A stretch of 64,000 bases of DNA from Punctularia strigosozonata HHB-11173 SS5 (Eukaryota > Basidiomycota > Agaricomycetes > Corticiales > Punctulariaceae). The notes beneath the pieces are model-generated. The model was not told where the DNA came from and did not search any database. It was given only the letters and a program-made list of their open reading frames with translations. Made by a program: the position numbers and the translations under genes. The DNA lies in the NCBI RefSeq assembly GCF_000264995.1, contig NW_006767435.1, positions 186,001 through 250,000 of the forward strand, given 5' to 3'. Below, in pieces: positions 1 to 64,000 of the stretch. The stretch's first letter is position 1; each line of letters opens with the position of its first letter.

Positions 1-1423
1 GCCGCGCAGCAATTCTACGCCGCGACGCGTCCGGGAGATTGGCTCGTCGACATATTCCCGTCCCTGCGGCGCCTGCCTCCCTGGATCTTAGGCTCGAAGT
101 TCACGAAGACCCTCAACGAGTTCAAGGGGACGAACCTCGAGCAAGCCAACCGTCCGCATGATTTTGTGAAACGCGAGATGGCATGTATCGGAGACGGGGT
201 TTTCGGACCATATTCGGTGGCTAACATCCTGCCTGTAGGCTTCCGGCTCAGCCATTCCCTCTTTCACATCTACCCTCATCAACGAGAAAGAAGACGAAGA
301 ATCGATCAAATGGGCAGCCAACTCGCTATACGGCAAGTCCATGCATACAGGTTCATGTTCCGGGTCCTTGACTGTTTGATTACAGGCGGAGGGACCGATA
401 CTGTGGGTTGCGGCAAAACGCGTCTCTCACGGCGTTACTGACCTTTAATGCTTGGACGGATCAGGTCGTCGCTACCTTGTGAGTTTGGGTTTTTCTCCCG
501 AGATGGGATATCTTGCGCGGGGATTCAACGTGAATCGCATTACTCAGGACGGCCTTCTTCCTGGCCATGGTCAAGAACCGCGATGTGCAGCTTCGGGCGC
601 AGAAAGAGATCGACGATATCGTCGGCACCTCGCGCCTCCCGACCTTCGCCGATCTGGAGCGACTGCCGTACGTCGCCGCACTGCACACGGAGCTCCTGCG
701 ATGGCACACGATCGGACCCATGGGTGCGCACACGTCTTTCCCACGGAAGAGAATAGGTTAATGATGTCCACACCAGGGATACCTCATGCGACCACCGACG
801 ACGACGTCTACAACGGGTACTTCATCCCGCGCGGATCGATCGTGTTGAGCAACTTGTGGTCAGACCGGATTAAAGACTTCCCTCAGCAGAGGAGCTAAGC
901 ATAATCCCGCGCGACAGGCTGATAGCGCATGACCCGGACAACTACGATGACCCGATGGCGTTCAAGCCCGAGCGTTTCCTCGGGCCGGATCCCCAGCTCG
1001 ATCCGAGGAGCTACGTGTTCGGATTCGGACGGAGGTACGCCGCGGCGCTCTCTGTCGTCGTCGTCGAGGACATGCTGCTAAGCGATTTGAACACGGACAG
1101 GCGGTGCCCCGGCCTCGAGCTCGCGGACGCGACGATCTCGTTGGCCATCGCGATGTGCCTCTCGGCCTTCACGTTCTCGTGCGAGGACCAGAGCCCGGTC
1201 GATCCCCGAGAGTCGTTTATCCCCGGGACTGTGTGGTACGTCACCTTACCTCGCAAGCATTCGCGAGACGTGTTTGATGACAATCGTTTCTTCCTCGTTG
1301 TTCGACAGTCACCCCAAGCCGTTCAACTTTGACGTAGCCGTGCGGTCGCCGGAGAAGGCGCGGCTCATGAAGGCGGTCTGGGACGAGCTCCCACCTCCGC
1401 CGAGCAACGCTGACAAACTGTGA
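1..1423 (+). CDS. Cytochrome P450 monooxygenase (E-class group I), 5' end outside window
   Basis: Haem-thiolate monooxygenase, normally ER-anchored and fed electrons by cytochrome P450 reductase. The window opens inside the F-G region ([17 protein letters not shown]). Splicing gives exons 1-180, 239-332, 386 to about 400, 465-478, 548-723, 777-858, 918-1034, then 1101 to the stop at 1421-1423 with one more intron near 1236-1309. The order is helix I (SLYGGGTDT), helix K region ([17 protein letters not shown]), [24 protein letters not shown] region (AFKPERFLG) and the Cys loop FGFGRRRCPG, which appears only after removal of the intron at 1035-1100. All conserved elements are present, so I read it as functional. 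Two introns seem to start with GC (181, 333), and exon 465-478 is only 14 bases. It is convergent with the hydroquinone reductase gene. Family certain; CYP subfamily and substrate unknown. Confidence 0.9.
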
Positions 1424-1562
1424 AGATCAGCAACAGTTGAACCCCTCTCTGCAACACTTGTACATAGAACGCGGGCTCTCCCGTCATCACAAACTATATA
1501 TATCCACAGGGTTATCGTGATACAAATACAAAGAATACTTGCGTATACGGTCGTGGGTGCGG

Positions 1563-3072
1563 TCAGAGAGAAAGGATGTGAGGGAGCGGGCCCACTGGTA
1601 CGATCCGATGAGGGTTGATCTACGAACGCACGCATCAGTTACCATCGCCGTGAGGTCGACGTGGGTGCCATACCATGGGGTGTGACCAGAAGTAGTGCAC
1701 TTTGATGTGGTCGAAGTTCGTTGTCTCGCCGAACGCCGGCACGGTCCAGTACTGGGTCAAAAGGGCAAGATCGGCTCACGGTCAGCGGTGGGGAATGGTC
1801 ACTCGAAGCTTGCAGGGACACTCACGAGCTTGCGCAACCAGCGGTGCAGGTTGGGGTAGCCGCTGCGGATGGTGCGGATGTTGCATTTGAAGTGGGTGGC
1901 GTACACGACGTCGAAGCGGATCTGGGGGGGTGAGGTGCGGAAGTTATGTACGGGGGCGAAGAGAGAGAGGGGGCAGAGAAGGGGGACTGACGATGGTCGG
2001 GTAGAGCCGTATGTCGGCCTCGGTCAGCCGGTCGCCGACGAGGTAGTCTTTGCCCTCGAGCGTCTGCTCGAGCTTGTCGAGCGAGGCGAAGAGCGGCAGC
2101 ACGGCGTCCTCGTACGCTTTTTGCGTGCCGGCGAACCCGGCTTTGTAGACGCCGTCTGTGCTGCCGATCAGGACGAGGGAGGGGAGAGAGCGATGCTCAA
2201 GGACGCACTGTTGACGGTGTCGTACACCCATTCGTTCATGTCATCGATCTCCTTGCGGTGCGCTTCCGGGTAGAGATCAAGGGAGGCGACGCTTTCTGGT
2301 AAGAGCGCGTCAAAGGCGGTGTAGAGCATGCGAATAATCTCGGAGGACTGCGATTGGGGTTGGAAGAGAAAGCGTGAGACGGGCGCGAAAGCCAAAGTCG
2401 GACAGATGAGCGAGTACCTCGTTGTTGACGATCGTCGAGAGCTTGGTGTCCCATAGCATAGGTACGGAGCATCTAGCACATGGTCTCAGCGACGCGAACC
2501 GCGGCTCTGGATCGTGTGCACCTCGCTTGGTACTGCGGGTCGACTCGCAGATAGAGGTCCTTCATGTGCTTCGCGTCGAATAGAGGGTCGACGTCGGCGC
2601 CGGGGTAAGGATCGGCGCTCGCGAAGGGCCATCCGTGTTCGCCGAGGTGCGGGGAGACGACGTGGATGGCTGCGACATGGAACGAGGATATCAGCGCAAG
2701 TCACTCCTGCCAGGAGTTCGAGGCGGCACACGTATAATCTCCTCCAAGCCTTTCAGCTTGCGTACGATCAGAGTGCGGTGGGCCCAAGCTGCAATAGCCG
2801 GTCCTTAGTCACGGCGGGGTGCGATATCGGGTATGAACCGATGACGCACGACAGGCGAGGGATACATAGAGGTGGTACCTCCCTGGAAAGTTCTCCTGAA
2901 TCAGCGTTGCAATCTCGGCTGTATCGTTACGCGCAGCGACCGCACCTTTCTCGGGCTCAAACTTGCCGCTCCCCGGAACGATCCAGTCGCGAAACGCGGA
3001 CTGAGGGCGCTTCAGGCTTCCGTCCGCCTGGAGCTTGAACTTGGCGGGGTCCGTCAAGTCGGTAGAACTCAT
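1563..3072 (-). CDS. Glutathionyl-hydroquinone reductase (Xi-class GST, ECM4/YqjG type)
   Basis: Reduces glutathionylated hydroquinones to hydroquinone plus GSSG; probably cytosolic. It starts at the ATG whose first base is 3072 ([12 protein letters not shown]). Joining about nine exons gives an N-terminal thioredoxin fold with the family motif CPWAHRT (the Cys is split from the Pro by an intron), then [37 protein letters not shown] and the helical domain ([45 protein letters not shown]). It ends [15 protein letters not shown], then a stop at 1563. The CPWA catalytic Cys marks Xi-class enzymes rather than ordinary GSTs. Full length, no break seen. Its 3' end lies about 140 bases from that of the P450, and it shares a 1.1 kb upstream region with the divergent FAD oxidase. 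These neighbours suggest a role in handling quinones or lignin-derived aromatics (inference). Confidence 0.93.
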
Positions 3073-4158
3073 GATTGTTGCTGGTATTGCAGGATCCGCA
3101 GTGGATCGAGCTTGACAAGTCCACGTCCACGCTTCGATGAGACGAGGAGCTCAAGCGAGATATCGGGACAAGCACTCGCTAGTGCCGTCACTGTCCGCCG
3201 TATCAACCAATATTACCAGGTCGAGCGCTCACTGCTGCGAGCACGGGTCATGCTGCATCCGGTGTCCGCGCTATGGTCGGAACAGATAGTGAAGAAGCAG
3301 GAGAGACCGCCAGCCATCGTTGTTCCTCCGTATTCTTGGTTCACCGCCCAAAAAATGTGTGGGAGCAGAGGGGACCAAACATGTGCGCGTCGGGTAGGTA
3401 GGTAGGTATATTTCCGGCGCGGTCCCAATAGCGGAACAGCCGGTTGCCGCACCGCACGTCAATACGCACGGCTTGGCGCACACAGTGCATCCACGGCCCC
3501 CGTGAGCTGTTTTACAGCCGACACGCCGCTTCAGCACTGGTGCATGTAAACTAGGTACATGTATGTGCTACTATGTGCAATACATTACCTAGCGGCGTCC
3601 CACTTCAGCCGTCGTCGCGTGTCAGTACAGGGGCTTCCGATAGTGCGGATAAGTAACCTTGCGACCTCCCACCCTCTCGACACCGAGCTGCGTACAATTC
3701 CGAATTGCCTGAGTTTCACGCGCCCTCCACGGCCACTCTGCGTGTCATCTGGCCTCGCCGCGCAGGACTTCGGGAAGTCAGCGGGAACTGTTTGCGGTTG
3801 ATGCCTCTGGCAGTGATCACGACCGGAACTTGATGCGTCTGGCAAACCTGGCCTAGTTCCCCGTCCACCCGTCTCTATCTTCGTCCCGATATCTCCACCC
3901 AAACGGAGACCCCCACTGCCCACCCGATGCGGAAAGGGGACGTGATTGTAAGCGTGCGGCGTTGCACGGGTTGCCCTGCGTTCCCCCCCGTCGTAACCTC
4001 GGCACGAGTGGGGTTTCGCCGCCGCCGTCATCGTTGATGGCCAATCTGAACCCGGGCTAGTCTCGTCGTCGTCGAAGATAATATACATACGGCAGACCTA
4101 TCGCGCATATACGCCACCTTTTCTCCCCCTTTTGCCCTGAATAAAAAGGACGCTCCGC
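3073..4158. other. Divergent intergenic region
   Basis: Lies between the starts of the reductase (minus) and the FAD oxidase (plus). No convincing coding exon was found on either strand. It holds one copy of the GGTA-repeat motif (3393-3438) and must carry both promoters. Confidence 0.6.
3393..3438 (+). repeat. GGTA tetranucleotide repeat plus conserved flank, copy 1
   Basis: Four GGTA units are followed by TATATTTC, then CGGCGCG and GTCCCAATAGCGGAACA. The TATATTTC and GTCCCAATAGCGGAACA blocks recur on the other strand at 51866-51904, and the CGGCGCGGTC block recurs at 61093-61125. This is therefore more than a simple microsatellite. Confidence 0.7.
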
Positions 4159-6920
4159 ATGTCACCCCGGGCCACGACCATGGTTGCCGTAATGCTCCCG
4201 CTGGTCGCCGCCCAGTACGCGGCGGTGGCCGCGGTCTCCCCCGCGGCGTGGACCGCACTGAACGCGACCGTCCACGGCCGGCTGCACACCGCCAAACCCT
4301 TCTCGCTCCCGTGCTTCTCGCTATACGAAAACAAGAGCGTCACGCCCGACCCCGCGGGCTGCGCCGCCGTGCAAGCCGGATACGCCTCAGGTGAATACCG
4401 CTCGGCGCGATACGACGCGTTCGTCAATGTGCGCGCATACATCCCAGCCTTTTCTCTCTCTTCGGGACGGGAGCTCACGTCGAAAAAATCTTTGCGCGCC
4501 GTGTGTGATTTAGCCCCAGTGGGAGGCGTGCATGCTCGAGCAGGAGAAGTGTCTGCTGAACGCGAACAACGTCACGGACCCGACCGCCTACGCGAACGGC
4601 GCAAACTGCGCCCAGGGCGGCGTATCGCCGTACTACGTGAGTCTGGTCCTGCCGCCCCCCCCCCCCCGCCACCCATGTTTTTTCCCGGAGGCTTTTGGAG
4701 ACATCCGCTGAGACGCGCCTGAAATCCCTCTCTTCGTCTTCAGATCGCAGTGGAAGAAGCGAGCGACGTCCAAGCCGCGTTCAGCTTCTCGGCCGCGCAC
4801 GGCGTCCCGCTTTCGATTAAGAACTCGGGACACGACTACGCCGGACGATCGGCGAAGAAGGGATCTTTGGCGCTTTGGGTGCGTTCGTGCTAGTGGAATC
4901 GGTGTTGCGAAACGCACGTTGACGCCTCAAGCACGCAGATGCGGAAGTTGACGTCGGTACGTGGCCCATACCAGAAGGAAGAAGGACGCTCGGTCTAAGA
5001 CGTCTGCGCGTACAGCTGGAGTACAACGCCAGCTTCGTTCCCGAAAACTGCAACGGATCTAAACCCGTCCCCGTCATCACCACCGGGGTGAGTTATCTAC
5101 ATACCGCCCGTAGAGGCGTAGGAATCTGAACCAACTTTTGGGTCACAAGGCTGGCGCCCTCTTCGACGACGTGTATAAATTCGCGGACGCGCAGAACGTG
5201 ACGTACATCGGTGGATACGCGCAGACGGTTGGAGCCAGTGGCGGATTCGTGATGGTGCGCTCTCTTGTACGATTCACGTCCGGCGAAGGAACGCTTGACT
5301 CGCCCGTTTGCTCAACGATAGACCGGTGGCCATAGCGTTCTGTCCCCCGTATATGGTCTCGCCGTAGATCGCGTCGTATGTGCCCTGCTCCTCATGCTCG
5401 GCTTCTCGAGCTTCGTTCTGAACGAATCGGATCGTCCCCCCAGGTTCAGTTCAAGCTCGTCACGCCGGACGGTGTCCTTCGCGTCGCGAACGAGTGCACG
5501 AACCCGGACCTGTTCTGGGCGCTCAGGGGCGGAGGCGGGGGCACGTTCGGCGTCGTCCTCGAGTCCTCGCATCGCGTCGAGCCGCGATTGACCCTGCAAG
5601 TGTATGTATATCCCATACCCGTGTTTCATATCCTATGCCGACGATGCCATATGCAGGGCCAAAGTCAGTTTCACGAGCACCGTCGACAGCCTCAGCCAGT
5701 TCTACAACATCACGATCAGCAACGCGCTCAAGTGGGGGCGAGAGGGGTGGGGAGGGCACATCTCCGTGAATATCCCCTTGGCTCTCTAGACGCTCCGTCG
5801 ATACCCATCTAACCTACGTACGATGACTATTCACAGGGCTCTGGCTTCATCAACCTCACCCCGCTGCTGACCCTCGACGAAGCGATCGCGAGCGTGAAGC
5901 CCGTGACGGACTTCATCGAGGCGCAGAACGGCTCCGTCGTCGTCGAGACCCTCTCGTCCTGGCTCGAGTTCTACAACAAGTACCTCGTCCCCGCCGTCAC
6001 CGTGCGTACCGCCCTATTCCTGATTCCCCTCCCAGCCCCCAACCCGAGTCGCTGATACGTTCCGAACAACAGCCCGTCGGGCAGGAAGTCGTCCTCGCCT
6101 CGCGACTGCTCCCGATCTCGCTCTTCGAGACGACCGAAGGCCAGGCGAAGATCGTCGACACCTTCACCGACATGGTCAAGCAGGGCCTCTCGCCCTACAT
6201 CCCGATCGTGCCCCCCTTCCTGCACAACGCCACCGCGAACGCGACGTCGGCCTCGCCGGCGTGGTACACCTCGCTCTGGGATGTGCGTCTCATCTCGCGC
6301 CCTTTTTTTTCCCCTCTCTTTTATATGATAAGTGGCGGGCGCGATGCTGAGTTACATCGCGGGGTTAGGCTAACTGTGGCGGGTTCTTCGCGTATAACGC
6401 GAGCATTGCGGACGAGGAGGCGGCGTATAAGGTCGGGCACGATTGCTCTGACCAGCTCAAGGCGCTCGCTCCCGACTCGGGCTCGTACATGGTGAGCACA
6501 TCCCGTCGACTTCTCTCGCGCATTACCCTCGGGGAACTGATGACCGCGACACCAGAACGAGGCTGACATATACGACAGCGACCACCAGGGTGAGTTGACC
6601 GATTTTGACATTCTCATACACGCCACGCGCTTGTGAACTGAGGCGTTCCGTTCCAGCGTCATGGTGGGGCGCGAATTACCCCCGTCTGTTGGAGATCAAG
6701 AAGAAATAGTGCGTCCTGCCTGTGGCAATCGCTTTCTGGGGAGACTGGCGTGACTGACTGCTGTTACAGCGACCCCCGCGGGCTGCTGGATTGCTGGAAA
6801 TGCGGTGCGTACACATGACGTGGAGGGCGCTTGGGTTCTGATTTCAGTCTGACAGTGGGTTGGAAGGGCGAGCAGTCCAAGGACTTCCAGTGCTACCTTC
6901 CTTCTTCTACCATCACATAA
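4159..6920 (+). CDS. Secreted FAD-linked oxidase, berberine-bridge-enzyme-like (PCMH fold)
   Basis: Flavin-dependent oxidase of alcohols, sugars or phenolics, probably secreted. It starts at the ATG at 4159; an in-frame ATG at 4180 would give a tighter signal peptide (MVAVMLPLVAAQYAAVAA). More than a dozen exons assemble into a complete protein: NSGHDYAGRS (the His that binds FAD in this family), GGYAQTVGASGGF, GGHSVLSPVYGLAVDRVV, FWALRGGGGGTFGVV, the substrate domain, and the BBE C-terminus SWWGANYPRLLEIKKKYDP...DCWKCVGWKG, ending at a taa at 6918-6920. The second covalent-flavin Cys of plant BBE is absent, so single (His) attachment is predicted. Exon 4939-4956 is only 18 bases (MRKLTS). 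An intron holds a C-run near 4655. Family certain; substrate unknown. Confidence 0.92.
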
Positions 6921-7345
6921 CTCGAGTGCAGGTGACGATCCGTACTAGAATCGGCTCCTTCCAGGAGGCTATCGACCTAATGACAAAGAGCGTGAACGTG
7001 ACTGCAGCGTGGAAACTCCATCGCGATGTTTCAACGTCCAATGCCAGCAATCGGATATTGTTGATCTCCTGCGAGTGCATAGTGAAATTGCGACGGTGTT
7101 TGGAACGTGAATGTCTCATATGGGTCGGAAGTAGGAGCATTGAGGCTGTCGTGGTACTGAAGACTGTGGTTTCAGAAACGCCTCGCGTTGCTCACGGACA
7201 CGCGAGCCGAACACGTTGCCGACAACGTAATTAGAGGACAGCATTGGGAGTTGTTCATCGCAAGGCGCGATATATAGCTCGATCAGATTGAGGGTCATCC
7301 TCATCGTCGTCCTCCGCCGTTTCCCCGCCGCTTTCACTCACTGCG
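6921..7345. other. Intergenic region before the MATH/BTB gene
   Basis: No exon recognised on either strand; it contains the TATA box of the next gene. Confidence 0.5.
7271..7276 (+). promoter_or_regulatory. TATA box of MATH/BTB gene
   Basis: TATATA lies about 75 bases before the start codon at 7346. Confidence 0.5.
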
Positions 7346-8968
7346 ATGGAATTGATTGGTCAACCTGAACTCAAGCGGACATACACATGGACTTTCAAAA
7401 TCGAAAACCGTCAGATGTCACCTTTCATCCATGACTGTGGGTGTGGGTGGAAATTCGTGCGCGCGGCTCGCGTATGCCCACGGGACGTATCTATGACCTC
7501 AGCATCACAGGGAATCGCGAACGAAAAGTCGTATATCGTAATATCCTTGAGATCATGTCCTCCAGACGTTCACACTGTTCAAGTTGTTGCGAAGGTGCTA
7601 GACGACCAGCAGACCATCTTGGAATCGGCGACCTCCCCGGACATCCAGTGGTCCAAATACTCATGGCTTAGCCATAGGGTAGCGCGATGGACAAATGGCA
7701 GGTTACCGAAAGAATTCAGACTCCTGCTTGTTGCAACGGTACCTGTCGATGATTCCGGCGCCCAGAAAGTCCCGAGGCAGCCGACCTTCCTGCCTTCCAA
7801 TCTGCGCTTACTACTGAAGAATTCTCTGCGCTCTGATACGTTCATCGACACCAAGTACTACTGCTTCTCACGGAGGCTAGGCAATGGGACCGTGGACAAG
7901 CCTATGGCCTTATTCGCCAACAGCCATTTGTGTTCCCAGAGCTCGACCTATATTGCGGCCCGTATGTAGAGAAATCTGTTGTGCTGCTAAGCCGTCTTCT
8001 GACTCATCATCCTCCCTTCTGACCTAGTCCTATCCGATCATGGCTTCCAGGAAGGGAATCTGCGAGATCTGCACGAATCGTCTCCACCCGAAGAGCATGA
8101 TTGCACGGAAACGTATGGCTACGACTCCGACAGCGACCTGGAGTACGAGAACCCTGATGTGAATGAAAATATCATGTTCCCTACTTCTGTTTCCGAAGGA
8201 CAGGAATATTCGGGGGATGAATCACGCCGTAAGCAGCGATCGTTTTGCCTCACAATCTCGTCATCACCTCATGTCATTTATAGTCAAAGATGCGGATGAA
8301 AAGCAAGCTCTTCCAGAGCGATACCAGAGCAAGTCATCACAACCTACGGGGCGCATGGGTCGCGTTGTCTTTATCAAGGACATTGCATTTATCACGTAAG
8401 ATATCCTCGGATTGCTGAGATTGATCGCTCACTGTATGATCAACAAGATGGCAAGCATACCTTTTCTACATATATACAGGGAAGATCACCTTCGCACCAC
8501 TCACTTCGGAGCCGAGGGAAAGAAAGCTTGAACACCCGTACGACGAGCCCGAACCCAGTTCCCCGAAATCAATGTATCGTCTTGCGGAAAAGGTGACCCA
8601 GGGCAGACGCCATCGGCACCGCAGTATACTTATGCTGTAATACAGATCGGAGATCAGAAACTACAGCAAATTGCGCTGAATGCCATCAAAGGGAGAGTCA
8701 CCCAAGACAACGTCGTGGAGGAGATGTTTTCTACATTTACCTCAAGGTTAATGCCCGTATTCCTGGTCTAAAAATCGTCCACTGAATGTACTCCAGATAC
8801 CCGGAAATCAGAAAGATGGAGGTGGCGTACTTTTGCGATTCGTATAAATCCTCAGATGTCGTAGATGCTTTCCGCGGCAAGATGCAGTTATTCTCCGAAG
8901 GACAGCTTCAATACTCTCTCGACGTCGTAATGGCCGCTTTTGATAAATTAGCTGTCGGTCTTCCGTAA
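7346..8968 (+). CDS. MATH-like/BTB domain protein (SPOP-like substrate adaptor)
   Basis: Probable substrate adaptor of a Cullin-3 ubiquitin ligase, acting in cytosol or nucleus. The start is the ATG at 7346. The first long exon carries a MATH-like region (TYTWTFKIENRQMS; EFRLLLVATV). Splicing then yields a BTB-type region: DTKYYCFSRR, ALFANSHL, LLSDHGFQEGNL, an acidic loop (YGYDSDSDLEYENPD), FIKDIAFITWQAYLFYIYTGKITFAPL, PSSPKSMYRLAEK and a BACK-like helical tail with RYPEIRKMEVAYFCD, ending at a taa at 8966-8968. At least six exons with clean GT-AG borders (for example 8220, 8396, 8751). This order is typical of the MATH/BTB family that is greatly expanded in wood-decay basidiomycetes. It looks intact. 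The ubiquitin role comes from the family; the partner is unknown. Confidence 0.85.
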
Positions 8969-9818
8969 TGTTTACATGTAATCTCTCCTTTTGGTTCGTC
9001 TGGTCGGGCGGACAAGCCTGAGCGATAGCATATCGGTATACCTACGATGCATAGTCTAACGATCGTCATATAGGATCGAAAAGTTGAGAGAAAGCCGCAG
9101 AAACAAAGCATAATAAAGGATGACAAGGTACGGCCAATTCAGGAGAGTATCGTGTGACTGTACCCGGCGTTGTGAGGCTTCAAACCAGCTCAGTCACGTA
9201 TCTACACGAGCCGGTTTGCTGATGTTAATCAGACACGACGTCCAGAATGACGCTACGCGCGTGCAATCGATGGTGCAGGTGCGATACCATATAGGCAATC
9301 CCTGTGCACTAGAGCCTATGCAAAAAACCAGGTCGCTTCCAGATGTCCAGTTCAGCGCACCTCGATATGGGTCAATGGCGCGCCCATGTCACATCCTCGC
9401 GCCCTTCTCCAATTCCAATCAATCTTCATCCCCTACCCCCCCCCCCCCGCGCACCCGCACGTGAGGAGGCTTGCCGCGGTCTTCAACCCAGAGATTCACA
9501 GTGGCCTCTGCAACTGCAGCAGGCAAGTGTTGCGGCTTGAGGTACATCTTCTGGCCAAAGATGCGTGGGGCCGACGCGGGACGGGGAAAGGTCCGACTAA
9601 GCCAGTCTGCGCCCAAGGCCGTGGTATCACCACCCGCAGTTTCTTCCTTCCATACCAGCTTGCCTTTCCTGGGCACGAATCCATCACAGCCTTCCCAGTC
9701 CCATCGCCACCTCTCCGCGAGATTTTCGGCCGGGCGCCATCCCATAGGTAATACATACCCACTGGCGTCAACGCCGAATTCGGGTCGAGGGCGCCAATGA
9801 CAGCCATTCAGCGGAGGA
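8969..9818. other. Intergenic or uncertain region with a C-run
   Basis: A run of about 13 C lies near 9437-9449. A minus-strand open frame of 155 codons (9419-9886) overlaps the end of the next gene and may hold a further 3' exon of it; the splice path could not be fixed. A strong donor-like GTATGT on the minus strand inside that frame argues that part of it is intron. Confidence 0.4.
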
Positions 9819-10948
9819 TCACGGGAGGCGCCGATGTGACGGCTGGCCATGTATGTGGCCGTATCCCGGAATTCTTGGGTCCCCATGGGGGCGCGGAGGT
9901 CGGGTATGGCCGATGGTCCGGATACTGGAGCATCTTGCGGCGCGGGAGCGGGAGGATAAGTCTGCGACCGGTGCCGAAGCTGCTGGTGTGGGTCCTTCGT
10001 CCGATGCTTCGTGCGAGGAAAGGTACTCGATACTAGGCGACGGTCCCCTGCGTGAGCGTTTAGCAGGGCTTGGAGCGCTACAATCGACGGCAGGCTCTTC
10101 TCGCGGTCGCTTGGAGCGCCTTACTGCCTGAAAAGAGGGATCGAGCGCGCTTTCCCTAGGTTCATCGCCCGCAAGCGTCGATCCGTCTGTACAATCCTTA
10201 GGGGTGCGAAGTTTTGCGGGTACATACTCCTGAGCGCGTCTTCAGAAAAGAAGTATTGTCAGACCCATATCGCCAGGAGGATATAGCCGCCACTTACAGG
10301 AACTGACAGTTCACTTTCTTCGGCAGACGCAAGGGCTTGAGAAAGACGATCCAGAACAGAGTTAGTGCGCTGCACCATCCGACGCATCTCTCGTTCCACC
10401 ATCTCCTGAAACACATTCCTCTCCATGTGCAGCTGGTCGAAGATGCACTTCACCTGTTCCTCGATCTCTGGGGTCCAGTCACTCTTGTCAAGTCTGTCCC
10501 ACGTGGATCTGAGTTCTTTGTCCGCAAAGAGCAACTGACGGATGGCAGCTCTGGATGGTCGATTCGCCCCGAAACCCGTTTTGATCCGGGATCCCGGCAC
10601 ATGGGACGGTTGAACAGTCGTCCAAGAATCGTTCGTATTCCTATTAATCGCGGTTTTTTGCCGATGGTCGCTAGTGTCTCCGATCTCGAAGGTCGCGCTG
10701 ACGCTCACGACCGGCGAATTTATCGGTATACTGGACGGTGGCTTTGCATCCGTCGGCGGGTCAGGGGACAAAATCGGATCCGTGCAGATTTCGGTTTGTG
10801 GCGTATTGAAAGCAGGGGAAGAACAATTGCCGGGTGATGGCTCCTGCGAGTCCAGCGCGCGAGGCAGCGCTCCCGGATTCAGCAGCTTGCGGGCCCATGA
10901 GGTTATCAGCTGGTTCATCATCATATTGGGCTGATCAACGGGATGCAT
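9819..10948 (-). CDS. Unrecognised protein with a conserved helical block and disordered basic tail
   Basis: I do not recognise the family. It starts at the ATG at 10948. Exon 1 (10298-10948) encodes a low-complexity Ser/Pro-rich half and then a charged helical block of about 90 residues (RPSRAAIRQLLFADKELR, WDRLDKSDWTPEIEEQV, FDQLHMERNVFQEMVEREMR). The block resembles small coiled helical regions of uncharacterised basidiomycete proteins. Donor GTAAGT at 10297 and acceptor CTCAG at 10230 join it in frame to exon 2, which is rich in Ser/Pro/Arg (AKRSRRGPSPS) and open to 9819. A different last exon in the 9419-9886 frame is possible. Nuclear location is suggested only by the basic clusters. 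No function is claimed. Confidence 0.5.
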
Positions 10949-11867
10949 GTCAGGATTGTTTTCCAGTGCCGGCAGGTAGCGCGAGACGAGGTGACACTGA
11001 CTACAAATTGTTCGTTTGGCGACGAGAACGGCTATCGAGTGTGTATGTCAAGGTCGGCGTGAAGGAGGTGATAGCTAAAGAGCGATCCGCAGACGAGGTC
11101 GCTATGTAGCGGGGCAGAAGTGCCTTGCATAGCTTAGGTCCCTTTGTCCTCGTGCTGTCTGAGACACGAGGCTATTGCAGGCTATTGTAGGCTATTGTCT
11201 CCCGCTGCGCGGGCGGAGTTGTCAGACCGGCGGTTCATTCGCGATTCACGAGGTCATCGCCGACAGGTCTATAACACTTTAGCAGAGAGGACAGGTACGT
11301 AAGGAGCTAGCAAAGAGCTCACTCCTTTGTTGAAACGAAGTGCCTCATAAAGATTCGTCAAGGCTGCAAACGGATTTAGACGGATGGTACCACGTGACAG
11401 CGATCCAAAAACAGATCATCTTCCGCTCGCTCCTCTTCGGACGTTCAGCGCTGTCGGAAGGCGAAAATGGCTTTGTGGAAGCAGTCCCCGAGCACGCGAG
11501 GTACTCCTCCCTGACTTGGCGCAAGCTAGTTCACTCCTCGGACACGCTCCTGTAGGCTGTTGGGTGTTCCTTTGCTACGCATGTCGCGAGTTCAGGATTA
11601 TGGCAAAGGTGCTAAGGCCACGATCGGCTTGATGTGAGTCCTTGGCATGCCTTCATATGTGGGCCGTCCGCCCTGAAGTGATGTGCTGGAAATGAGGCGA
11701 AGAATCATCGAGGTTGGGATTCCTGGTATATCGGACATGCGGGTCCAAGATGGTTCACATATGCATAAGAACATAATAGTCGAGGACATATCCCTCACTA
11801 ATACTTGGTCCTGGTAAGGTCGAGTTCAGTTCAATGACGAATATCAGATCGACGGATAAACGCACCT
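10949..11867. other. Intergenic region
   Basis: It separates the start of the unknown gene from the 3' end of USE1. Apart from a short triple repeat (11169-11198) I see no gene; a 71-codon plus frame at 11340 has no support. Confidence 0.45.
11169..11198 (+). repeat. Three tandem 10-base copies (AGGCTATTGT)
   Basis: Three consecutive copies of AGGCTATTGY, differing at one base. Too short to assign to an element; it may be replication slippage. Confidence 0.7.
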
Positions 11868-12942
11868 TCACGTCACCCGTATGATGAACACCATCACAAT
11901 GAACGCGAGCAGCACCCCAATAACCCCGCACACCACCAGCCACGTATTCCCCCTCGCCGCAACCCTCCTGTCACGCAGCCGCACTCTCTCCTTCGTCATC
12001 ACGTCGAAGTTCCGATCGAGCTTCTCCGATACGTCGTCCACGAGCGCCTTGTCCTCCGCTAGACGGGACGAGAAGTGCTGCGCGTTTCGCCTGAGCTGGG
12101 CGGCCATCTGCGCGAGCTGGTCTTGGAGCTCGTTCTGTACCGCGGTGGAGTTCTGAAGGAAGGACGGTGCGGCTTTGGGGCCAGCAGACGGGTCCGACAC
12201 TGAGGGAGCGCTGGGTACCAATGGCGTCAATGCGATGGGGTTGGAGAGTGGGGTTATGGGCGAAAGCGTGGATTCAGAGGCTTCGTCCGGAGATATGAGC
12301 AGCCCTTCGGCAACATTCGCTAGTGGTGCGCCTTCCCCGGGTATGAGTGCTATGGCTGGAGAAGCCTCGGTGATGACAGAAGTGCTCGGCTGCACGGGTT
12401 CCAAAGGAGCTTCAGGGAGAGGTAACGACGGCAGCAGGGGTTTAGGCTTGACGGTCGGACGGGGCACGCGCTAGGGAAAAGAAGTGTGAATAAGACGAGA
12501 CTGTACGCGCATGGATCCATACCTTTTCGGCATCTTTCACCCTTTCCTCCACATAGTCCAAAGTAGCACCCAATTTCTCATAGCGTATGTTAGAAGACCT
12601 GCGCCTCTTTGAGTACGGTCGCTTGCCAGCCAGCGAAAGGATGAAGTACCTGGTTGAATGCAGCTCTTCGTCGGCTTGTACCTTCTTCAACAAGGTACGC
12701 GCAAACCTAACTTTCTACACGCAGTGACGGGCAGGTCATAAGCACTGTGTGTTCGTGGAAGACGCGTAGCTCTCCCGTACCTGCAGAGTGCTCTGCACCG
12801 TGAGCCACGTGTGGTATTGGTCGAGCCCCAACGATTCTGGCCATCGGTCCGCTTCCGCCTCCGTTTGCTGTTCAAGCTTGTGTACGAGCCGTACGAGGTT
12901 GAGTTTGTCGTGGGTTGCTTGTTCCGTGGAAGTATACCCCAT
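11868..12942 (-). CDS. USE1: USE1-like SNARE of the endoplasmic reticulum
   Basis: Qc-type tail-anchored SNARE that works with Sec20, Ufe1 and Sec22 in retrograde Golgi-to-ER fusion. Exon 1 begins at the ATG at 12942 (MGYTSTEQATHDKLNLVRL), followed by RFARTLLKKVQADEELHS, a central region (LGATLDYVEERVKDAEK) and a Pro/Ser-rich linker. The C-terminus has the SNARE helix (LQDQLAQMAAQLRRNAQHF, AEDKALVDDVSEKLDRNFD) and one hydrophobic anchor (WLVVCGVIGVLLAFIVMVF), with only four residues (IRVT) after it, as expected for a tail-anchored protein. Introns near 12722-12780 and 12472-12524 have clear signals. A 51-base stretch near 12601-12651 (GTACTT...CGCAG) may be a further intron; it is a multiple of three, so both forms keep the frame. 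Linker longer than in yeast. Confidence 0.85.
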
Positions 12943-14081
12943 CGCGGACGGTTGTGGTCGGTACGGAAACGAGTTGGCGCGTGCCAAGCACGTCACCACG
13001 AGCTATTCCCGCGCGCGCTGTCTTCGGCCAGGTTGCTTCGTCATGTTGTTGGCTAACGTTGATCATGTACTACATTCGCGTTCTTCGTTCGGTCGTCCAC
13101 TATGCAACTATGCTCGAGGATGCGTTGAACCTGCTCAACGATTTGGACCTGTCATGGCCGCATGACCATGGTGCCTATTGATGCGGGCCAGACGTCCGGC
13201 TTCGGGTCGACTTTGCTTGACTATTCGCAAATAGTTGACGACTGCGATGGATCGATTATGCCTCTTGAAACCCTCTCCTCTATCGTAAATTGATACCGAG
13301 TGCTCCTTGCACGTCGCGGAAGTCTTCTGAAACTGATGCATGCTGTGGCGAGACCCGTGGCTTGATGGAACACAGGTACTGCTGTCGTGCATAGGGAAAT
13401 ATCCCTCCAGCCCTCCCGCTTCCGAAGACACGCTGCCAGAACAAACGTCGGTCTCGTGCTGCAGAGTTATCCCGCCAAACACTTCTTTCGTAGATCGCGG
13501 TACTACTGTAAGTCACCTGGGTCACCACTGTCGTGTGTAAATTCCGCTGAACATTGTTTCCTAGTGTATCGTGAGTTGTTCTGTGCCTGGCTTGGGAGCG
13601 CCTCAATTCAAAGACAAGATCCTACCTCTCTAAACCCTCGGACGGGGTTTTCTCTTAATTCCGAGCACCTGGAGAGCGGAACGGTTTTTGTGGTCATCGC
13701 AGAAAATACAGTCGGCTTAGGACGCATCGTTTGTTTACAGACTCTCAAAAGAGGGGTGTCTTGCGCCATGCGGCGTACCTTGCGAAGACGCATTTGCGGT
13801 GCTGAAACAGTCACCGCCGCCTCGCAAGTGAGAAAGAAGTAGATAACAGGCACAACCATTGTGTATAGGCCTAAGTTCGGAAATGCGACGTCGATATGCA
13901 TTGCTAGATGGGGATACGTTCAGGGCTATTGCTTGGCTGAAACGCAAAGTCGTGAGTTCGCCGTTTTACCTGGGCAGCACCCCTTCTCAGCATTATTTGT
14001 TACTAGAGTGCTCTGCCGCGGACTATAAGAGCAACACTGACTTCCCGGTTAATATTCCAGAGCTCAAGACACACATTCGTC
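12943..14081. other. Intergenic region between USE1 and a secreted-protein gene
   Basis: Open frames on both strands up to 150 codons (for example 13387-13842 plus) have no family resemblance and no consistent splice pattern. The last 60 bases hold the TATA box of the next gene. Confidence 0.45.
14024..14030 (+). promoter_or_regulatory. TATA box of secreted protein F
   Basis: TATAAGA, 58 bases before the start codon at 14082. Confidence 0.55.
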
Positions 14082-14671
14082 ATGCAGTTCAAGGCCTACT
14101 TCTTCACTCTTGCCATCGCAGTCATGACTAGCGACATGCTCCCGACCGTCAAAGCACAGTCTCTGGCATGCAGCGATGCATCCATCTGCAAGACCGTCTG
14201 GTACGCCGATTCCGCGTCCGTGAGGCAAGCGTCCCACTGACGCTCTACGTTTTTACAGCAGCGGCGTTCTGAGCACAGTCTGTCAGTCTTCGCGACCTTG
14301 CGCGCAACATTGTTATACTTGCTTGCTGATCCATATGATGACAGGTCTTGCTGCTGGCAGTTGCGAGACTTGCTGGTAAGCATACCGCTCGATACCATAC
14401 GTAAGGCTCTAACTCCTCATTCCTATAGTCAGACCATCGCCGGTGACGTCTGTACGTATATTCAATTCTAGCGATACGAGGCAATGACGTCCAACTATCT
14501 GCATGTTCTCTCTCTACAGGCAGCGCTGTATGCTCAATCCTCGGTACCGGTGCCAACGCTACCTTCACGAGCAGCGTCTTTCTTCCCAACAGCACGACCT
14601 TCGCATCCAGCTCTACCCTCTTCAACAACAAGACGTCGTCGTCGTTCTTCGCTTCTTCCACCGGTCACTAA
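14082..14671 (+). CDS. Small secreted cysteine-rich protein F
   Basis: Probable secreted protein of about 115 residues, function unknown; effector-like or developmental roles are possible but not shown. Signal peptide from MQFKAYFFTLAIAVMTSDML to about residue 26 (VKAQS). The Cys-rich core holds ten Cys (LACSDASICKTVC...CLAAGSCETCC...DVCSAVC), then a Ser/Thr/Asn tail with potential N-glycosylation sites (NAT, NST, NKT). Exons are 14082-14200, 14259-14281, 14345-14375, 14429-14451 and 14520-14671, all GT-AG. All four introns interrupt a cysteine codon (TG|C, T|GT, TG|T, T|GC), so each middle exon is a small Cys-bounded unit. None of these exons is visible as a long open frame. TATA box at 14024. 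Confidence 0.8.
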
Positions 14672-15171
14672 GCAGTCCTCGTAGCTTTCACCTCGTAACG
14701 CTCCACCACTGGTCTATGTATCATCAGGCCGTAGCGTACTGCCGATAGTTCATACTCGCAGCAGCTAGGAATGTTATGCGGTATCATCATGTACTCCCGA
14801 TAGTTCATACCGCCAGCCTCAATTTGGGGTTTATCCGGGAATATTACCATTCTGGGCCAAGAATTGCATCCAATGATTAAGTCCAGTCGGCAAGGTGACT
14901 TACCGTCTTCCACCTTCTGGTTTACTAGCTCGAATTGTTCGGCTCGCCATAGCTATGCCCGCTCGCCCATCAGCGGCATACAAGAACCAAACCTAATGCT
15001 ACTGAACTGCGGCATAATGGTCGCTTATGGCTGCCCAAGAGAGCACTGATTGCATTCGCTCCCTATGTGGTTCTGCCGAGTTATCAATAGACTCGAGGTC
15101 TTCTATCGGTCAACTGGCGTCCTGAACTATGTTATCTGGGCTGAACTGTCTGTTGTGCTGCGTCGAGGGTA
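14672..15171. other. Intergenic region
   Basis: No convincing exon. A short first exon of the downstream transporter could lie here, since its N-terminus is short. Confidence 0.4.
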
Positions 15172-16985
15172 ATGTTCTATACCATGCGCGTTCCGGGTTG
15201 GTACACGTACGTCCGCTTCTTGTTATATAGCCCAGAGCCCTAACTCGCTGATATGTCTATAGAACACCGACCGCGCAAGTCGTTCTCGTGGGGATCACCT
15301 GCTTCGCCACAGCCGGGATGTACAGCGCAATCTCAAACCTAGGTGCAGGTGGTACGCAGGATGTCGCGCTGTCGGACACCGCCAATGGCGTGCACTACGG
15401 CATCTTCGCCCTCATGGGTGTCGTGAGCGGCTCCGTCAACAATAGTACGTGCCGTCTGCGCATTGTCTACGTGTAGCTGGGGTTTGACATTTCTCTCGGG
15501 TGCAGTTCTTGGCCCGCGGTCCACTCTGTTTTTGGGGACCTTGGGATATGCACTGTACGTTGGAGCGTTATGGTGCTTCCAGTCCCAAGGCGTGCGCTGG
15601 TTCCTCATCTTCGGCGCCGCCGTTCAGGGTGTGACCGCTGCGCTCCTATGGTCAGCTCAAGGATCCATCATGATGTCGTACCCTCTCGAGCGCGATAAGG
15701 GCAAGGCATTTGCAATCTTCTGGGCTATCTTCCAGCTCGGCTCTTTCGTGGGCTCGATCATCGCGCTGGCTATCAACCTGAGAGACGGGAAGCTGAGTGC
15801 CGTGTCGACGAGCACGTATGTAGTGAGCATGCTATACCGCATACGATATTCCGCGCTGACAAGATGGCTTTCCAACAGGCGTTTTTGGTCATCATCCTCT
15901 CTGGCGTCGCTAGTTCGCTTCTAGTCCTTCCCCCGCATCGTGTCGTTCGCGGTGACGGCACCATCGTGACGATTTCCCGGAGAACCTTCCCGGGCGCCGA
16001 GCTAAAGAGCATGGCGAAGATGCTGTCGGACTGGCGCGTGCTGGCGCTCCTTCCAATGTTCTTCGCATCGAACTACTTTTACGCCTATCAAGGAGCGGTG
16101 AATGCCGGAATGTTCGATGGGTCGACTAGGGCCCTCAATGCCAGCCTTGAAGGTGCCGGAGCCATTGTAGGAGCGCTGCTGATTGGCTTCCTCGTGCTTG
16201 ATACACCATCGGGAAGACTGCGATATGGCAGTGGGCACACGTTCTCTTCGTTAAATTGGGACGTTCAATGACGTACATTCGTGGTGCGTAGGGCGATCTC
16301 GGGGTTACTTCGGTCTCGCGGTGGTGGTGATCATGACGCTCGTCGTTTGGAGCGTCGCCCTCGGATGGCAGACAACGTTCACCCGCTCGGACGCTGCCAC
16401 GATGCGCACGTCCGGCACGCTCATCAACTACCACGACTCGAACTACCCTGGAAAAGGCACGCTGTACTTCTTCTGTGAGTCTCATAGCAACCTTGGTTCG
16501 TGTCTAGCTAGATCAGTTCACTGATGTCCGCTACAGATTACTTCAATGACGCGTGCTACCAGGCGCTCGCGTACTGGATTATGAGCGCGGTTACCAACGA
16601 CCCGTTCCGCCTCGCGCGCCTCGCCGGCATTTACAAAGCCGTCCAGTCTGCTGGCTCCGCCGGGTCCTTCGGTATGGACGCCGTCGGCACGCCCTACCTC
16701 AACGAGCTCGTGCGCACCTTCCCCCCATCCACCCTCTCTGCTGTTCTCATCTTGTGATGTTTGTAGCTCGCGAGCTGCCTTATTATGCTGGTCTCCTTCC
16801 CACTCGCCTTTCTCGTAATCCGGACCGTTAAAGAGACCAACTACGAATTTGAGGAGGTCATTTACGTCAACAACCTCAAGCCGGACGCGTTCGAGTCGGG
16901 CGAGCTCCCCAGCGCCGCAACCCATCCGGATAAGGTTGCCGCCACAAAACCTGAAAAGGCCAGCGCTGCATCCGATATGGCATGA
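15172..16985 (+). CDS. UNC93-like major facilitator superfamily protein
   Basis: Polytopic membrane protein of the fungal UNC93-like branch of the MFS; transport substrate unknown. The chosen start is the ATG at 15172 (in-frame ATG at 15184), but an upstream exon is possible. After splicing, the first segment reads RVPGWYTTPTAQVVLVGITC, followed by helices such as YGIFALMGVVSGSV, LGTLGYALYVGALWCF, WFLIFGAAVQGVTAALLW and the family-like QGSIMMSYPLERDKGKAF. Later segments are LSDWRVLALLPMFFASNYF, GALLIGFLVLD, GYFGLAVVVIMTLVVW and ASCLIMLVSFPLAFLVIRT, with a charged cytosolic tail to the tga at 16983. About six introns, all GT-AG (for example near 15236-15262, 15445-15506 and 16229-16288). No break seen. 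Confidence 0.85.
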
Positions 16986-17528
16986 ACGATCGTACCCTCT
17001 TCTAGCGTCTCGTCCCATCTCCTCTGCCACCAGCATACACCAAAGAGAGCGGCATCCTCATTTTTTCTACTCTCTGTACTGACGACGACTGTTAATGGAT
17101 TTCTGTGAAAAAAACATCTTCGAGCCACGATAATGGTGCCCGCTCTTGGTACACGATACATATGATCATCAGTCACTCGGCATTGTATGTTCGTAGACAA
17201 CCACGATTCTCGAGATTGGTCACACTCTTGAAGGTTGTTCCCTGCAGAGTGGCACGCCCCATAACCTCGATGCGTAGATGCGTTCACGGACAGCATGCAA
17301 TTTATCGAACAAATTCACGATAACACCGAGTTGCAAATGCCCCTTGTACACAAATGCGGCGTAGTGTACAATGACCGCGTGCTAACTGTGAAGAAGGCAC
17401 ACAACTTCCCTAGCATACTAACGAAATGATTAATCAGGAAAAAGGAAAAGGCAGCCATCGGGAATGCAGACCCACATACACGGTGCAGATCAGATCGTGA
17501 AGCCTCCCGCAAGCGATAAAGGCATTTC
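16986..17528. other. Intergenic region
   Basis: Convergent 3' ends of the transporter (plus) and the first CHAT gene (minus). Nothing else recognised. Confidence 0.5.
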
Positions 17529-20500
17529 TCACATCCCAAGATGCACGTATGGAGCCCATCGGCTCGGTTCTGGATGAGCACGGCGGAGCTCCTGAATGGC
17601 CGCGTCGAGCGCGTAGGGCACGTCGTCCGGGTCGAGATATGTCTTGCCCGCACGGAACAGCTCCTTGTATACGAGCGTTGCGATGAGCGGCCCGTCGACG
17701 TCTTCCATGGACCTGTAATAATGCCCAGTGAGCACGACAAATGATCCAAGAATGCAAGAGAAATACACACCACAGCGTTGCGATCACACTCTTGAACCCA
17801 GAGAAGAGCATGGTGGCCGCCAGGTTGACCGTTTGGTCCGGCTGATTCTAGGAGAGCAGAAACGACCGATCAGGACTAAGGACATACTGGGAGGGTATAA
17901 AGACGTGCCGCGTCGCCCTTTGCGGTCTCGCACGCGCTCAAGAACGCGAGGAATGCTCGTGGAAGTGGCACGTCCATCAGATTCTCGATGGTGAGCATCC
18001 GGTCGCTCATGACGAACCCGCTCTTGAGCGGATTCTTAGACTCTTGGAGGCCGTGGCACGCAAGGTGCAGCACCGTCGCGCGCGGCAGGTTGTCGAGCAA
18101 GGCGTGCGCTTTTGACGCATCGAGCGTTAGCACCGCCGCGCGCGGCACCACTGCCTCGACCGCCGCGATCTCATCGAGCGTCGACGGCAGCTCGGTCCAC
18201 CTGTCCACAAACGGCCGGGGCACGGCGGCGAGAAGGACCGCGGAGTCTTCGAGCCGCACGGGGGTGAACTCGCGCCTCACGCTCAGAAGTGCGCTCAGCG
18301 TGGGGGTGTATGAGGACACGACGTAGTCCGAGCACGATCGGCCGCCTTTGCAAGCTGCGTGGATTGGGAAATGGACGAGGTGTCCAGTCGGGCACCACCA
18401 GAGGCGAGGCCGGGCGCGTCCGACGGCCGGCTGTAGGTAAGCTCAACCACTGACTTTCCTATGCGGTCGTTTGGCTCACCTTGAGGTATAGAGCTGCCAG
18501 AACGGGCTCCACGATCTTCGTCCACAACCCTCCGAGCACATTGCATGCCTCGGCCACAGGGCTGCAAGCCGTCTTCTTCGATGCTACCTTCACCTTCTGA
18601 AGATGCAGTCGAGTTCGGACTGCCGACCGTGCCTCTGCAGTGGCCGCTCGCCAACGTTGACCGGACTCCAGCACCCACGCCTCGTCGAGCGCAGGCAACG
18701 GGACGCACTTCGGCCCTCCCATCTTGGTCACTATGAGCGCGCTGCACCCAATCGCGCTCGCGATCAGGACTACGACCGGCCCGCAATCGGCCGCCCGGAC
18801 GAGTGTCGAAAACTCGTCGTGCAACATGAAGCGCTCGAATCCGGGAAGGCGACGGACTTGATCTAACAGCGCATCGAATTCGTCGCTGCACCTCCTCCTT
18901 TCGCCGAGAGCTTTCTCTACGAGGTGCCTCTCGCTAAGATCTTCGGAGATGTCCGAATTTTTCTCCAACTTCTGTGCGAGGACGAGCAATCGGTCGCGCA
19001 TGTCGTCTGGAACGGATTCAAAGCGAGATCGCAACCGCAGAATGTGTGTCCAGAAGATAGCTCGCCCTTGTTCTAGTATCTCCAAGGCACGTTCAGCTTG
19101 CGAGAGATCAATCGCATGGAGAGCCGCATTGGCAGCGACATGCTGGCCGATGGCCAAAGAACGGAGGCGCGAGTGAGGGTCTGTGCCGAAGTAGGCTACA
19201 CGAGGGAGCATAGATACGATCATGCTATAGATCCCCAATAACTGCGGCCCGAAGTGGGGGTCTTCGAGGGCTACGCGCTCGGAGCGACATATGGATTCTA
19301 CCTTCTCGAGAACGCGCACGCCGCCTTGGATGCGAGAACGCACGTCGCGGTGATCGGCCGCTACGCACTGCATGAGGTGGTCCAGCGCGAGTGCAATATT
19401 CCGGTATTCTGTACCAGCCTCGAGGTACAGCTCGGACACATCGAGGAGGTACTCGAAGCAGTCACGCTGCTCGGAGATGACTCTCTGGAGTAGCTCGGTC
19501 ATGACTGCCCTCGACCGGACTGCATCGTCGGCATGTTGTGTCTGGCGAAACCGAGCCATATGGGCCAATCCCACGATTCGCATCTGTTCAGGGGCAATGA
19601 GTGATCCGGGGGCGTAGACGTCCGAGGGTTCGAGGAGTTGGATGGCTCTATCGATATCATTTGAGTTTCCGTTATACTCTCCTCGCAGTAGTAACGAGTT
19701 GGACAATTCTTGAATGAGATTGCCTCTCCATCGATTGCCGATCGGCGTATTTTGAAGGTTTTCTTCGGCGAGAACTATGGCCTCCTCTAAGTCCTCCACG
19801 GAACGACGCGCTCTAAACCGAATCCTGAGCGCGGAAAGCATCCCGGCGACGGAATTGAGGTGCTGGAAGTGCGCGGGTGACTCTTCATCCAGCACAGTGC
19901 GATGCAGTTCGATCGCCTCGTCCAAGTCTTCAATGCGGCCCAGCTCCTTGAATCTCATCATGAGCTCCTCTCCAAGATTAAACAAGCAATTCAACCGGTG
20001 AGGATCGCCGGTGCCGGTGTCATGAATACGATGCCGATGAATCTCGATAGCCTCCTCCAGGTCAACCACTTGTCCCTTCCATGAGAAGCGCATCCGCATA
20101 GCATTGGCTAAACAGTCTAGCAAAGCCAAATGGCCGTGAAACCCTTCTGGGCTGATGTTAATGGCTTCCTGACGCAAACCGACCAACTCGTCAAGAATAG
20201 AGTCTGAACAGGCTCGGTGCTCGATGAAGTATTCGAGGATGTTGGCGACATTGGAGAGGGAATATACACGTTGCTGACTTGTTGGGCGGCCGACCGTCAG
20301 TGCTGCTTTAGCTTGTTTCAACGAGTCCTCGAGGTCTTGAGTATCCCCGCACAGCTCGAAGTGGCGGAATAGGACGTGACTGGACCGGACCAAGACACAT
20401 TCTCGATCCACGTGTGTCGGCGGGCAAGACTCCATGGCGTGTCTCATCAACACTACGGCCTCCTCGAGATCACTCCGTTCTCCCCCCAAGTCGTACCGTT

Positions 20501-21110
20501 GTCGGAGGTACATGCCCAGTATACTAAGGTGTCGATGCCTGTCGTGAATCTGCGAAGACAACGCCTGCGCGACCGCCAACCGTTGTAGCTTTATCGCTTC
20601 GTCCAACAAGTCGGAGGAGTGAGGGCGGCGGAACAGGGAAAACGACAGGCAGCGAAGGGCAGTGGGCCGTAGGTGGTGAGTCCGCGGGAAAAGCTCCGTG
20701 GCTGCGCGAAACATGTCTTCGGCCGCGAGTCGGTTGGAAGAGCTCCCGCTCAGCTCTGCATCCGAGTCCAGGGCATCTCCGAATACAACAAGAACGGTGG
20801 GACAGGTAATGTTCTCCGCCCTGCACGTGTCCATCGCCTCTCTACCTAGTCGGACGGCCCACTGCAAGTCAGGCTGGTCGTCAGTGTAGCGATAGCGGTC
20901 GATGAGGATAGACGCGAGGTCACTAAGGACATCATGTCGTGCCTGTAAAGAACGTGAGCCTAAGGGATTCCTGTCTCATACACGCCTAGGCTCACGTCTG
21001 TAGTGGTGGTTTGAAGCAGGCCCTTGTATAGTTCGATGGATTCGGAAACTGCTGTCAGATCGCCGTGTACGCGAAACTGAGCAAAAGACTGTTGCGCCTT
21101 CACATGCCCG
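17529..21110 (-). CDS. TPR-CHAT protein 1 (caspase-like CHAT protease domain), 5' end unresolved
   Basis: Predicted cysteine-peptidase-like protein of the CHAT clan (relatives of caspases and separase), with a long helical TPR region as sensor or scaffold. The main exon (about 18470-20945) encodes repeated TPR-like units (DLEEAVVLMRHAMESCPPTH, DLEEAIEIHRHRIHD, DLDEAIELHRTVLDEE) and ends in a CHAT lead-in (GGLWTKIVEPVLAALYLK). The CHAT exons give RPRLWWCPTGHLVHFPIHAA, the catalytic-type His in HLACHG, the Cys in FLSACETAKGD, then NQPDQTVNLAATMLFSGF, ATLWSMEDVDGPLIATLVY and a final WAPYVHLGM with stop at 17529. Both dyad residues are present. Upstream exon about 20998-21110 (QQSFAQFRVHGDLTAVSES). 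The true start codon lies further upstream and was not fixed. Tandem paralogue of 22226-25991. One intron (from 17913 leftwards) appears to use a GC donor. Confidence 0.85.
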
Positions 21111-22225
21111 TTACAAGTTGACAAGTTGTCTGATCATATGTCTTTCAGCCTCATCAAGAAATGTAAAGATTATAAAGACCACCAACCTGCGATGCATTCG
21201 CATCCCCGTGGTCTAGGGCTGATTTCTTCTTCTCGAACCTGACAAGCATCCAAATAGCCTGTGCGACCCATGAGCATCCAACGTTGGCCCATAGTATTAT
21301 GCACGCAATCACTTTGAGGTTGTGCAATTTCGTCCATGGTATACGCGTTATGCCTATTAAAGTGGAAGTCTTTCGCCGAGAACTGGAGCCGTACACAGGA
21401 GGGGCGCCAGGCTCCCTGCTTAGATATCGTCTTGAGAACGCTCGCTGGACCATGCTGTCCTGCAGTGCAATGTAACGAGCGTCTCAGCGCCTGTGCTTGA
21501 TCGAGCGTTTCGAAGTGCTTCACTGCCTCGATATGAGTATTGAACGCTAAATGGCATGGGAAGCGGGAGACATACATAACCGTCACATCCATGCCGCGTA
21601 AAGCCCAAGCCCATTCGACGTCTATTCAAGAATGCCCGGGGATGCGGGAGCGCGTAATGCCGACATTCGTCAATCCGTGCATTCATATATGTATTGACCA
21701 GTGCTTCTAAGTCTGTTGACTCGCACCGCAACATTCATTCGGACGACGGAGTCAATAGGGCATGTTCCGGAGTAGAACGTCCAGGCTACCGGATTTGATC
21801 AGCAGCCGTGCCGCATTGAATGTAAGAAGGTGAACAGTTATGCACCGCAGGAGTCTGGAGAGCCATGCGCGTCAGATATCGACGGTACTATGAGGCTGCC
21901 GATGATGACTTGCCTTTGCATTCTGGAACGTGCGGAACATGAGCGTGGGTTACAACGGGAGTTGATTACGAGGGTTAACAGAGCATCCATGTCATGGGAG
22001 GTAGTCGGCAAGGGACGAGCATACGAAAACCGACGCGACACGCCTGGACACGGCGTTCCCACGGTCCCCGGTCACTTGCGCGCGTCCACAACGTACCGTG
22101 TCTCAAGCTACCTCGATCACGATTCATTCGTCAGGCATCAGGAGACGAGATCGACTCGCTCCAAAATATCTCGAAGCGCAGTCCCCATTCTGTCCATAAA
22201 GATATTCGTGACGGTTGAACTCGAA
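21111..22225. other. Spacer between the two CHAT genes
   Basis: It should contain the first exon and promoter of CHAT gene 1. A minus open frame at 21170-21592 may include part of that exon, but no splice path to 21110 could be justified. Confidence 0.4.
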
Positions 22226-25200
22226 CTACATTCCGAGATGTATATATGGTGCCCATCGACTGGGGTCTGGATGAATGCGCCGGAGTTCCTGAACAGCAGC
22301 ATCCAACGCGTAAGGTACGTCGTCCGGCTCAAGGTATATCTTGTTTGCCCCGAACAGTTCTCTGTATACATGGGTTGCGATGTGCGGCCCGTCGACATCT
22401 TCCATTGACCTGTAAAATCCTGAATGTAAACGCTATGTGCATGGCAAGATAGCCCCACAAGAACACTATGCTGACCAGAGGGTTGCAATCACGCTCTTGA
22501 AACCTGCAAAAAGCATCGTGGCTGCTAAATTCACCGTTTGATCTGGCTGGTTCTACGAGAGTCGAAGAAGATTAGATACCAGTGTTCATGAACTCCCTCT
22601 GCTATCAGCTCACTCTGTCGCCCTTTGCGGTCTCGCACGCACTCAGAAATGCAAGAAAAGCTCGAGGAAGGGGCAGGTCCATCAATTGCTCGATAGTGAT
22701 CATCTGGTCACTCATGACGAAACCACTCTTGAGTGGATTATCGGCCTCCTGCAGACCATGGCATGCGAGGTGCAAGATAGACGTGTTTGGGAGACTTTTC
22801 AGAACGCTTTTCGCACTTGATACGTGACGGGATCGATCGCCGTCTCCAAGGAGTGTTGCCTGCGGTATGACAGATTGAACGGCTTGAATCTCTTGGAGCG
22901 TATGTGGTAATTCACCCCATGCTTCTGAGAATGGCTGAGGTACGGCAGCCAGGAGAACGTGGCAGTTGTTGAGTGGAAATGTGGTATATTCCTGCCGAAT
23001 ATGAAGCAGAGAGCTGATGGTGGGTGTGTACGAGGACACCACATAGTCTGAGCAGAACTTTCCCCTACTGCAGGCCGCGTGGATTGGGAAGTGGACCAGG
23101 TTCCCTGTGGGACACCACCAGATGCGCGGGCGCGCACGACCAATCGATGGCTAAGGACAAGTCAGCAATCGAGCTCGCTGAGATCACAACCATATACTTG
23201 CCTTAAACCCTAACACGCTTAACACCGGTTCTACGATCTTGGACCATAAACCTTCGAGGACATCGCTAGCGTCGGGTATCTCCATACGTGGTACAGTTTC
23301 ATATGCTTTTCCGACCTTCTTGAGTTTTAATCGAGTTCGCATTGCTGATCTCGCTTCCGCAGTTACGTGTTTCCACCTTCTACCCGCGTCCACTATCCAG
23401 GCCTCATCGAGGGCACGTAACGGCACGTTCTTCAACCCCCCTGCGGCGGTGATGATGAGGGCATTGCACGTGTTCGCGCTTGCCACCAATATCACGATAG
23501 GACCACGAGCTGCAGCTCGAGCGAGTGTCGAGAATTCGTCGTAGAGCATGAAACGTTCGAGCCCCGGGCGTTGACGGACTTGTTCCAGAAGAACATCGAA
23601 CTCATCGCTGTGGAGCCGCCTCTGGAGAAGAGCTTTCTCTATCAGATGCTTGTCGCCGGCATCTGGAGGTACGTCCAGATTCCTATCCAGGTTCTGAGCA
23701 AGGGTGACCAATCTCTCTCGAAGTTCGATCGGCACATGGTCAAACTGAGAACGCAATCGTAGAACATGAGTCCAGAAAATTGCGCGGCCTTGCTCGAGGA
23801 TCTCTACAGCACGCTCGAGTTGGGATAAGCTGATCGCTTTTGTGGCGGCGATTGTAGCGATGTTCTGTCCGATGGTTAGAGAATGAAGGCGAGCTAATGG
23901 ATCAACGCCAAAGTATGCGACGCGAGGGAGTAAGGAAACAAGTGCGCTATAGATGTCCAGAAGTTGCGAAGAGACACGCGGATTTTGAAGAGACGTATTT
24001 TCGGAGCGCTGCATAGACTCCACCTTCTCCAATATGTGAGCTGCACCTTGAATGCGAGAACGTACATCCCTATTGCCATCAGCAACACCGAGCGCGAGAT
24101 GCTCTAGAGCAGTGTATGGATTGAAGTACTGCGTGCCCATTTGCAAATAAAATTCGGAAAGGTCGAGAAGATACTGGAAACAGTCGCGCTGGCTCGAGGA
24201 GGCGCCCTGGAGCAAATCGGTCATGATGGTCTTTGCCCGAGCTGCATATTCGGTGTCGTGCGTAAGATGAAACTTGGCCATGTACGCCAGACCTATGACG
24301 CGTGCATGTTGCGGGGCAGCCAGGGATCCAGGCGCGAAGATGTTAACAGAGTGAAGCAGCTCTATGGCTCGGTCAATGTCTGCTAGCGTCCCATAATGTT
24401 CTCCTCGCAACAAGAGGGCATTTGATAGCTCTTGAGTAATTTCGGCTCGCCATCGATGGCCAGTAGGTATACTTTGGAGGTGTTCTTCACCAATACGGAT
24501 CCCCTCTTCTAAATCTTCGGGTGATCGTAGGACTCTGAAACGGATGCAGAGTGCCGAGAGGAGTGACGTGACAGCGGCGAGATGTTGGAAGTCTGTGGAC
24601 GGTTGATTGGCGACGGCGATGCGATGTAACTGTACGGCTTCATTGAGATCATCCATTTGGCCGAGTTCCTTGAACCTGCTGCATAGGTCTGAGCCCATGC
24701 ACACTAGCATCACCCATCGCTGTGGACTGTTGGGAGGCAGCTCTTTCAGGGCTTCTCGGCGAAATCCGATCGCCTCTTCCAGATCTCGAGCTTCGCCACT
24801 CCATATGAATCGCATCCAGAATGCGCTGGCTAAGCCATCAAGAAGGAGGAAAAGACCATGAAATCCCCGAGGACATATCATCAGAGCCTCTTGGCGTAGC
24901 CGAACCAACTCGGTGAGAGTGGAGTAAGAGACTGACGTGTCTCGGTAATCGATGAGATATTGCAACATGTTGCATAAATTAGAAAGGATATACACGCGTT
25001 GTTGGCTTGCAGGAAGACCAGACGTTAGTGCGAGCTTCGTCATATCCAACGCGTCCTCCAAGTCTTGAAGACGCCCGGCGAGCTCAAAGCGACGGAATAA
25101 AACATGGCCGAGCCTGACCAAGATAGACTCCCGATCTACATGTGTGGGTGGGCAGGCCTCCGTGGCTTCCCGAAGGAGGCCGATCGCCTCCTCGAGATCG

Positions 25201-25991
25201 TCGGATGTTCCAAGGATATCATAGCGTTTGCGGAGATACATGCCCAGATAACTGAGATACCGATGTCGGTCCGCACAGTGGAGAGGTAACAACGCGATTG
25301 CAGAACGTTGCGTGGCGATGGCTTCATCAACGTAGTGCAACGAATCGTTTGAGTCAAACCGGCGGAAGTGGGTGAACGAGAGACATCGCATCGCAATAGG
25401 CCGCAAGCGGTGATCGATGGGGCATAGCACGACGGCTTCTTGAAACATCTCCTCGGCAGTACGTCGATTAACGTCGTTCCCGCTAACTTCCGCATCGGAG
25501 TCCAGGATATCTCCGCAGAAGATCAAGACGGCAGCGCATACAACATTCTCCACGTTGCAGGCCTCCACGGCCTCTCGTCCCAGCTTCACGGCGTTTTCCA
25601 AATCGACGACATCGCCGGTGTAGCGGTATCGGTCGTGGAGAAGATAGGCGAGATAGCATAGGGGATGATATCGTTTCTGGCGAACGATCACATGTGTCAT
25701 TGAGCGAAGGGACTATGTAATCACGAATCTCACTTCCGTGGTATTCTGGAGAATATATTCATATATTTCGATAGATTCAGATGCGGCGGTCAAATCGCTA
25801 GCACGGCGAAACCGTTCGGAAAGTTGCTGCGCCTTCAGCTGAAGACTGGTCGGTTCTTGCCTCGAGTCTAACGTATAGGCGCATTTGATTCGGTCACCAT
25901 CATCGGTCAAAGGCTCGAATGAGCGTACCTGCGGTGCATTTGCAGATACTTCGCCCAACGCTTCTCGTCTGATCACAGGCGACCAGAGCAT
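22226..25991 (-). CDS. TPR-CHAT protein 2 (tandem paralogue)
   Basis: Same architecture as the gene at 17529. Exons: 25734-25991 (MLWSPVIRREALG...TSLQLKAQQLSERFRRASDL), 23202-25676 (TPR-like units such as DLEEAIGLLREATEACPPTH, DLEEAIGFRREALKE, DLNEAVQLHRIAVANQ), 22614-23150 (PRIWWCPTGNLVHFPIHAA, HLACHG, FLSACETAKGD), 22476-22552 and 22226-22409 (SMEDVDGPHIATHVYRELF...WAPYIHLGM). Both His and Cys of the CHAT dyad are present. Intron positions match gene 1, but the intron before the CHAT domain starts with GC (AAG|GCAAGT at 23201) where gene 1 has GT. The ATG at 25991 is the best start seen; a further upstream exon cannot be excluded. CHAT-TPR families are expanded in basidiomycetes; regulated proteolysis or cell-death roles are inference. 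Confidence 0.85.
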
Positions 25992-27320
25992 CGATTTCTG
26001 TAGTCATCCGGCCCAACGAGTGTATAGAGCCCGTTCTTGCGTACGCTTTGCTTCTCAACAGTGGTGGAGAGGGATTCGTTATGAAGCCCACACCTTAAGT
26101 AAAGAGGAGTTTTGATACGCCCATCGCAGCGCCGAGGGCACCAGTTCTCCCGGGTGTAAAGATAGCGGTCCAGCCCTCGCCTACATCAGAATGGAACGGA
26201 AGGCAATGCATACCTGATCGCCTCGGTGCATCGAACGCCTTGAGATGATGAAGCTATACATAACTTCGAACCGGGCGCTGCGGCAAGCCTATTTCCGTAT
26301 GAATCTGCGGTAAAGAGATGACCCGCCGTTATCGAGGGACCGAGCCATGAGCCAGCGTATATATCAGTCGCAAAGCTCTCCGAGTTTGGTGACCCGTGTC
26401 TCTGCGTTCGGTCGTTGAACGTAGTTCTGGGGTACGAGAAAGAAGCAGAGCAGCAATAAGAGATGAACCATCTGGAGAAGAACAAACATAAACCCTGCAG
26501 TGGCTGATTCACTTACGCATCAAGGATCGACAGAGGCGCTGATAAAACCATCGCTGCGGGCCTATGCAATCTCGCACTTGCAGTATGAGCGGTGGCCACC
26601 ACGTCCGTTGCGGTCCTATGAATGTATGAGAAGGCCAAAGATACCATATCCTGTGCAGTTTCGTCGGGCCCCGGCTGTTTCAGATAGCAGATGGATCCCA
26701 GGACGTAGCATTGCATACTCGCGTGAACTGTACACGTCGGTTGGGGCCCGCCCTGGGACTGATGTTCACATTCATTCAGTCCGGCGCCATGTCCATATGC
26801 GTGCGCAGTGTTATGGTGACGCGATAGGCTGCCACGCCTCAGGCCTCAGGCCTCAGGGAAGTGATAATCCAAGAGAAGTGCCGAGAGGGTGATGATGAGA
26901 TCCCGGCCGCCAGTCATCAGCTGAGCCACGTCGAGGCGATATCTGCGTCTGCTTGGCCAAGCGCCGGCCCGGTTTGCACGAGATCATAGCGGTACAGAAG
27001 ACGATCCGCTGAGAACGTTAGCATCTCAATTGGAGAACATTTGAGACGGGTAGCAACCAGAAGGCGGGAACTACGAGGTAAAGGTGGTCACGAGCAGGTC
27101 ACGAGCTCGATCGCGAACGGCGAGGCGCGTTGCCCGGCAACGTCCGTGGTCTCATGTTCTGAGTTCATGACCACAACGTTTATCACGGCGCCATTCTCCA
27201 CTCATTCTCCACAGTCCAGACGATCGAACGTCCCCTCAATCCATCATGCTCTTGGGCTTCGCAGCTTCGCCTCCAATGCATAAATGCAGATGAAAAACAA
27301 GATGTGGACCGATAAACAGG
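25992..27320. other. Intergenic region between CHAT gene 2 and the glycosidase
   Basis: A 1.3 kb spacer holding both promoters. A short CCTCAGG direct repeat lies at about 26835-26856. The short open frames show no family resemblance. Confidence 0.5.
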
Positions 27321-29584
27321 ATGCCCTCTTCGCTGTGTCTTCGGCTTACTGTGTTCCTCGCGGCCTCTGTCGCTACGTTCGCCATACCCTATGACGAGTA
27401 TATCTTGGCTCCTTCCAGTCGCACGTTGCACCCAGTATCTGTACGGAAGGTTAACGGTACCGTCATCCACGCGGAAAGCATCACCGGCCCCAGCCACGGT
27501 AAAGCGACGTTCAAGGGGTCATCGGCAGTGACCTTCGACTATGGCAAGAACATCGCCGGGGTTGTCTCACTCAACGTTGGCGATATATCCGACGAACACC
27601 AATTCATTGGTATCACGTTCTCCGAGAGCTCCCTCTGGATTTCGGGTGAAGGCAGCGATGCCACGGCCGACGGCGGGATCGACGAGACGCTGTGGATCCA
27701 GCCCAAGAAACCAGGAACGTATACTGTTCCGAGGCAGAACGAAAGGGGGGCGTTTAGGTACCTCAGTTTGGTGCACAACACCACCGGAAGCTTGGAGGTG
27801 ACGCAGGTGACGACTCATTTCACCGCTATGCCGCACTACGCGGAGGACAAGCTGAGGGATTACACCGGTTACTTTCACTCCAACGGTACGGGCTCTCATA
27901 CTAGATCTCGGAGATCCTTACTAATCAAAATATAGACGAACTTTTGAATCGGATTTGGTATGCTGGTAAGCCTGCCTCCGTTGTTCCCACCCGCATTCCT
28001 CTCTGATTTTCGCCGGCAGGGGCCTACACAAACCAACTGTGCACGATCGATCCGAAGCATGGCGATGCCCTCATATACCTCGGGATCATTAACGGCACGG
28101 AGCCAGGAGACTCAGTCGGCGCTCTCCCATGGTGGTTGAACTATACGATCACCAATGGCACGTCGGCGCTCGTGGATGGCGCTAAGCGCGACAGACTCGT
28201 GTGGGCAGGCGACATGTCCATCGCCGTTCCTGGCATCGTCACTTCCACCAATGACCTGATATCCGTCCAAAATTCCTTGAACTCCCTCTTCGCCATACAA
28301 AACAAGACCAGTGGACAGCTACCATACGCAGGCCAGCCGTTTTTCACTGAGCTCTCGCATACGTACCACTTGTACACGTTGATCGGTGTTGCCGACTACT
28401 ACCTCTACTCGGTGAGTTGAGAACCGTTATTCGCTCTTGAAGCCGTATCGAACACTCATTCGTTTTATAGGATGACATCGATTACCTTCAGAGCATGTGG
28501 GACGGCATCAAGCTCGCCATGAACTTCGCTCTGGGTTTCATCGACGACAGCGGCTTGATGAACGTGACTTCGCCTCATGACTGGCTTCGGTTTGGCATGG
28601 GCGGGCACAATATCGAGGTACCATTTCAGATTATGCCAAGGCTTGACGCGTGAAATCTGATGAAATTCGTAGGCCAACGCAATCCTCTACCACACCCTGA
28701 ATCAAGTTTCAGTCCTGGCCGATGCTCTTAACGAAACCGACCTCCTCGCCTCGTGGGCCCAGACTGCAGCCACCATCAAATCGTCCGCCAACGAGCTCCT
28801 CTGGGATGCCTCCGCCGGCATGTATCGCGACAACGAGACAACGACCCTACACCCTCAAGACGGGAACGCATGGGCGGTCGTCTCGAATTTGACCCTGAAC
28901 GATACCCAAACCGCCTCCATCAGCTCGAACCTCGTGCAGAGATGGACGCCATATGGCGCTCCCGCTCTCGAGGCTGCTGACGCTATCTCGCCCTTCATCT
29001 CCGGCTTCGAGCTGCAAGCCCATATCCTATCCGGGAATGCTAGTGCCGCGCTCGACCTCATGCGTCTCGAGTGGGGCTTCATGCTCGACGATCCGCGCAT
29101 GACGAACAGCACTTTCATCGAGGGGTACTCGAGCACCGGCGAGTTGCATTATGCTCCTTATACGAACGATCCACGCATCAGCTTCGCGCATGGGTGGTCT
29201 ACCGGGCCAACGTCGACGTTGACCTTCATGGTGGCCGGTATCCAGTTGACGAGCGCCGGAGGACGGACGTGGTTGATCAAGCCTACCCTTGGCGACCTGA
29301 CGAGGGCGGAGGCGGGGTTCAAGACCAGCCTAGGCAGTTTCAGCGTCAACAACGCGAAGGATGCCAAGACCGGCTCCTTCCAGGTTGCGTTCGAGACGCC
29401 GAAGGGTACGAATGGGGCGTTGAGCGTTGAGTACCCGGATTGCGATGGGACGTTGGTGTTGTCTCGGGCGGGCAAGAAACACGCGGTGCTGCATGTGAAG
29501 CAGGATGACGCTCCGCAAGGACGGATCGAGGTCGATGGTTTGGAGGGAGGCCATTGGACGGCCCGATTCACTTGCTCTCGATAG
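27321..29584 (+). CDS. Secreted six-hairpin glycosidase, GH78-type alpha-L-rhamnosidase-like
   Basis: Probable secreted enzyme removing alpha-L-rhamnose or a related sugar from pectic or glycosylated substrates. It starts at 27321 with signal peptide MPSSLCLRLTVFLAASVATFA. Beta-rich N-terminal region (GSSAVTFDYGKNIAGVVSLN), then a catalytic (alpha/alpha)6 barrel with the GH78-like signature DGAKRDRLVWAGDMSIA, GQLPYAGQPFF, LYTLIGVADYYLYS, LMNVTSPHDWLRFGMGGHN, and YSSTGELHYAPYTNDPRISFAHGWSTGP (split here as YSSTGELHYAPYT and SFAHGWSTGP), closed by a C-terminal beta domain and a stop at 29582-29584. Introns near 27888-27934, 27966-28019, 28412-28470 and 28618-28672 are GT-AG. Several N-glycosylation motifs fit secretion. 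Substrate not proven; GH78 and other six-hairpin families are hard to separate by eye. Confidence 0.85.
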
Positions 29585-29769
29585 TTTTCGTGTTCATTCT
29601 GGGCCAGCGTCGTCGAATATTGGGTAGAGTACAAGTGCATGCGAAAGACGCGCGCGACATGGCTTGCTCCATCTTCAGTCAGACTTGCAATCACCGACTA
29701 CCACCAATCTGCGTCTGACTGTACACCTATAGTCCACCAGTGCTCTCAACTTGAACCTGCGAACAGGAG

Positions 29770-30450
29770 ATGTCGACTATCCAGCCTTCCGTTTCGAGGC
29801 GGGTATCACTTCGATTCCTTCCCTCTCCGCCCTCCGAACCAACCGATACCCTCGTTCTCACCGCTGGCGTTCTTCCACCTTCAACGTCTCGCAACTTCTT
29901 CGTCGACTTTCGACCCTTTTCCGACGATCCATCGAAGTGCGAGTGGGCATTTGCAGGGTACAAGATCCGGCCCGAAGCCGATAAGTCTCGATGGATCCAC
30001 CTGATTGATTCGCGTGGCGCAGATTGGGAGGGAGAAGATGGAAGAGAGGACTCAGGGATATTTGAGACGCTGCCCAATGGCGACGATTTGGAACGTGGCG
30101 AGATGCTCGACCCGGCTTCGGGAAAAATCCGACCATACGAGGAAGTGTGGAGGGACGACCCGTTACCCAGCGACGTTGAAGTCCTGGTCGCACTCACGGA
30201 GGACGAAGGTGGGGTGAATGGTATGGTGGTGCGCATTGGCGAGTGGATACAGGGGGTTCTGCGAACATCGCCGGACGAGGTCGTCGCCAGCCGGCAGCAT
30301 CAGACTGCCAGTGGGTGGACTCTAGAAGCAAGCTACGGACAGCACAACGCAATACCTGGAGACGCGCTGCAGGGACGCCAAGAAGGGGACAGGCTAGTTC
30401 ACAAAGGACGGACCTGGGCCATTGCGTTGAACTATATCCACCGAGGATGA
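29770..30450 (+). CDS. HRI1: HRI1 family protein
   Basis: Cytosolic protein of the Hri1 family, named in yeast for its interaction with Hrr25 kinase; biochemical role unclear. A single exon of 226 codons starts at 29770. It matches the family order: an N-terminal strand block (SEPTDTLVLTAGV), FFVDFRPF, the conserved WAFAGYK, W.HLIDSRG (RWIHLIDSRGADW), then the second half LPNGDDLERGEMLDPASGK, PYEEVWRDD, and a C-terminal KGRTWAIALNYIHRG. Full length for the family. It lies 186 bases after the glycosidase in the same orientation, with its own promoter expected in that gap. Confidence 0.85.
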   Translation: MSTIQPSVSRRVSLRFLPSPPSEPTDTLVLTAGVLPPSTSRNFFVDFRPFSDDPSKCEWAFAGYKIRPEADKSRWIHLIDSRGADWEGEDGREDSGIFETLPNGDDLERGEMLDPASGKIRPYEEVWRDDPLPSDVEVLVALTEDEGGVNGMVVRIGEWIQGVLRTSPDEVVASRQHQTASGWTLEASYGQHNAIPGDALQGRQEGDRLVHKGRTWAIALNYIHRG

Positions 30451-31345
30451 AAGATAATGGTCGCCGTTGAACTTGTCCGATCCACACCTGCCTCCTTCAA
30501 CCGCAGGCCATGAATGCCCGACAACCTTTCCCCACTACATACTCCTTCGTGGCTCACGCGTAGTTCATCTGGATGCGCCCGCGTCGGACTACCTTCTTCG
30601 TTCAGTGCTCGTCCTCAGACATTCTCCCCGAGCCCTCATTATGTGCCCTCCGCGACGCGCCATCTACCACATGGACGTCGTCACTGGCACAACTCACTTC
30701 GTATCCACCTTCGCTATGATCCAATGAATTGACCCATAACACTTCACGAACCGTTCCCCGGAGATCACCAGCGGTTTTTCCGAGACATGATGACCTCGCG
30801 AACGCTCTGCCGACCTATCCCGTCTCCTCACGTACGACTCGCCGAATCGCGTGCTTTCTGCTGATTCGTGACATCATACCGGAACCGGACGTTGTCCTGG
30901 ACGGGGTGGTACGTTGTTCAGGCACTTTCTCGGAATGCGACTTGGACATCCCGTGCAACATTCCCGCCTCCGCAAGTCTTCTCTCGGGCGAAGTCTCGAC
31001 GCCATGACTACCCCAAAACCTTTTCACCTGTTAGCGACCGGGCCTTGAACATATTGCCTCGGATTACGCGTACTTCTCAGCCATTCCGAGCATCCGAGAT
31101 TTTGAGGCAATAACGCTCTACCCCATTCATCCCCGTCTATCATTCGTCATCCGACTCGCAGTTTCGTATGCGCCGGCGCGTTCGCTCTTTCCGCGAGACA
31201 ACTGTCGGTCTCGAGGGTGCTTCGCTAATCGAATGGGACCAGGGCACGAGACTCCCTCCTCCAACTAAACCCGCGTATAAAGACACGGCAAGGGAACACC
31301 CTACCACACATCGACCTTGTCCAAGCCCGCGCCCCGCTCCCAATC
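30451..31345. other. Intergenic region upstream of the AA9 gene
   Basis: No gene recognised; it includes the TATA box at 31276 of the downstream gene. Confidence 0.5.
31276..31282 (+). promoter_or_regulatory. TATA box of AA9 gene
   Basis: TATAAAG, 70 bases before the start codon at 31346. Confidence 0.6.
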
Positions 31346-32349
31346 ATGAAGGTCTCGACGCTCATCGGATTCGTTGCGCTTGCGCAAGCAGCCTCGGCTC
31401 ACTGTAAGCGTTCTACGGCGCCTTGTACTCCGACATGCATGCTGATTCCACCTCATCAGATATCTTCACGACCCTTATCGCCGGCTCGACGACTTCGGAA
31501 GCCGCCGTTCGTGAACCCGTGAACAACAGTCCCATCACCTCTGCGACGGACCCGAACCTGGTCTGCAACATCCACACCGCTGCCACCTCCACGGTCAGCG
31601 TCCCTGCTGGATCTACCATTGGCTTCAAGCTCGACAACACGCTCTACCACCTTGGGCCCGCTGCTATCTATCGTGATTTTATACCTTCTCACCGAACTAG
31701 AGCTTCACTGTGGCTGACATATGCGTAGTCGGACAGGTTCCTAGCGGCGAGACTGCTGCCACCTGGGACGGGACAGGCGCCCATTGGTTCAAGGTAGGCT
31801 GACTCATGGACTCATAATCACATCGACCGCCTCTCTCACACAATCGTATCTTCTCAGATTGCGGAATGGGGCGCAACGTACTCGCAGTCCTTCAGCTTCA
31901 GCGACTATAACCTGAGCCAACTTACTACTACGATCCCCAGTGATGTTCCTCCTGGAGACGTACGCACATTGCACGCTGTTGGCCTTGATCACACTCTCAT
32001 CGTTCCTGTATTCTAGTACCTCGTCCACGTTGAGCAGATCGCACTTCACGTCGTCGACGCTCCGCAGTGGTATGTCTCCTGTGCCCAGATCACCATCACT
32101 GGCGGCGGCTCCGCAAATCCGAGCAAGGTGTCGATCCCCGGCGCTTATTCCGCGAACGACCCGTACGTTGCAATTCTCTAGGGTGAAGAATGCAATCACT
32201 AACAGGCACTCGCAGCGGCCTTACCGTGGACATTTACACAAACCCGACGAGCTACACGGTATGACGTTGTTCATGCACGCGGTGTTAGGACGTCCTGACA
32301 AGTACATGATATATTCCAGGTTCCCGGACCCGCTCCGTTCACCGGATAG
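31346..32349 (+). CDS. AA9 lytic polysaccharide monooxygenase
   Basis: Secreted copper enzyme that cleaves cellulose or related glucans by oxidation. It starts at 31346; signal peptide MKVSTLIGFVALAQAASA, then His1 of the mature protein (HYIFTTLIAG), the N-terminal half of the histidine brace. The second brace His lies in YHLGP. The axial Tyr lies in APQWYVSCAQITI, preceded by the conserved His (ALHVVD) and Gln. Seven exons with GT-AG borders (donors near 31403, 31669, 31795, 31958, 32163 and 32260) give VPSGETAATWDGTGAHWFK, PPGDYLVHVEQIALH and a short C-terminus YTVPGPAPFTG before the tag at 32347. No cellulose-binding module. The usual QFY is QWY here. Gene intact. Confidence 0.9.
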
Positions 32350-32511
32350 GCACGTCATTATATTGGAGTTACTCCTATCAGGACAGCCTATGCATGTAGT
32401 TGGAGTAGCAGGGTCGTTCGCCGTTGTGATACAGATACCGTTTTGCAGGATGAATATCTCGATGTGTTCTGAATGTCCCGAGTGGTGTCGTATTTGGGAC
32501 TTCAAACAGGG

Positions 32512-32936
32512 ATGTCTGTCTCTACGACGCAGAAGAGAGGGCAGAACATGCCTGGCTTGCATCTGTGCAATATTGCTCGTGAGGATTGGAGATAACCACT
32601 TCATGGACAGTACTCACACAGGGCACGAGATAACAGGCACCACAGTCGTGGTCGGAGTTGGTGTAGAGACCACAGCATCGGTGATAGCCTTACAGTTGGC
32701 TGGGCAAGCTTCATGAAGTTTGCATCTGCAGTATGTATCAGTACTAAAAATCGTGTTCAAGCAGAAGAACTACGTACGGCGCACATTGACGCTCTTCCAG
32801 ATACTCCAATGTTGGGGCTGATCTGGGGGTGCGGGTAATTCAAACCATGTAAGTACCCTCCGTGACAAAGTTTGAAAGTGCACACAAACCGGCCCAAGGA
32901 AGACACGAGGAGGATGAGGATGGCTGATCTCAACAT
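32512..32936 (-). CDS. Small secreted cysteine-rich protein D (modular CxxC family)
   Basis: Predicted secreted protein of about 83 residues, function unknown. Exons 32890-32936 (signal MLRSAILILLVSSLG), 32778-32822 (ending EERQCAP), 32618-32725 (CKLHEACPANC...SCPV) and 32512-32562 (CKPGMFCPLFCVVETD). All three introns are phase 2, and two fall just before the second Cys of a CxxC pair. The protein thus holds two copies of a CxxCxxxxxCPxxC motif. Arg-Gln immediately before the first Cys may mark propeptide removal. It is the closest paralogue of protein C (57262), sharing SCPVCKPGMxCPLFCVV. Convergent with the AA9 gene. TATA box at 32989. Confidence 0.8.
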
Positions 32937-32988
32937 TGAAGAAGCGCTTTCGGATGGTTCTCAAGGGAACAGTGCCCGACGGGGGCCC

Positions 32989-32995
32989 GTTTATA
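32989..32995 (-). promoter_or_regulatory. TATA box of secreted protein D
   Basis: TATAAAC on the minus strand, 53-59 bases before the start codon at 32936. Confidence 0.5.
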
Positions 32996-33095
32996 AGATA
33001 CCTTATTTGTATTCGTTTCAGCAATCATACTACGCACATCAGCGGTGAGATGGCATGCGAAAGTCGGTTTGACAATACGCAGCTATTTGTCGACT

Positions 33096-33440
33096 TCAGA
33101 CGTTCCGGTGTATGCGGGTTGTCTCATTGCGCTGAGACATCAGGCTAGACCGCGGGAAGAGGCTATGAATCGGAGCTGCTGCCGGGCGGGGAACCATTGA
33201 CCGATTGACCGACCTGGAGTACCCTCGCGAGTGGTTGTCGTTTCTCGCTTTGGGATAAGCGATCAAATGAGGGGAACGCCGAGACCTGGTTTCCGCCTGT
33301 TTTCTGGTCAAATATTAGTAACACATTTGACCTAGATACCTGGCTCGCAAACCGGAGAAATCTAAGAATAGCAAAACCATTGCTGCGAATGCGATCTGTG
33401 TGTCGATAATACACACGACAACTGCCGCAGTAATTTCGTA
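33096..33440 (-). CDS. Possible 3' exons of a membrane protein (remnant or unresolved gene)
   Basis: Two exons join in phase across an intron at 33304-33339. Exon 33340-33440 encodes one clear hydrophobic helix (AAVVVCIIDTQIAFAAMVLL), and exon 33096-33303 a basic cytosolic-looking tail ending in a stop at 33096. The acceptor before 33440 (TATTAG) is good, but upstream exons could not be joined without an in-frame stop. It may be a remnant or a gene whose 5' part I failed to resolve. Family not recognised. Confidence 0.3.
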
Positions 33441-34982
33441 CTAATAGATATCCGATGCCGGGTTTGGGTTTCCCTGGTAGAGTATAACATCGCATGCTAA
33501 CGTAAAGCAGCTCTTAAATTCGTGGAAGACTGTGCTTTGTCTGAACTCCTGAAAAACTGTTATCACTACCATACGGCAAGTCTTCATATGAAATGGTCTT
33601 TCCGGCTTTGACTTCCACCATGATACAACAGTTGTCGACGTTCAAACTGCCGGCTGTGCCTGAAAGTTAGGTGATTGGGTGCGACAAGCAGCGCGGTAGA
33701 CAATCATCGTCTGGAATCTAACACCTCAATGTGGAAGATGAGTGGATACTCGCCCAGAATATGGAAGCCTGAACCGCTTGCTCTGGCATGCATGCTCCGG
33801 CCGACAGCGCATGGAGCCTGAGCAGTTTGTTGAGCGTAAGAGTCAAACGCAAAACAGCTGTCATGAAATCCGATCGGGCCAACGACGACGTGAAATCAGC
33901 ACTACATTGTTCTGATTTAACACATGAGGTTTGAAGTGACGCACTGCTCTGATGGTGACTATTCTATGGCCTGCTATTAAACGGCCGGCTGTAAGGCCGA
34001 GTTATTGTGTAGTCGAAGTAACTGTTATGCCACTCTCGCGTTAAGCCTGATTTGAGAGAATAACAGGGACCTTGGTTTAGTCTGGTATAGTGAAGAGCAC
34101 GGGACACTGCGTTTCAGTTGTATATTGAACTTTTTTCAACTCATCAAACCACGGCCAATTTCGTCGCGTCACTGTCCAAGCCTCTGCACCGCCTTAGCAC
34201 ACACAATACTACTGGTAGCTTTAGTGGAGCTAACGCCGTCTATTACTAACCGGCCTCATGCTAAAGTATAGGCTCGATGGGTCGACAAAACTATGGGCAA
34301 ATCCGTCCTGCAACACAGCTGAGGGCATCTATCAGTTTATTGATTCATCGAGAAACGCGGTCAACGTACGGCGAGCACCCGCCTACTGTTGCTTTATAGG
34401 AAGAACAGTGGTCGTAGGAGGAAGAATGCAGCCTGGTATGCATTCGCCAGCCGGAGTTTGACACCTAAGATAGGTATGATAAGGCTTGTGATCAGGACAA
34501 GTTATTCCTGTCGAGAAATATCAATACCGCTGCTCACTCTGTGGGGCAAGACCCGGTGGGGGAAATTATCCCTGCATGCAACCTGTCGATAGCACTCGTA
34601 TTAGACGCGGACCAGTGGGTGCCTGTTCAACCATCCAACATACGATGTGACGAAGCTGGCTATGGCGACAAATACGGTGAATCGCTTCATTTTGCGCGCC
34701 GGAGAGGATCAGGTTCTGGTTTCAACTGGTGCGCTTTTTTGTGATTTATATCGGTACCACGAGTGAGCTAATTTTAAACTCCTCCGAGCAGTTTGCTATC
34801 TCGGTTGTCAACTACCGACATCTTTCTCGTGTCATCCAGATTGCAGAAGCCCTAAACGTGCCTGAGTGCGTCCCACATCAGTCTTCGGCGGCCCGGAAAT
34901 ATACAGGTCGCGGCATTGACGATCATCAACTCATTGACACCCGGCCGAGGGCGCTTCAGCGCCGAATTTCGGCCATGAGATA
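33441..34982. other. Gene-poor spacer before the transposon
   Basis: No gene supported. The stretch is A+T richer than its neighbours. Short exon-like pieces on the minus strand (33560-33900) have plausible splice ends but no consistent frame. Confidence 0.4.
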
Positions 34983-35008
34983 CTATCATTCCCACACTTG
35001 CTGGACAC
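34983..35008 (+). repeat. Left terminal inverted repeat of the pogo-type element
   Basis: Begins CTATCAT directly after TA and ends CTGGACAC; pairs with 37995-38020. Confidence 0.8.
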
Positions 35009-35400
35009 CCGGGGATTCTGGACACTCGAATCTTTTGCGTCCTCCCGTAGGATTCCTGAGCTCAAACTGGTGTAGATATGTTGTATCACACCTGATCTAC
35101 TGTGCCGCGTTGAGAGCACGGAAATCAGTTGGGGAAAAGTAGCACGGTGAGCCTGGCAAGTCCCAGAATCATGCTACGCCGCCGGTAATCACACTGTTCC
35201 TGCTTTTGTAACTATGCCTTGTACATATTACCTCTCAGAGTACATTGCTTGATGTATCAGTGAGTGCAGACTGCAATAAAATTGGAGGTTAGGGTGTTTC
35301 CGGGACAGAAAGCCGGGTCTCAAGACATGCGCGGGAGCAGACAGGACGTGCATTCCTTCATCGTGTTTCTCCCGCCGACTTCGGAGAACCCGTCGCTCTC

Positions 35401-37626
35401 ATGGGTTCCCAACCACAGCAGTCTCGTTCCCAGCCCCTGACGCCAAGAACACGTCTTCGTATTGCCGTCACCGAAGTACAACAAGGCATACGAGGTGTCC
35501 GTGCTGCATCCCGCCTGTACGACGTGCCTCGCAGCACCATCAGTGCACGCGCTCAAGGACTACACCAAGACCGCGTTACGGCCCATCAAGGCCAAATGAC
35601 GTTGACAGAAGCACAGGAGGAAGTGCTAGCTGACTGGTGTCAGTATCTCGCACTGACTGCGCATCCTCTCACACGCCGCACAATTGCACCCAAGGTCAAG
35701 GCCCTCTCTGGTCGCAACATTGGGAAAGATTGGGTGTACGCCTTTCTCCGACGTCACCCCGAGCTCACAACTTCGAAGACAGCTGGATTGGACCCCAGCC
35801 GGGCCCGCGCCTTCAATCACCTGAACGTCACCGACTACTTCATGAAACTCACCAAGATCATTGAAGAGTACGACATCCCCTGGGAGAACATCTGGAATAT
35901 GGACGAGAAGGGGTTTCAGATGGGCGGAGGGAGAAAGAACCGGGGAATAAAGTACATTGTATCCCGTCATGCGCGGGCTCGATATCGTCAGTCCAATGCC
36001 AACCTTGAGTTGGTCACAGTCATCGAGGCCATCTGTGCAAATGGACTGATGATGCCACCTGGAATAATATTCCAAGGCCGTCGTCTACGAAAGTCATGGT
36101 ATCCGCAGGATGGTACTGAGGTTTGGTATGTGATGTTATGCTGATCAGCCTATCACCAAGTCAATTGAAGCCATTACAGCATTAGTGTCTCGCCGAATGG
36201 ATGGACAGATGACCATCTTGGCCTTGAGTGGTTCAAGAAGGTCTTTGTCCCATTTGCGCAGGCCCATAATCCGTCAGGAAAGAAGATTCTTGTCATTTGG
36301 GATGGGCACGGCTCACATGAGACACATGCAATCTGCGAGTATGCATACCAGCACGGAATTCTGTTATTCTGTCTTCCTTCAAAGACAACGCACAAACTTC
36401 AGCCCTTGGATGTAGGTCTTTTTGGACCACTTCAGCGCGAATGGGCCAATACATGCGACGACATGGCCGCCGTTGGCATATCAGTCACGAAAGATAACTT
36501 CGTCGAGACCTACCTCCGAGTTCGCGGACACACACTCAAGCACGAGACTATTCTTGCAGCATTCAAGAAAACTGGTATCCGTCCTTTGGATCAATCAGTA
36601 TTTACAGTACAAGACTATGCCCCAAGCTGGGCAACATCCATCCGGCCACACTTCCCATCATCATATCCATATGTGCCGTCAGACGAAGGCGAAGACGAAG
36701 ATGTTGACGAAAACGAAGATTCCGATCTTGACGAAGACGAAGATGAGGACCTCAATGCAGCTCCCGACATCGGTGTCGATGAAGCGACCGGCATTGGTGT
36801 CGATGCAGCTCCCAGTGTCGGTGTCGATGAAGCGGCCGGTGTCGGTGTCGATGAAGCGGCCGGTGTCGGGGTCGATGAGGCGGCAGGCGTCGGGGTCGAT
36901 GAGGCGGCAGGCGATACTGACATGGATGGCTTGGGGGAGTCCGGAGCTTTGTTGCAAAGGCCGTCGCGAGTTGCAACGCGGTCTGTCACCCGTACGCGAA
37001 GTCTCTCAGCCTGGTCATCACGAGTAGACCTCTGGAAAGAGATTGAGCGGCTCCGAGAGGAACGAGACTCACAGCGAGTACGTGCGGAGAAAGCCGAATG
37101 CCATGCAATTTTGATGGGGCAGGAGAACTTGCAGCTTCGACGGCAATTGGAGGAACGGCGGACAAAGCGGGGGCGGAAGAGAGGCAGAGAGCTGAAGACA
37201 CAGGCACGCTGCCTGACGACCGAGGAGGCAATGCAGGCGATCCGAGCTGAAGAAGAAGAGCAGAGAGATCAGCATGAAGAATTGGAAAGGAGACGAGCTG
37301 AGCGGGAGGCAAACAAAGCAAGACGAGAGGAAGAGAAAAGACGGAAGAAAGAGGCGGCAATGCAACGGAAAACTCAGCAGGCCATCAATAGGATGGCCAG
37401 AGATGCTGAAAAACGACGAAAGGCCGAAGAACGGGCGATGAAGAAGGCGGAGAAGGCTTTGAAGAGCACATCCCGACGACAGGACAGGATGAAAAGGCTG
37501 AAGCGCCGACTGGAGGAAATGGATAAGGAGAACTCACCTAGTTTTGATTCTTCCATAGATCCGAGGCTGCGTAGTGGTAGCGACGAGCTTGGGGTAGCCA
37601 GAGCCCTCCTGGACTTGGGCAAGTAA
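35401..37626 (+). CDS. Pogo-type DDE transposase
   Basis: Transposase of 723 residues: exon 35401-36125, intron 36126-36179 (GT-AG), exon 36180-37626. N-terminal pipsqueak-type helix-turn-helix (RLRIAVTEVQQGIRGVRAAS), a second CENP-B-like DNA-binding domain (DWVYAFLRRHPELTT), then the DDE domain with Asp in WNMDEKGFQMG, Asp in LVIWDGHGSH and the last acidic residue in KLQPLDVGLFGPLQREW. The C-terminus is unusual: a long acidic stretch near residue 430, tandem copies of GVDEAAGV, and a highly charged Lys/Arg/Glu coiled-coil tail of about 200 residues. The reading frame is open throughout, so the protein could be active in cut-and-paste transposition in the nucleus. Confidence 0.88.
36764..36916 (+). 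repeat. Tandem coding repeat (GVDEAAGV) in the transposase
   Basis: About seven in-frame 24-base units encoding variants of GVDEAAGV. The later copies are nearly identical, so the array expanded recently. Confidence 0.75.
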
Positions 37627-37994
37627 ATTTCGGGGTAATGAGGGTTATGCTGCCTCAGGAACCCATGAATTCATCGCAAAGTCGGCAGGATAGCGTGTTG
37701 GGAATGTTGTAATGTTGATATTTTGCATACATATGGTATATCGCGTCGCAGTTGTCCGGTCGTCATCGCTGGTCGTCGAGGCGAAGGCGCGGGAGCCGTG
37801 GGAAACATGTCCAGCATCTGGCGAACTGTTGATTTCCTGACATGCTCTCGCGCTCCTCGTTTCATGAGACCAAGAGCTCGCATAACATCCAAATTTTTAT
37901 TGTATACTACAGACAAGACTCCGTGCTATCAGACAAAAAAAGAATGAAGGTGAACGGGTAGACGGAACGTGTGCAATCGTGCACTTAAGCTTAA

Positions 37995-38020
37995 GTGTCC
38001 AGGATCTATCGGCATGATAG
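37995..38020 (-). repeat. Right terminal inverted repeat of the pogo-type element
   Basis: Inverted match (20 of 26 positions) to 34983-35008, followed by TA at 38021. Confidence 0.8.
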
Positions 38021-38100
38021 TATGCCAGGAACCATGACATTCAAAACTCATGGGATTTCACGTATTGATGATACATTTGCGAAAGGTTTCGTAAGCGCGC

Positions 38101-38376
38101 TTAGCAAATTTCCGGGCATACATGCTTCGTACATCTGCGAGTGGCTGAATAGTCAAACACAGAGTATGCAGCGGTCGTGACGTACGTGAAATCGCACTGG
38201 CGGGGCTTTGGAGCACCGGCGTTCGCGAGGGGCGCCGCCGTGATCACAGGTTCAGGGACTGGGTTTGCTGCTACCCTACACACATAATTCTCTCAGCACA
38301 CACATTCGAAGCCGGAGAGGCGGACGCACGCAAGGACCAAAGCCGCCATGGCGATCAGACTCGTAAGCTTGGACAT
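38101..38376 (-). CDS. Small secreted cysteine-rich protein A (modular CxxC family)
   Basis: Predicted secreted protein of about 56 residues, the smallest member of the family. Signal exon MSKLTSLIAMAALVLA, linker exon rich in Ala/Pro/Val (PEPVITAAPLANAGAPKPRQ) ending CDFT, then a terminal exon CTKHVCPEIC with stop at 38101. Both introns are phase 2; the second lies just before the second Cys (acceptor ...CTCGCAG), as in all paralogues. It carries a single C-x3-C-x4-C-x3-C module. An Arg-Gln pair precedes the first Cys, as in protein D. Its 3' end is only 80 bases from the transposon end. Function unknown. Confidence 0.7.
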
Positions 38377-38448
38377 GTCGCTTGTTTGACAACTTCGACG
38401 GGCCGTGATGAAGGCGTGAGCGAGCGATGCCAACGCATACCACCGGAT

Positions 38449-38455
38449 CCTTATA
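38449..38455 (-). promoter_or_regulatory. TATA box of secreted protein A
   Basis: TATAAGG on the minus strand, about 75 bases before the start codon at 38376. Confidence 0.5.
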
Positions 38456-38865
38456 TGCTACGTACGACATCTGAGAATGAATGACTTCCGGCTCGCCGTA
38501 TGGAATAAACAATGATCGCGCAGTTCAGGCATGCATGCGCCATCAGGTCGCAGTGCGGTATCCCAGGAGAGCGTGAGCGGATCCATGCATGCCGGGCTTT
38601 GACTCTGAGATCCGCAGAAGATGCATCGCATTTTGTCGCAAGGGGTGAAAATGATAGTCGGCACGATTTGCATTGAGGCGCGGTTGCGCCCGGAAGCGGG
38701 AAGCGACTATGGAGAAGACGATAATAGGCACGGGCGCGGCGACTTTTGGCCGTGCGTTATTGTACCATCCTGTAGCAGGGCTCGTGGAGGTGTTACTCTA
38801 GCAACGCCGCTCACTCCTCATTCAACACTACGGGAAATGTGCGATACGGAGGCTCGTCACAATGC

Positions 38866-39304
38866 TCACAGCGCCACCGTACAATACTGGGGGCATATGC
38901 GAGCCGTACAGCTATAGATACACGGCGTGAGTCCGTGCGACTCCAATGGCATAACAAATGAGCACGTACTTGTTGCACGGTAGCTCGCGCTCGTCCAAGA
39001 TGACGGTCGCAGTGGGCGTGATGACCGGTGGTGCCGTTGTGGACGCGGTAGGGGGCAGAGTAATCGGACCGATAATGCAATAGTCGGGGCACACGAAGCC
39101 AGGTGTGCATCTGTGTGCTGATGGATGAGGCATACAACGCAAACAGCCTTGGAGTAGTCTTTACTTAGCGCAATCCCGCTTCTCAGGGTGAGCCAACGCG
39201 CTGAACATGGTGTGAGACATTCTCCGAGACATAACGGTGTACGGAACAAGGACGTACGCAATGACGAGGGCGGCGAGAGTGATCAAAGTCGTGAGCTTGA
39301 GCAT
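38866..39304 (-). CDS. Small secreted cysteine-rich protein B (modular CxxC family)
   Basis: Predicted secreted protein of about 77 residues. Signal exon MLKLTTLITLAALVIA; a phase-2 intron leads directly into a Cys module exon (CTPGFVCPDYCIIGPITLPP) that continues as a Thr/Pro-rich stretch to ELPCNN; a second phase-2 intron just before the next Cys leads to the terminal exon CTARICPQYCTVAL with stop at 38866. Compared with its paralogues it lacks the linker exon that carries the first Cys, so its first module is one Cys short. Acceptor choice was fixed by keeping the Cys-rich frame. Strong TATA box at 39372. Function unknown. Confidence 0.75.
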
Positions 39305-39371
39305 GTCGTGCAACGTTCCTGTGTAAGGCTGGAAAACGGCTTTGGCACAGTGGACGCCCACGTCCCGTATA

Positions 39372-39379
39372 TATTTATA
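39372..39379 (-). promoter_or_regulatory. TATA box of secreted protein B
   Basis: TATAAATA on the minus strand, 68-75 bases before the start codon at 39304. Confidence 0.55.
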
Positions 39380-39539
39380 CTCGCACGCGTTCGCTTGCAT
39401 GCTGTCGAGGATTTGGACTATTATTGGACAATAAGCGCGCAGTTCAGGCACCCCCCATCTAACACCAATGTGTCTCCGGCTTGGAGGACCTGTCCATCAG
39501 CCAGCGCGAAATGGACGCAATTGTCGAGATGACTCCGTA

Positions 39540-39860
39540 TCAAACCCACAGAACGCGCCCGTTCATGGCAGACTCTTCATCAGATACGGCGCGCAATCCT
39601 GTGTAGAGCGAAAGGACCGTGAGACGGTTCCGGGCCCTGGAAAGCACCTTCGTTAGACGCGTGGGAGGAAAAACTGCAGAGAAAGAACTGAGCATACGAT
39701 TTCTAGCCCGGCGCTCGGCCTCTTGAAAAAGCGATATTTCGAGCAAGTTCAGCTGAAGCTTGACGCGCCGCGAAAGGTTGGCGATCAGGGCACGCGGGAT
39801 GAAACAGATCTTATCATCCGCTTTTGATCCGTGCCCCTTGTTGGTTCCCTCGCTGTCCAC
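39540..39860 (-). CDS. Uncertain 106-codon open frame
   Basis: An open frame beginning MDSEGTNKGHGSKADDK lies between secreted proteins B and E. It has no signal peptide, no family resemblance and no Cys pattern. It is listed because the 600-base gap has no other candidate; it may be chance. Confidence 0.2.
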   Translation of the reverse strand: MDSEGTNKGHGSKADDKICFIPRALIANLSRRVKLQLNLLEISLFQEAERRARNRMLSSFSAVFPPTRLTKVLSRARNRLTVLSLYTGLRAVSDEESAMNGRVLWV

Positions 39861-40086
39861 GTTAGACTGAGAACCATGAGAACAGATCAGTCGTCCGGAG
39901 GTTTATCATCATTTATTAAAAGATCAAGCGAGCCCCTTGGTTCCAAAAATAGTACTTCGGGCCGCATCCAGAGTAAGTACTTGCTCGGGGAACGCGACAA
40001 ACAAGTCATGGTACTCGCTCGGGAGGAACGCTCGTTATAATCCAGCGTTACTGCCTGAATGTCCTAGCATACAGAGCGAGCGCCCG

Positions 40087-40461
40087 TCAAGCATTGGTGC
40101 TCGTCGCCGACGCCGAGCAGAGGAACGTGCACGTTGGGAAGATCGTCTTCGTGGTGCAGCTCGTCGAATGCGCGGCAGCGTCAACGGAGCATGATTCGGT
40201 CGTGGTGGGCGCGGTGTTACAGCTGAAGATGTCGAAGGCGTCGTCAGCAGAAGTGATGCTAAGGAAACGAGCAAAGGACCACAGCTTACGGGGGACATGT
40301 GACGGTTGGACTGGCGCTGGGCGCGGTGGTGAGGTCCGGAGCGTCCACAGCATAGGCGGTTCTGCGAAGGTCTAGTTGAGTCCAGCGCAGGGGAAGCGTA
40401 TGAGGATAATAGCGCACAGAACGGCCGTGCCAAGGAGGACAGTGTACAGAAGCTTGAACAT
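40087..40461 (-). CDS. Small secreted cysteine-rich protein E (modular CxxC family, divergent)
   Basis: Predicted secreted protein of about 83 residues. Signal exon MFKLLYTVLLGTAVL, a linker exon (AYAVDAPDLTTAPSASPTV) ending TCPP, then an exon starting with the second Cys (CNTAPTTTESCSVDAA...CTTKTIFPTCTFLCSAS) and stop at 40087. Both introns are phase 2, and the second lies between Pro and the second Cys of the CxxC pair, exactly as in the other four genes. Downstream Cys spacing differs, so it is the most diverged member. Thr/Ser-rich and probably O-glycosylated. TATA box at 40601 (about 140 bases upstream). Function unknown. Confidence 0.7.
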
Positions 40462-41212
40462 GGTATACGTTCGATAGTCGAAGGAACGACTGAGTAGAGG
40501 CTTATCTTCTGTATGCGTGAATATTGGCTGGATGAGGCTGTAGCTGTCATATTCAAGCATGAGAAACGCGCGTCCGTAGTGCCGAGATCACGATGTCCAT
40601 TTTATATATGGGTGTGCGTCCACCGGGTACAGTAGCATAAGGTCCGTTCCAATGTAGGAGCAATTGGTCTAGCGCTGAATCGGCGATCTTCAGTTCCGGG
40701 CTTGAATCGTATCAGTTCACAGATTGTGGATCGTACGAGACTCGGTACGAAGTCTTGAAGCGCCTCTTCCCGAATATTGAGATCGGCAAGCATTCAACGT
40801 AGGTAACATTTCATCCGTGCTCTAGCCCCATTGATCGCAGAAATAGCCAAGGTTGGTCGAAGCAGGATATGTTCAGGAGCTCCGAGTCCTCGTTGGCGAA
40901 CTGAACAAGCTGCCTCCCACAGGAATCTTGCTGGCGTTCCTCCCGTTCCAGCTGACATCCACGACCACGACGTGACGGAGATCTCCAGTGCGTCGAGGAT
41001 CCTCGTGTATGCAGATGGCCGTCGCGATACACGCTCCAACAACGAGGACAGACCGGTGGTCGCCCGGTGAGGAAGTCGCGAGAAGGCAGTCGAAGGTGGT
41101 GGAAAGATTTCGAGTTTGCGGTGCAAAACGCGCCGTTGCCTCTCAAATTTGGGCCAAGTCCTGATCACATCCCCTCCCTCTCCGCACACCTCCCTCATCC
41201 CAGATCTAAGCC
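40462..41212. other. Divergent promoter region of protein E and the Hsp110 gene
   Basis: No exon recognised. No clean heat-shock element (alternating GAA/TTC blocks with two-base spacing) was found by eye. Confidence 0.5.
40601..40608 (-). promoter_or_regulatory. TATA box candidate of secreted protein E
   Basis: TATATAAA on the minus strand, about 140 bases before the start codon at 40461; further away than in the paralogues. Confidence 0.35.
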
Positions 41213-43759
41213 ATGGCCGTTGTAGGAGTCGACTTTGGTACTTTGCATAGCAAGGTACGTCGCGATGTCGAGGATACGAGCAAGATCGTAAAGCTGATTT
41301 ACATTTCATAGATCGGTGTCGCAAGACATCGTGGTATCGACATAATCACCAATGAAACCTCAAATCGCCAAACACCGTGCGTATAGCCGCGTCTTCAGGA
41401 CTGGGACGTAAACTGATCGCAACACCTACAGTTCGTTGGTTGCTTTTGGCCCCAAGCAGCGCGCCTTAGGCGAAGCCGCGAAGACGCAAGAGACGTCAAA
41501 CTTCAAAAACACCGTAGGCTCGCTCAAGCGCCTGATTGGCCGGACGTTGAACGACCCCGAAGTGCAAGAATACGAGAAGAAATTCTTGAATGCCAAGCTC
41601 GTCGATGTGAATGGCACGGTCGGTGTGCAGGTGCGTAATGCGTCCAGTCCATACCTCGTTCCGGGCTGACCTTGTTTCCTCCTAGGTCAACTATGTTGGC
41701 GAGCCGCACACGTTCTCAGCAACGCAACTCACCGCCATGTACCTCAATAAGCTCAAGGATATCGCGTCCGTGGAGCTCAAGACGGGCGTGTCCGACATCG
41801 TCATTGCCGTCCCCGGCTGGTTCACTGAGATCCAGCGCCGGGCGATGCTTGACGCGGCGGCGATCGCGGGCCTTAACTGCCTTCGGCTGATCAACGACTA
41901 CGCCGCCGTCGCGCTCGGGTACGGTATCACGAAGGCGGACCTGCCCGAGCCCGAGAATCCGCGGCACGTCGTGTTCGTAGACGTCGGCCACTCGTCGCTC
42001 TCCGCCTCCGTCGTCGCCTTCTCCAAGGGCCAACTCGTCGTTAAGGGCACCGGCTTCGACGCCCACCTCGGCGGGCGCGAGATCGACTACGCGCTCGTGC
42101 GCCACTTCTCGGAGGAGTTCAAGACCAAGTACAAGATCGACGTCATGTCGAATCCGAAGGCGACGTTCCGCCTTCAGGCCTCGTGCGAGAAACTGAAGAA
42201 GATCCTTTCCGCCAATTCGGAAGCGCCGCTCAACGTCGAGTCGATCATGAACGACATTGACGCCACCTCCAAGCTCACCCGGGAGGAGTACGAGGCGCTC
42301 ATCGGCGAGCTCCTCGACCGCATCCCGGCCCCGATCCAGGCCGCGCTCGACCAGGCCGGTCTCAAGCTCGACGACGTGCACTCGATCGAGCTCATCGGCG
42401 GCTCGACCCGCATCCCCGCCGTGCGCGCCAAGATCCAGAGCGTGTTCCCGGGAAAGACGCTCTCGACAACGCTCAACCAGGACGAGGCCGTCGCGCGCGG
42501 CGCCACGTTCTCGTGCGCGATGCTCTCCCCCGTCTTCCGCGTGCGCGACTTTGCGATCACCGACATCGCGAACTACTCCGTCAAGATCCAGTGGGAGAAG
42601 CAGCCCGGCGACCAGGACGAGGACACCGAGCTCACCGTCTTCGCGCGCGGGCAGACGATCCCGAGCACGAAGGTGCTCACCTTCTACCGTAGTGGACCGT
42701 TCGACCTTCAGGCCGTCTACGCCGAGCCCGCAACCCTACCTGGAGGCATCAACCCGTGGATCGGTCAGTTCACGGCGAAGAACCTTGGCCCTGAGCCACC
42801 CAAGGACTCTGTCCCGGTTAAGGTCCGCGTGCGCTTGGACAACGATGGCCTCGTCTCGTTCCAGAGCGCGTACCTTGAGGAGCGCACGGAGGTCGAGGAG
42901 ACGCCGATGGAGGTCGACGGCGAGGGCAACCAGCAGCCGCCGAAGAAGAAGACGAAGGTGACGAAGAAGGACATCCCCATCGTCTCCCAGAACTCGTCGC
43001 TGGACAAGAGTATCCTCGACAGCCTAAGGGAGCTCGAGGGTCAGATGCACGAAGCCGACAAGCTCGTCAAGGACACTGAGGTACGTGGCTTGTAGCAGCT
43101 TATCGGGAGATATCGTTACTCATGCTCGCATGCAGGATTGCAAGAACGCGCTCGAGGAGTACATCTATGACACCCGCAGCAAGCTCGACGACCGGTACGC
43201 CGCCTACGTGCAGCCGCAGGAGAAGGAGGCAATCCTCCCCGCCCTCACTGAGGCCGAGGACTGGCTGTACAGTGAGGAGGGTGAGGACGCGACCAAGTCG
43301 GTCTACGTCGAGCGCCTCAACAAGCTCAAGGCGCTCGGCGACCCCGTCGCGGCTCGCTATCGTGAGGCCGAGGCGCGCCCGTCCGCGATCAGCGCGCTCC
43401 GAGACACGATCAACACCTACATGAACCAAGCCTCGTCCGGCGATGAAAAGTTCTCGCACATCGAGGAGAAGCACAAGCAGACGGTGATCGAGAAGTGTGC
43501 GACGGTGCAGAAGTGGCTCGAGGACAACATCGTCCGCCAGTCGGAGAGGCCGAAGAACGTGAACCCCGTCCTGACAGCAGCAGAGATCTCGAAGAAGCGC
43601 GACGAGGTCATCAACGTCGCCATCCCCATTCTCACCAAGCCCAAGCCCAAGCCAAAGGTTGAGCCGACGACCGGTACCGAGACGCCCAAGCAGCCTGAAC
43701 CAGAGGCGAAGCAGGAGGCGCCCAAGAACGACGGCCCGTCGGAGATGGACATCGACTAA
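41213..43759 (+). CDS. SSE1: Hsp110-type chaperone (SSE1 family)
   Basis: Cytosolic Hsp70-like chaperone that acts as nucleotide-exchange factor for Hsp70. It starts at 41213 (MAVVGVDFGTLHSK); after the first intron (near 41255-41311) comes IGVARHRGIDIITNETSNR, then SLVAFGPKQRALGEAA. The ATPase domain shows FKNTVGSLKRLIGR, VIAVPGWFTEIQRRAMLDAA, LINDYAAVALGYG and IELIGGSTRIPAV. The long Hsp110-type acidic loop and C-terminal helical domain follow (EETPMEVDGEGNQQPPKKK; LEEYIYDTRSKLDDRYAAYV), ending SEMDID at 43759. GTLHSK instead of the Hsp70 GTTNSV separates it from canonical Hsp70. Five exons, GT-AG; the last intron is near 43081-43135. Strongly GC3-biased, as expected for a highly expressed gene. 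Complete. Confidence 0.95.
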
Positions 43760-44136
43760 GCTTCGGGTTGTCTCCACACACCTTACTCTCCTCTTGATGA
43801 CGTGACGTGGTTCGTGTTAGAGTAGATTCAGCTGTAGAAACACCCGATCTTCCTCTCGCTCTCAATGGACCGAGGAACAAACATACAACTTGTACAGCAT
43901 AATGCATATATTTTTGTTTGCTCAGCATGGTATCAAACACTGCCTCGTACATACAGGGTGCCGTTGTTACAGAACCAACAATTTGGGAGGAGGGACATGA
44001 AGGCACTTGTATAACCAAAAAATCCGATCACAAGATGGTTCTGTCGTACATTGATCGCAGGCAAGATCTGGGGCAATGATCAGTAAGACTTCCGATGCGA
44101 GGAGAGCGATGCTGGCCTACAGGTCAAGATTGTTGT

Positions 44137-47100
44137 TCAACGGGACGATGGAGGAGGGTATCTCCGATCATCTCTTAAAGGCGGGCGGTCATAGGTATCC
44201 CGACCATACACCGGTGGTGGCAGCGGCGAACGCGGGCGCACCACGTCAGGACGCCGATCATAAGTCGAAGAAGTGCTGTATCCCGCTCTGTCCACGGGCC
44301 CATCTCGAGCAGGAGGCGGGTAGTCCCTCGAGTCCCGCGGGCCGGGCACGTACGGTGCGGGCGGCCGATCGTAGTACCCGCCAAGGGGAGAGGCCGCTCT
44401 GCGGGGCGGCGGCGGAGGGTAGGACGCCGAGAGCGGGACGGAGTCGCGGCGCGGAGGCGGGTAGTACGGATCCGGGTATGGGTCGTCGCGCATGCGCTTG
44501 GCGGGCGGGCGGAGGTCGTCCGCCGAGGGCGTGCGGCGGAGAGGACTTGGGCTGCGCGGACGCACGCGCGAGTATGCTGGCGGGGGAGGTGGCGCGGGAT
44601 CGGGATAGCGCCGCGGCTCGAGGTCGCGCGGAGGGTATGAGCCGCGTGCGCGGTCGTCCGCCGGGTAAGGGTCCGCCAGGCGCGAGGCCATCGGGTACGC
44701 GGCACCGTCATAGGATCGGTGCGAGGGCACGGGTGACGCCGCGCGCCGGTCGTGTTCTTCTTTCGTCTCCCATCCGTTGCTGAGCCGGTGCGCGTCGCGG
44801 GAGTAGTATCGCGGCTCCCTGTCGGGAAGCGCAGCTGGCGGAGGAGGAGGCCGGTCGCGATCCCAGTTGTCACGCGCGTCCCACGTCCTTCCTCGAGGTG
44901 GAGGATCCGCCCTGAAAGGCGGCTTGTCGTCGTAGTAATCCCGTCGGGCGTCGTAACGCGGGTCGGCGGAGGCGGGGGGATACGCAACGTCGGCGGGGCG
45001 ATCGTAGAGCCTTGGGGTGGGGTCTCTCCCGCGGTCGTCGATGGGAGGGCGCGAAGCGGGAAGGGGCGGCTCCGGACCTCTCCGCAGGGGTCGATCGACG
45101 TCCATGTCGTCTGGCCTCCTGTCATCGTACGGGCGAGGAGGAGGAGGGCGATAGTTCCGGTCCAGGTCATCCCGTGGGTCGCGCGAGTACCTGTAGTCGC
45201 CCGGGCGGGAAACAGGTGAAAGGGGCAGCTTCGGCGGGAAGGGGCGATGGTCCTCGCGCGCTAGCGACGCGGCGCGTGGCGGCAGTCCCGAACCACCACC
45301 ATAGCTGGCGCCTTCGGGAGGGAGCGCACGTCCGTGAGCAGGGGGCGGCGTGCGGTACCCGTCCCGTCGAACACGCTCGTCCAGAGAGGAACGCGGCGGA
45401 GAGTGGCGACGCGCTGCTTCGGCCAACAGCTTGCTCGGCGAATCGTCGATCGGCTCGATTTTCGGGCGTCGGTCTGGCAGCGGCGCAGTCTGCCGTGGCG
45501 GCTGAGCATCACGAGGAGGAGGAGGCGGTTGCGCCGGGCCAGGCCGCGTGGGCCTTTCGTTCGCGTCTGGAGGCTTTGGGTTGGAAAGACGGTCCAGAAG
45601 TGGTGGGCCTGTCGGGCGAGGAGGTCCAGGGTTGCTGAGACGGTCTTGAAGAGGTGTGGTAGACGACGCAGAAGCCGGTATTGGGGGACGTAGGCGGTCA
45701 CCTAGTGGACGAGGCTGGTTGCGGGGAGGAGACGGTGCGCGCGGAGGAGGCTGGGTCGATCTAGGCTCCAAAACAGGAGGGGCCCGGGAGTCGTTCGCGG
45801 AAATGTTACCTGATGTTTGGCGAGACGGAGGCCCGCGATCATCCACGGGAGCAGAAGCAGGCGGAGGTCGACGGTCATCCAGAGCTGTAGCAGAACCAGG
45901 CACGGGTCGGCGATCATCGAAAGAGTTAGAGACAGACAACTGGCGGCGTTCCGGCGGAGGTGGGAGAGGGCCACGCGCAGAACCTTTTGGAGACGGCGGC
46001 ACCGGCGCGCGCTCACGTTCACGTTCACGATCGATGGGCAGCTGTCGGGGGCTAGCAGGGAGCGGGCCACGACCTCTAGTGTCTCTGTCAACCTCATGTT
46101 TTCCTGGGGAAGGCGGGACGCGACGATCATCCACGTTCGAGTCAATTCTTGGCCGAGACACATCCCTATCCGCCCCGAAAGGCGGGCGAGCATCGAGCGA
46201 AGCGCGAGAACGAGAATCTGGAGGAGGCATACCGCGATCATCCCTTGGATCCTGAGGGCGAGACGTTCCTGATCCCTGGGGCGGAGGTAGCGGAGCCCGG
46301 TAGTCCCTATCGCGATCATTCACGCTCGTGTTGGTACTTGCAGAGAGTGGCCTACTGGACGAGGCAGACGACAGTGGAGTAGGATCCGCACGCCTGTCGG
46401 GTGCAGAGGGCGGGTATGGATCACGTCTGTCCACGTTCATGAGGTCGTCTTGCGATCTACTAGGCTCCAAACGCCGTGCGAGCGGCGGCGGGGGCGGGCG
46501 GCGCGATCGATCGTCGGCGCGTTCCCAAGGCGCGTCTTTGTCGTGATAGTATATCCCTCGGTCTTTGTCTCTGTCCAGATCACGTTCTCTCTCAAATGTG
46601 CTTGACCGCGGAACATCGCGCGGGTCTGTGAGACGAGCAGCCGGTTCAGGTCCGGATGCGCCTCGGGGAGGATCAAAGCGCCCGCGACGGTCGTCCACAG
46701 GAGGAAGCGGCCCAGGTCGATCGCCAGCGGACGACCAAGCCGAGTCTCTGCCATCGCGCGAAAAGCGGGAGGGCTCATCTCTCTCCCTGTCCCGGTCCCT
46801 ATCCTTGTCTTGATCTCTGTCTCGAGCGTCTAGCTTTGAGGGGCTATTACCAGGTCCGGGGCGACGCAGCGTTGGAGAGGACATGGTCATATCAGTAGCA
46901 GGTCTGTCACGGTCACGGTCACGGTCAGCGTCAGGACGAGAGCCGGTTGAGTCAAAGGTGGGCCTAGTGCGGCCCCCTGACGGTGCCTGGCTAGCAGTGG
47001 AGCCAGTGCGAGATCTTTGAAAAGGAAGAGGGTCACGAGCAGAGGAAGAAGTAGAGGAGCCATAAGGAGTGCCGGCGGGGTCGGTCAAGCTGCCGTTGCG

Positions 47101-48144
47101 GGAGAGAGGCTGTTGTTGTTGCTGTTGACCAGAGCAATTCAATTTTTCCTGGGCATCAGAACGCCGTCTTGGAGTGGCCTGTGAGTCCTGAGGAGGTGAC
47201 ACATCGTCAGCTTTAGTCTACGGCTATAAGGGAATGAGGGAGGGGGGAGGGGGAAAAGGGGGAAGACGCACATTGTTCGAGGTCACCGAGCCAGTCGAGT
47301 TCTGAGGTGCAAGCTTTCGAGTACCAGAAACGTCTTTAGCATCCTTGTCATCTCCAGGTCCGGAACGACGGCCGCCATCTGACGAAGTGATAGAGACAGT
47401 TGACGCAAGGGAGCCTTCCGGACGCAGAGGAGCACGACGGAAATGCGAGGCGCCACCGTTGTTGTTCCCGTTCCCGTTGCTGGCACCCGTATGCATCGAG
47501 GAAGAAAGCGGTCTGTCCCTATCGTCAGGTATCTGTTCGGGGTGGGGTGGTACGTGAGCCGCTCCTGGGATAGACGCTGACGGAGGCTTGCGCGGCCCCA
47601 GCCAGACGCCCGCGAGGTGATCAGGCTGCGGTACGGGTTGAAAGAACTCGTGTTGGCCGTTCTTGATGACCGCCTTGAGATTCTCGAGCCTTTCCAGGTC
47701 GTTCATTTGCTGCTGCTGTTGGTGCTGTCCGTGGGGGTTCTTCGAGGGAGGATAGTGTTGTTGCTGCTGTTGTTGTTGCTGGGTGATCTGGGGCGAGAAG
47801 TAGGGCTGGGGCTGGGACGCAGCGAATGAATTGGGATGCATAGGCTGGTGCTGGTTGAACCCTCCACCACCGCCGGGACCAGAGCCTCCGGCTTGGTAGG
47901 ACCCGAACGGCGCATACGCCGGCGCCATACCGAAGCCGCCGCCCACGAATCCACCCGCGCCGGGGACGCCGGTGTTGTTGTTGCCGAACGGCTGGTGAGG
48001 GTGAGGGTGGAAGTGGGACGCGGGCTCCTCGGTCGTCGTCGGGACGAGGAAGGGCGTGTCGGGGTCGGCGGCGAGCGTCGTCACCGTGCGATCGCGCTGG
48101 ACTGGGCGGCGCTTTTTGGCTCCCGACTTTTGGCGCCCGGACAT
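44137..48144 (-). CDS. Long intrinsically disordered protein with Arg-Asp repeats
   Basis: About 1,330 residues from two exons (47278-48144 and 44137-47222, joined across a GT-AG intron in phase 0). Family not recognised. Start at 48144 with a basic N-terminus (MSGRQKSGAKKRRP); Gly/Asn-rich and poly-Gln tracts (Q8 and Q5) follow. A short possibly folded segment, MNDLERLENLKAVIKNGQHE...FFQPVPQPDHLAGVWLGP, lies near residue 150. The rest is low complexity: DRDRDRDR runs, PPPP tracts and many Arg-Asp/Ser pairs, resembling RD/RS-rich nuclear RNA-processing or transcription proteins. No stop or frame break in 3 kb despite very high GC. Convergent with SSE1 (378 bases between stops). Nuclear role is inference from composition. 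Confidence 0.75.
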
Positions 48145-48817
48145 CCCGCGGGGCTTGGCCTGGCTGATGAGGATAGTCTGTGGGCGGTCTTATGCGCTGG
48201 TGGACGGTTGTTGGTAGTTTGTTTGGACCGGGCTGAACCTTGAGGTCCGCTAATCGATCGTTCCCACAAGCCCGCGCGCGAGGCTGAGGCGGGTCAACGA
48301 CGGAGAAAATGCAAGAGGAGGGCACGCAAGAGACGGGACGAAGGAACGCAAAGGCGGGTGAGGGTCACGCAGTGTCAGTGTAAGTATACTTGTACCCTCA
48401 CGCAAAATTAAGCCGAGCGGTCGTAGAGAGAAGTAGAGCCCGAAGGACCGAGATCCGGTACACCGATAACGCTTTCACAGCAAACCGGGAATTACAGGGT
48501 TCTAGTGGTTCTGCATTCTGCCTGACGCAAAGAGCGAACCAAATCAGTTTTGCAGGGACTTATAAGCGATGGCGCATCCATTCATAGAATAAGGCGGTGA
48601 CCCTACAAGGGGAAAGGTGGTACAGGATAGTACGGGACGGAGGGAGTCTTCGACGATACAATGCTTAGTTGGGGTCAGTAGAAAAACGAGGCAACTTCAG
48701 TCCGGAGTCAGTAACGCTAAGGATGAGTACGGAATGAGGGAGCAATCAATGAGGGGAAGACGCTAACTCGGGCGAGCAGTAGGCGGTGGCAGGCTTGAAG
48801 CAGACAAAAGTCCGCTT
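48145..48817. other. Promoter region of the disordered-protein gene
   Basis: The stretch between the start at 48144 and the 3' end of the next gene holds no recognisable exon. Confidence 0.5.
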
Positions 48818-49742
48818 TCAGGCCTTCGAGTCCACGAGCTGAACTTGGCCCTTCTCGTCCGAGTCCGTGTATTGCGGCGGCGGAACAGCGATCTCTTCCG
48901 CATCCGGGAGGGCGTGTTCGAATACGAGAGTGTATTCAACCTCGTCGTCTTCAGAGTGCGAGCGGCCGCCCTTGAACATGCGAGCGGTGACGATGAGCAT
49001 GACCCACACCATGCGAAGCAGAACGCCGATGCCGCAACCTACACGACAAGTTGCGTCAGTTAAAATTCAGAAGAATGCTGCGTTCAGATACGAACCGAGG
49101 ACAAAGGCGACTGCGCGTCCCTCCCAAGGCCCGAGCGTGATCAGCGCCTGATGCACCCTCGTCGCAAACGTCTCCTCCCCACTCCTGTCTGCCGAATACT
49201 TCTTCATCTCGACGATCTTGTCGTCCACGTCGATGGGCGCAACGGGTTTGTATATAGCGTACCCGCCGTGAGCCTTCCCGAACGCCTCCTTCCCAGTCTG
49301 AATCAGCGGCATGCCGAGCAACTTCCTGAACGAGTTGGAGATCTCGATCGCCTTGGCCTTGGCCTGAGCGCTCTTCGCGTGCATAGCGCAATGCTTTCCC
49401 TTGGGCGACGACCCGGTACTGTTCACGTTGTAGATCGGGGGAGCGGAGGAGGAGGCGACGACGGCGCCCATGACGGCGGGTTCGATACGCTGGGGGGGCA
49501 TCGCGTGCGCGGCGGCATGTCCAAGGCGAAGCAGACCGGCGCCTTTGGTGCTGATAAGCTCCTCGTGCGACTCGACCATGATCACACGAATAGGGCTCGC
49601 GTTGACATTGTTCATAGCTACCGCGCAAAAAAAAAACACAACGATCAGCATCATTATCGCGGTACTCCACCGCCTATCTCGAGACGAGCCACTCACCGAG
49701 GAAAGCGCCCGCCAACAACACATAGCTTGCAGACAGTTTCAT
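48818..49742 (-). CDS. Conserved basidiomycete single-pass membrane protein, function unknown
   Basis: Start at 49742 with signal peptide MKLSASYVLLAGAFLA; the intron after the signal carries a poly-T tract. Lumenal or extracellular region: MNNVNASPIRVIMVES, GLLRLGHAAAHAMPP, KGKHCAMHAKSAQAKAKAIE, ISNSFRKLLGMPLIQT and GGYAIYKPVAP. The hallmark block HQALITLGPWEGRAVAFVLG is followed, after a second intron near 49040-49097, by the membrane helix CGIGVLLRMVWVMLIVTARM. An acidic cytosolic tail (EDDEVEYTLVFEHALPDAEE, VPPPQYTDSDEKGQ) ends at 48818. The LGPWEGRAVAFVLGCGIGVLLRM core is, from memory, shared by many uncharacterised agaricomycete proteins. No reaction or partner is known to me. Complete. 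Confidence 0.8.
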
Positions 49743-50249
49743 GAGGATATTAGGAGATATAAGATGTGAGTGAAGTACGAGCAGAGAGCAGAGAACGAGA
49801 AGGGGGAAGGATGATGGTGGATGACTGAAACTGAGACTATGCGGGGGCCGTGGCGCGAGCAGCGGGGCCAAGGGCTGGTAAGCAGCACTGCCACGCGGAA
49901 GATGCCGAATGTGGCGGAGGTTTTCGGGTTCCCCGTTCGCTTCGTTCTCTTATTCGTGAGTAGTTTCATGCTATGTGGACGGGCGCGCAAAAGACAGAAC
50001 ACGGAGATAGCTTGGTGACTTGGACTAGAAGATGACTTGCGACCCGCGATGCGGCGCTGCTGGCGCTGTGCCTGTGCTGTACGAAGCGGTGCCTTGCGTC
50101 TCGCCGCCGTCATCTTCTGCCACCCGTACTGCTCGTTAACTATATTATTGTCACACAGGGCTACCGTGCGGTCCGTGGTACAAGGATCTGACTCATTCTG
50201 AAGTGAACGACAAGTGCGCTCTCATCCTGAATAAAGCCTGCTAGGTTCC
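49743..50249. other. Intergenic region
   Basis: Promoter of the membrane protein and the upstream flank of the decayed F-box copy; nothing else seen. Confidence 0.45.
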
Positions 50250-51601
50250 TTGCGATTCATATCGGCACCCCAGCCTGTAGGGTCGTCGTCGATCAGGGTC
50301 GCACCGTCATTGACCCCAGAAATCTTGCTGATGGTGCTCGAGCATCTGGTTTTTAATATGTCGCCGTCGTTCACCGCTGTGAACCGGATGCACGGCTACA
50401 ACGGTTGGCCAATCTTTCGATATCGGGGCGGCCGCGGGCGTTCGGTGAAGTGTGTAGGCTATGTGCCGCACTCGCGTAGCCCTTTCTCTTTCGCCATGCA
50501 GTCCTGCGCAAGCGCAGGCATGTGCTGTCATTTTGGGTGCTCTCGATGGCTCGAAGACGAGGGGAGAGGCTCTCAGGGACGCGGTTTGCAGGATCACCAT
50601 CTCCGTTGGACCAGACGAGGAAGATGCACATGTCACACGGCGTCCTTCAAGTTTCGATGACCTGCTACCTAGCGGCGGAACTCTGGATCGACCTCCCAGT
50701 ACAAATGACCTCGTGAGCGTGCTCCGCGCGTGCCCTGCCCGAGGGCTGCGTACATCTCTGCGTGAACTCCGTGAGAGGGCAGTTACGTGGAGGCACACCT
50801 GGACACGCTCGGTCTCAACGAACGAGCATTGAAAGCTCTAACGCCCCCCCTCTGTCACTTGCCTTTCGGTCTCTACGAGCTCCCACAAATCCGACCTCAC
50901 ACCATGGCAACTCTTTTCCCTCTTTGCGCCTACTATCAGGATCCTCACGCTCACCGGAGCCTGCCAAATACGTGAATACCACGGTCCTGCACTCACTCGT
51001 CCGCCTTAGCGAGTTCATCTGGATGAAATAGCGAGCGGGAGGCTAGAGCTCCATCCCCTACATCCTCTCCAACTCGATCGGCCACCTTCGCTCGATCGAA
51101 ATGGGAGGAACGGACATTCGACACGCTGACGTCCTCCAACAGCATCGCATGCACCTCGAGTCGGATGCAATCCGTATCGCTCCCGCAACAGGCGCGGCCA
51201 TCCTATGGCCGGCTGAAGGAGCTCATTCTGGACACGTCTGATGACTGACAAAGCGGCGCTCATTGCTCGCCCTGTCGGAGACGGTGTAGCACCTCCCGAT
51301 GCGCATCTCGGACGACCTGGAGCTGTGGCGCGCGGTCATGCAGCGCCTCCCGAACCTGCCCGTGGTCACCGTCGGGCGGACAGGCGATGTGCGAGTGCTC
51401 CAGGCTGAGGGCGCGGCGCGGGATACCGAAGTCCGGACTGTATTTCGGGTCAGTCATCTCGCACTCGTGGTGACTGGGACGCACACCTGATGTCGTGTTA
51501 CGCAGCCCTACGACGGCGTTGAGTCCGATACGCTTCCCCGAGTACTTCGGGCAGCGAAGCACAAAGCTGGCGTTCAAAAGCATATTCGCGATTGCAAGCA
51601 T
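50250..51601 (+). pseudogene. Decayed F-box gene, inverted duplicate of 59074-60444
   Basis: The start region is still readable (SAPQPVGSSS; TPEILLMVLEHL, the F-box core; NRMHGYNGWPIF) and aligns with the intact gene on the other strand at 59074-60444 (SAPQPASSSS; APEILLMVLEHL; NRMHGYTGWPVF). Downstream homology continues but jumps between the three frames: DEEDAHVTRRPSSFDDLL, HLDTLGLNERALKAL, FIWMK followed at once by a stop (tag at 51029), RISDDLELWRAVMQRLPNLP and ESDTLPRV. Several frameshifts and stops therefore break the host gene. It is probably a duplicated copy that lost constraint. Confidence 0.85.
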
Positions 51602-52032
51602 GCTAGAGTCGCTGCTTGTACGAGCGATGTTGTCACCGTAGCCTTCGGCCGCGATGAAAAGGGCTGTAAGTGCATCGAAGTCTATTCATTTTATCTTCGC
51701 ATTAAAGTACTCGAAATTTAACCTGTACGCAAGACAAAGTAGCAAATACAACTGATAATATGCGGTAGTAAAAAATTGCGCCTACATATGTAGTCAGTGT
51801 GACCGTGGGTACTTCGCTTCTACGGGGTGAAGAGCGCGCTGTGGCAAGCTCCTGCTTTTGCCTCTTGTTCCGCTATTGGGACGAAATATACCTACCTACC
51901 TACCTCTGTTATTCTTGTTCTTCTATCCATAACGCCGCAATAATCCACTACAAGCCCACCTGTCATACGCCTTCGCGCAGGAACCGCGACGAGATCTACG
52001 TCCCCAACACTGATTGTTAGAAAGCTGCTGTC
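51602..52032. other. Upstream region of API5
   Basis: No exon; it contains GGTA-repeat copy 2 at 51866-51904. Confidence 0.5.
51866..51904 (-). repeat. GGTA tetranucleotide repeat plus conserved flank, copy 2
   Basis: On the minus strand: four GGTA units, TATATTTC, then GTCCCAATAGCGGAACA. It matches copy 1 (3393-3438) except for a 7-base gap. It lies about 130 bases before the API5 start. Confidence 0.7.
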
Positions 52033-54402
52033 ATGGCTCAAGAGCAGGAACGCGAGCTTCGGACGCAGTTGAAGAACGCTGAACGGCTATCAGGGAACTC
52101 AACCGCAGTGCGTTGTTGGCTGAATGACTTCTCTTGATACTGTATGAACTAATCGAGGCTTTGTACAGCGCAAAGAAGCACTCACGCAGTTGATCCAGCT
52201 CGTACACTCCTCGCATGTGAACATCAAGAGCCTCGTCGCCGAGAACATACCGAAGTACATCAAGTACTTCCCAGACTTAGAGGACGACGCAATCAACGCG
52301 GTTTATGACTTGTGCGAGGACCCAGATCAGCAGGTGTGGGACGCCCCCGTTGTTATCTCGCGGGCACGTCTGCTCACTGGCGGGTTGTGAATGCAGATAC
52401 GGCTGAAGGGGTACCAGGCCATTCTCGCGGTCTCGCAAGAAGACAGGAAGTGGGTACGAAGAAACGCGGACGTCCTGGTCCAGCTGCTGCAGAGTGGTGC
52501 GTAGTTCGCCGCCAAGCGAGCTCTCTTTACTCCGGTATGCGCGGTTGCTCAGCCCGGTACGGCGTTGTTGTTGGTTGTTCCCTTCTCCCCCTTTTTTCCT
52601 TCCCAAAGATGATGCCCAAGAGGTCAAGTTCGTGGGCAGGAAGCTGGCGGAGCACCTCGACATCGACCCACGCGCGACGTTCGGCGTGTTCCTCGACCAA
52701 ATCGTGCCTCCGGACGAGTCCAGGGAGCCGGACGAACAGGTCATCCGGGACAACCTGAGAAGGCTCGTGATTGCGTATATGCGCGACGAGGTCAAGCGGG
52801 GGTCGATCGTCCGGCATTGCCAGCAGAATGGAGATGTGGACAACGCGGTGGTGAATGGGATGCTGCGGGTGCGCCGTTTTTTGCGCTATCTTTTCGATGT
52901 TGCAAAGGCTGAAACTTATTGCTGGCCAGGCTGTCGCAAAACTTGACGTGAAGGAGGCGGATATCATCGTGAAGGACATCCTTCTGGTTCTGCCTTCATA
53001 CAGGACAAACCCCGCTCGTGGAGTGGAGCTCCTCCAGACGCTATGCGATCGCGCTCGAGCTGCGCTCAAAGAGGATCTGCAGGAGAGCCGACAAGGCGCC
53101 AAGCGGCTCGACGCAACATCTGCGTGGCTCGCCCTTGCTACACATGTCGTCACTGAGAAAAAAATTGGCACCCCGATACCCTTGTTAGGGTTCTACCTGA
53201 CGTCAATCCTGCGAGGCGACGTTCTGTTGTCGCTGGCTCCAGAGGAGCAGGTCGCGATCTTGTCGGGCTTTGCCTCGCTGCTCTCTGCATGTAGTGAGAT
53301 TGTGCAACAAGGGCCATCTACGAGGTTCGCGGAAGTGGAGCTGCCTGGTATACAGCGACAGACGGTCGGAGCAGGTCCCGTCGTTCTCGAGGCGAGTGGA
53401 GTGTTCTATGCGGGGTTTAGCTCGCTTATCTTGCACTTAGGCGTTCGCGAGCACCGGAATGAAGGATATTCGGTGCTGGACTGCATCAAAAACGTTTCTA
53501 GACCTCTTCAAAGAAGTGCGCTCTATCTTCCCTCCAATGATTCCCCTTCACTGATTCGTCGTGTAGCGAAAGGAGAAGATCACCACTCCCCAATTCATTG
53601 AATGCCTCAAGAAACTACAGACGGTTACGAACAGATCTAGCCTAGATACAGTAGATGCGACTCTCGCAAACGAGGTCAAGGAACTCATCAAGGTTAGCGG
53701 ACATGCGCTCCTTCCCTCTCGGCCTGGTCGGCGTCTGATGTCCTCCGCTCGTCTTTGCAGACGCTCTTGCCGCACGAACCGCCGCCAGAGCAGCGCACTC
53801 GGCGCATGCAAGTCTCCCAGAAGGCGGCGCGCGCCAACGGGGCCAAGGAAGGGCCCGCAGGCGGGAAGGCGAACGGGAAGTCAACGCCCGAACCTGGTCA
53901 GCTCGCCGTAGACAAGATCCAGAACGCGCTGCGGACCACCGCCGGCGCCGGTGCGAAGCGGAAGCGCGAGGACGGGCAGGCGACGGCGTCGCTGGTGGAT
54001 CGGATACAGCCCAGCTCGGGGAGGGCGACCCCTATCGCCGAACGGGTGCTCGGCGCCGCCACCCCGTCGACGAACGGCGGGGGACAGCGTAGCCGGGGCA
54101 AGGACGGCCCGGCGTCGCTTCTTGAACGACTGTCTACGTCCGGTCCCACACCGTCTCGGACGAAGAACGAGCCCTCGAGGCCGGCATTCGCGACGCAGCT
54201 TCCGGCGCGGCAGGCGGCGCAACGAGCGAGCGAGGACGCGCCGCTGTCGATCAAAGGCGCTGCGAAGCGCGAGAGTCAGCCTCAGAGACCAACGTCGGGC
54301 CCAGGTGGAGGGTTGGCTCAACGTCTCGCGGGATCGTTGGCGGACCGGGTGGGTGGTGCGTTGTCGGAGTCTGGCGCTGCGCATAAGCGGAGGAGGAAGT
54401 GA
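52033..54402 (+). CDS. API5: API5/AAC-11 family nuclear protein
   Basis: Helical-repeat (HEAT/ARM-like) nuclear protein of the apoptosis-inhibitor-5 family. It starts at 52033 (MAQEQERELRTQLKNAERL). Splicing gives the family core: KEALTQLIQLVHSSHVNIKS, LVAENIPKYIKYFPDLEDDA, AVYDLCEDPDQQ, IRLKGYQAILAVSQEDRKW, ADVLVQLLQSDDAQEVKFV, DPRATFGVFLDQIV, NLRRLVIAYMRDEVKRGS, further helical repeats, and ITTPQFIECLKKLQT. The C-terminal 190 residues are low complexity with nuclear-localisation-type clusters (AKRKREDG; HKRRRK at the end). About seven introns, GT-AG (for example 52111-52168, 52498-52609, 53693-53760). Complete. An apoptosis role is known only for animal members; the fungal role is unknown. 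Confidence 0.85.
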
Positions 54403-54582
54403 CACTCCCGTCGCCGGCTGTGCCGGTGTTCCTCGTCCTTGGGATGATCGTGCTTCTACGTTACCCTCTCCTCTTTCATCAGCATGCTGCATATATTCGC
54501 TTGATTGGGATGGGTGCGCTCCACGGCTGTAAAATTCGCGTCGGTGATACCTTGAGCGTAGCAACAGTGCAGCTTGACGGCA

Positions 54583-54606
54583 GGTAGGTAGGTAGGCAGG
54601 TTACCC
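54583..54606 (+). repeat. GGTA tetranucleotide repeat, copy 4
   Basis: Three GGTA units then GGCAGGTTACCC, resembling the flank of copy 3 (GGATTACTC). It lies about 90 bases before the DAD4 start and in inverted orientation to copy 2 on the other side of API5. Confidence 0.5.
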
Positions 54607-54695
54607 ACGCTGCGTGTGCAGTCCAAGTCGCTTCAAGCCGTGACCGGTGTTTCATCTCAAACTTCATCTGGCGCCGGAGCTGTCGCAAGCATACT

Positions 54696-55039
54696 ATGGA
54701 AAATCCGCACAACGAGCGTCAGGCTGTGTTGCTCGAAAGAATCGTGAAGAACAGTGTACTTACTATATTCAAATATCGGTCTGGAGAAGGCTCACGTTCG
54801 TACGGCAGAACAAGGCCACGGAACTCTTCATGGAGCTCAACAGAGCACTCGAAGTACGCTGCCATCCCCCCACGGCTTTAATTGAAACATATCGTCTCAT
54901 ATCGCGACCCTCCATGTAGGAGATCCATCGCGCGAACGCGTCGATCCGCACAGCGGCGGATCTGGTGACGAAGTACAGACAGAACGTCAAGTTCAACTTC
55001 GAGGTCCAAGCTCCGTCCGAGTCGAAAGCCGATGCCTAG
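54696..55039 (+). CDS. DAD4: DASH/Dam1 complex subunit Dad4
   Basis: Small kinetochore protein, part of the DASH/Dam1 ring that couples kinetochores to microtubules in fungi. Three short exons, 54696-54755, 54809-54853 and 54920-55039, all GT-AG, give a 74-residue protein (yeast Dad4 has 72). The N-terminus MENPHNERQAVLLERIVKN matches the family start MENPHE.., followed by ELFMELNRALEEIHRANASI and DLVTKYRQNVKFNFE, typical of Dad4 (..NYHNSVQFNLE). Short polar tail QAPSESKADA. No exon is long enough to show as an open frame. Same direction as API5. Confidence 0.88.
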
Positions 55040-55498
55040 AGCGTGCCCAGATATACGACCTGGCGTCCCATGCCTGCTCGTGTTAGCTATCGCGACTCTA
55101 AGGAGCGGGACGAATGCCGTCGCTTACAAACGATGGTCTCCGCAAATAGACCCCCGTCCATCGTTACAGCCTTTAAACTACCTGCAACATCCGAGAGATG
55201 ACGACATGCTTAAGTCACCTCCTCAAGGTTTCGCCTTGTAGATCCTCTCACTCGAGATGGAAGATTCGTCGGCGGATCGCTACTATATCAACATCTTAAA
55301 CGACATCTGCCCGTCTTCTCTTCTGCTTGGGGTTATCTCGGCTGTCTGTAACCTTCCTTATGTTTCTCCGGGATATGCGCCCGTGCAAATACGTATACGT
55401 AGGGAGCCACCACCGTGCATCCATCCTGGATACCTGGGGCCACGGTTTCCGCAACCGCGTAGAGATAAAAGTCGGACGAGTTAGAAACGTGTGACGTC
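55040..55498. other. Intergenic region
   Basis: No exon supported on either strand. Confidence 0.45.
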
Positions 55499-56980
55499 AT
55501 GATATCATGGCTTTCCTCTTGCTACCCGGCATCGCTCAAGCAACCGGACAGACTGCGGCTGGCTTGGGTCGGTGACACCCTCTGCCGTTACTTGACACTC
55601 GAACTGAAAGTACTTGCACAGCTGTTGCTATCGACAATGCACGCAAGGCCGAACAAACGTCTATCTCCTTCAGCATCGGGAACAAGGTGTTCACAACCGC
55701 GAAGACCAAACCGTTTCCTTTCCATGAGCTCCCGTACGTGGATCTGTCAAGGGACTCCTTTCCCGCAAAATTCTCATTATATGCATTCAGCTACGAGCTG
55801 CGAGAGGAGATCATCATCTTAGCACTCGAACGATCGAAAACGTTACTCCAGGCATTCGAGATCTCCCCCACCATCCTCCCCGTTCCCGGCGTATGGCCCG
55901 CACGCGACCATCCCTTTCGTGACCCGGAACACCCACTCTACCACCACCCCATGAACCCCTACCACGACCGCAACCTGCCCCGCCCCCGCGAAGTGAACGG
56001 CTACCCGCTCTCGTCTTGGCGCTGGCAGCTCATCTGCCGCGAATGGCGCGCCATCATCAGGCCCCGGCTCTGGCACACCGTCACGCTCGTCGAACGGCCG
56101 GCCTACGACGGGTTTTTGAAGCTGCTCAAGGACCCGGATATACCCGGCTACGTGCGCGACATCGAGATGAAGGAAGGCTTTGATATGGACATGTTCAAGG
56201 TGTACACGATCATGACCAGTCTGCCGCACGCGGAGCGGATCGCGTACTCGCCCCGCCCCGTCGCGGCATATCGGCAGCCGTTCGGGGTACGTTTGGCGCT
56301 CCCCTCCTCACCTATCATCGCGATCCGACGTTTCCACGCAGATAAACCTCGTCCCGTCCAACCCGGGCCCGACGTCGCTCACCATCGGCGTCCCCTTCGA
56401 CGAGGTCACGAACGATACCACGCGCAAGCACCTCCATAACCTGACCCGGCTCACGAACCTCAACATCCACGTCCTCCACCTCACGCCTGCCATGGCCGTC
56501 TTCCTCCGCTCGCTCACCCAGGTTCGCTCGCTGACGCTGACCGTCTACGCCTTCTCGTTCCATGCGCTCGAGGCATTCACCTTCGCAAACATGCCGCCCT
56601 CCTCCCACACCATATCGTCAAATGGGGACGGGGAGGGACAGGAACACGGACAGGGGCTAAAGGAGCTCGTGATCTTCGCGCTGCGTATCATGGAGGGCCA
56701 GGCGGATGCCATACGCGAGTTCATCGCGCGCGACCCACATCTGAGCCGCATGTGCACGATGTACGCAGGGCGTGCGAAGGACGCCAAGCTGATCTATTCC
56801 CCGGAGATCGCGAGGGCGGAGGAGGCGGCTGTTGCCGGACCGAGCGAGAAGGAACAGGGGGAAGGAGCGAAAGCTACGAAGGACGGAGAGAGCAAGAACG
56901 ACCAGGAGCATTGGGAAAGGACGACGAAGGTGAAGTTCCTTGGGGGATTGGTGGAGCTGACGATGGAGAGCCGCAAGTGA
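55499..56980 (+). CDS. F-box-like protein
   Basis: Predicted substrate-recognition protein of an SCF ubiquitin ligase, by resemblance only. Exons 55499-55571, 55622-56286 and 56341-56980. Splicing at 55572-55621 joins MISWLSSCYPASLKQP... in frame to AVAIDNARKAEQTSISF; the N-terminal start is therefore tentative. Features: FSYELREEIIILALERSKTL, then SSWRWQLICREWRAIIRPRL, the typical F-box ending with the conserved Trp, followed by WHTVTLVERPAYDGFLKLL and leucine-rich stretches (LTRLTNLNIHVLHLTPAMAV; VRSLTLTVYAFSFHALEAF). A charged tail rich in Glu/Lys ends VKFLGGLVELTMESRK. It is not closely related to the F-box pair at 50250 and 59074. Confidence 0.65.
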
Positions 56981-57261
56981 GGGAAACGCTGAACACAGAC
57001 GAGCGACGAATAAACACAAACGACGGAACCATCGATCAATAGGACATGGTACATTACACGCGGTACTGGTTAATGGTTTGTATCATAAGTAACAAGGAAT
57101 ATATGTATCGAGGCTAGTGGTACGCGATGCGATCCCCAGCTCAAAATCACGCTGCCGTGGCTTCGAGTGCGATAGCGGTACAGAACAGGGGGCAAATGCG
57201 GGAGTGGCAACTGTAGATCACATTCAGAACATGGACCAGGTGCATGTAAAAGGGAGAAGCC
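56981..57261. other. Short intergenic region
   Basis: Convergent 3' ends of the F-box-like gene and secreted protein C; nothing seen. Confidence 0.5.
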
Positions 57262-57740
57262 TCACTCGTTGCATGGATGAGTCGTAGGCGTAGGCGTCGG
57301 GGTTACCGTAACGACGACGCAGAACAAAGGGCAGACCATTCCTGGCTTGCAGCTGTTTGTAGAAGACAATCATCAGCCGAGAAGCCTGCACCGATGCCAC
57401 TATTACACCTACACAGGGCACGAGATAGAGGTGACAGGAGTCGACGTAGTCGTAGTAGGCAGGATGATCGGACCACCTGGGTTGACTACGCATCCGTCAA
57501 GGCAGACATCATCTGGTCCGCAACTGAAGTCAGATCAGTTGGCGATTGAGCTTTGGAAAAAGTTCGACCATGCACGTACGGAATGCAGTCATCTTGGCGT
57601 TCGAGCAGAGGGCTCGGAGCAGCCAATGTCCTGGCAGAGGCAAGGTCAGCCGCCGCAAGTCTGACTAAGGACAGCGCAGATTCTCATACGCACATGCCGA
57701 GGACAGAAGCAAGTAAGGCGACGGTGGTGAATTTGAGCAT
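57262..57740 (-). CDS. Small secreted cysteine-rich protein C (modular CxxC family)
   Basis: Predicted secreted protein of about 109 residues, the longest member. Signal exon MLKFTTVALLASVLGI, linker exon (RTLAAPSPLLERQDDCIP), module exon (CGPDDVCLDGCVVNPGG...SCPV) and terminal exon (CKPGMVCPLFCVVVTV...HPCNE) with stop at 57262. Every intron is phase 2, and two fall directly before the second Cys of a CxxC pair. It is nearly identical to protein D in the terminal module (SCPVCKPGMxCPLFCVV) although the genes are 25 kb apart. Glu-Arg-Gln before the first Cys may be a propeptide boundary. TATA box at 57810. Function unknown. Confidence 0.8.
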
Positions 57741-59073
57741 CGTGATTGTACGGTGGTTGGGTCAGTTTCAAGAACACACCCTGCACGTTCCTCTCCTCCT
57801 GGCCTTCGGTTTTATACCCTCCAGCATGAGTGCGGCATGCCTTCCATTCGGTATAGACTCGCGACGTCAGCCGCGGGAGAGCATGCGCCGGGCACCAATG
57901 TCCATAACCGCCAGGCAGCTGGGCAGCTGTCATGCAATGAACGCGCAGGGGTACGGATCAGTCATCTGCATGGTGCCGCTGCATTGAGAAGCTGGGCCCG
58001 CAGGGACTTGAGCATTGCATTTCTTCCGACGGGGAGGCAAAAGGCTACGCTGTAAGGCACCAGGGACACCGGATGCGTCGAGCGGATCAGCGCTCATAAG
58101 AGTGAGCAAATCGGATGCACGTTTGATCTGAGTAGGAATGCGGTAATCGAAAGGGTCGGCAAAGACGTAGGCCGTGTGTAGCAAATGAGTGGTTCCCAGC
58201 CCGACCTTGAAAGCTTGTCCCACCCCTGATGCCCTGATGCGTGGATCGGGTTCGGAATTTGCTGGGTTCCCAGCGACGACGTACGTTGCTTGAGCGGTGG
58301 TATGGTGCATGATGCATCCGGTGACATACGACCTCTGCCATCGGTGAATAACTCATGAAACCACGATCATGGGCCAGTCTCGTAGTTCCGCGAGAAGAAC
58401 GTAGGTTCTGTGAGTGTCATGGGTCCAAGCCGAGGTCGCCACAGGCAGGGTATTTGACTACCACTGTGCGATGTGAGATTTTTCCGACCTCGTCGGAGTC
58501 GGGTATCGGAAGCCGTATCGAGGCTCGAATAGGTTAGAGCACGTTTCGTGACGTAACGGGCGCAAGCGTCTCCATACCGCTCGGTCTTGTTAATGTTTCC
58601 GAGTGATATTGTGATATTCGGGGACTGAATCCCCAGAAAAATATCGGACTCGACCCAGTCATTGAGATAGACAAGGAGAGGGCTGGGGAGGGGGAAGTTG
58701 TCAACGGAACGATGAATATTAGCAATATTAATGCGCAGAACTACTGACCCATAACACAGTCCATACCTCGTTGCCTAGCGCTGCGCACTCAGTCTCAATC
58801 AATTGCAGGTTACTCTTCGAGCGACCGCAGCAATCCCGGTCGGGACGGTACTTGGGAAGTCGGTCGCTGCGAGGAGACTGATCGGAGGAGCAGTGTTGGT
58901 TGCAATGCCCGAGCGAATGTGGACCTTGAAGCTTGTTTGTCCGGTCCTGCGACGATCGTGGGCGACAAGTCAAAGCCTGGCGCTCGAGAACCATCAGAGA
59001 GATATAGGATTGACTATAGAGCCAAGATATGTGATTCGAGGACGATCATGGTAGACTACATACCTCGTTTTTT
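57741..59073. other. Gene-poor region
   Basis: It holds the promoter of protein C. Open frames up to 126 codons on both strands have no family or splice support. Confidence 0.4.
57810..57816 (-). promoter_or_regulatory. TATA box of secreted protein C
   Basis: TATAAAA on the minus strand, about 72 bases before the start codon at 57740. Confidence 0.55.
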
Positions 59074-60444
59074 CTAGTGATCGCGATTGGCAATCGCCGC
59101 CCGAGGTACTCGGGGATAAGTGTTAGACTCCACGCAGTCATAGGGCTGTAGAGCATGACAAGACGTGAGCGTCCCGATCACCAGTAGCAGCGTACAGACG
59201 CGTGGCGAGAACCCTGACCGAACCTCGATACTCTGCGCCGCACACTCAGCCTCAAGCCCTCGCACATCGTCCTTCCATCCAACAGTGACCGTGCGCAGAT
59301 TAGGCAGGCGCTCCATGACCGCGTGCCACAGCTCCAGGTCGTCCGAGATGCGCCCCGCGAGGTGCTGCATCGTCTCCGAGGCGAGCAATGTCTGCCCCTC
59401 ACCCCTCGGCGCGTGGTAGTCAGACGTATCTAGAATGAGCTCCTTCAGCCGGGGATAGGATAACCACGCCTGTTGCGGAGACGAGACGGAGCGCATCTGG
59501 GTGATGCGAACCGACTCGAGGTGCATCCGGTGCTGTTGGAGGACGTCAGCGGGATGAATGTGCGTTCCTTCCGCTTCGATCGAGCGAAGGTGGCCGATCG
59601 AGCTGGAGAGGATGTAAGGGATGGTGCTCCAGCCCTCGGCGCGCTCTTTCATCCAGATGAACTCGTTGAGGCGGAGCTGGGTGAGTGCAGGGCCATTGTA
59701 CTCGGGTATATGGCCGGTTCCGGTGAGCGCAAGGATCTTGATTGTAGGCGCCAAGAGAGAAAGGAGTTGCCATGGCGTGCGGTCGGGTTTGTCGGAGCAC
59801 GTGGAGACCGAGAGGCAAGTGACAGAGGGAGGGGCCTTCAGTGCTCTCAACGCTCGTTCGTCGAGACCGAGCGTGTCTAGGTGTGCCTCCTCCGAGTGAG
59901 GTTGCCGACCATTCAGCTTCCCTCTGACGGAGTTCACGCATAGAAGTTGTAGACCTCGATCTGGGCATGAGCGCAGCAGGTTCACGAGGTCGTGTGTATT
60001 GGGCGGCTGATCCAGATTTTCGCCAAGAAACAGGCCATCACTGGAACTTGGACGACGTTGTATGGCATGCGCATCCTCCTCGTCCGGTCCAACGGAGAGC
60101 GTGATCCTATAAACCGCATCCCTGAGTAGCCGGCCCCTAGTCTTCGAGCCATGAATAATGGCCGCCAGAGAGGACAGCACATGCCTGCGCTTGCGCAGGA
60201 CGGCATGGCGAAAGAGTAACGGCTGCGCCAGCGCGGCCCATGACCTACACACTTCGCTGAACGCCCGCACCGCGCCGACGTCAAAGACTGGCCAACCGGT
60301 ATAGCCATGCATCCGGTTCGCGACGGTGATCGACGGCAATGGATGAAAATCCAGATGCTCGAGCACCATCAGCAAGATTTCTGGGGCCGATAACGCGGCG
60401 GCCATGGTCGACGACGAGCTTGCAGGCTGGGGTGCAGATATCAA
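59074..60444 (-). CDS. F-box protein with leucine-rich C-terminal region
   Basis: Single-exon protein of 456 residues, start at 60444. F-box at residues about 18-75: LSAPEILLMVLEHLDFHPLP, then FSEVCRSWAALAQPLLF with the conserved Trp. The rest contains leucine-rich strands (HLDTLGLDERALRALKAPP, PTIKILALTGTGHIPEYN, LTQLRLNEFIWMKER, YPRLKELILDTSDYHAP, LPNLRTVTVGWKDDV), typical of fungal F-box proteins whose C-terminus binds targets for SCF ubiquitin ligases. The last about 40 residues (CHALQPYDCVESNTYPRVP...NRDH) may run past the ancestral end. Intact partner of the decayed copy at 50250-51601. Target unknown. Confidence 0.75.
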   Translation of the reverse strand: MISAPQPASSSSTMAAALSAPEILLMVLEHLDFHPLPSITVANRMHGYTGWPVFDVGAVRAFSEVCRSWAALAQPLLFRHAVLRKRRHVLSSLAAIIHGSKTRGRLLRDAVYRITLSVGPDEEDAHAIQRRPSSSDGLFLGENLDQPPNTHDLVNLLRSCPDRGLQLLCVNSVRGKLNGRQPHSEEAHLDTLGLDERALRALKAPPSVTCLSVSTCSDKPDRTPWQLLSLLAPTIKILALTGTGHIPEYNGPALTQLRLNEFIWMKERAEGWSTIPYILSSSIGHLRSIEAEGTHIHPADVLQQHRMHLESVRITQMRSVSSPQQAWLSYPRLKELILDTSDYHAPRGEGQTLLASETMQHLAGRISDDLELWHAVMERLPNLRTVTVGWKDDVRGLEAECAAQSIEVRSGFSPRVCTLLLVIGTLTSCHALQPYDCVESNTYPRVPRAAIANRDH

Positions 60445-61092
60445 TCGCGAGGAAGCTAAGAGGCTTCATTCAGGGTGGAAGCGCACTTCAAGCGGCACTT
60501 GTGATTCACTTCAGCTGCAGGATGTACCAGAGCCAATCTATTCTTTATGATATTGCAAACTGCCAGGCAGCCCGTGCGACGATTGTTGGAGAGCAGAACA
60601 GGCGGCAGAAGATGACAGTGGCGAAATGCAAGGCAAGCGCCCGAAGTCCGATGCTTACTATATGTCGTCAAATTTAGCTTCATGCAGCCCAAGGAACTTG
60701 GACAGAGATACACCATATTACTCGGGTTACCAACTCACTTCACATGGCGGCTATCCGAGGATCTCGCGGTCGCGAAATTTGAAGGCGCCTACCTTGACGC
60801 TGGCCAACTTGAATTAACACGAGGAGTATGGTACCTGCTGGAGGCCAGAGCTAAGGTCATCGTCTATACCGCCGGATACCGGAAGGTATGAGCGATGCCT
60901 GAAATGCTCCATAATCCAGGTTCATTATCGCGCCTACGTAGGCCTACATCCTTCCAGCTCCCACTCATGCCTTGCTGAGGCTCCGAGTGCTTTGACGTGT
61001 CCAAAATGCCCCTACCCAGCCCAGCTCGCGGCGACTTGGGCAAAGCCGGGTTCGACCACTCCAAGTCGAAGGACATTCCTGTCCCGAATGAT
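60445..61092. other. Intergenic region
   Basis: No gene recognised. Confidence 0.4.
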
Positions 61093-61125
61093 GGTAGGTA
61101 GGTAGGTAGGATTACTCGGCGCGGT
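61093..61125 (+). repeat. GGTA tetranucleotide repeat plus flank, copy 3
   Basis: Four GGTA units then GGATTACTCGGCGCGGTC; the CGGCGCGGTC block is shared with copy 1. Confidence 0.55.
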
Positions 61126-61239
61126 CGATGGAGATAACGAGCTCCCGAGTCAGCCGATCAACACCAACGCCGCGTCGTGGCTGAGCAGGAGGTCGACCTG
61201 GCTAGCGCCGCAGCCTCGTAGAATGGCGACGGTACAAGA

Positions 61240-61895
61240 CTCGTCCTCCAACACTGCCCACTATACACAACGCGTTCTTCACGGCCATCGAGGGGTTGAA
61301 GCGTCTTCGCTATGTGCGTCACTGTCTTTTCGGGTCTTTCCTCCTATCATGAGCTGACTTCGTGCAGTCTTCTCCGTCGGGCTCGACAGTGGCTCCATAT
61401 CCGCCGAAGAAACTCGACTTTATTATCCACCTGGCCCACCTTGCCTTCGGCGGGATCACCCCGGTTCCCTTCATGGTCAACCCCGGGCCCATCGCCGTCG
61501 TCCGCGCCCCACAAGATTTATTCCATACCATCGACATCAGCTCGAACATGTTCCTCAGCCAACCTAAGCTCGTGACGAACGACTCCGCCATCCTCGACTC
61601 CGGCACCGCGCTGCACCGCGTCCCCACTTCGATGCGTCCCTCTCTCGCAATCTATCGTACCTTCTTGTGGATGTCGCGCAGATTGCGTTCAGCAAGTCCG
61701 CCGAAGTGCGTCGAGGAGGAGTAGACGTTCGCAAGCGACTGCAACGCTACCTCGCTCGAGTTTACGATCACTATCTGTGGCGCGGAGTTCAAGTGTTATT
61801 TCTGGCTATCATTGCGGAGGGGGCGGCCAGTAGCTTTGCATATCCAACCCGCAGGACTGGGGAAGGACGAGGACGGCAACATCTTCATCCTGTGA
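61240..61895 (+). pseudogene. Unresolved gene remnant, possibly A1-type aspartic protease
   Basis: A clean intron (61312-61365, with CTGAC branch and CAG end) joins NAFFTAIEGLKRLRY to PYPPKKLDFIIHLAHLAFGG. Further on, AILDSGTALHRVPTS resembles the second catalytic motif of pepsin-type proteases (D-S/T-G-T), and the last readable piece, CNATSLEFTITICGAEFKC...LGKDEDGNIFIL, ends with a stop at 61893-61895. The middle pieces fall in different frames, and no splice path of acceptable length connects them, so it is either broken or mis-modelled by me. Family assignment is weak. Confidence 0.3.
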
Positions 61896-62707
61896 TTACC
61901 TCAACGTTAACACTTAGCTATGAGAGATCGCTGAGACAATTTGTGTAGCGCCAGATAGGGGCGCGTTTTCGTGCTAGACTAAAACATGTGGCAACGCCTT
62001 TCGCATCGCATAAAGGGCAGAGGTACCATTTTACAAACAAAAACAGAACATGAACGTATTTTGCGATGACCTCAGCGAATGAGTCAGGGCCGCGGCTAAG
62101 TACGTTGAGGACGAGAGACGTACCACCTTAACTCGCTACCTTCAGCATCGCTCCGCTTCACAGTTCTTTGTCTTGTCGCCTCAAGACGGCGCGCTCGGCG
62201 AGGTGGGCCAACATACACCTGAAATCGCGTAGCAAACCTTAAAGGCGACTACATTTGGGATACCTCACCACACCCGTATCAACCACTGTTTACATTGCAT
62301 ATGAACAGTAAGATAGGGCTCATTCAGAGGCGCCAGGTCCGACGCATCTTGCTAATCCAGTAAGATCTCCTATCCCCCAAGTTACAGCAATCGCAGCGAC
62401 AGATCCCTGAACAACGTGTATAGGCCATCGGTGAATTCGACAGGACCGGAATAACCCGACTCAGGTTGCTTGAGCGACTTGAAGGAAGCATGCCAGCATT
62501 ACGGTCGTTCAGGATGTCGGAGGCCATCCGGAGCATACAGCGCTTGACGCTGTGCATTTACATGTATCATCTACTGCTTAAGCCACTGATCTATCGCCGC
62601 AGAAAAGACAGTACGATCGATGCGATGAGCAGTGTCTCGCCTCTCCATATTTGGTACCGCCCCCCCTTCTGCGCGTTACCGGGGGCATTGCAAATTGGAA
62701 GGTGTCC
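61896..62707. other. Intergenic region
   Basis: Nothing recognised on either strand. Confidence 0.45.
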
Positions 62708-63877
62708 CTAATAGTACAGAGACATTTGCTCGTCGATACCGACCTGCAGAGGCTCGAGACCCGCGATCCGCGTGAAACGCAGGGCACTCTTCAACACGAG
62801 ACTCTTTGCGTCGTGCACTATTTCCCTTCCAGGCCATGCAGATAACGCTCGGTTGAATCCAAGATATGCTATGGCTTGCCATATACCTCCCACTTCCTTA
62901 GGGCTCAAGGGCACCTGCCAGGTAGGTCCGATGTAAGTGCATTCAACACGGCGAGGAGGGAACATGCGACGCGCCTGATTAGGGTAGGAGTACATGAACG
63001 ATATGGTCTTACGGTCAGGAGCAATCATGAAGGTGTCCGAACAGAGCACAAGACTGCGCGTGATACTTATGCTGTTGTTGATCGTTTTACTGCCCTTCGG
63101 CTGCCAGTGCAACACGCACGATCCCGGAAAATGCCCTTCAGACGACAATTTCAGTGATGCTGCTGACTGAAGATCATCTCTCGCGGACTGACCTCCGCAT
63201 CTGATCATTGACAGCTTCTCCGCGGACTGTTGGATGAAATTGTACGATGCGCCTTCCCAAAAGTTAACGATGGCCAGGTCGTCCGTGCGCATCCACCATA
63301 CTCTGTCGGCTGCGTGGGCGTAGACCATCGCTTCTGCAGATTTGCCTCGCATTCCCTCCCTTAGCGCACGGCATATCGTCGCAGCGGAGTTGTAGAAGTG
63401 TGGGTGCGAAATAGCGATACCAAGGAATGGCCGGTTTTCGGAAAAGTAACCCTGTATCGTATGCAGGGCGGATGGGGACATGTAAGCAGAGCAATCCCAG
63501 ATAATGTATCCCCGTTCAGTGAGGAGGAGGATCGCTAACCGCCGCGCAGACAAAGCTTCGTCAGCCTACTTCATCACTCTAATGACAATCATACATGACT
63601 GACGAGTCTGAGAGATGCCCACTCCTGGTTCGTTCTTGATACGGAGCACGTTATTATCATGTTTCCAGGGCTCAAGCGTCGTCTGAACGTCCTCGTCCAA
63701 CAGCTCACGCAACGAGGTCCAAGCCTGGCCCGACTCCGGGACGTACTGGCGATCATCCAAGCAGATGACGCAGGCGGACAGATCCCTCTCCTCATGCGGA
63801 TATTGCGCGCCGCACGTCTTGCAAATCACTTTGTCGAGGTCCTTCACATATGCTGTGGGCAGATTAGACTGTGACAT
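62708..63877 (-). CDS. Metallo-beta-lactamase-fold hydrolase-like protein
   Basis: MBL-fold protein of unknown substrate, with an N-terminal zinc-ribbon-like Cys motif. Start at 63877 (MSQSNLPTAYVKD); CKTCGAQYPHEERDLSACVIC (C-x2-C...C-x2-C), then YVPESGQAWTSLRELL, an intron near 63552-63621, ERGYIIWDCSAYMSP, IAISHPHFYNSA (the family's HPH metal-site strand), YAHAADRVWWMRTDDLAIVNF, HFPGSCVLHW, VLCSDTFMIAPDRKTISFMY, LSPKEVGGIWQAI and a C-terminal SAWPGREIVHDAKS. Some ligands differ from HxHxDH enzymes (HPHFY). The stop is at 62708. A 60-base stretch at 62915-62974 interrupts an otherwise conserved join and may be an in-frame GC-AG intron. Confidence 0.8.
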
Positions 63878-63956
63878 TGGCAAGACCCAGCAACAGTATG
63901 CCGATAAGCTTGAGATGATGAAACGCGACAGAGCTCAGCGTGAACTTGGAGCGCAG

Positions 63957-63962
63957 TATATA
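63957..63962 (-). promoter_or_regulatory. TATA box of MBL-fold gene
   Basis: TATATA about 80 bases upstream of the start codon at 63877. Confidence 0.45.
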
Positions 63963-64000
63963 CTGTACTTTTACGACCATAAGTTCGTCCTCGTTCCCCC

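What the first reader, a model, noticed from the sequence alone, without database searches (positions are those of the whole stretch)
32512..57740. Family of small secreted Cys-rich proteins built from symmetric phase-2 exons
Five genes (32512-32936, 38101-38376, 38866-39304, 40087-40461, 57262-57740) encode signal peptides followed by C-x2/3-C-x4/5-C-x3-C units. In each gene an intron in phase 2 falls exactly before the second Cys of the first CxxC (or CxxxC) pair; where the unit is repeated (C and D), the intron is repeated too. All other introns are also phase 2. Each Cys unit is thus a symmetric 2-2 exon that can be duplicated or lost without shifting frame, and copy number does vary: A and E one, B about one and a half, C and D two. 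I know of no description of this family.
Basis: partly seen in the sequence, partly recalled or inferred. Interest (0 to 1): 0.8.

Follow-up and report, generated by a model that had tools for sequence, protein, structure and literature searches.

The report
Modular cysteine-rich secreted fungal proteins
A fungus carries a cluster of five small genes for apparently secreted proteins, four of them built from one to three copies of a tiny four-cysteine unit that an intron cuts at the same place every time, so units can be gained or lost without breaking the reading frame; their function is unknown.

Summary
The finding is real once its counts are corrected. Five minus-strand genes (A 32936-32502, B 38376-38101, C 39304-38866, D 40461-40087, E 57740-57147) have 14 predicted introns, all phase 2. 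D is divergent: one CPP|C intron, other spacing, no BLASTP match to C.

A scan of 259.8 kb for C-x2/3 | phase-2 intron | C-x4/5-C-x3-C gives 8 hits, all in A, B, C and E; phases 0 and 1, and 40 Markov controls, give none. The symmetric exon carries three Cys of one unit, a linker, and the first Cys of the next; all 9 internal exons are multiples of three. C aligns with E around E's middle unit; A lacks E's last unit; B has one unit.

No Pfam or PDB relative was found. Homologues elsewhere and transcripts could not be tested. Best reading: a tandem family of secreted, probably Kex2-cleaved, disulfide-stapled modular peptides. Function is inferred only.

The parts
32502..32936 (-). Gene A, 4 exons, 86 aa: signal peptide, ...LEER|QCAPC, units CAP|CKLHEACPANC and CPV|CKPGMFCPLFC; no third unit (stop in what would be the linker)
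38101..38376 (-). Gene B, 3 exons, 56 aa: signal peptide, ...PKPR|Q, one unit CDFT|CTKHVCPEIC, then stop directly after the last Cys
38866..39304 (-). Gene C, 4 exons, 89 aa: signal peptide, ...EKR|D, units CAK|CTPGFVCPDYC and CNN|CTARICPQYC; linker carries LDER
40087..40461 (-). Gene D, 3 exons, 83 aa: divergent; signal-peptide intron and CPP|C intron both phase 2, six Cys with other spacing
   Evidence: not found by the unit detector
57147..57740 (-). Gene E, 5 exons, 119 aa: signal peptide, ...LLER|Q, units CIP|CGPDDVCLDGC, CPV|CKPGMVCPLFC and CND|CHSRICPLFC
57147..57210 (-).
57413..57523 (-). E exon 3, symmetric 2-2 exon (111 nt): last three Cys of unit 1, linker, first Cys of unit 2
57266..57352 (-). 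E exon 4, symmetric 2-2 exon (87 nt): last three Cys of unit 2, linker, first Cys of unit 3; in the alignment with C the middle unit falls against gaps and linker
38970..39110 (-). C exon 3, symmetric 2-2 exon (141 nt)
32618..32725 (-). A exon 3, symmetric 2-2 exon (108 nt)

Best explanation
A small, fast-diverging tandem family of fungal secreted proteins made of repeated four-Cys micro-units (C-x2/3-C-x4/5-C-x3-C) joined by Thr/Pro-rich linkers. Inferred steps: the signal peptide is removed; a Kex2-type protease cuts at a basic residue just before the first unit (ERQ, PRQ, EKR), in A, B and E leaving an N-terminal Gln that can cyclise; each unit closes with two disulfides, giving one, two or three stapled beads on a probably O-glycosylated string. 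Because every internal exon is flanked by phase-2 introns and each unit intron cuts a unit after its first Cys, any upstream half-unit can join any downstream half-unit in frame, so units are gained, lost or mixed without frame damage. What the beads bind is unknown. My most likely role is an extracellular interaction or signalling peptide of a wood-decay fungus; their slight net negative charge argues against a classical membrane-lytic peptide. Confidence: anatomy about 0.9, in-frame unit gain and loss about 0.75, Kex2 and disulfide maturation about 0.6, interaction or signalling role about 0.3.
For: Gene models and 14 of 14 phase-2 introns; 9 of 9 internal exons are multiples of three. 12 of 14 introns cannot be read through in frame; 11 of 14 have a CTNAY branch-like motif 10-50 nt before the acceptor (no control made). 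Detector 8 hits versus 0 in 40 controls. Non-Cys positions of the 8 units are more alike than in any of 2000 permutations, also without the near-identical A2 (alignment placed by hand, one residue of B's CDFT left out). A/E unit 2: 4 of 6 nucleotide changes synonymous by Nei-Gojobori counting, dN 0.05, dS 0.43, 18 codons. A/E exons 3 and 4 exceed all 200 base shuffles. E versus A BLASTP 4e-14; E versus C 3e-10, with E's middle unit against gaps and linker. Exon 1 of B and C 33 of 47 bases identical, 0 of 2000 codon shuffles as high. The x4-spaced unit is last in all three genes that have it (B, C, E); the five x5-spaced units stand before it or, in A, alone.
Against: No cDNA or proteomics. Function has no direct evidence. 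D fits by place, strand and intron phase; its sequence does not match C by BLASTP, and its exon 1 is only weakly like that of B or C (22 of 44 bases, reached by 7 and 11 of 2000 base shuffles, no codon shuffle made). Only 7 of 28 unit pairs reach 0.2% or less in the pairwise test; A1 matches no other unit beyond Cys and E1 only C1, weakly (0.03). B's unit is like C2 but not clearly like E3 (unit DNA 12 of 31, reached by 166 of 2000 codon shuffles; protein 0.12). Exon 1 of A versus B, A versus C and B versus E does not stand out against codon shuffles (97, 406 and 104 of 2000). A/E exons 1 and 2 and introns do not exceed shuffles in the gapped test. Two introns (B 2, C 1) could be retained in frame. 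D has no basic cleavage site before its first Cys. Genome-wide protein searches found no other members, though their first look is insensitive to exons this short. Gain versus loss of the middle unit cannot be ordered without an outgroup.
Confidence: 0.6

Rival explanations
1. Secreted disulfide-stabilised defence peptides: the units antagonise competing bacteria or fungi, as defensin-like peptides do in other fungi.
For: Small, probably secreted, Cys-rich, with a likely processing site next to the first Cys, tandem and divergent, in a likely wood-decay fungus. Fungal defensin-like peptides occur in Agaricus with negative net charge, and some precursors hold two defensin domains (PMC4165938, passages seen).
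Against: Four Cys per unit, no C-x-C, no Pfam match; products are not cationic (K+R 1-3 against D+E 2-7).
Confidence: 0.25
2. Metal-binding secreted proteins: the four Cys of a unit hold a copper or zinc ion instead of forming disulfides.
For: CxxC and CPxxC pairs resemble metal-site spacing (my judgement). In NCBIfam the only line up to E 1 was a match of A to NuoI, a ferredoxin-type protein (E 0.47).
Against: Probably secreted through an oxidising pathway; that match is noise (10 bits against a cut-off of 135).
Confidence: 0.08
3. Structural wall or matrix proteins, cross-linked and glycosylated through the Thr/Pro linkers.
For: T+P+S make up 20-52% of the predicted mature forms.
Against: B has no linker, only one bare unit; no GPI-type C-terminus seen by eye (no predictor run).
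Confidence: 0.12
4. Chance: unrelated small ORFs with cysteines spliced by eye.
For: Exons are short, the models are manual, and the detector was written after seeing them.
Against: 8 hits against 0 in 40 controls; only phase 2; conserved non-Cys positions; mostly synonymous A/E changes in unit 2.
Confidence: 0.02

Closest known systems
Fungal small secreted cysteine-rich proteins (SSPs), e.g. the effector-like Ssp1 of the white-rot Pleurotus ostreatus
   Same: Small, apparently secreted, unannotated, in a probable white-rot fungus; Ssp1 is discussed as a regulator of the ligninolytic system and development (PMC7105643, abstract and passages)
   Different: No four-Cys unit or unit-splitting intron was seen in the passages I read; sequence relation to Ssp1 was not tested
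Kex2-processed repeat proteins (KEPs) of Agaricomycetes
   Same: Secreted precursors cut by a Kex2-type protease; many of the detected peptides start with pyroglutamate (PMC9769878, start of abstract and passages)
   Different: KEPs have multiple cores flanked by Kex2 sites; here a basic site precedes only the first unit, apart from LDER in the linker of C. 'Cysteine' and 'disulfide' have 0 occurrences in that paper's main text
Fungal defensin-like peptides (micasin, abisins, maglosins)
   Same: Small secreted Cys-stabilised peptides, duplicated genes, some two-domain precursors, some phase-2 introns (PMC4165938, passages)
   Different: Those have a CS-alpha-beta fold and introns of mixed phase; here four Cys per unit and no C-x-C
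Animal extracellular proteins built by symmetric-exon shuffling (recalled)
   Same: Module number changes through exons flanked by introns of the same phase
   Different: Those are mostly class 1-1 with the intron between modules (recalled); here class 2-2 with the intron inside each unit

Membership tests
Fungal small secreted cysteine-rich proteins | Short protein with hydrophobic N-terminal signal and raised Cys content | tested here: met
   56-119 aa, 4-12 Cys in the predicted mature forms; signal peptide judged by eye, no predictor run
KEX2-processed repeat proteins | Several cores flanked by basic cleavage sites | tested here: not met
   One basic site before the first unit in A, B, C and E; none that looks like one between units except LDER in C; none in D (read by eye from the proteins)
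Fungal defensin-like peptides (CS-alpha-beta) | Six or more Cys with C-x3-C ... C-x-C (recalled) | tested here: not met
   Four Cys per unit, no C-x-C; no Pfam match
Hydrophobins | Eight Cys with two CC pairs (recalled); Pfam PF01185 | tested here: not met
   No CC in any of the five proteins; no Pfam match, while 29 matches, exon by exon, exist elsewhere in the genome
CFEM domain proteins | Pfam CFEM profile | tested here: not met
   No Pfam match up to E 10 (filters drop most weak matches)
Family with solved structure | Sequence match in PDB | tested here: inconclusive
   Only E in its two-unit model was searched whole (0 matches up to E 1), plus a profile of the 8 units (1 noise match, E 8.4); A, B, C and D were not searched whole
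This family in other fungi | Homologues with the same intron phases | not testable with these tools
   No collection of fungal genomes held; the own genome has no relatives here

The most novel reading that the evidence does not exclude
The locus is a cassette system: interchangeable half-unit exons of class 2-2, with the intron inside each four-Cys unit, let the fungus change number and mixture of stapled beads by exon gain, loss or skipping, so one gene can make products with one, two or three beads by alternative splicing alone, including hybrid units.
Probability: 0.25. Interest if true: 0.6.

Novelty: new variant of a known kind. Interest (0 to 1): 0.42.

Why it matters
Fungal secretomes hold many small Cys-rich proteins without known domains, and how such proteins arise is an open question. 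Here the gene anatomy suggests a route: symmetric exons whose junction lies inside a tiny disulfide unit, so that number and mixture of units can change in one step. It gives a simple detector that can be run on any fungal genome, and B offers a predicted 15-residue natural product small enough for synthesis and structure work.

Tried and rejected
D as an ordinary two-unit member: rejected, spacing and BLASTP against C do not fit. A weak D match on contig C12 (E 0.0045): read and rejected; the other strand encodes a leucyl-tRNA synthetase stretch. A still weaker one on C13 (E 0.65) was not read. Detection of within-gene exon duplication: A/E introns and exons 1 and 2 do not exceed shuffles in the gapped test; by position C2 goes with E3 and B1, but E3 and B1 are not clearly alike, so grouping by position is only partly borne out. 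dN/dS of unit 1: synonymous sites saturated. Contig start as a telomere: no TTAGGG or CCCTAA in the first 500 bases. Papers on Lignosus and rust fungi: no such unit in the passages seen. KEP survey PMC6339444: 12 of 28 passages seen, no such unit. The paper search was spoiled by the term 'ctaric' (galactaric acid) and repeated with that term replaced (0 papers). Structure prediction was not tried, because the spliced proteins are not read letter for letter from the window as the tool requires. (a short pattern counted in L049) was of no use; one search failed on a term too short and was not repeated.
Full report
What was checked. The five genes were modelled by hand from the minus strand. Protein A: signal, LEER|QCAPCKLHEACPANC, linker, CPVCKPGMFCPLFC, short tail. 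B: signal, PKPR|QCDFTCTKHVCPEIC and stop. C: signal, EKR|DCAKCTPGFVCPDYC, linker, CNNCTARICPQYC. E: signal, LLER|QDDCIPCGPDDVCLDGC, linker, CPVCKPGMVCPLFC, linker, CNDCHSRICPLFC, tail. D: signal, no basic site before the first Cys, CPPC, then Cys at other spacings. All 14 introns are phase 2, are 51-67 nt long, and start with GT and end with AG. Twelve of 14 cannot be read through in frame; B intron 2 and C intron 1 could. The unit notation is C-x2-C (x3 in B), then x5 in A1, A2, C1, E1, E2 and x4 in B1, C2, E3, then C-x3-C.

Is it more than chance? A detector asking for C-x2/3, a donor, an intron of 41-130 nt, an acceptor, and C-x4/5-C-x3-C without stops was run on both strands of 259.8 kb of contig C3. 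With the intron in phase 2 there were 8 hits, all in A, B, C and E. With phase 0 or phase 1 there were none. Forty second-order Markov copies of the stretch gave none in any phase. The detector was written after seeing the genes, so the null is for this pattern and not for any pattern. Dropping the donor requirement gives the same 8 and nothing else, against 0-3 per control, 10 in 10 controls. D is not found by this detector.

Coding evidence independent of cysteines. With Cys left out, the summed BLOSUM62 score of all 28 unit pairs is 138 against a permutation mean of -285 and a maximum of -135 in 2000; without A2 it is 65 against a maximum of -82 (units were aligned by hand, with one residue of B's CDFT dropped). 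Part of the conserved signal is Pro after the third Cys (7 of 8 units) and Val, Ile, Phe or Ala before it (8 of 8). Individual pairs differ: 7 of 28 (A2/E2, A2/C1, C1/E2, C1/C2, C2/E3, E2/E3, A2/E3) reach 0.2% or less; A1 stands out with none, E1 weakly with C1 (3%). Between A and E, unit 2 shows six nucleotide differences, four synonymous by Nei-Gojobori counting (dN 0.05, dS 0.43, 18 codons); unit 1 is saturated. These are small numbers. A/E exons 3 and 4 exceed all of 200 base shuffles; exons 1 and 2 and the three introns do not.

How the genes are related. BLASTP gives E versus A 4e-14 and E versus C 3e-10 over nearly the whole length; these E-values are for single comparisons and include the signal peptide. 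In the E/C alignment the start, unit 1 with its linker (GPIILP / GPITLP) and the last unit pair up, and E's middle unit falls against gaps and linker. B and C share 33 of 47 bases in exon 1 (0 of 2000 codon shuffles) and resemble each other in the last unit (18 of 31 bases, reached by 2 of 2000 shuffles); C2 and E3 share 20 of 31 (0 of 2000), but B1 and E3 only 12 of 31 (166 of 2000). BLASTP of B versus C reports only the unit (E 0.006) and a chance-level line. Exon 1 of A and E shares 26 of 47 bases (1 of 2000 codon shuffles), of C and E 25 (11 of 2000); A/B, A/C and B/E do not stand out. So, in E's numbering, E has units 1-2-3, A has 1-2, C has 1 (or a 1/2 hybrid, since its unit is closer to E2 than to E1) and 3, and B has a unit like C's last. 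This is what gain or loss of symmetric exons would leave behind. Which direction it went cannot be said without an outgroup. D versus C is not significant by BLASTP (E 8.9); its exon 1 is weakly like that of B and C (22 of 44 bases, 7 and 11 of 2000 base shuffles). D rests mainly on place, strand and intron phase.

A correction that changes the picture. The intron lies inside each unit, after its first Cys. The exon between two unit introns therefore holds three Cys of one unit, the linker, and the first Cys of the next. Four such exons exist (108, 141, 111 and 87 nt), and the five second exons (45, 90, 36, 72, 51) are symmetric too: 9 of 9. Any upstream half can meet any downstream half in frame and still form a unit. 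Skipping E exon 3, for instance, would join CIP to CKPGMVCPLFC (from the sequence; no transcript evidence). Phase 2 in 14 of 14 is not 14 independent events; for scale, one study of 64 introns in a transferred basidiomycete gene found phases not significantly different from 1:1:1 (PMC3584928, passage).

Where it occurs. Seven protein queries over the 33.6 Mb genome found members only at this locus. Outside it there were two weak matches, both to D: the one I read (C12) is antisense to a leucyl-tRNA synthetase stretch, the other (C13, E 0.65) was not read. The tool scores only a few candidates and reads exon by exon, so distant members with 11-residue exons could be missed. Direct scanning covered 259.8 kb of contig C3, under 1% of the genome. 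The genome has 11 matches to the class II peroxidase extension and 29 exon-wise matches to hydrophobins, which fits a white-rot agaricomycete (my inference; the species was not identified). Homologues in other fungi could not be looked for.

Mechanism. Shown by sequence: the anatomy above. Inferred: signal cleavage, Kex2-type cleavage at ERQ, PRQ or EKR, cyclised N-terminal Gln in A, B and E (seen for many agaricomycete KEP peptides, PMC9769878, passages), two disulfides per unit, O-glycosylated linkers. The predicted mature forms are slightly acidic. B would be a single 15-residue unit. I hold an extracellular interaction or signalling role as most likely at about 0.3, with microbial antagonism as the main rival.

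Comparison with the known. No Pfam match up to E 10 for the five proteins (the filters drop most weak matches), one noise line in NCBIfam, a library of bacterial and archaeal families, no PDB match for E's two-unit model and one noise line for the unit profile. Six short unit strings occur in 0 papers of the held library (main texts only, and strings broken in alignments would be missed). Searches for conserved or symmetric introns and for secreted Cys-rich or Kex2-processed proteins in fungi showed no description of this design in the listings I saw: 25 of 143 papers, 1 of 1, 15 of 20, 12 of 315, 10 of 25, 6 of 6, 4 of 4, 4 of 4. This does not show that the family is absent from databases of predicted fungal proteins.

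Verdict. A real, undescribed (within the searches named) and probably secreted family with an unusual unit-splitting symmetric intron; of moderate interest because function and distribution are untested.

Noticed in passing
window 35401-37626 (+): A Tc5/pogo-like transposase gene (HTH_psq and HTH_Tnp_Tc5 by Pfam in 35401-36144) lies between gene A and genes B-D; its second ORF (no Pfam match) holds a short VGVDEAA-type tandem repeat near 36800-36915.
   Followed up: partly
window 18459-20867 and 23184-25700 (-): Two large ORFs (802 and 838 aa) that look alike by eye; the second has a TPR_10 match, the first no Pfam match. They look like TPR/CHAT-type proteins (my reading).
   Followed up: no
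window 41737-43095 (+): HSP70-family ORF (PF00012, 2.5e-108), near gene D.
   Followed up: no
window 32502-32562 (-): Gene A stops where E has a linker leading to its third unit; no third-unit remnant was seen by eye downstream in the three minus-strand frames printed to 32150.
   Followed up: partly
window 38970-39110 (-): The linker of C contains LDER directly before ELPCNNC, a possible second Kex2-type site that would free the last unit on its own.
   Followed up: no
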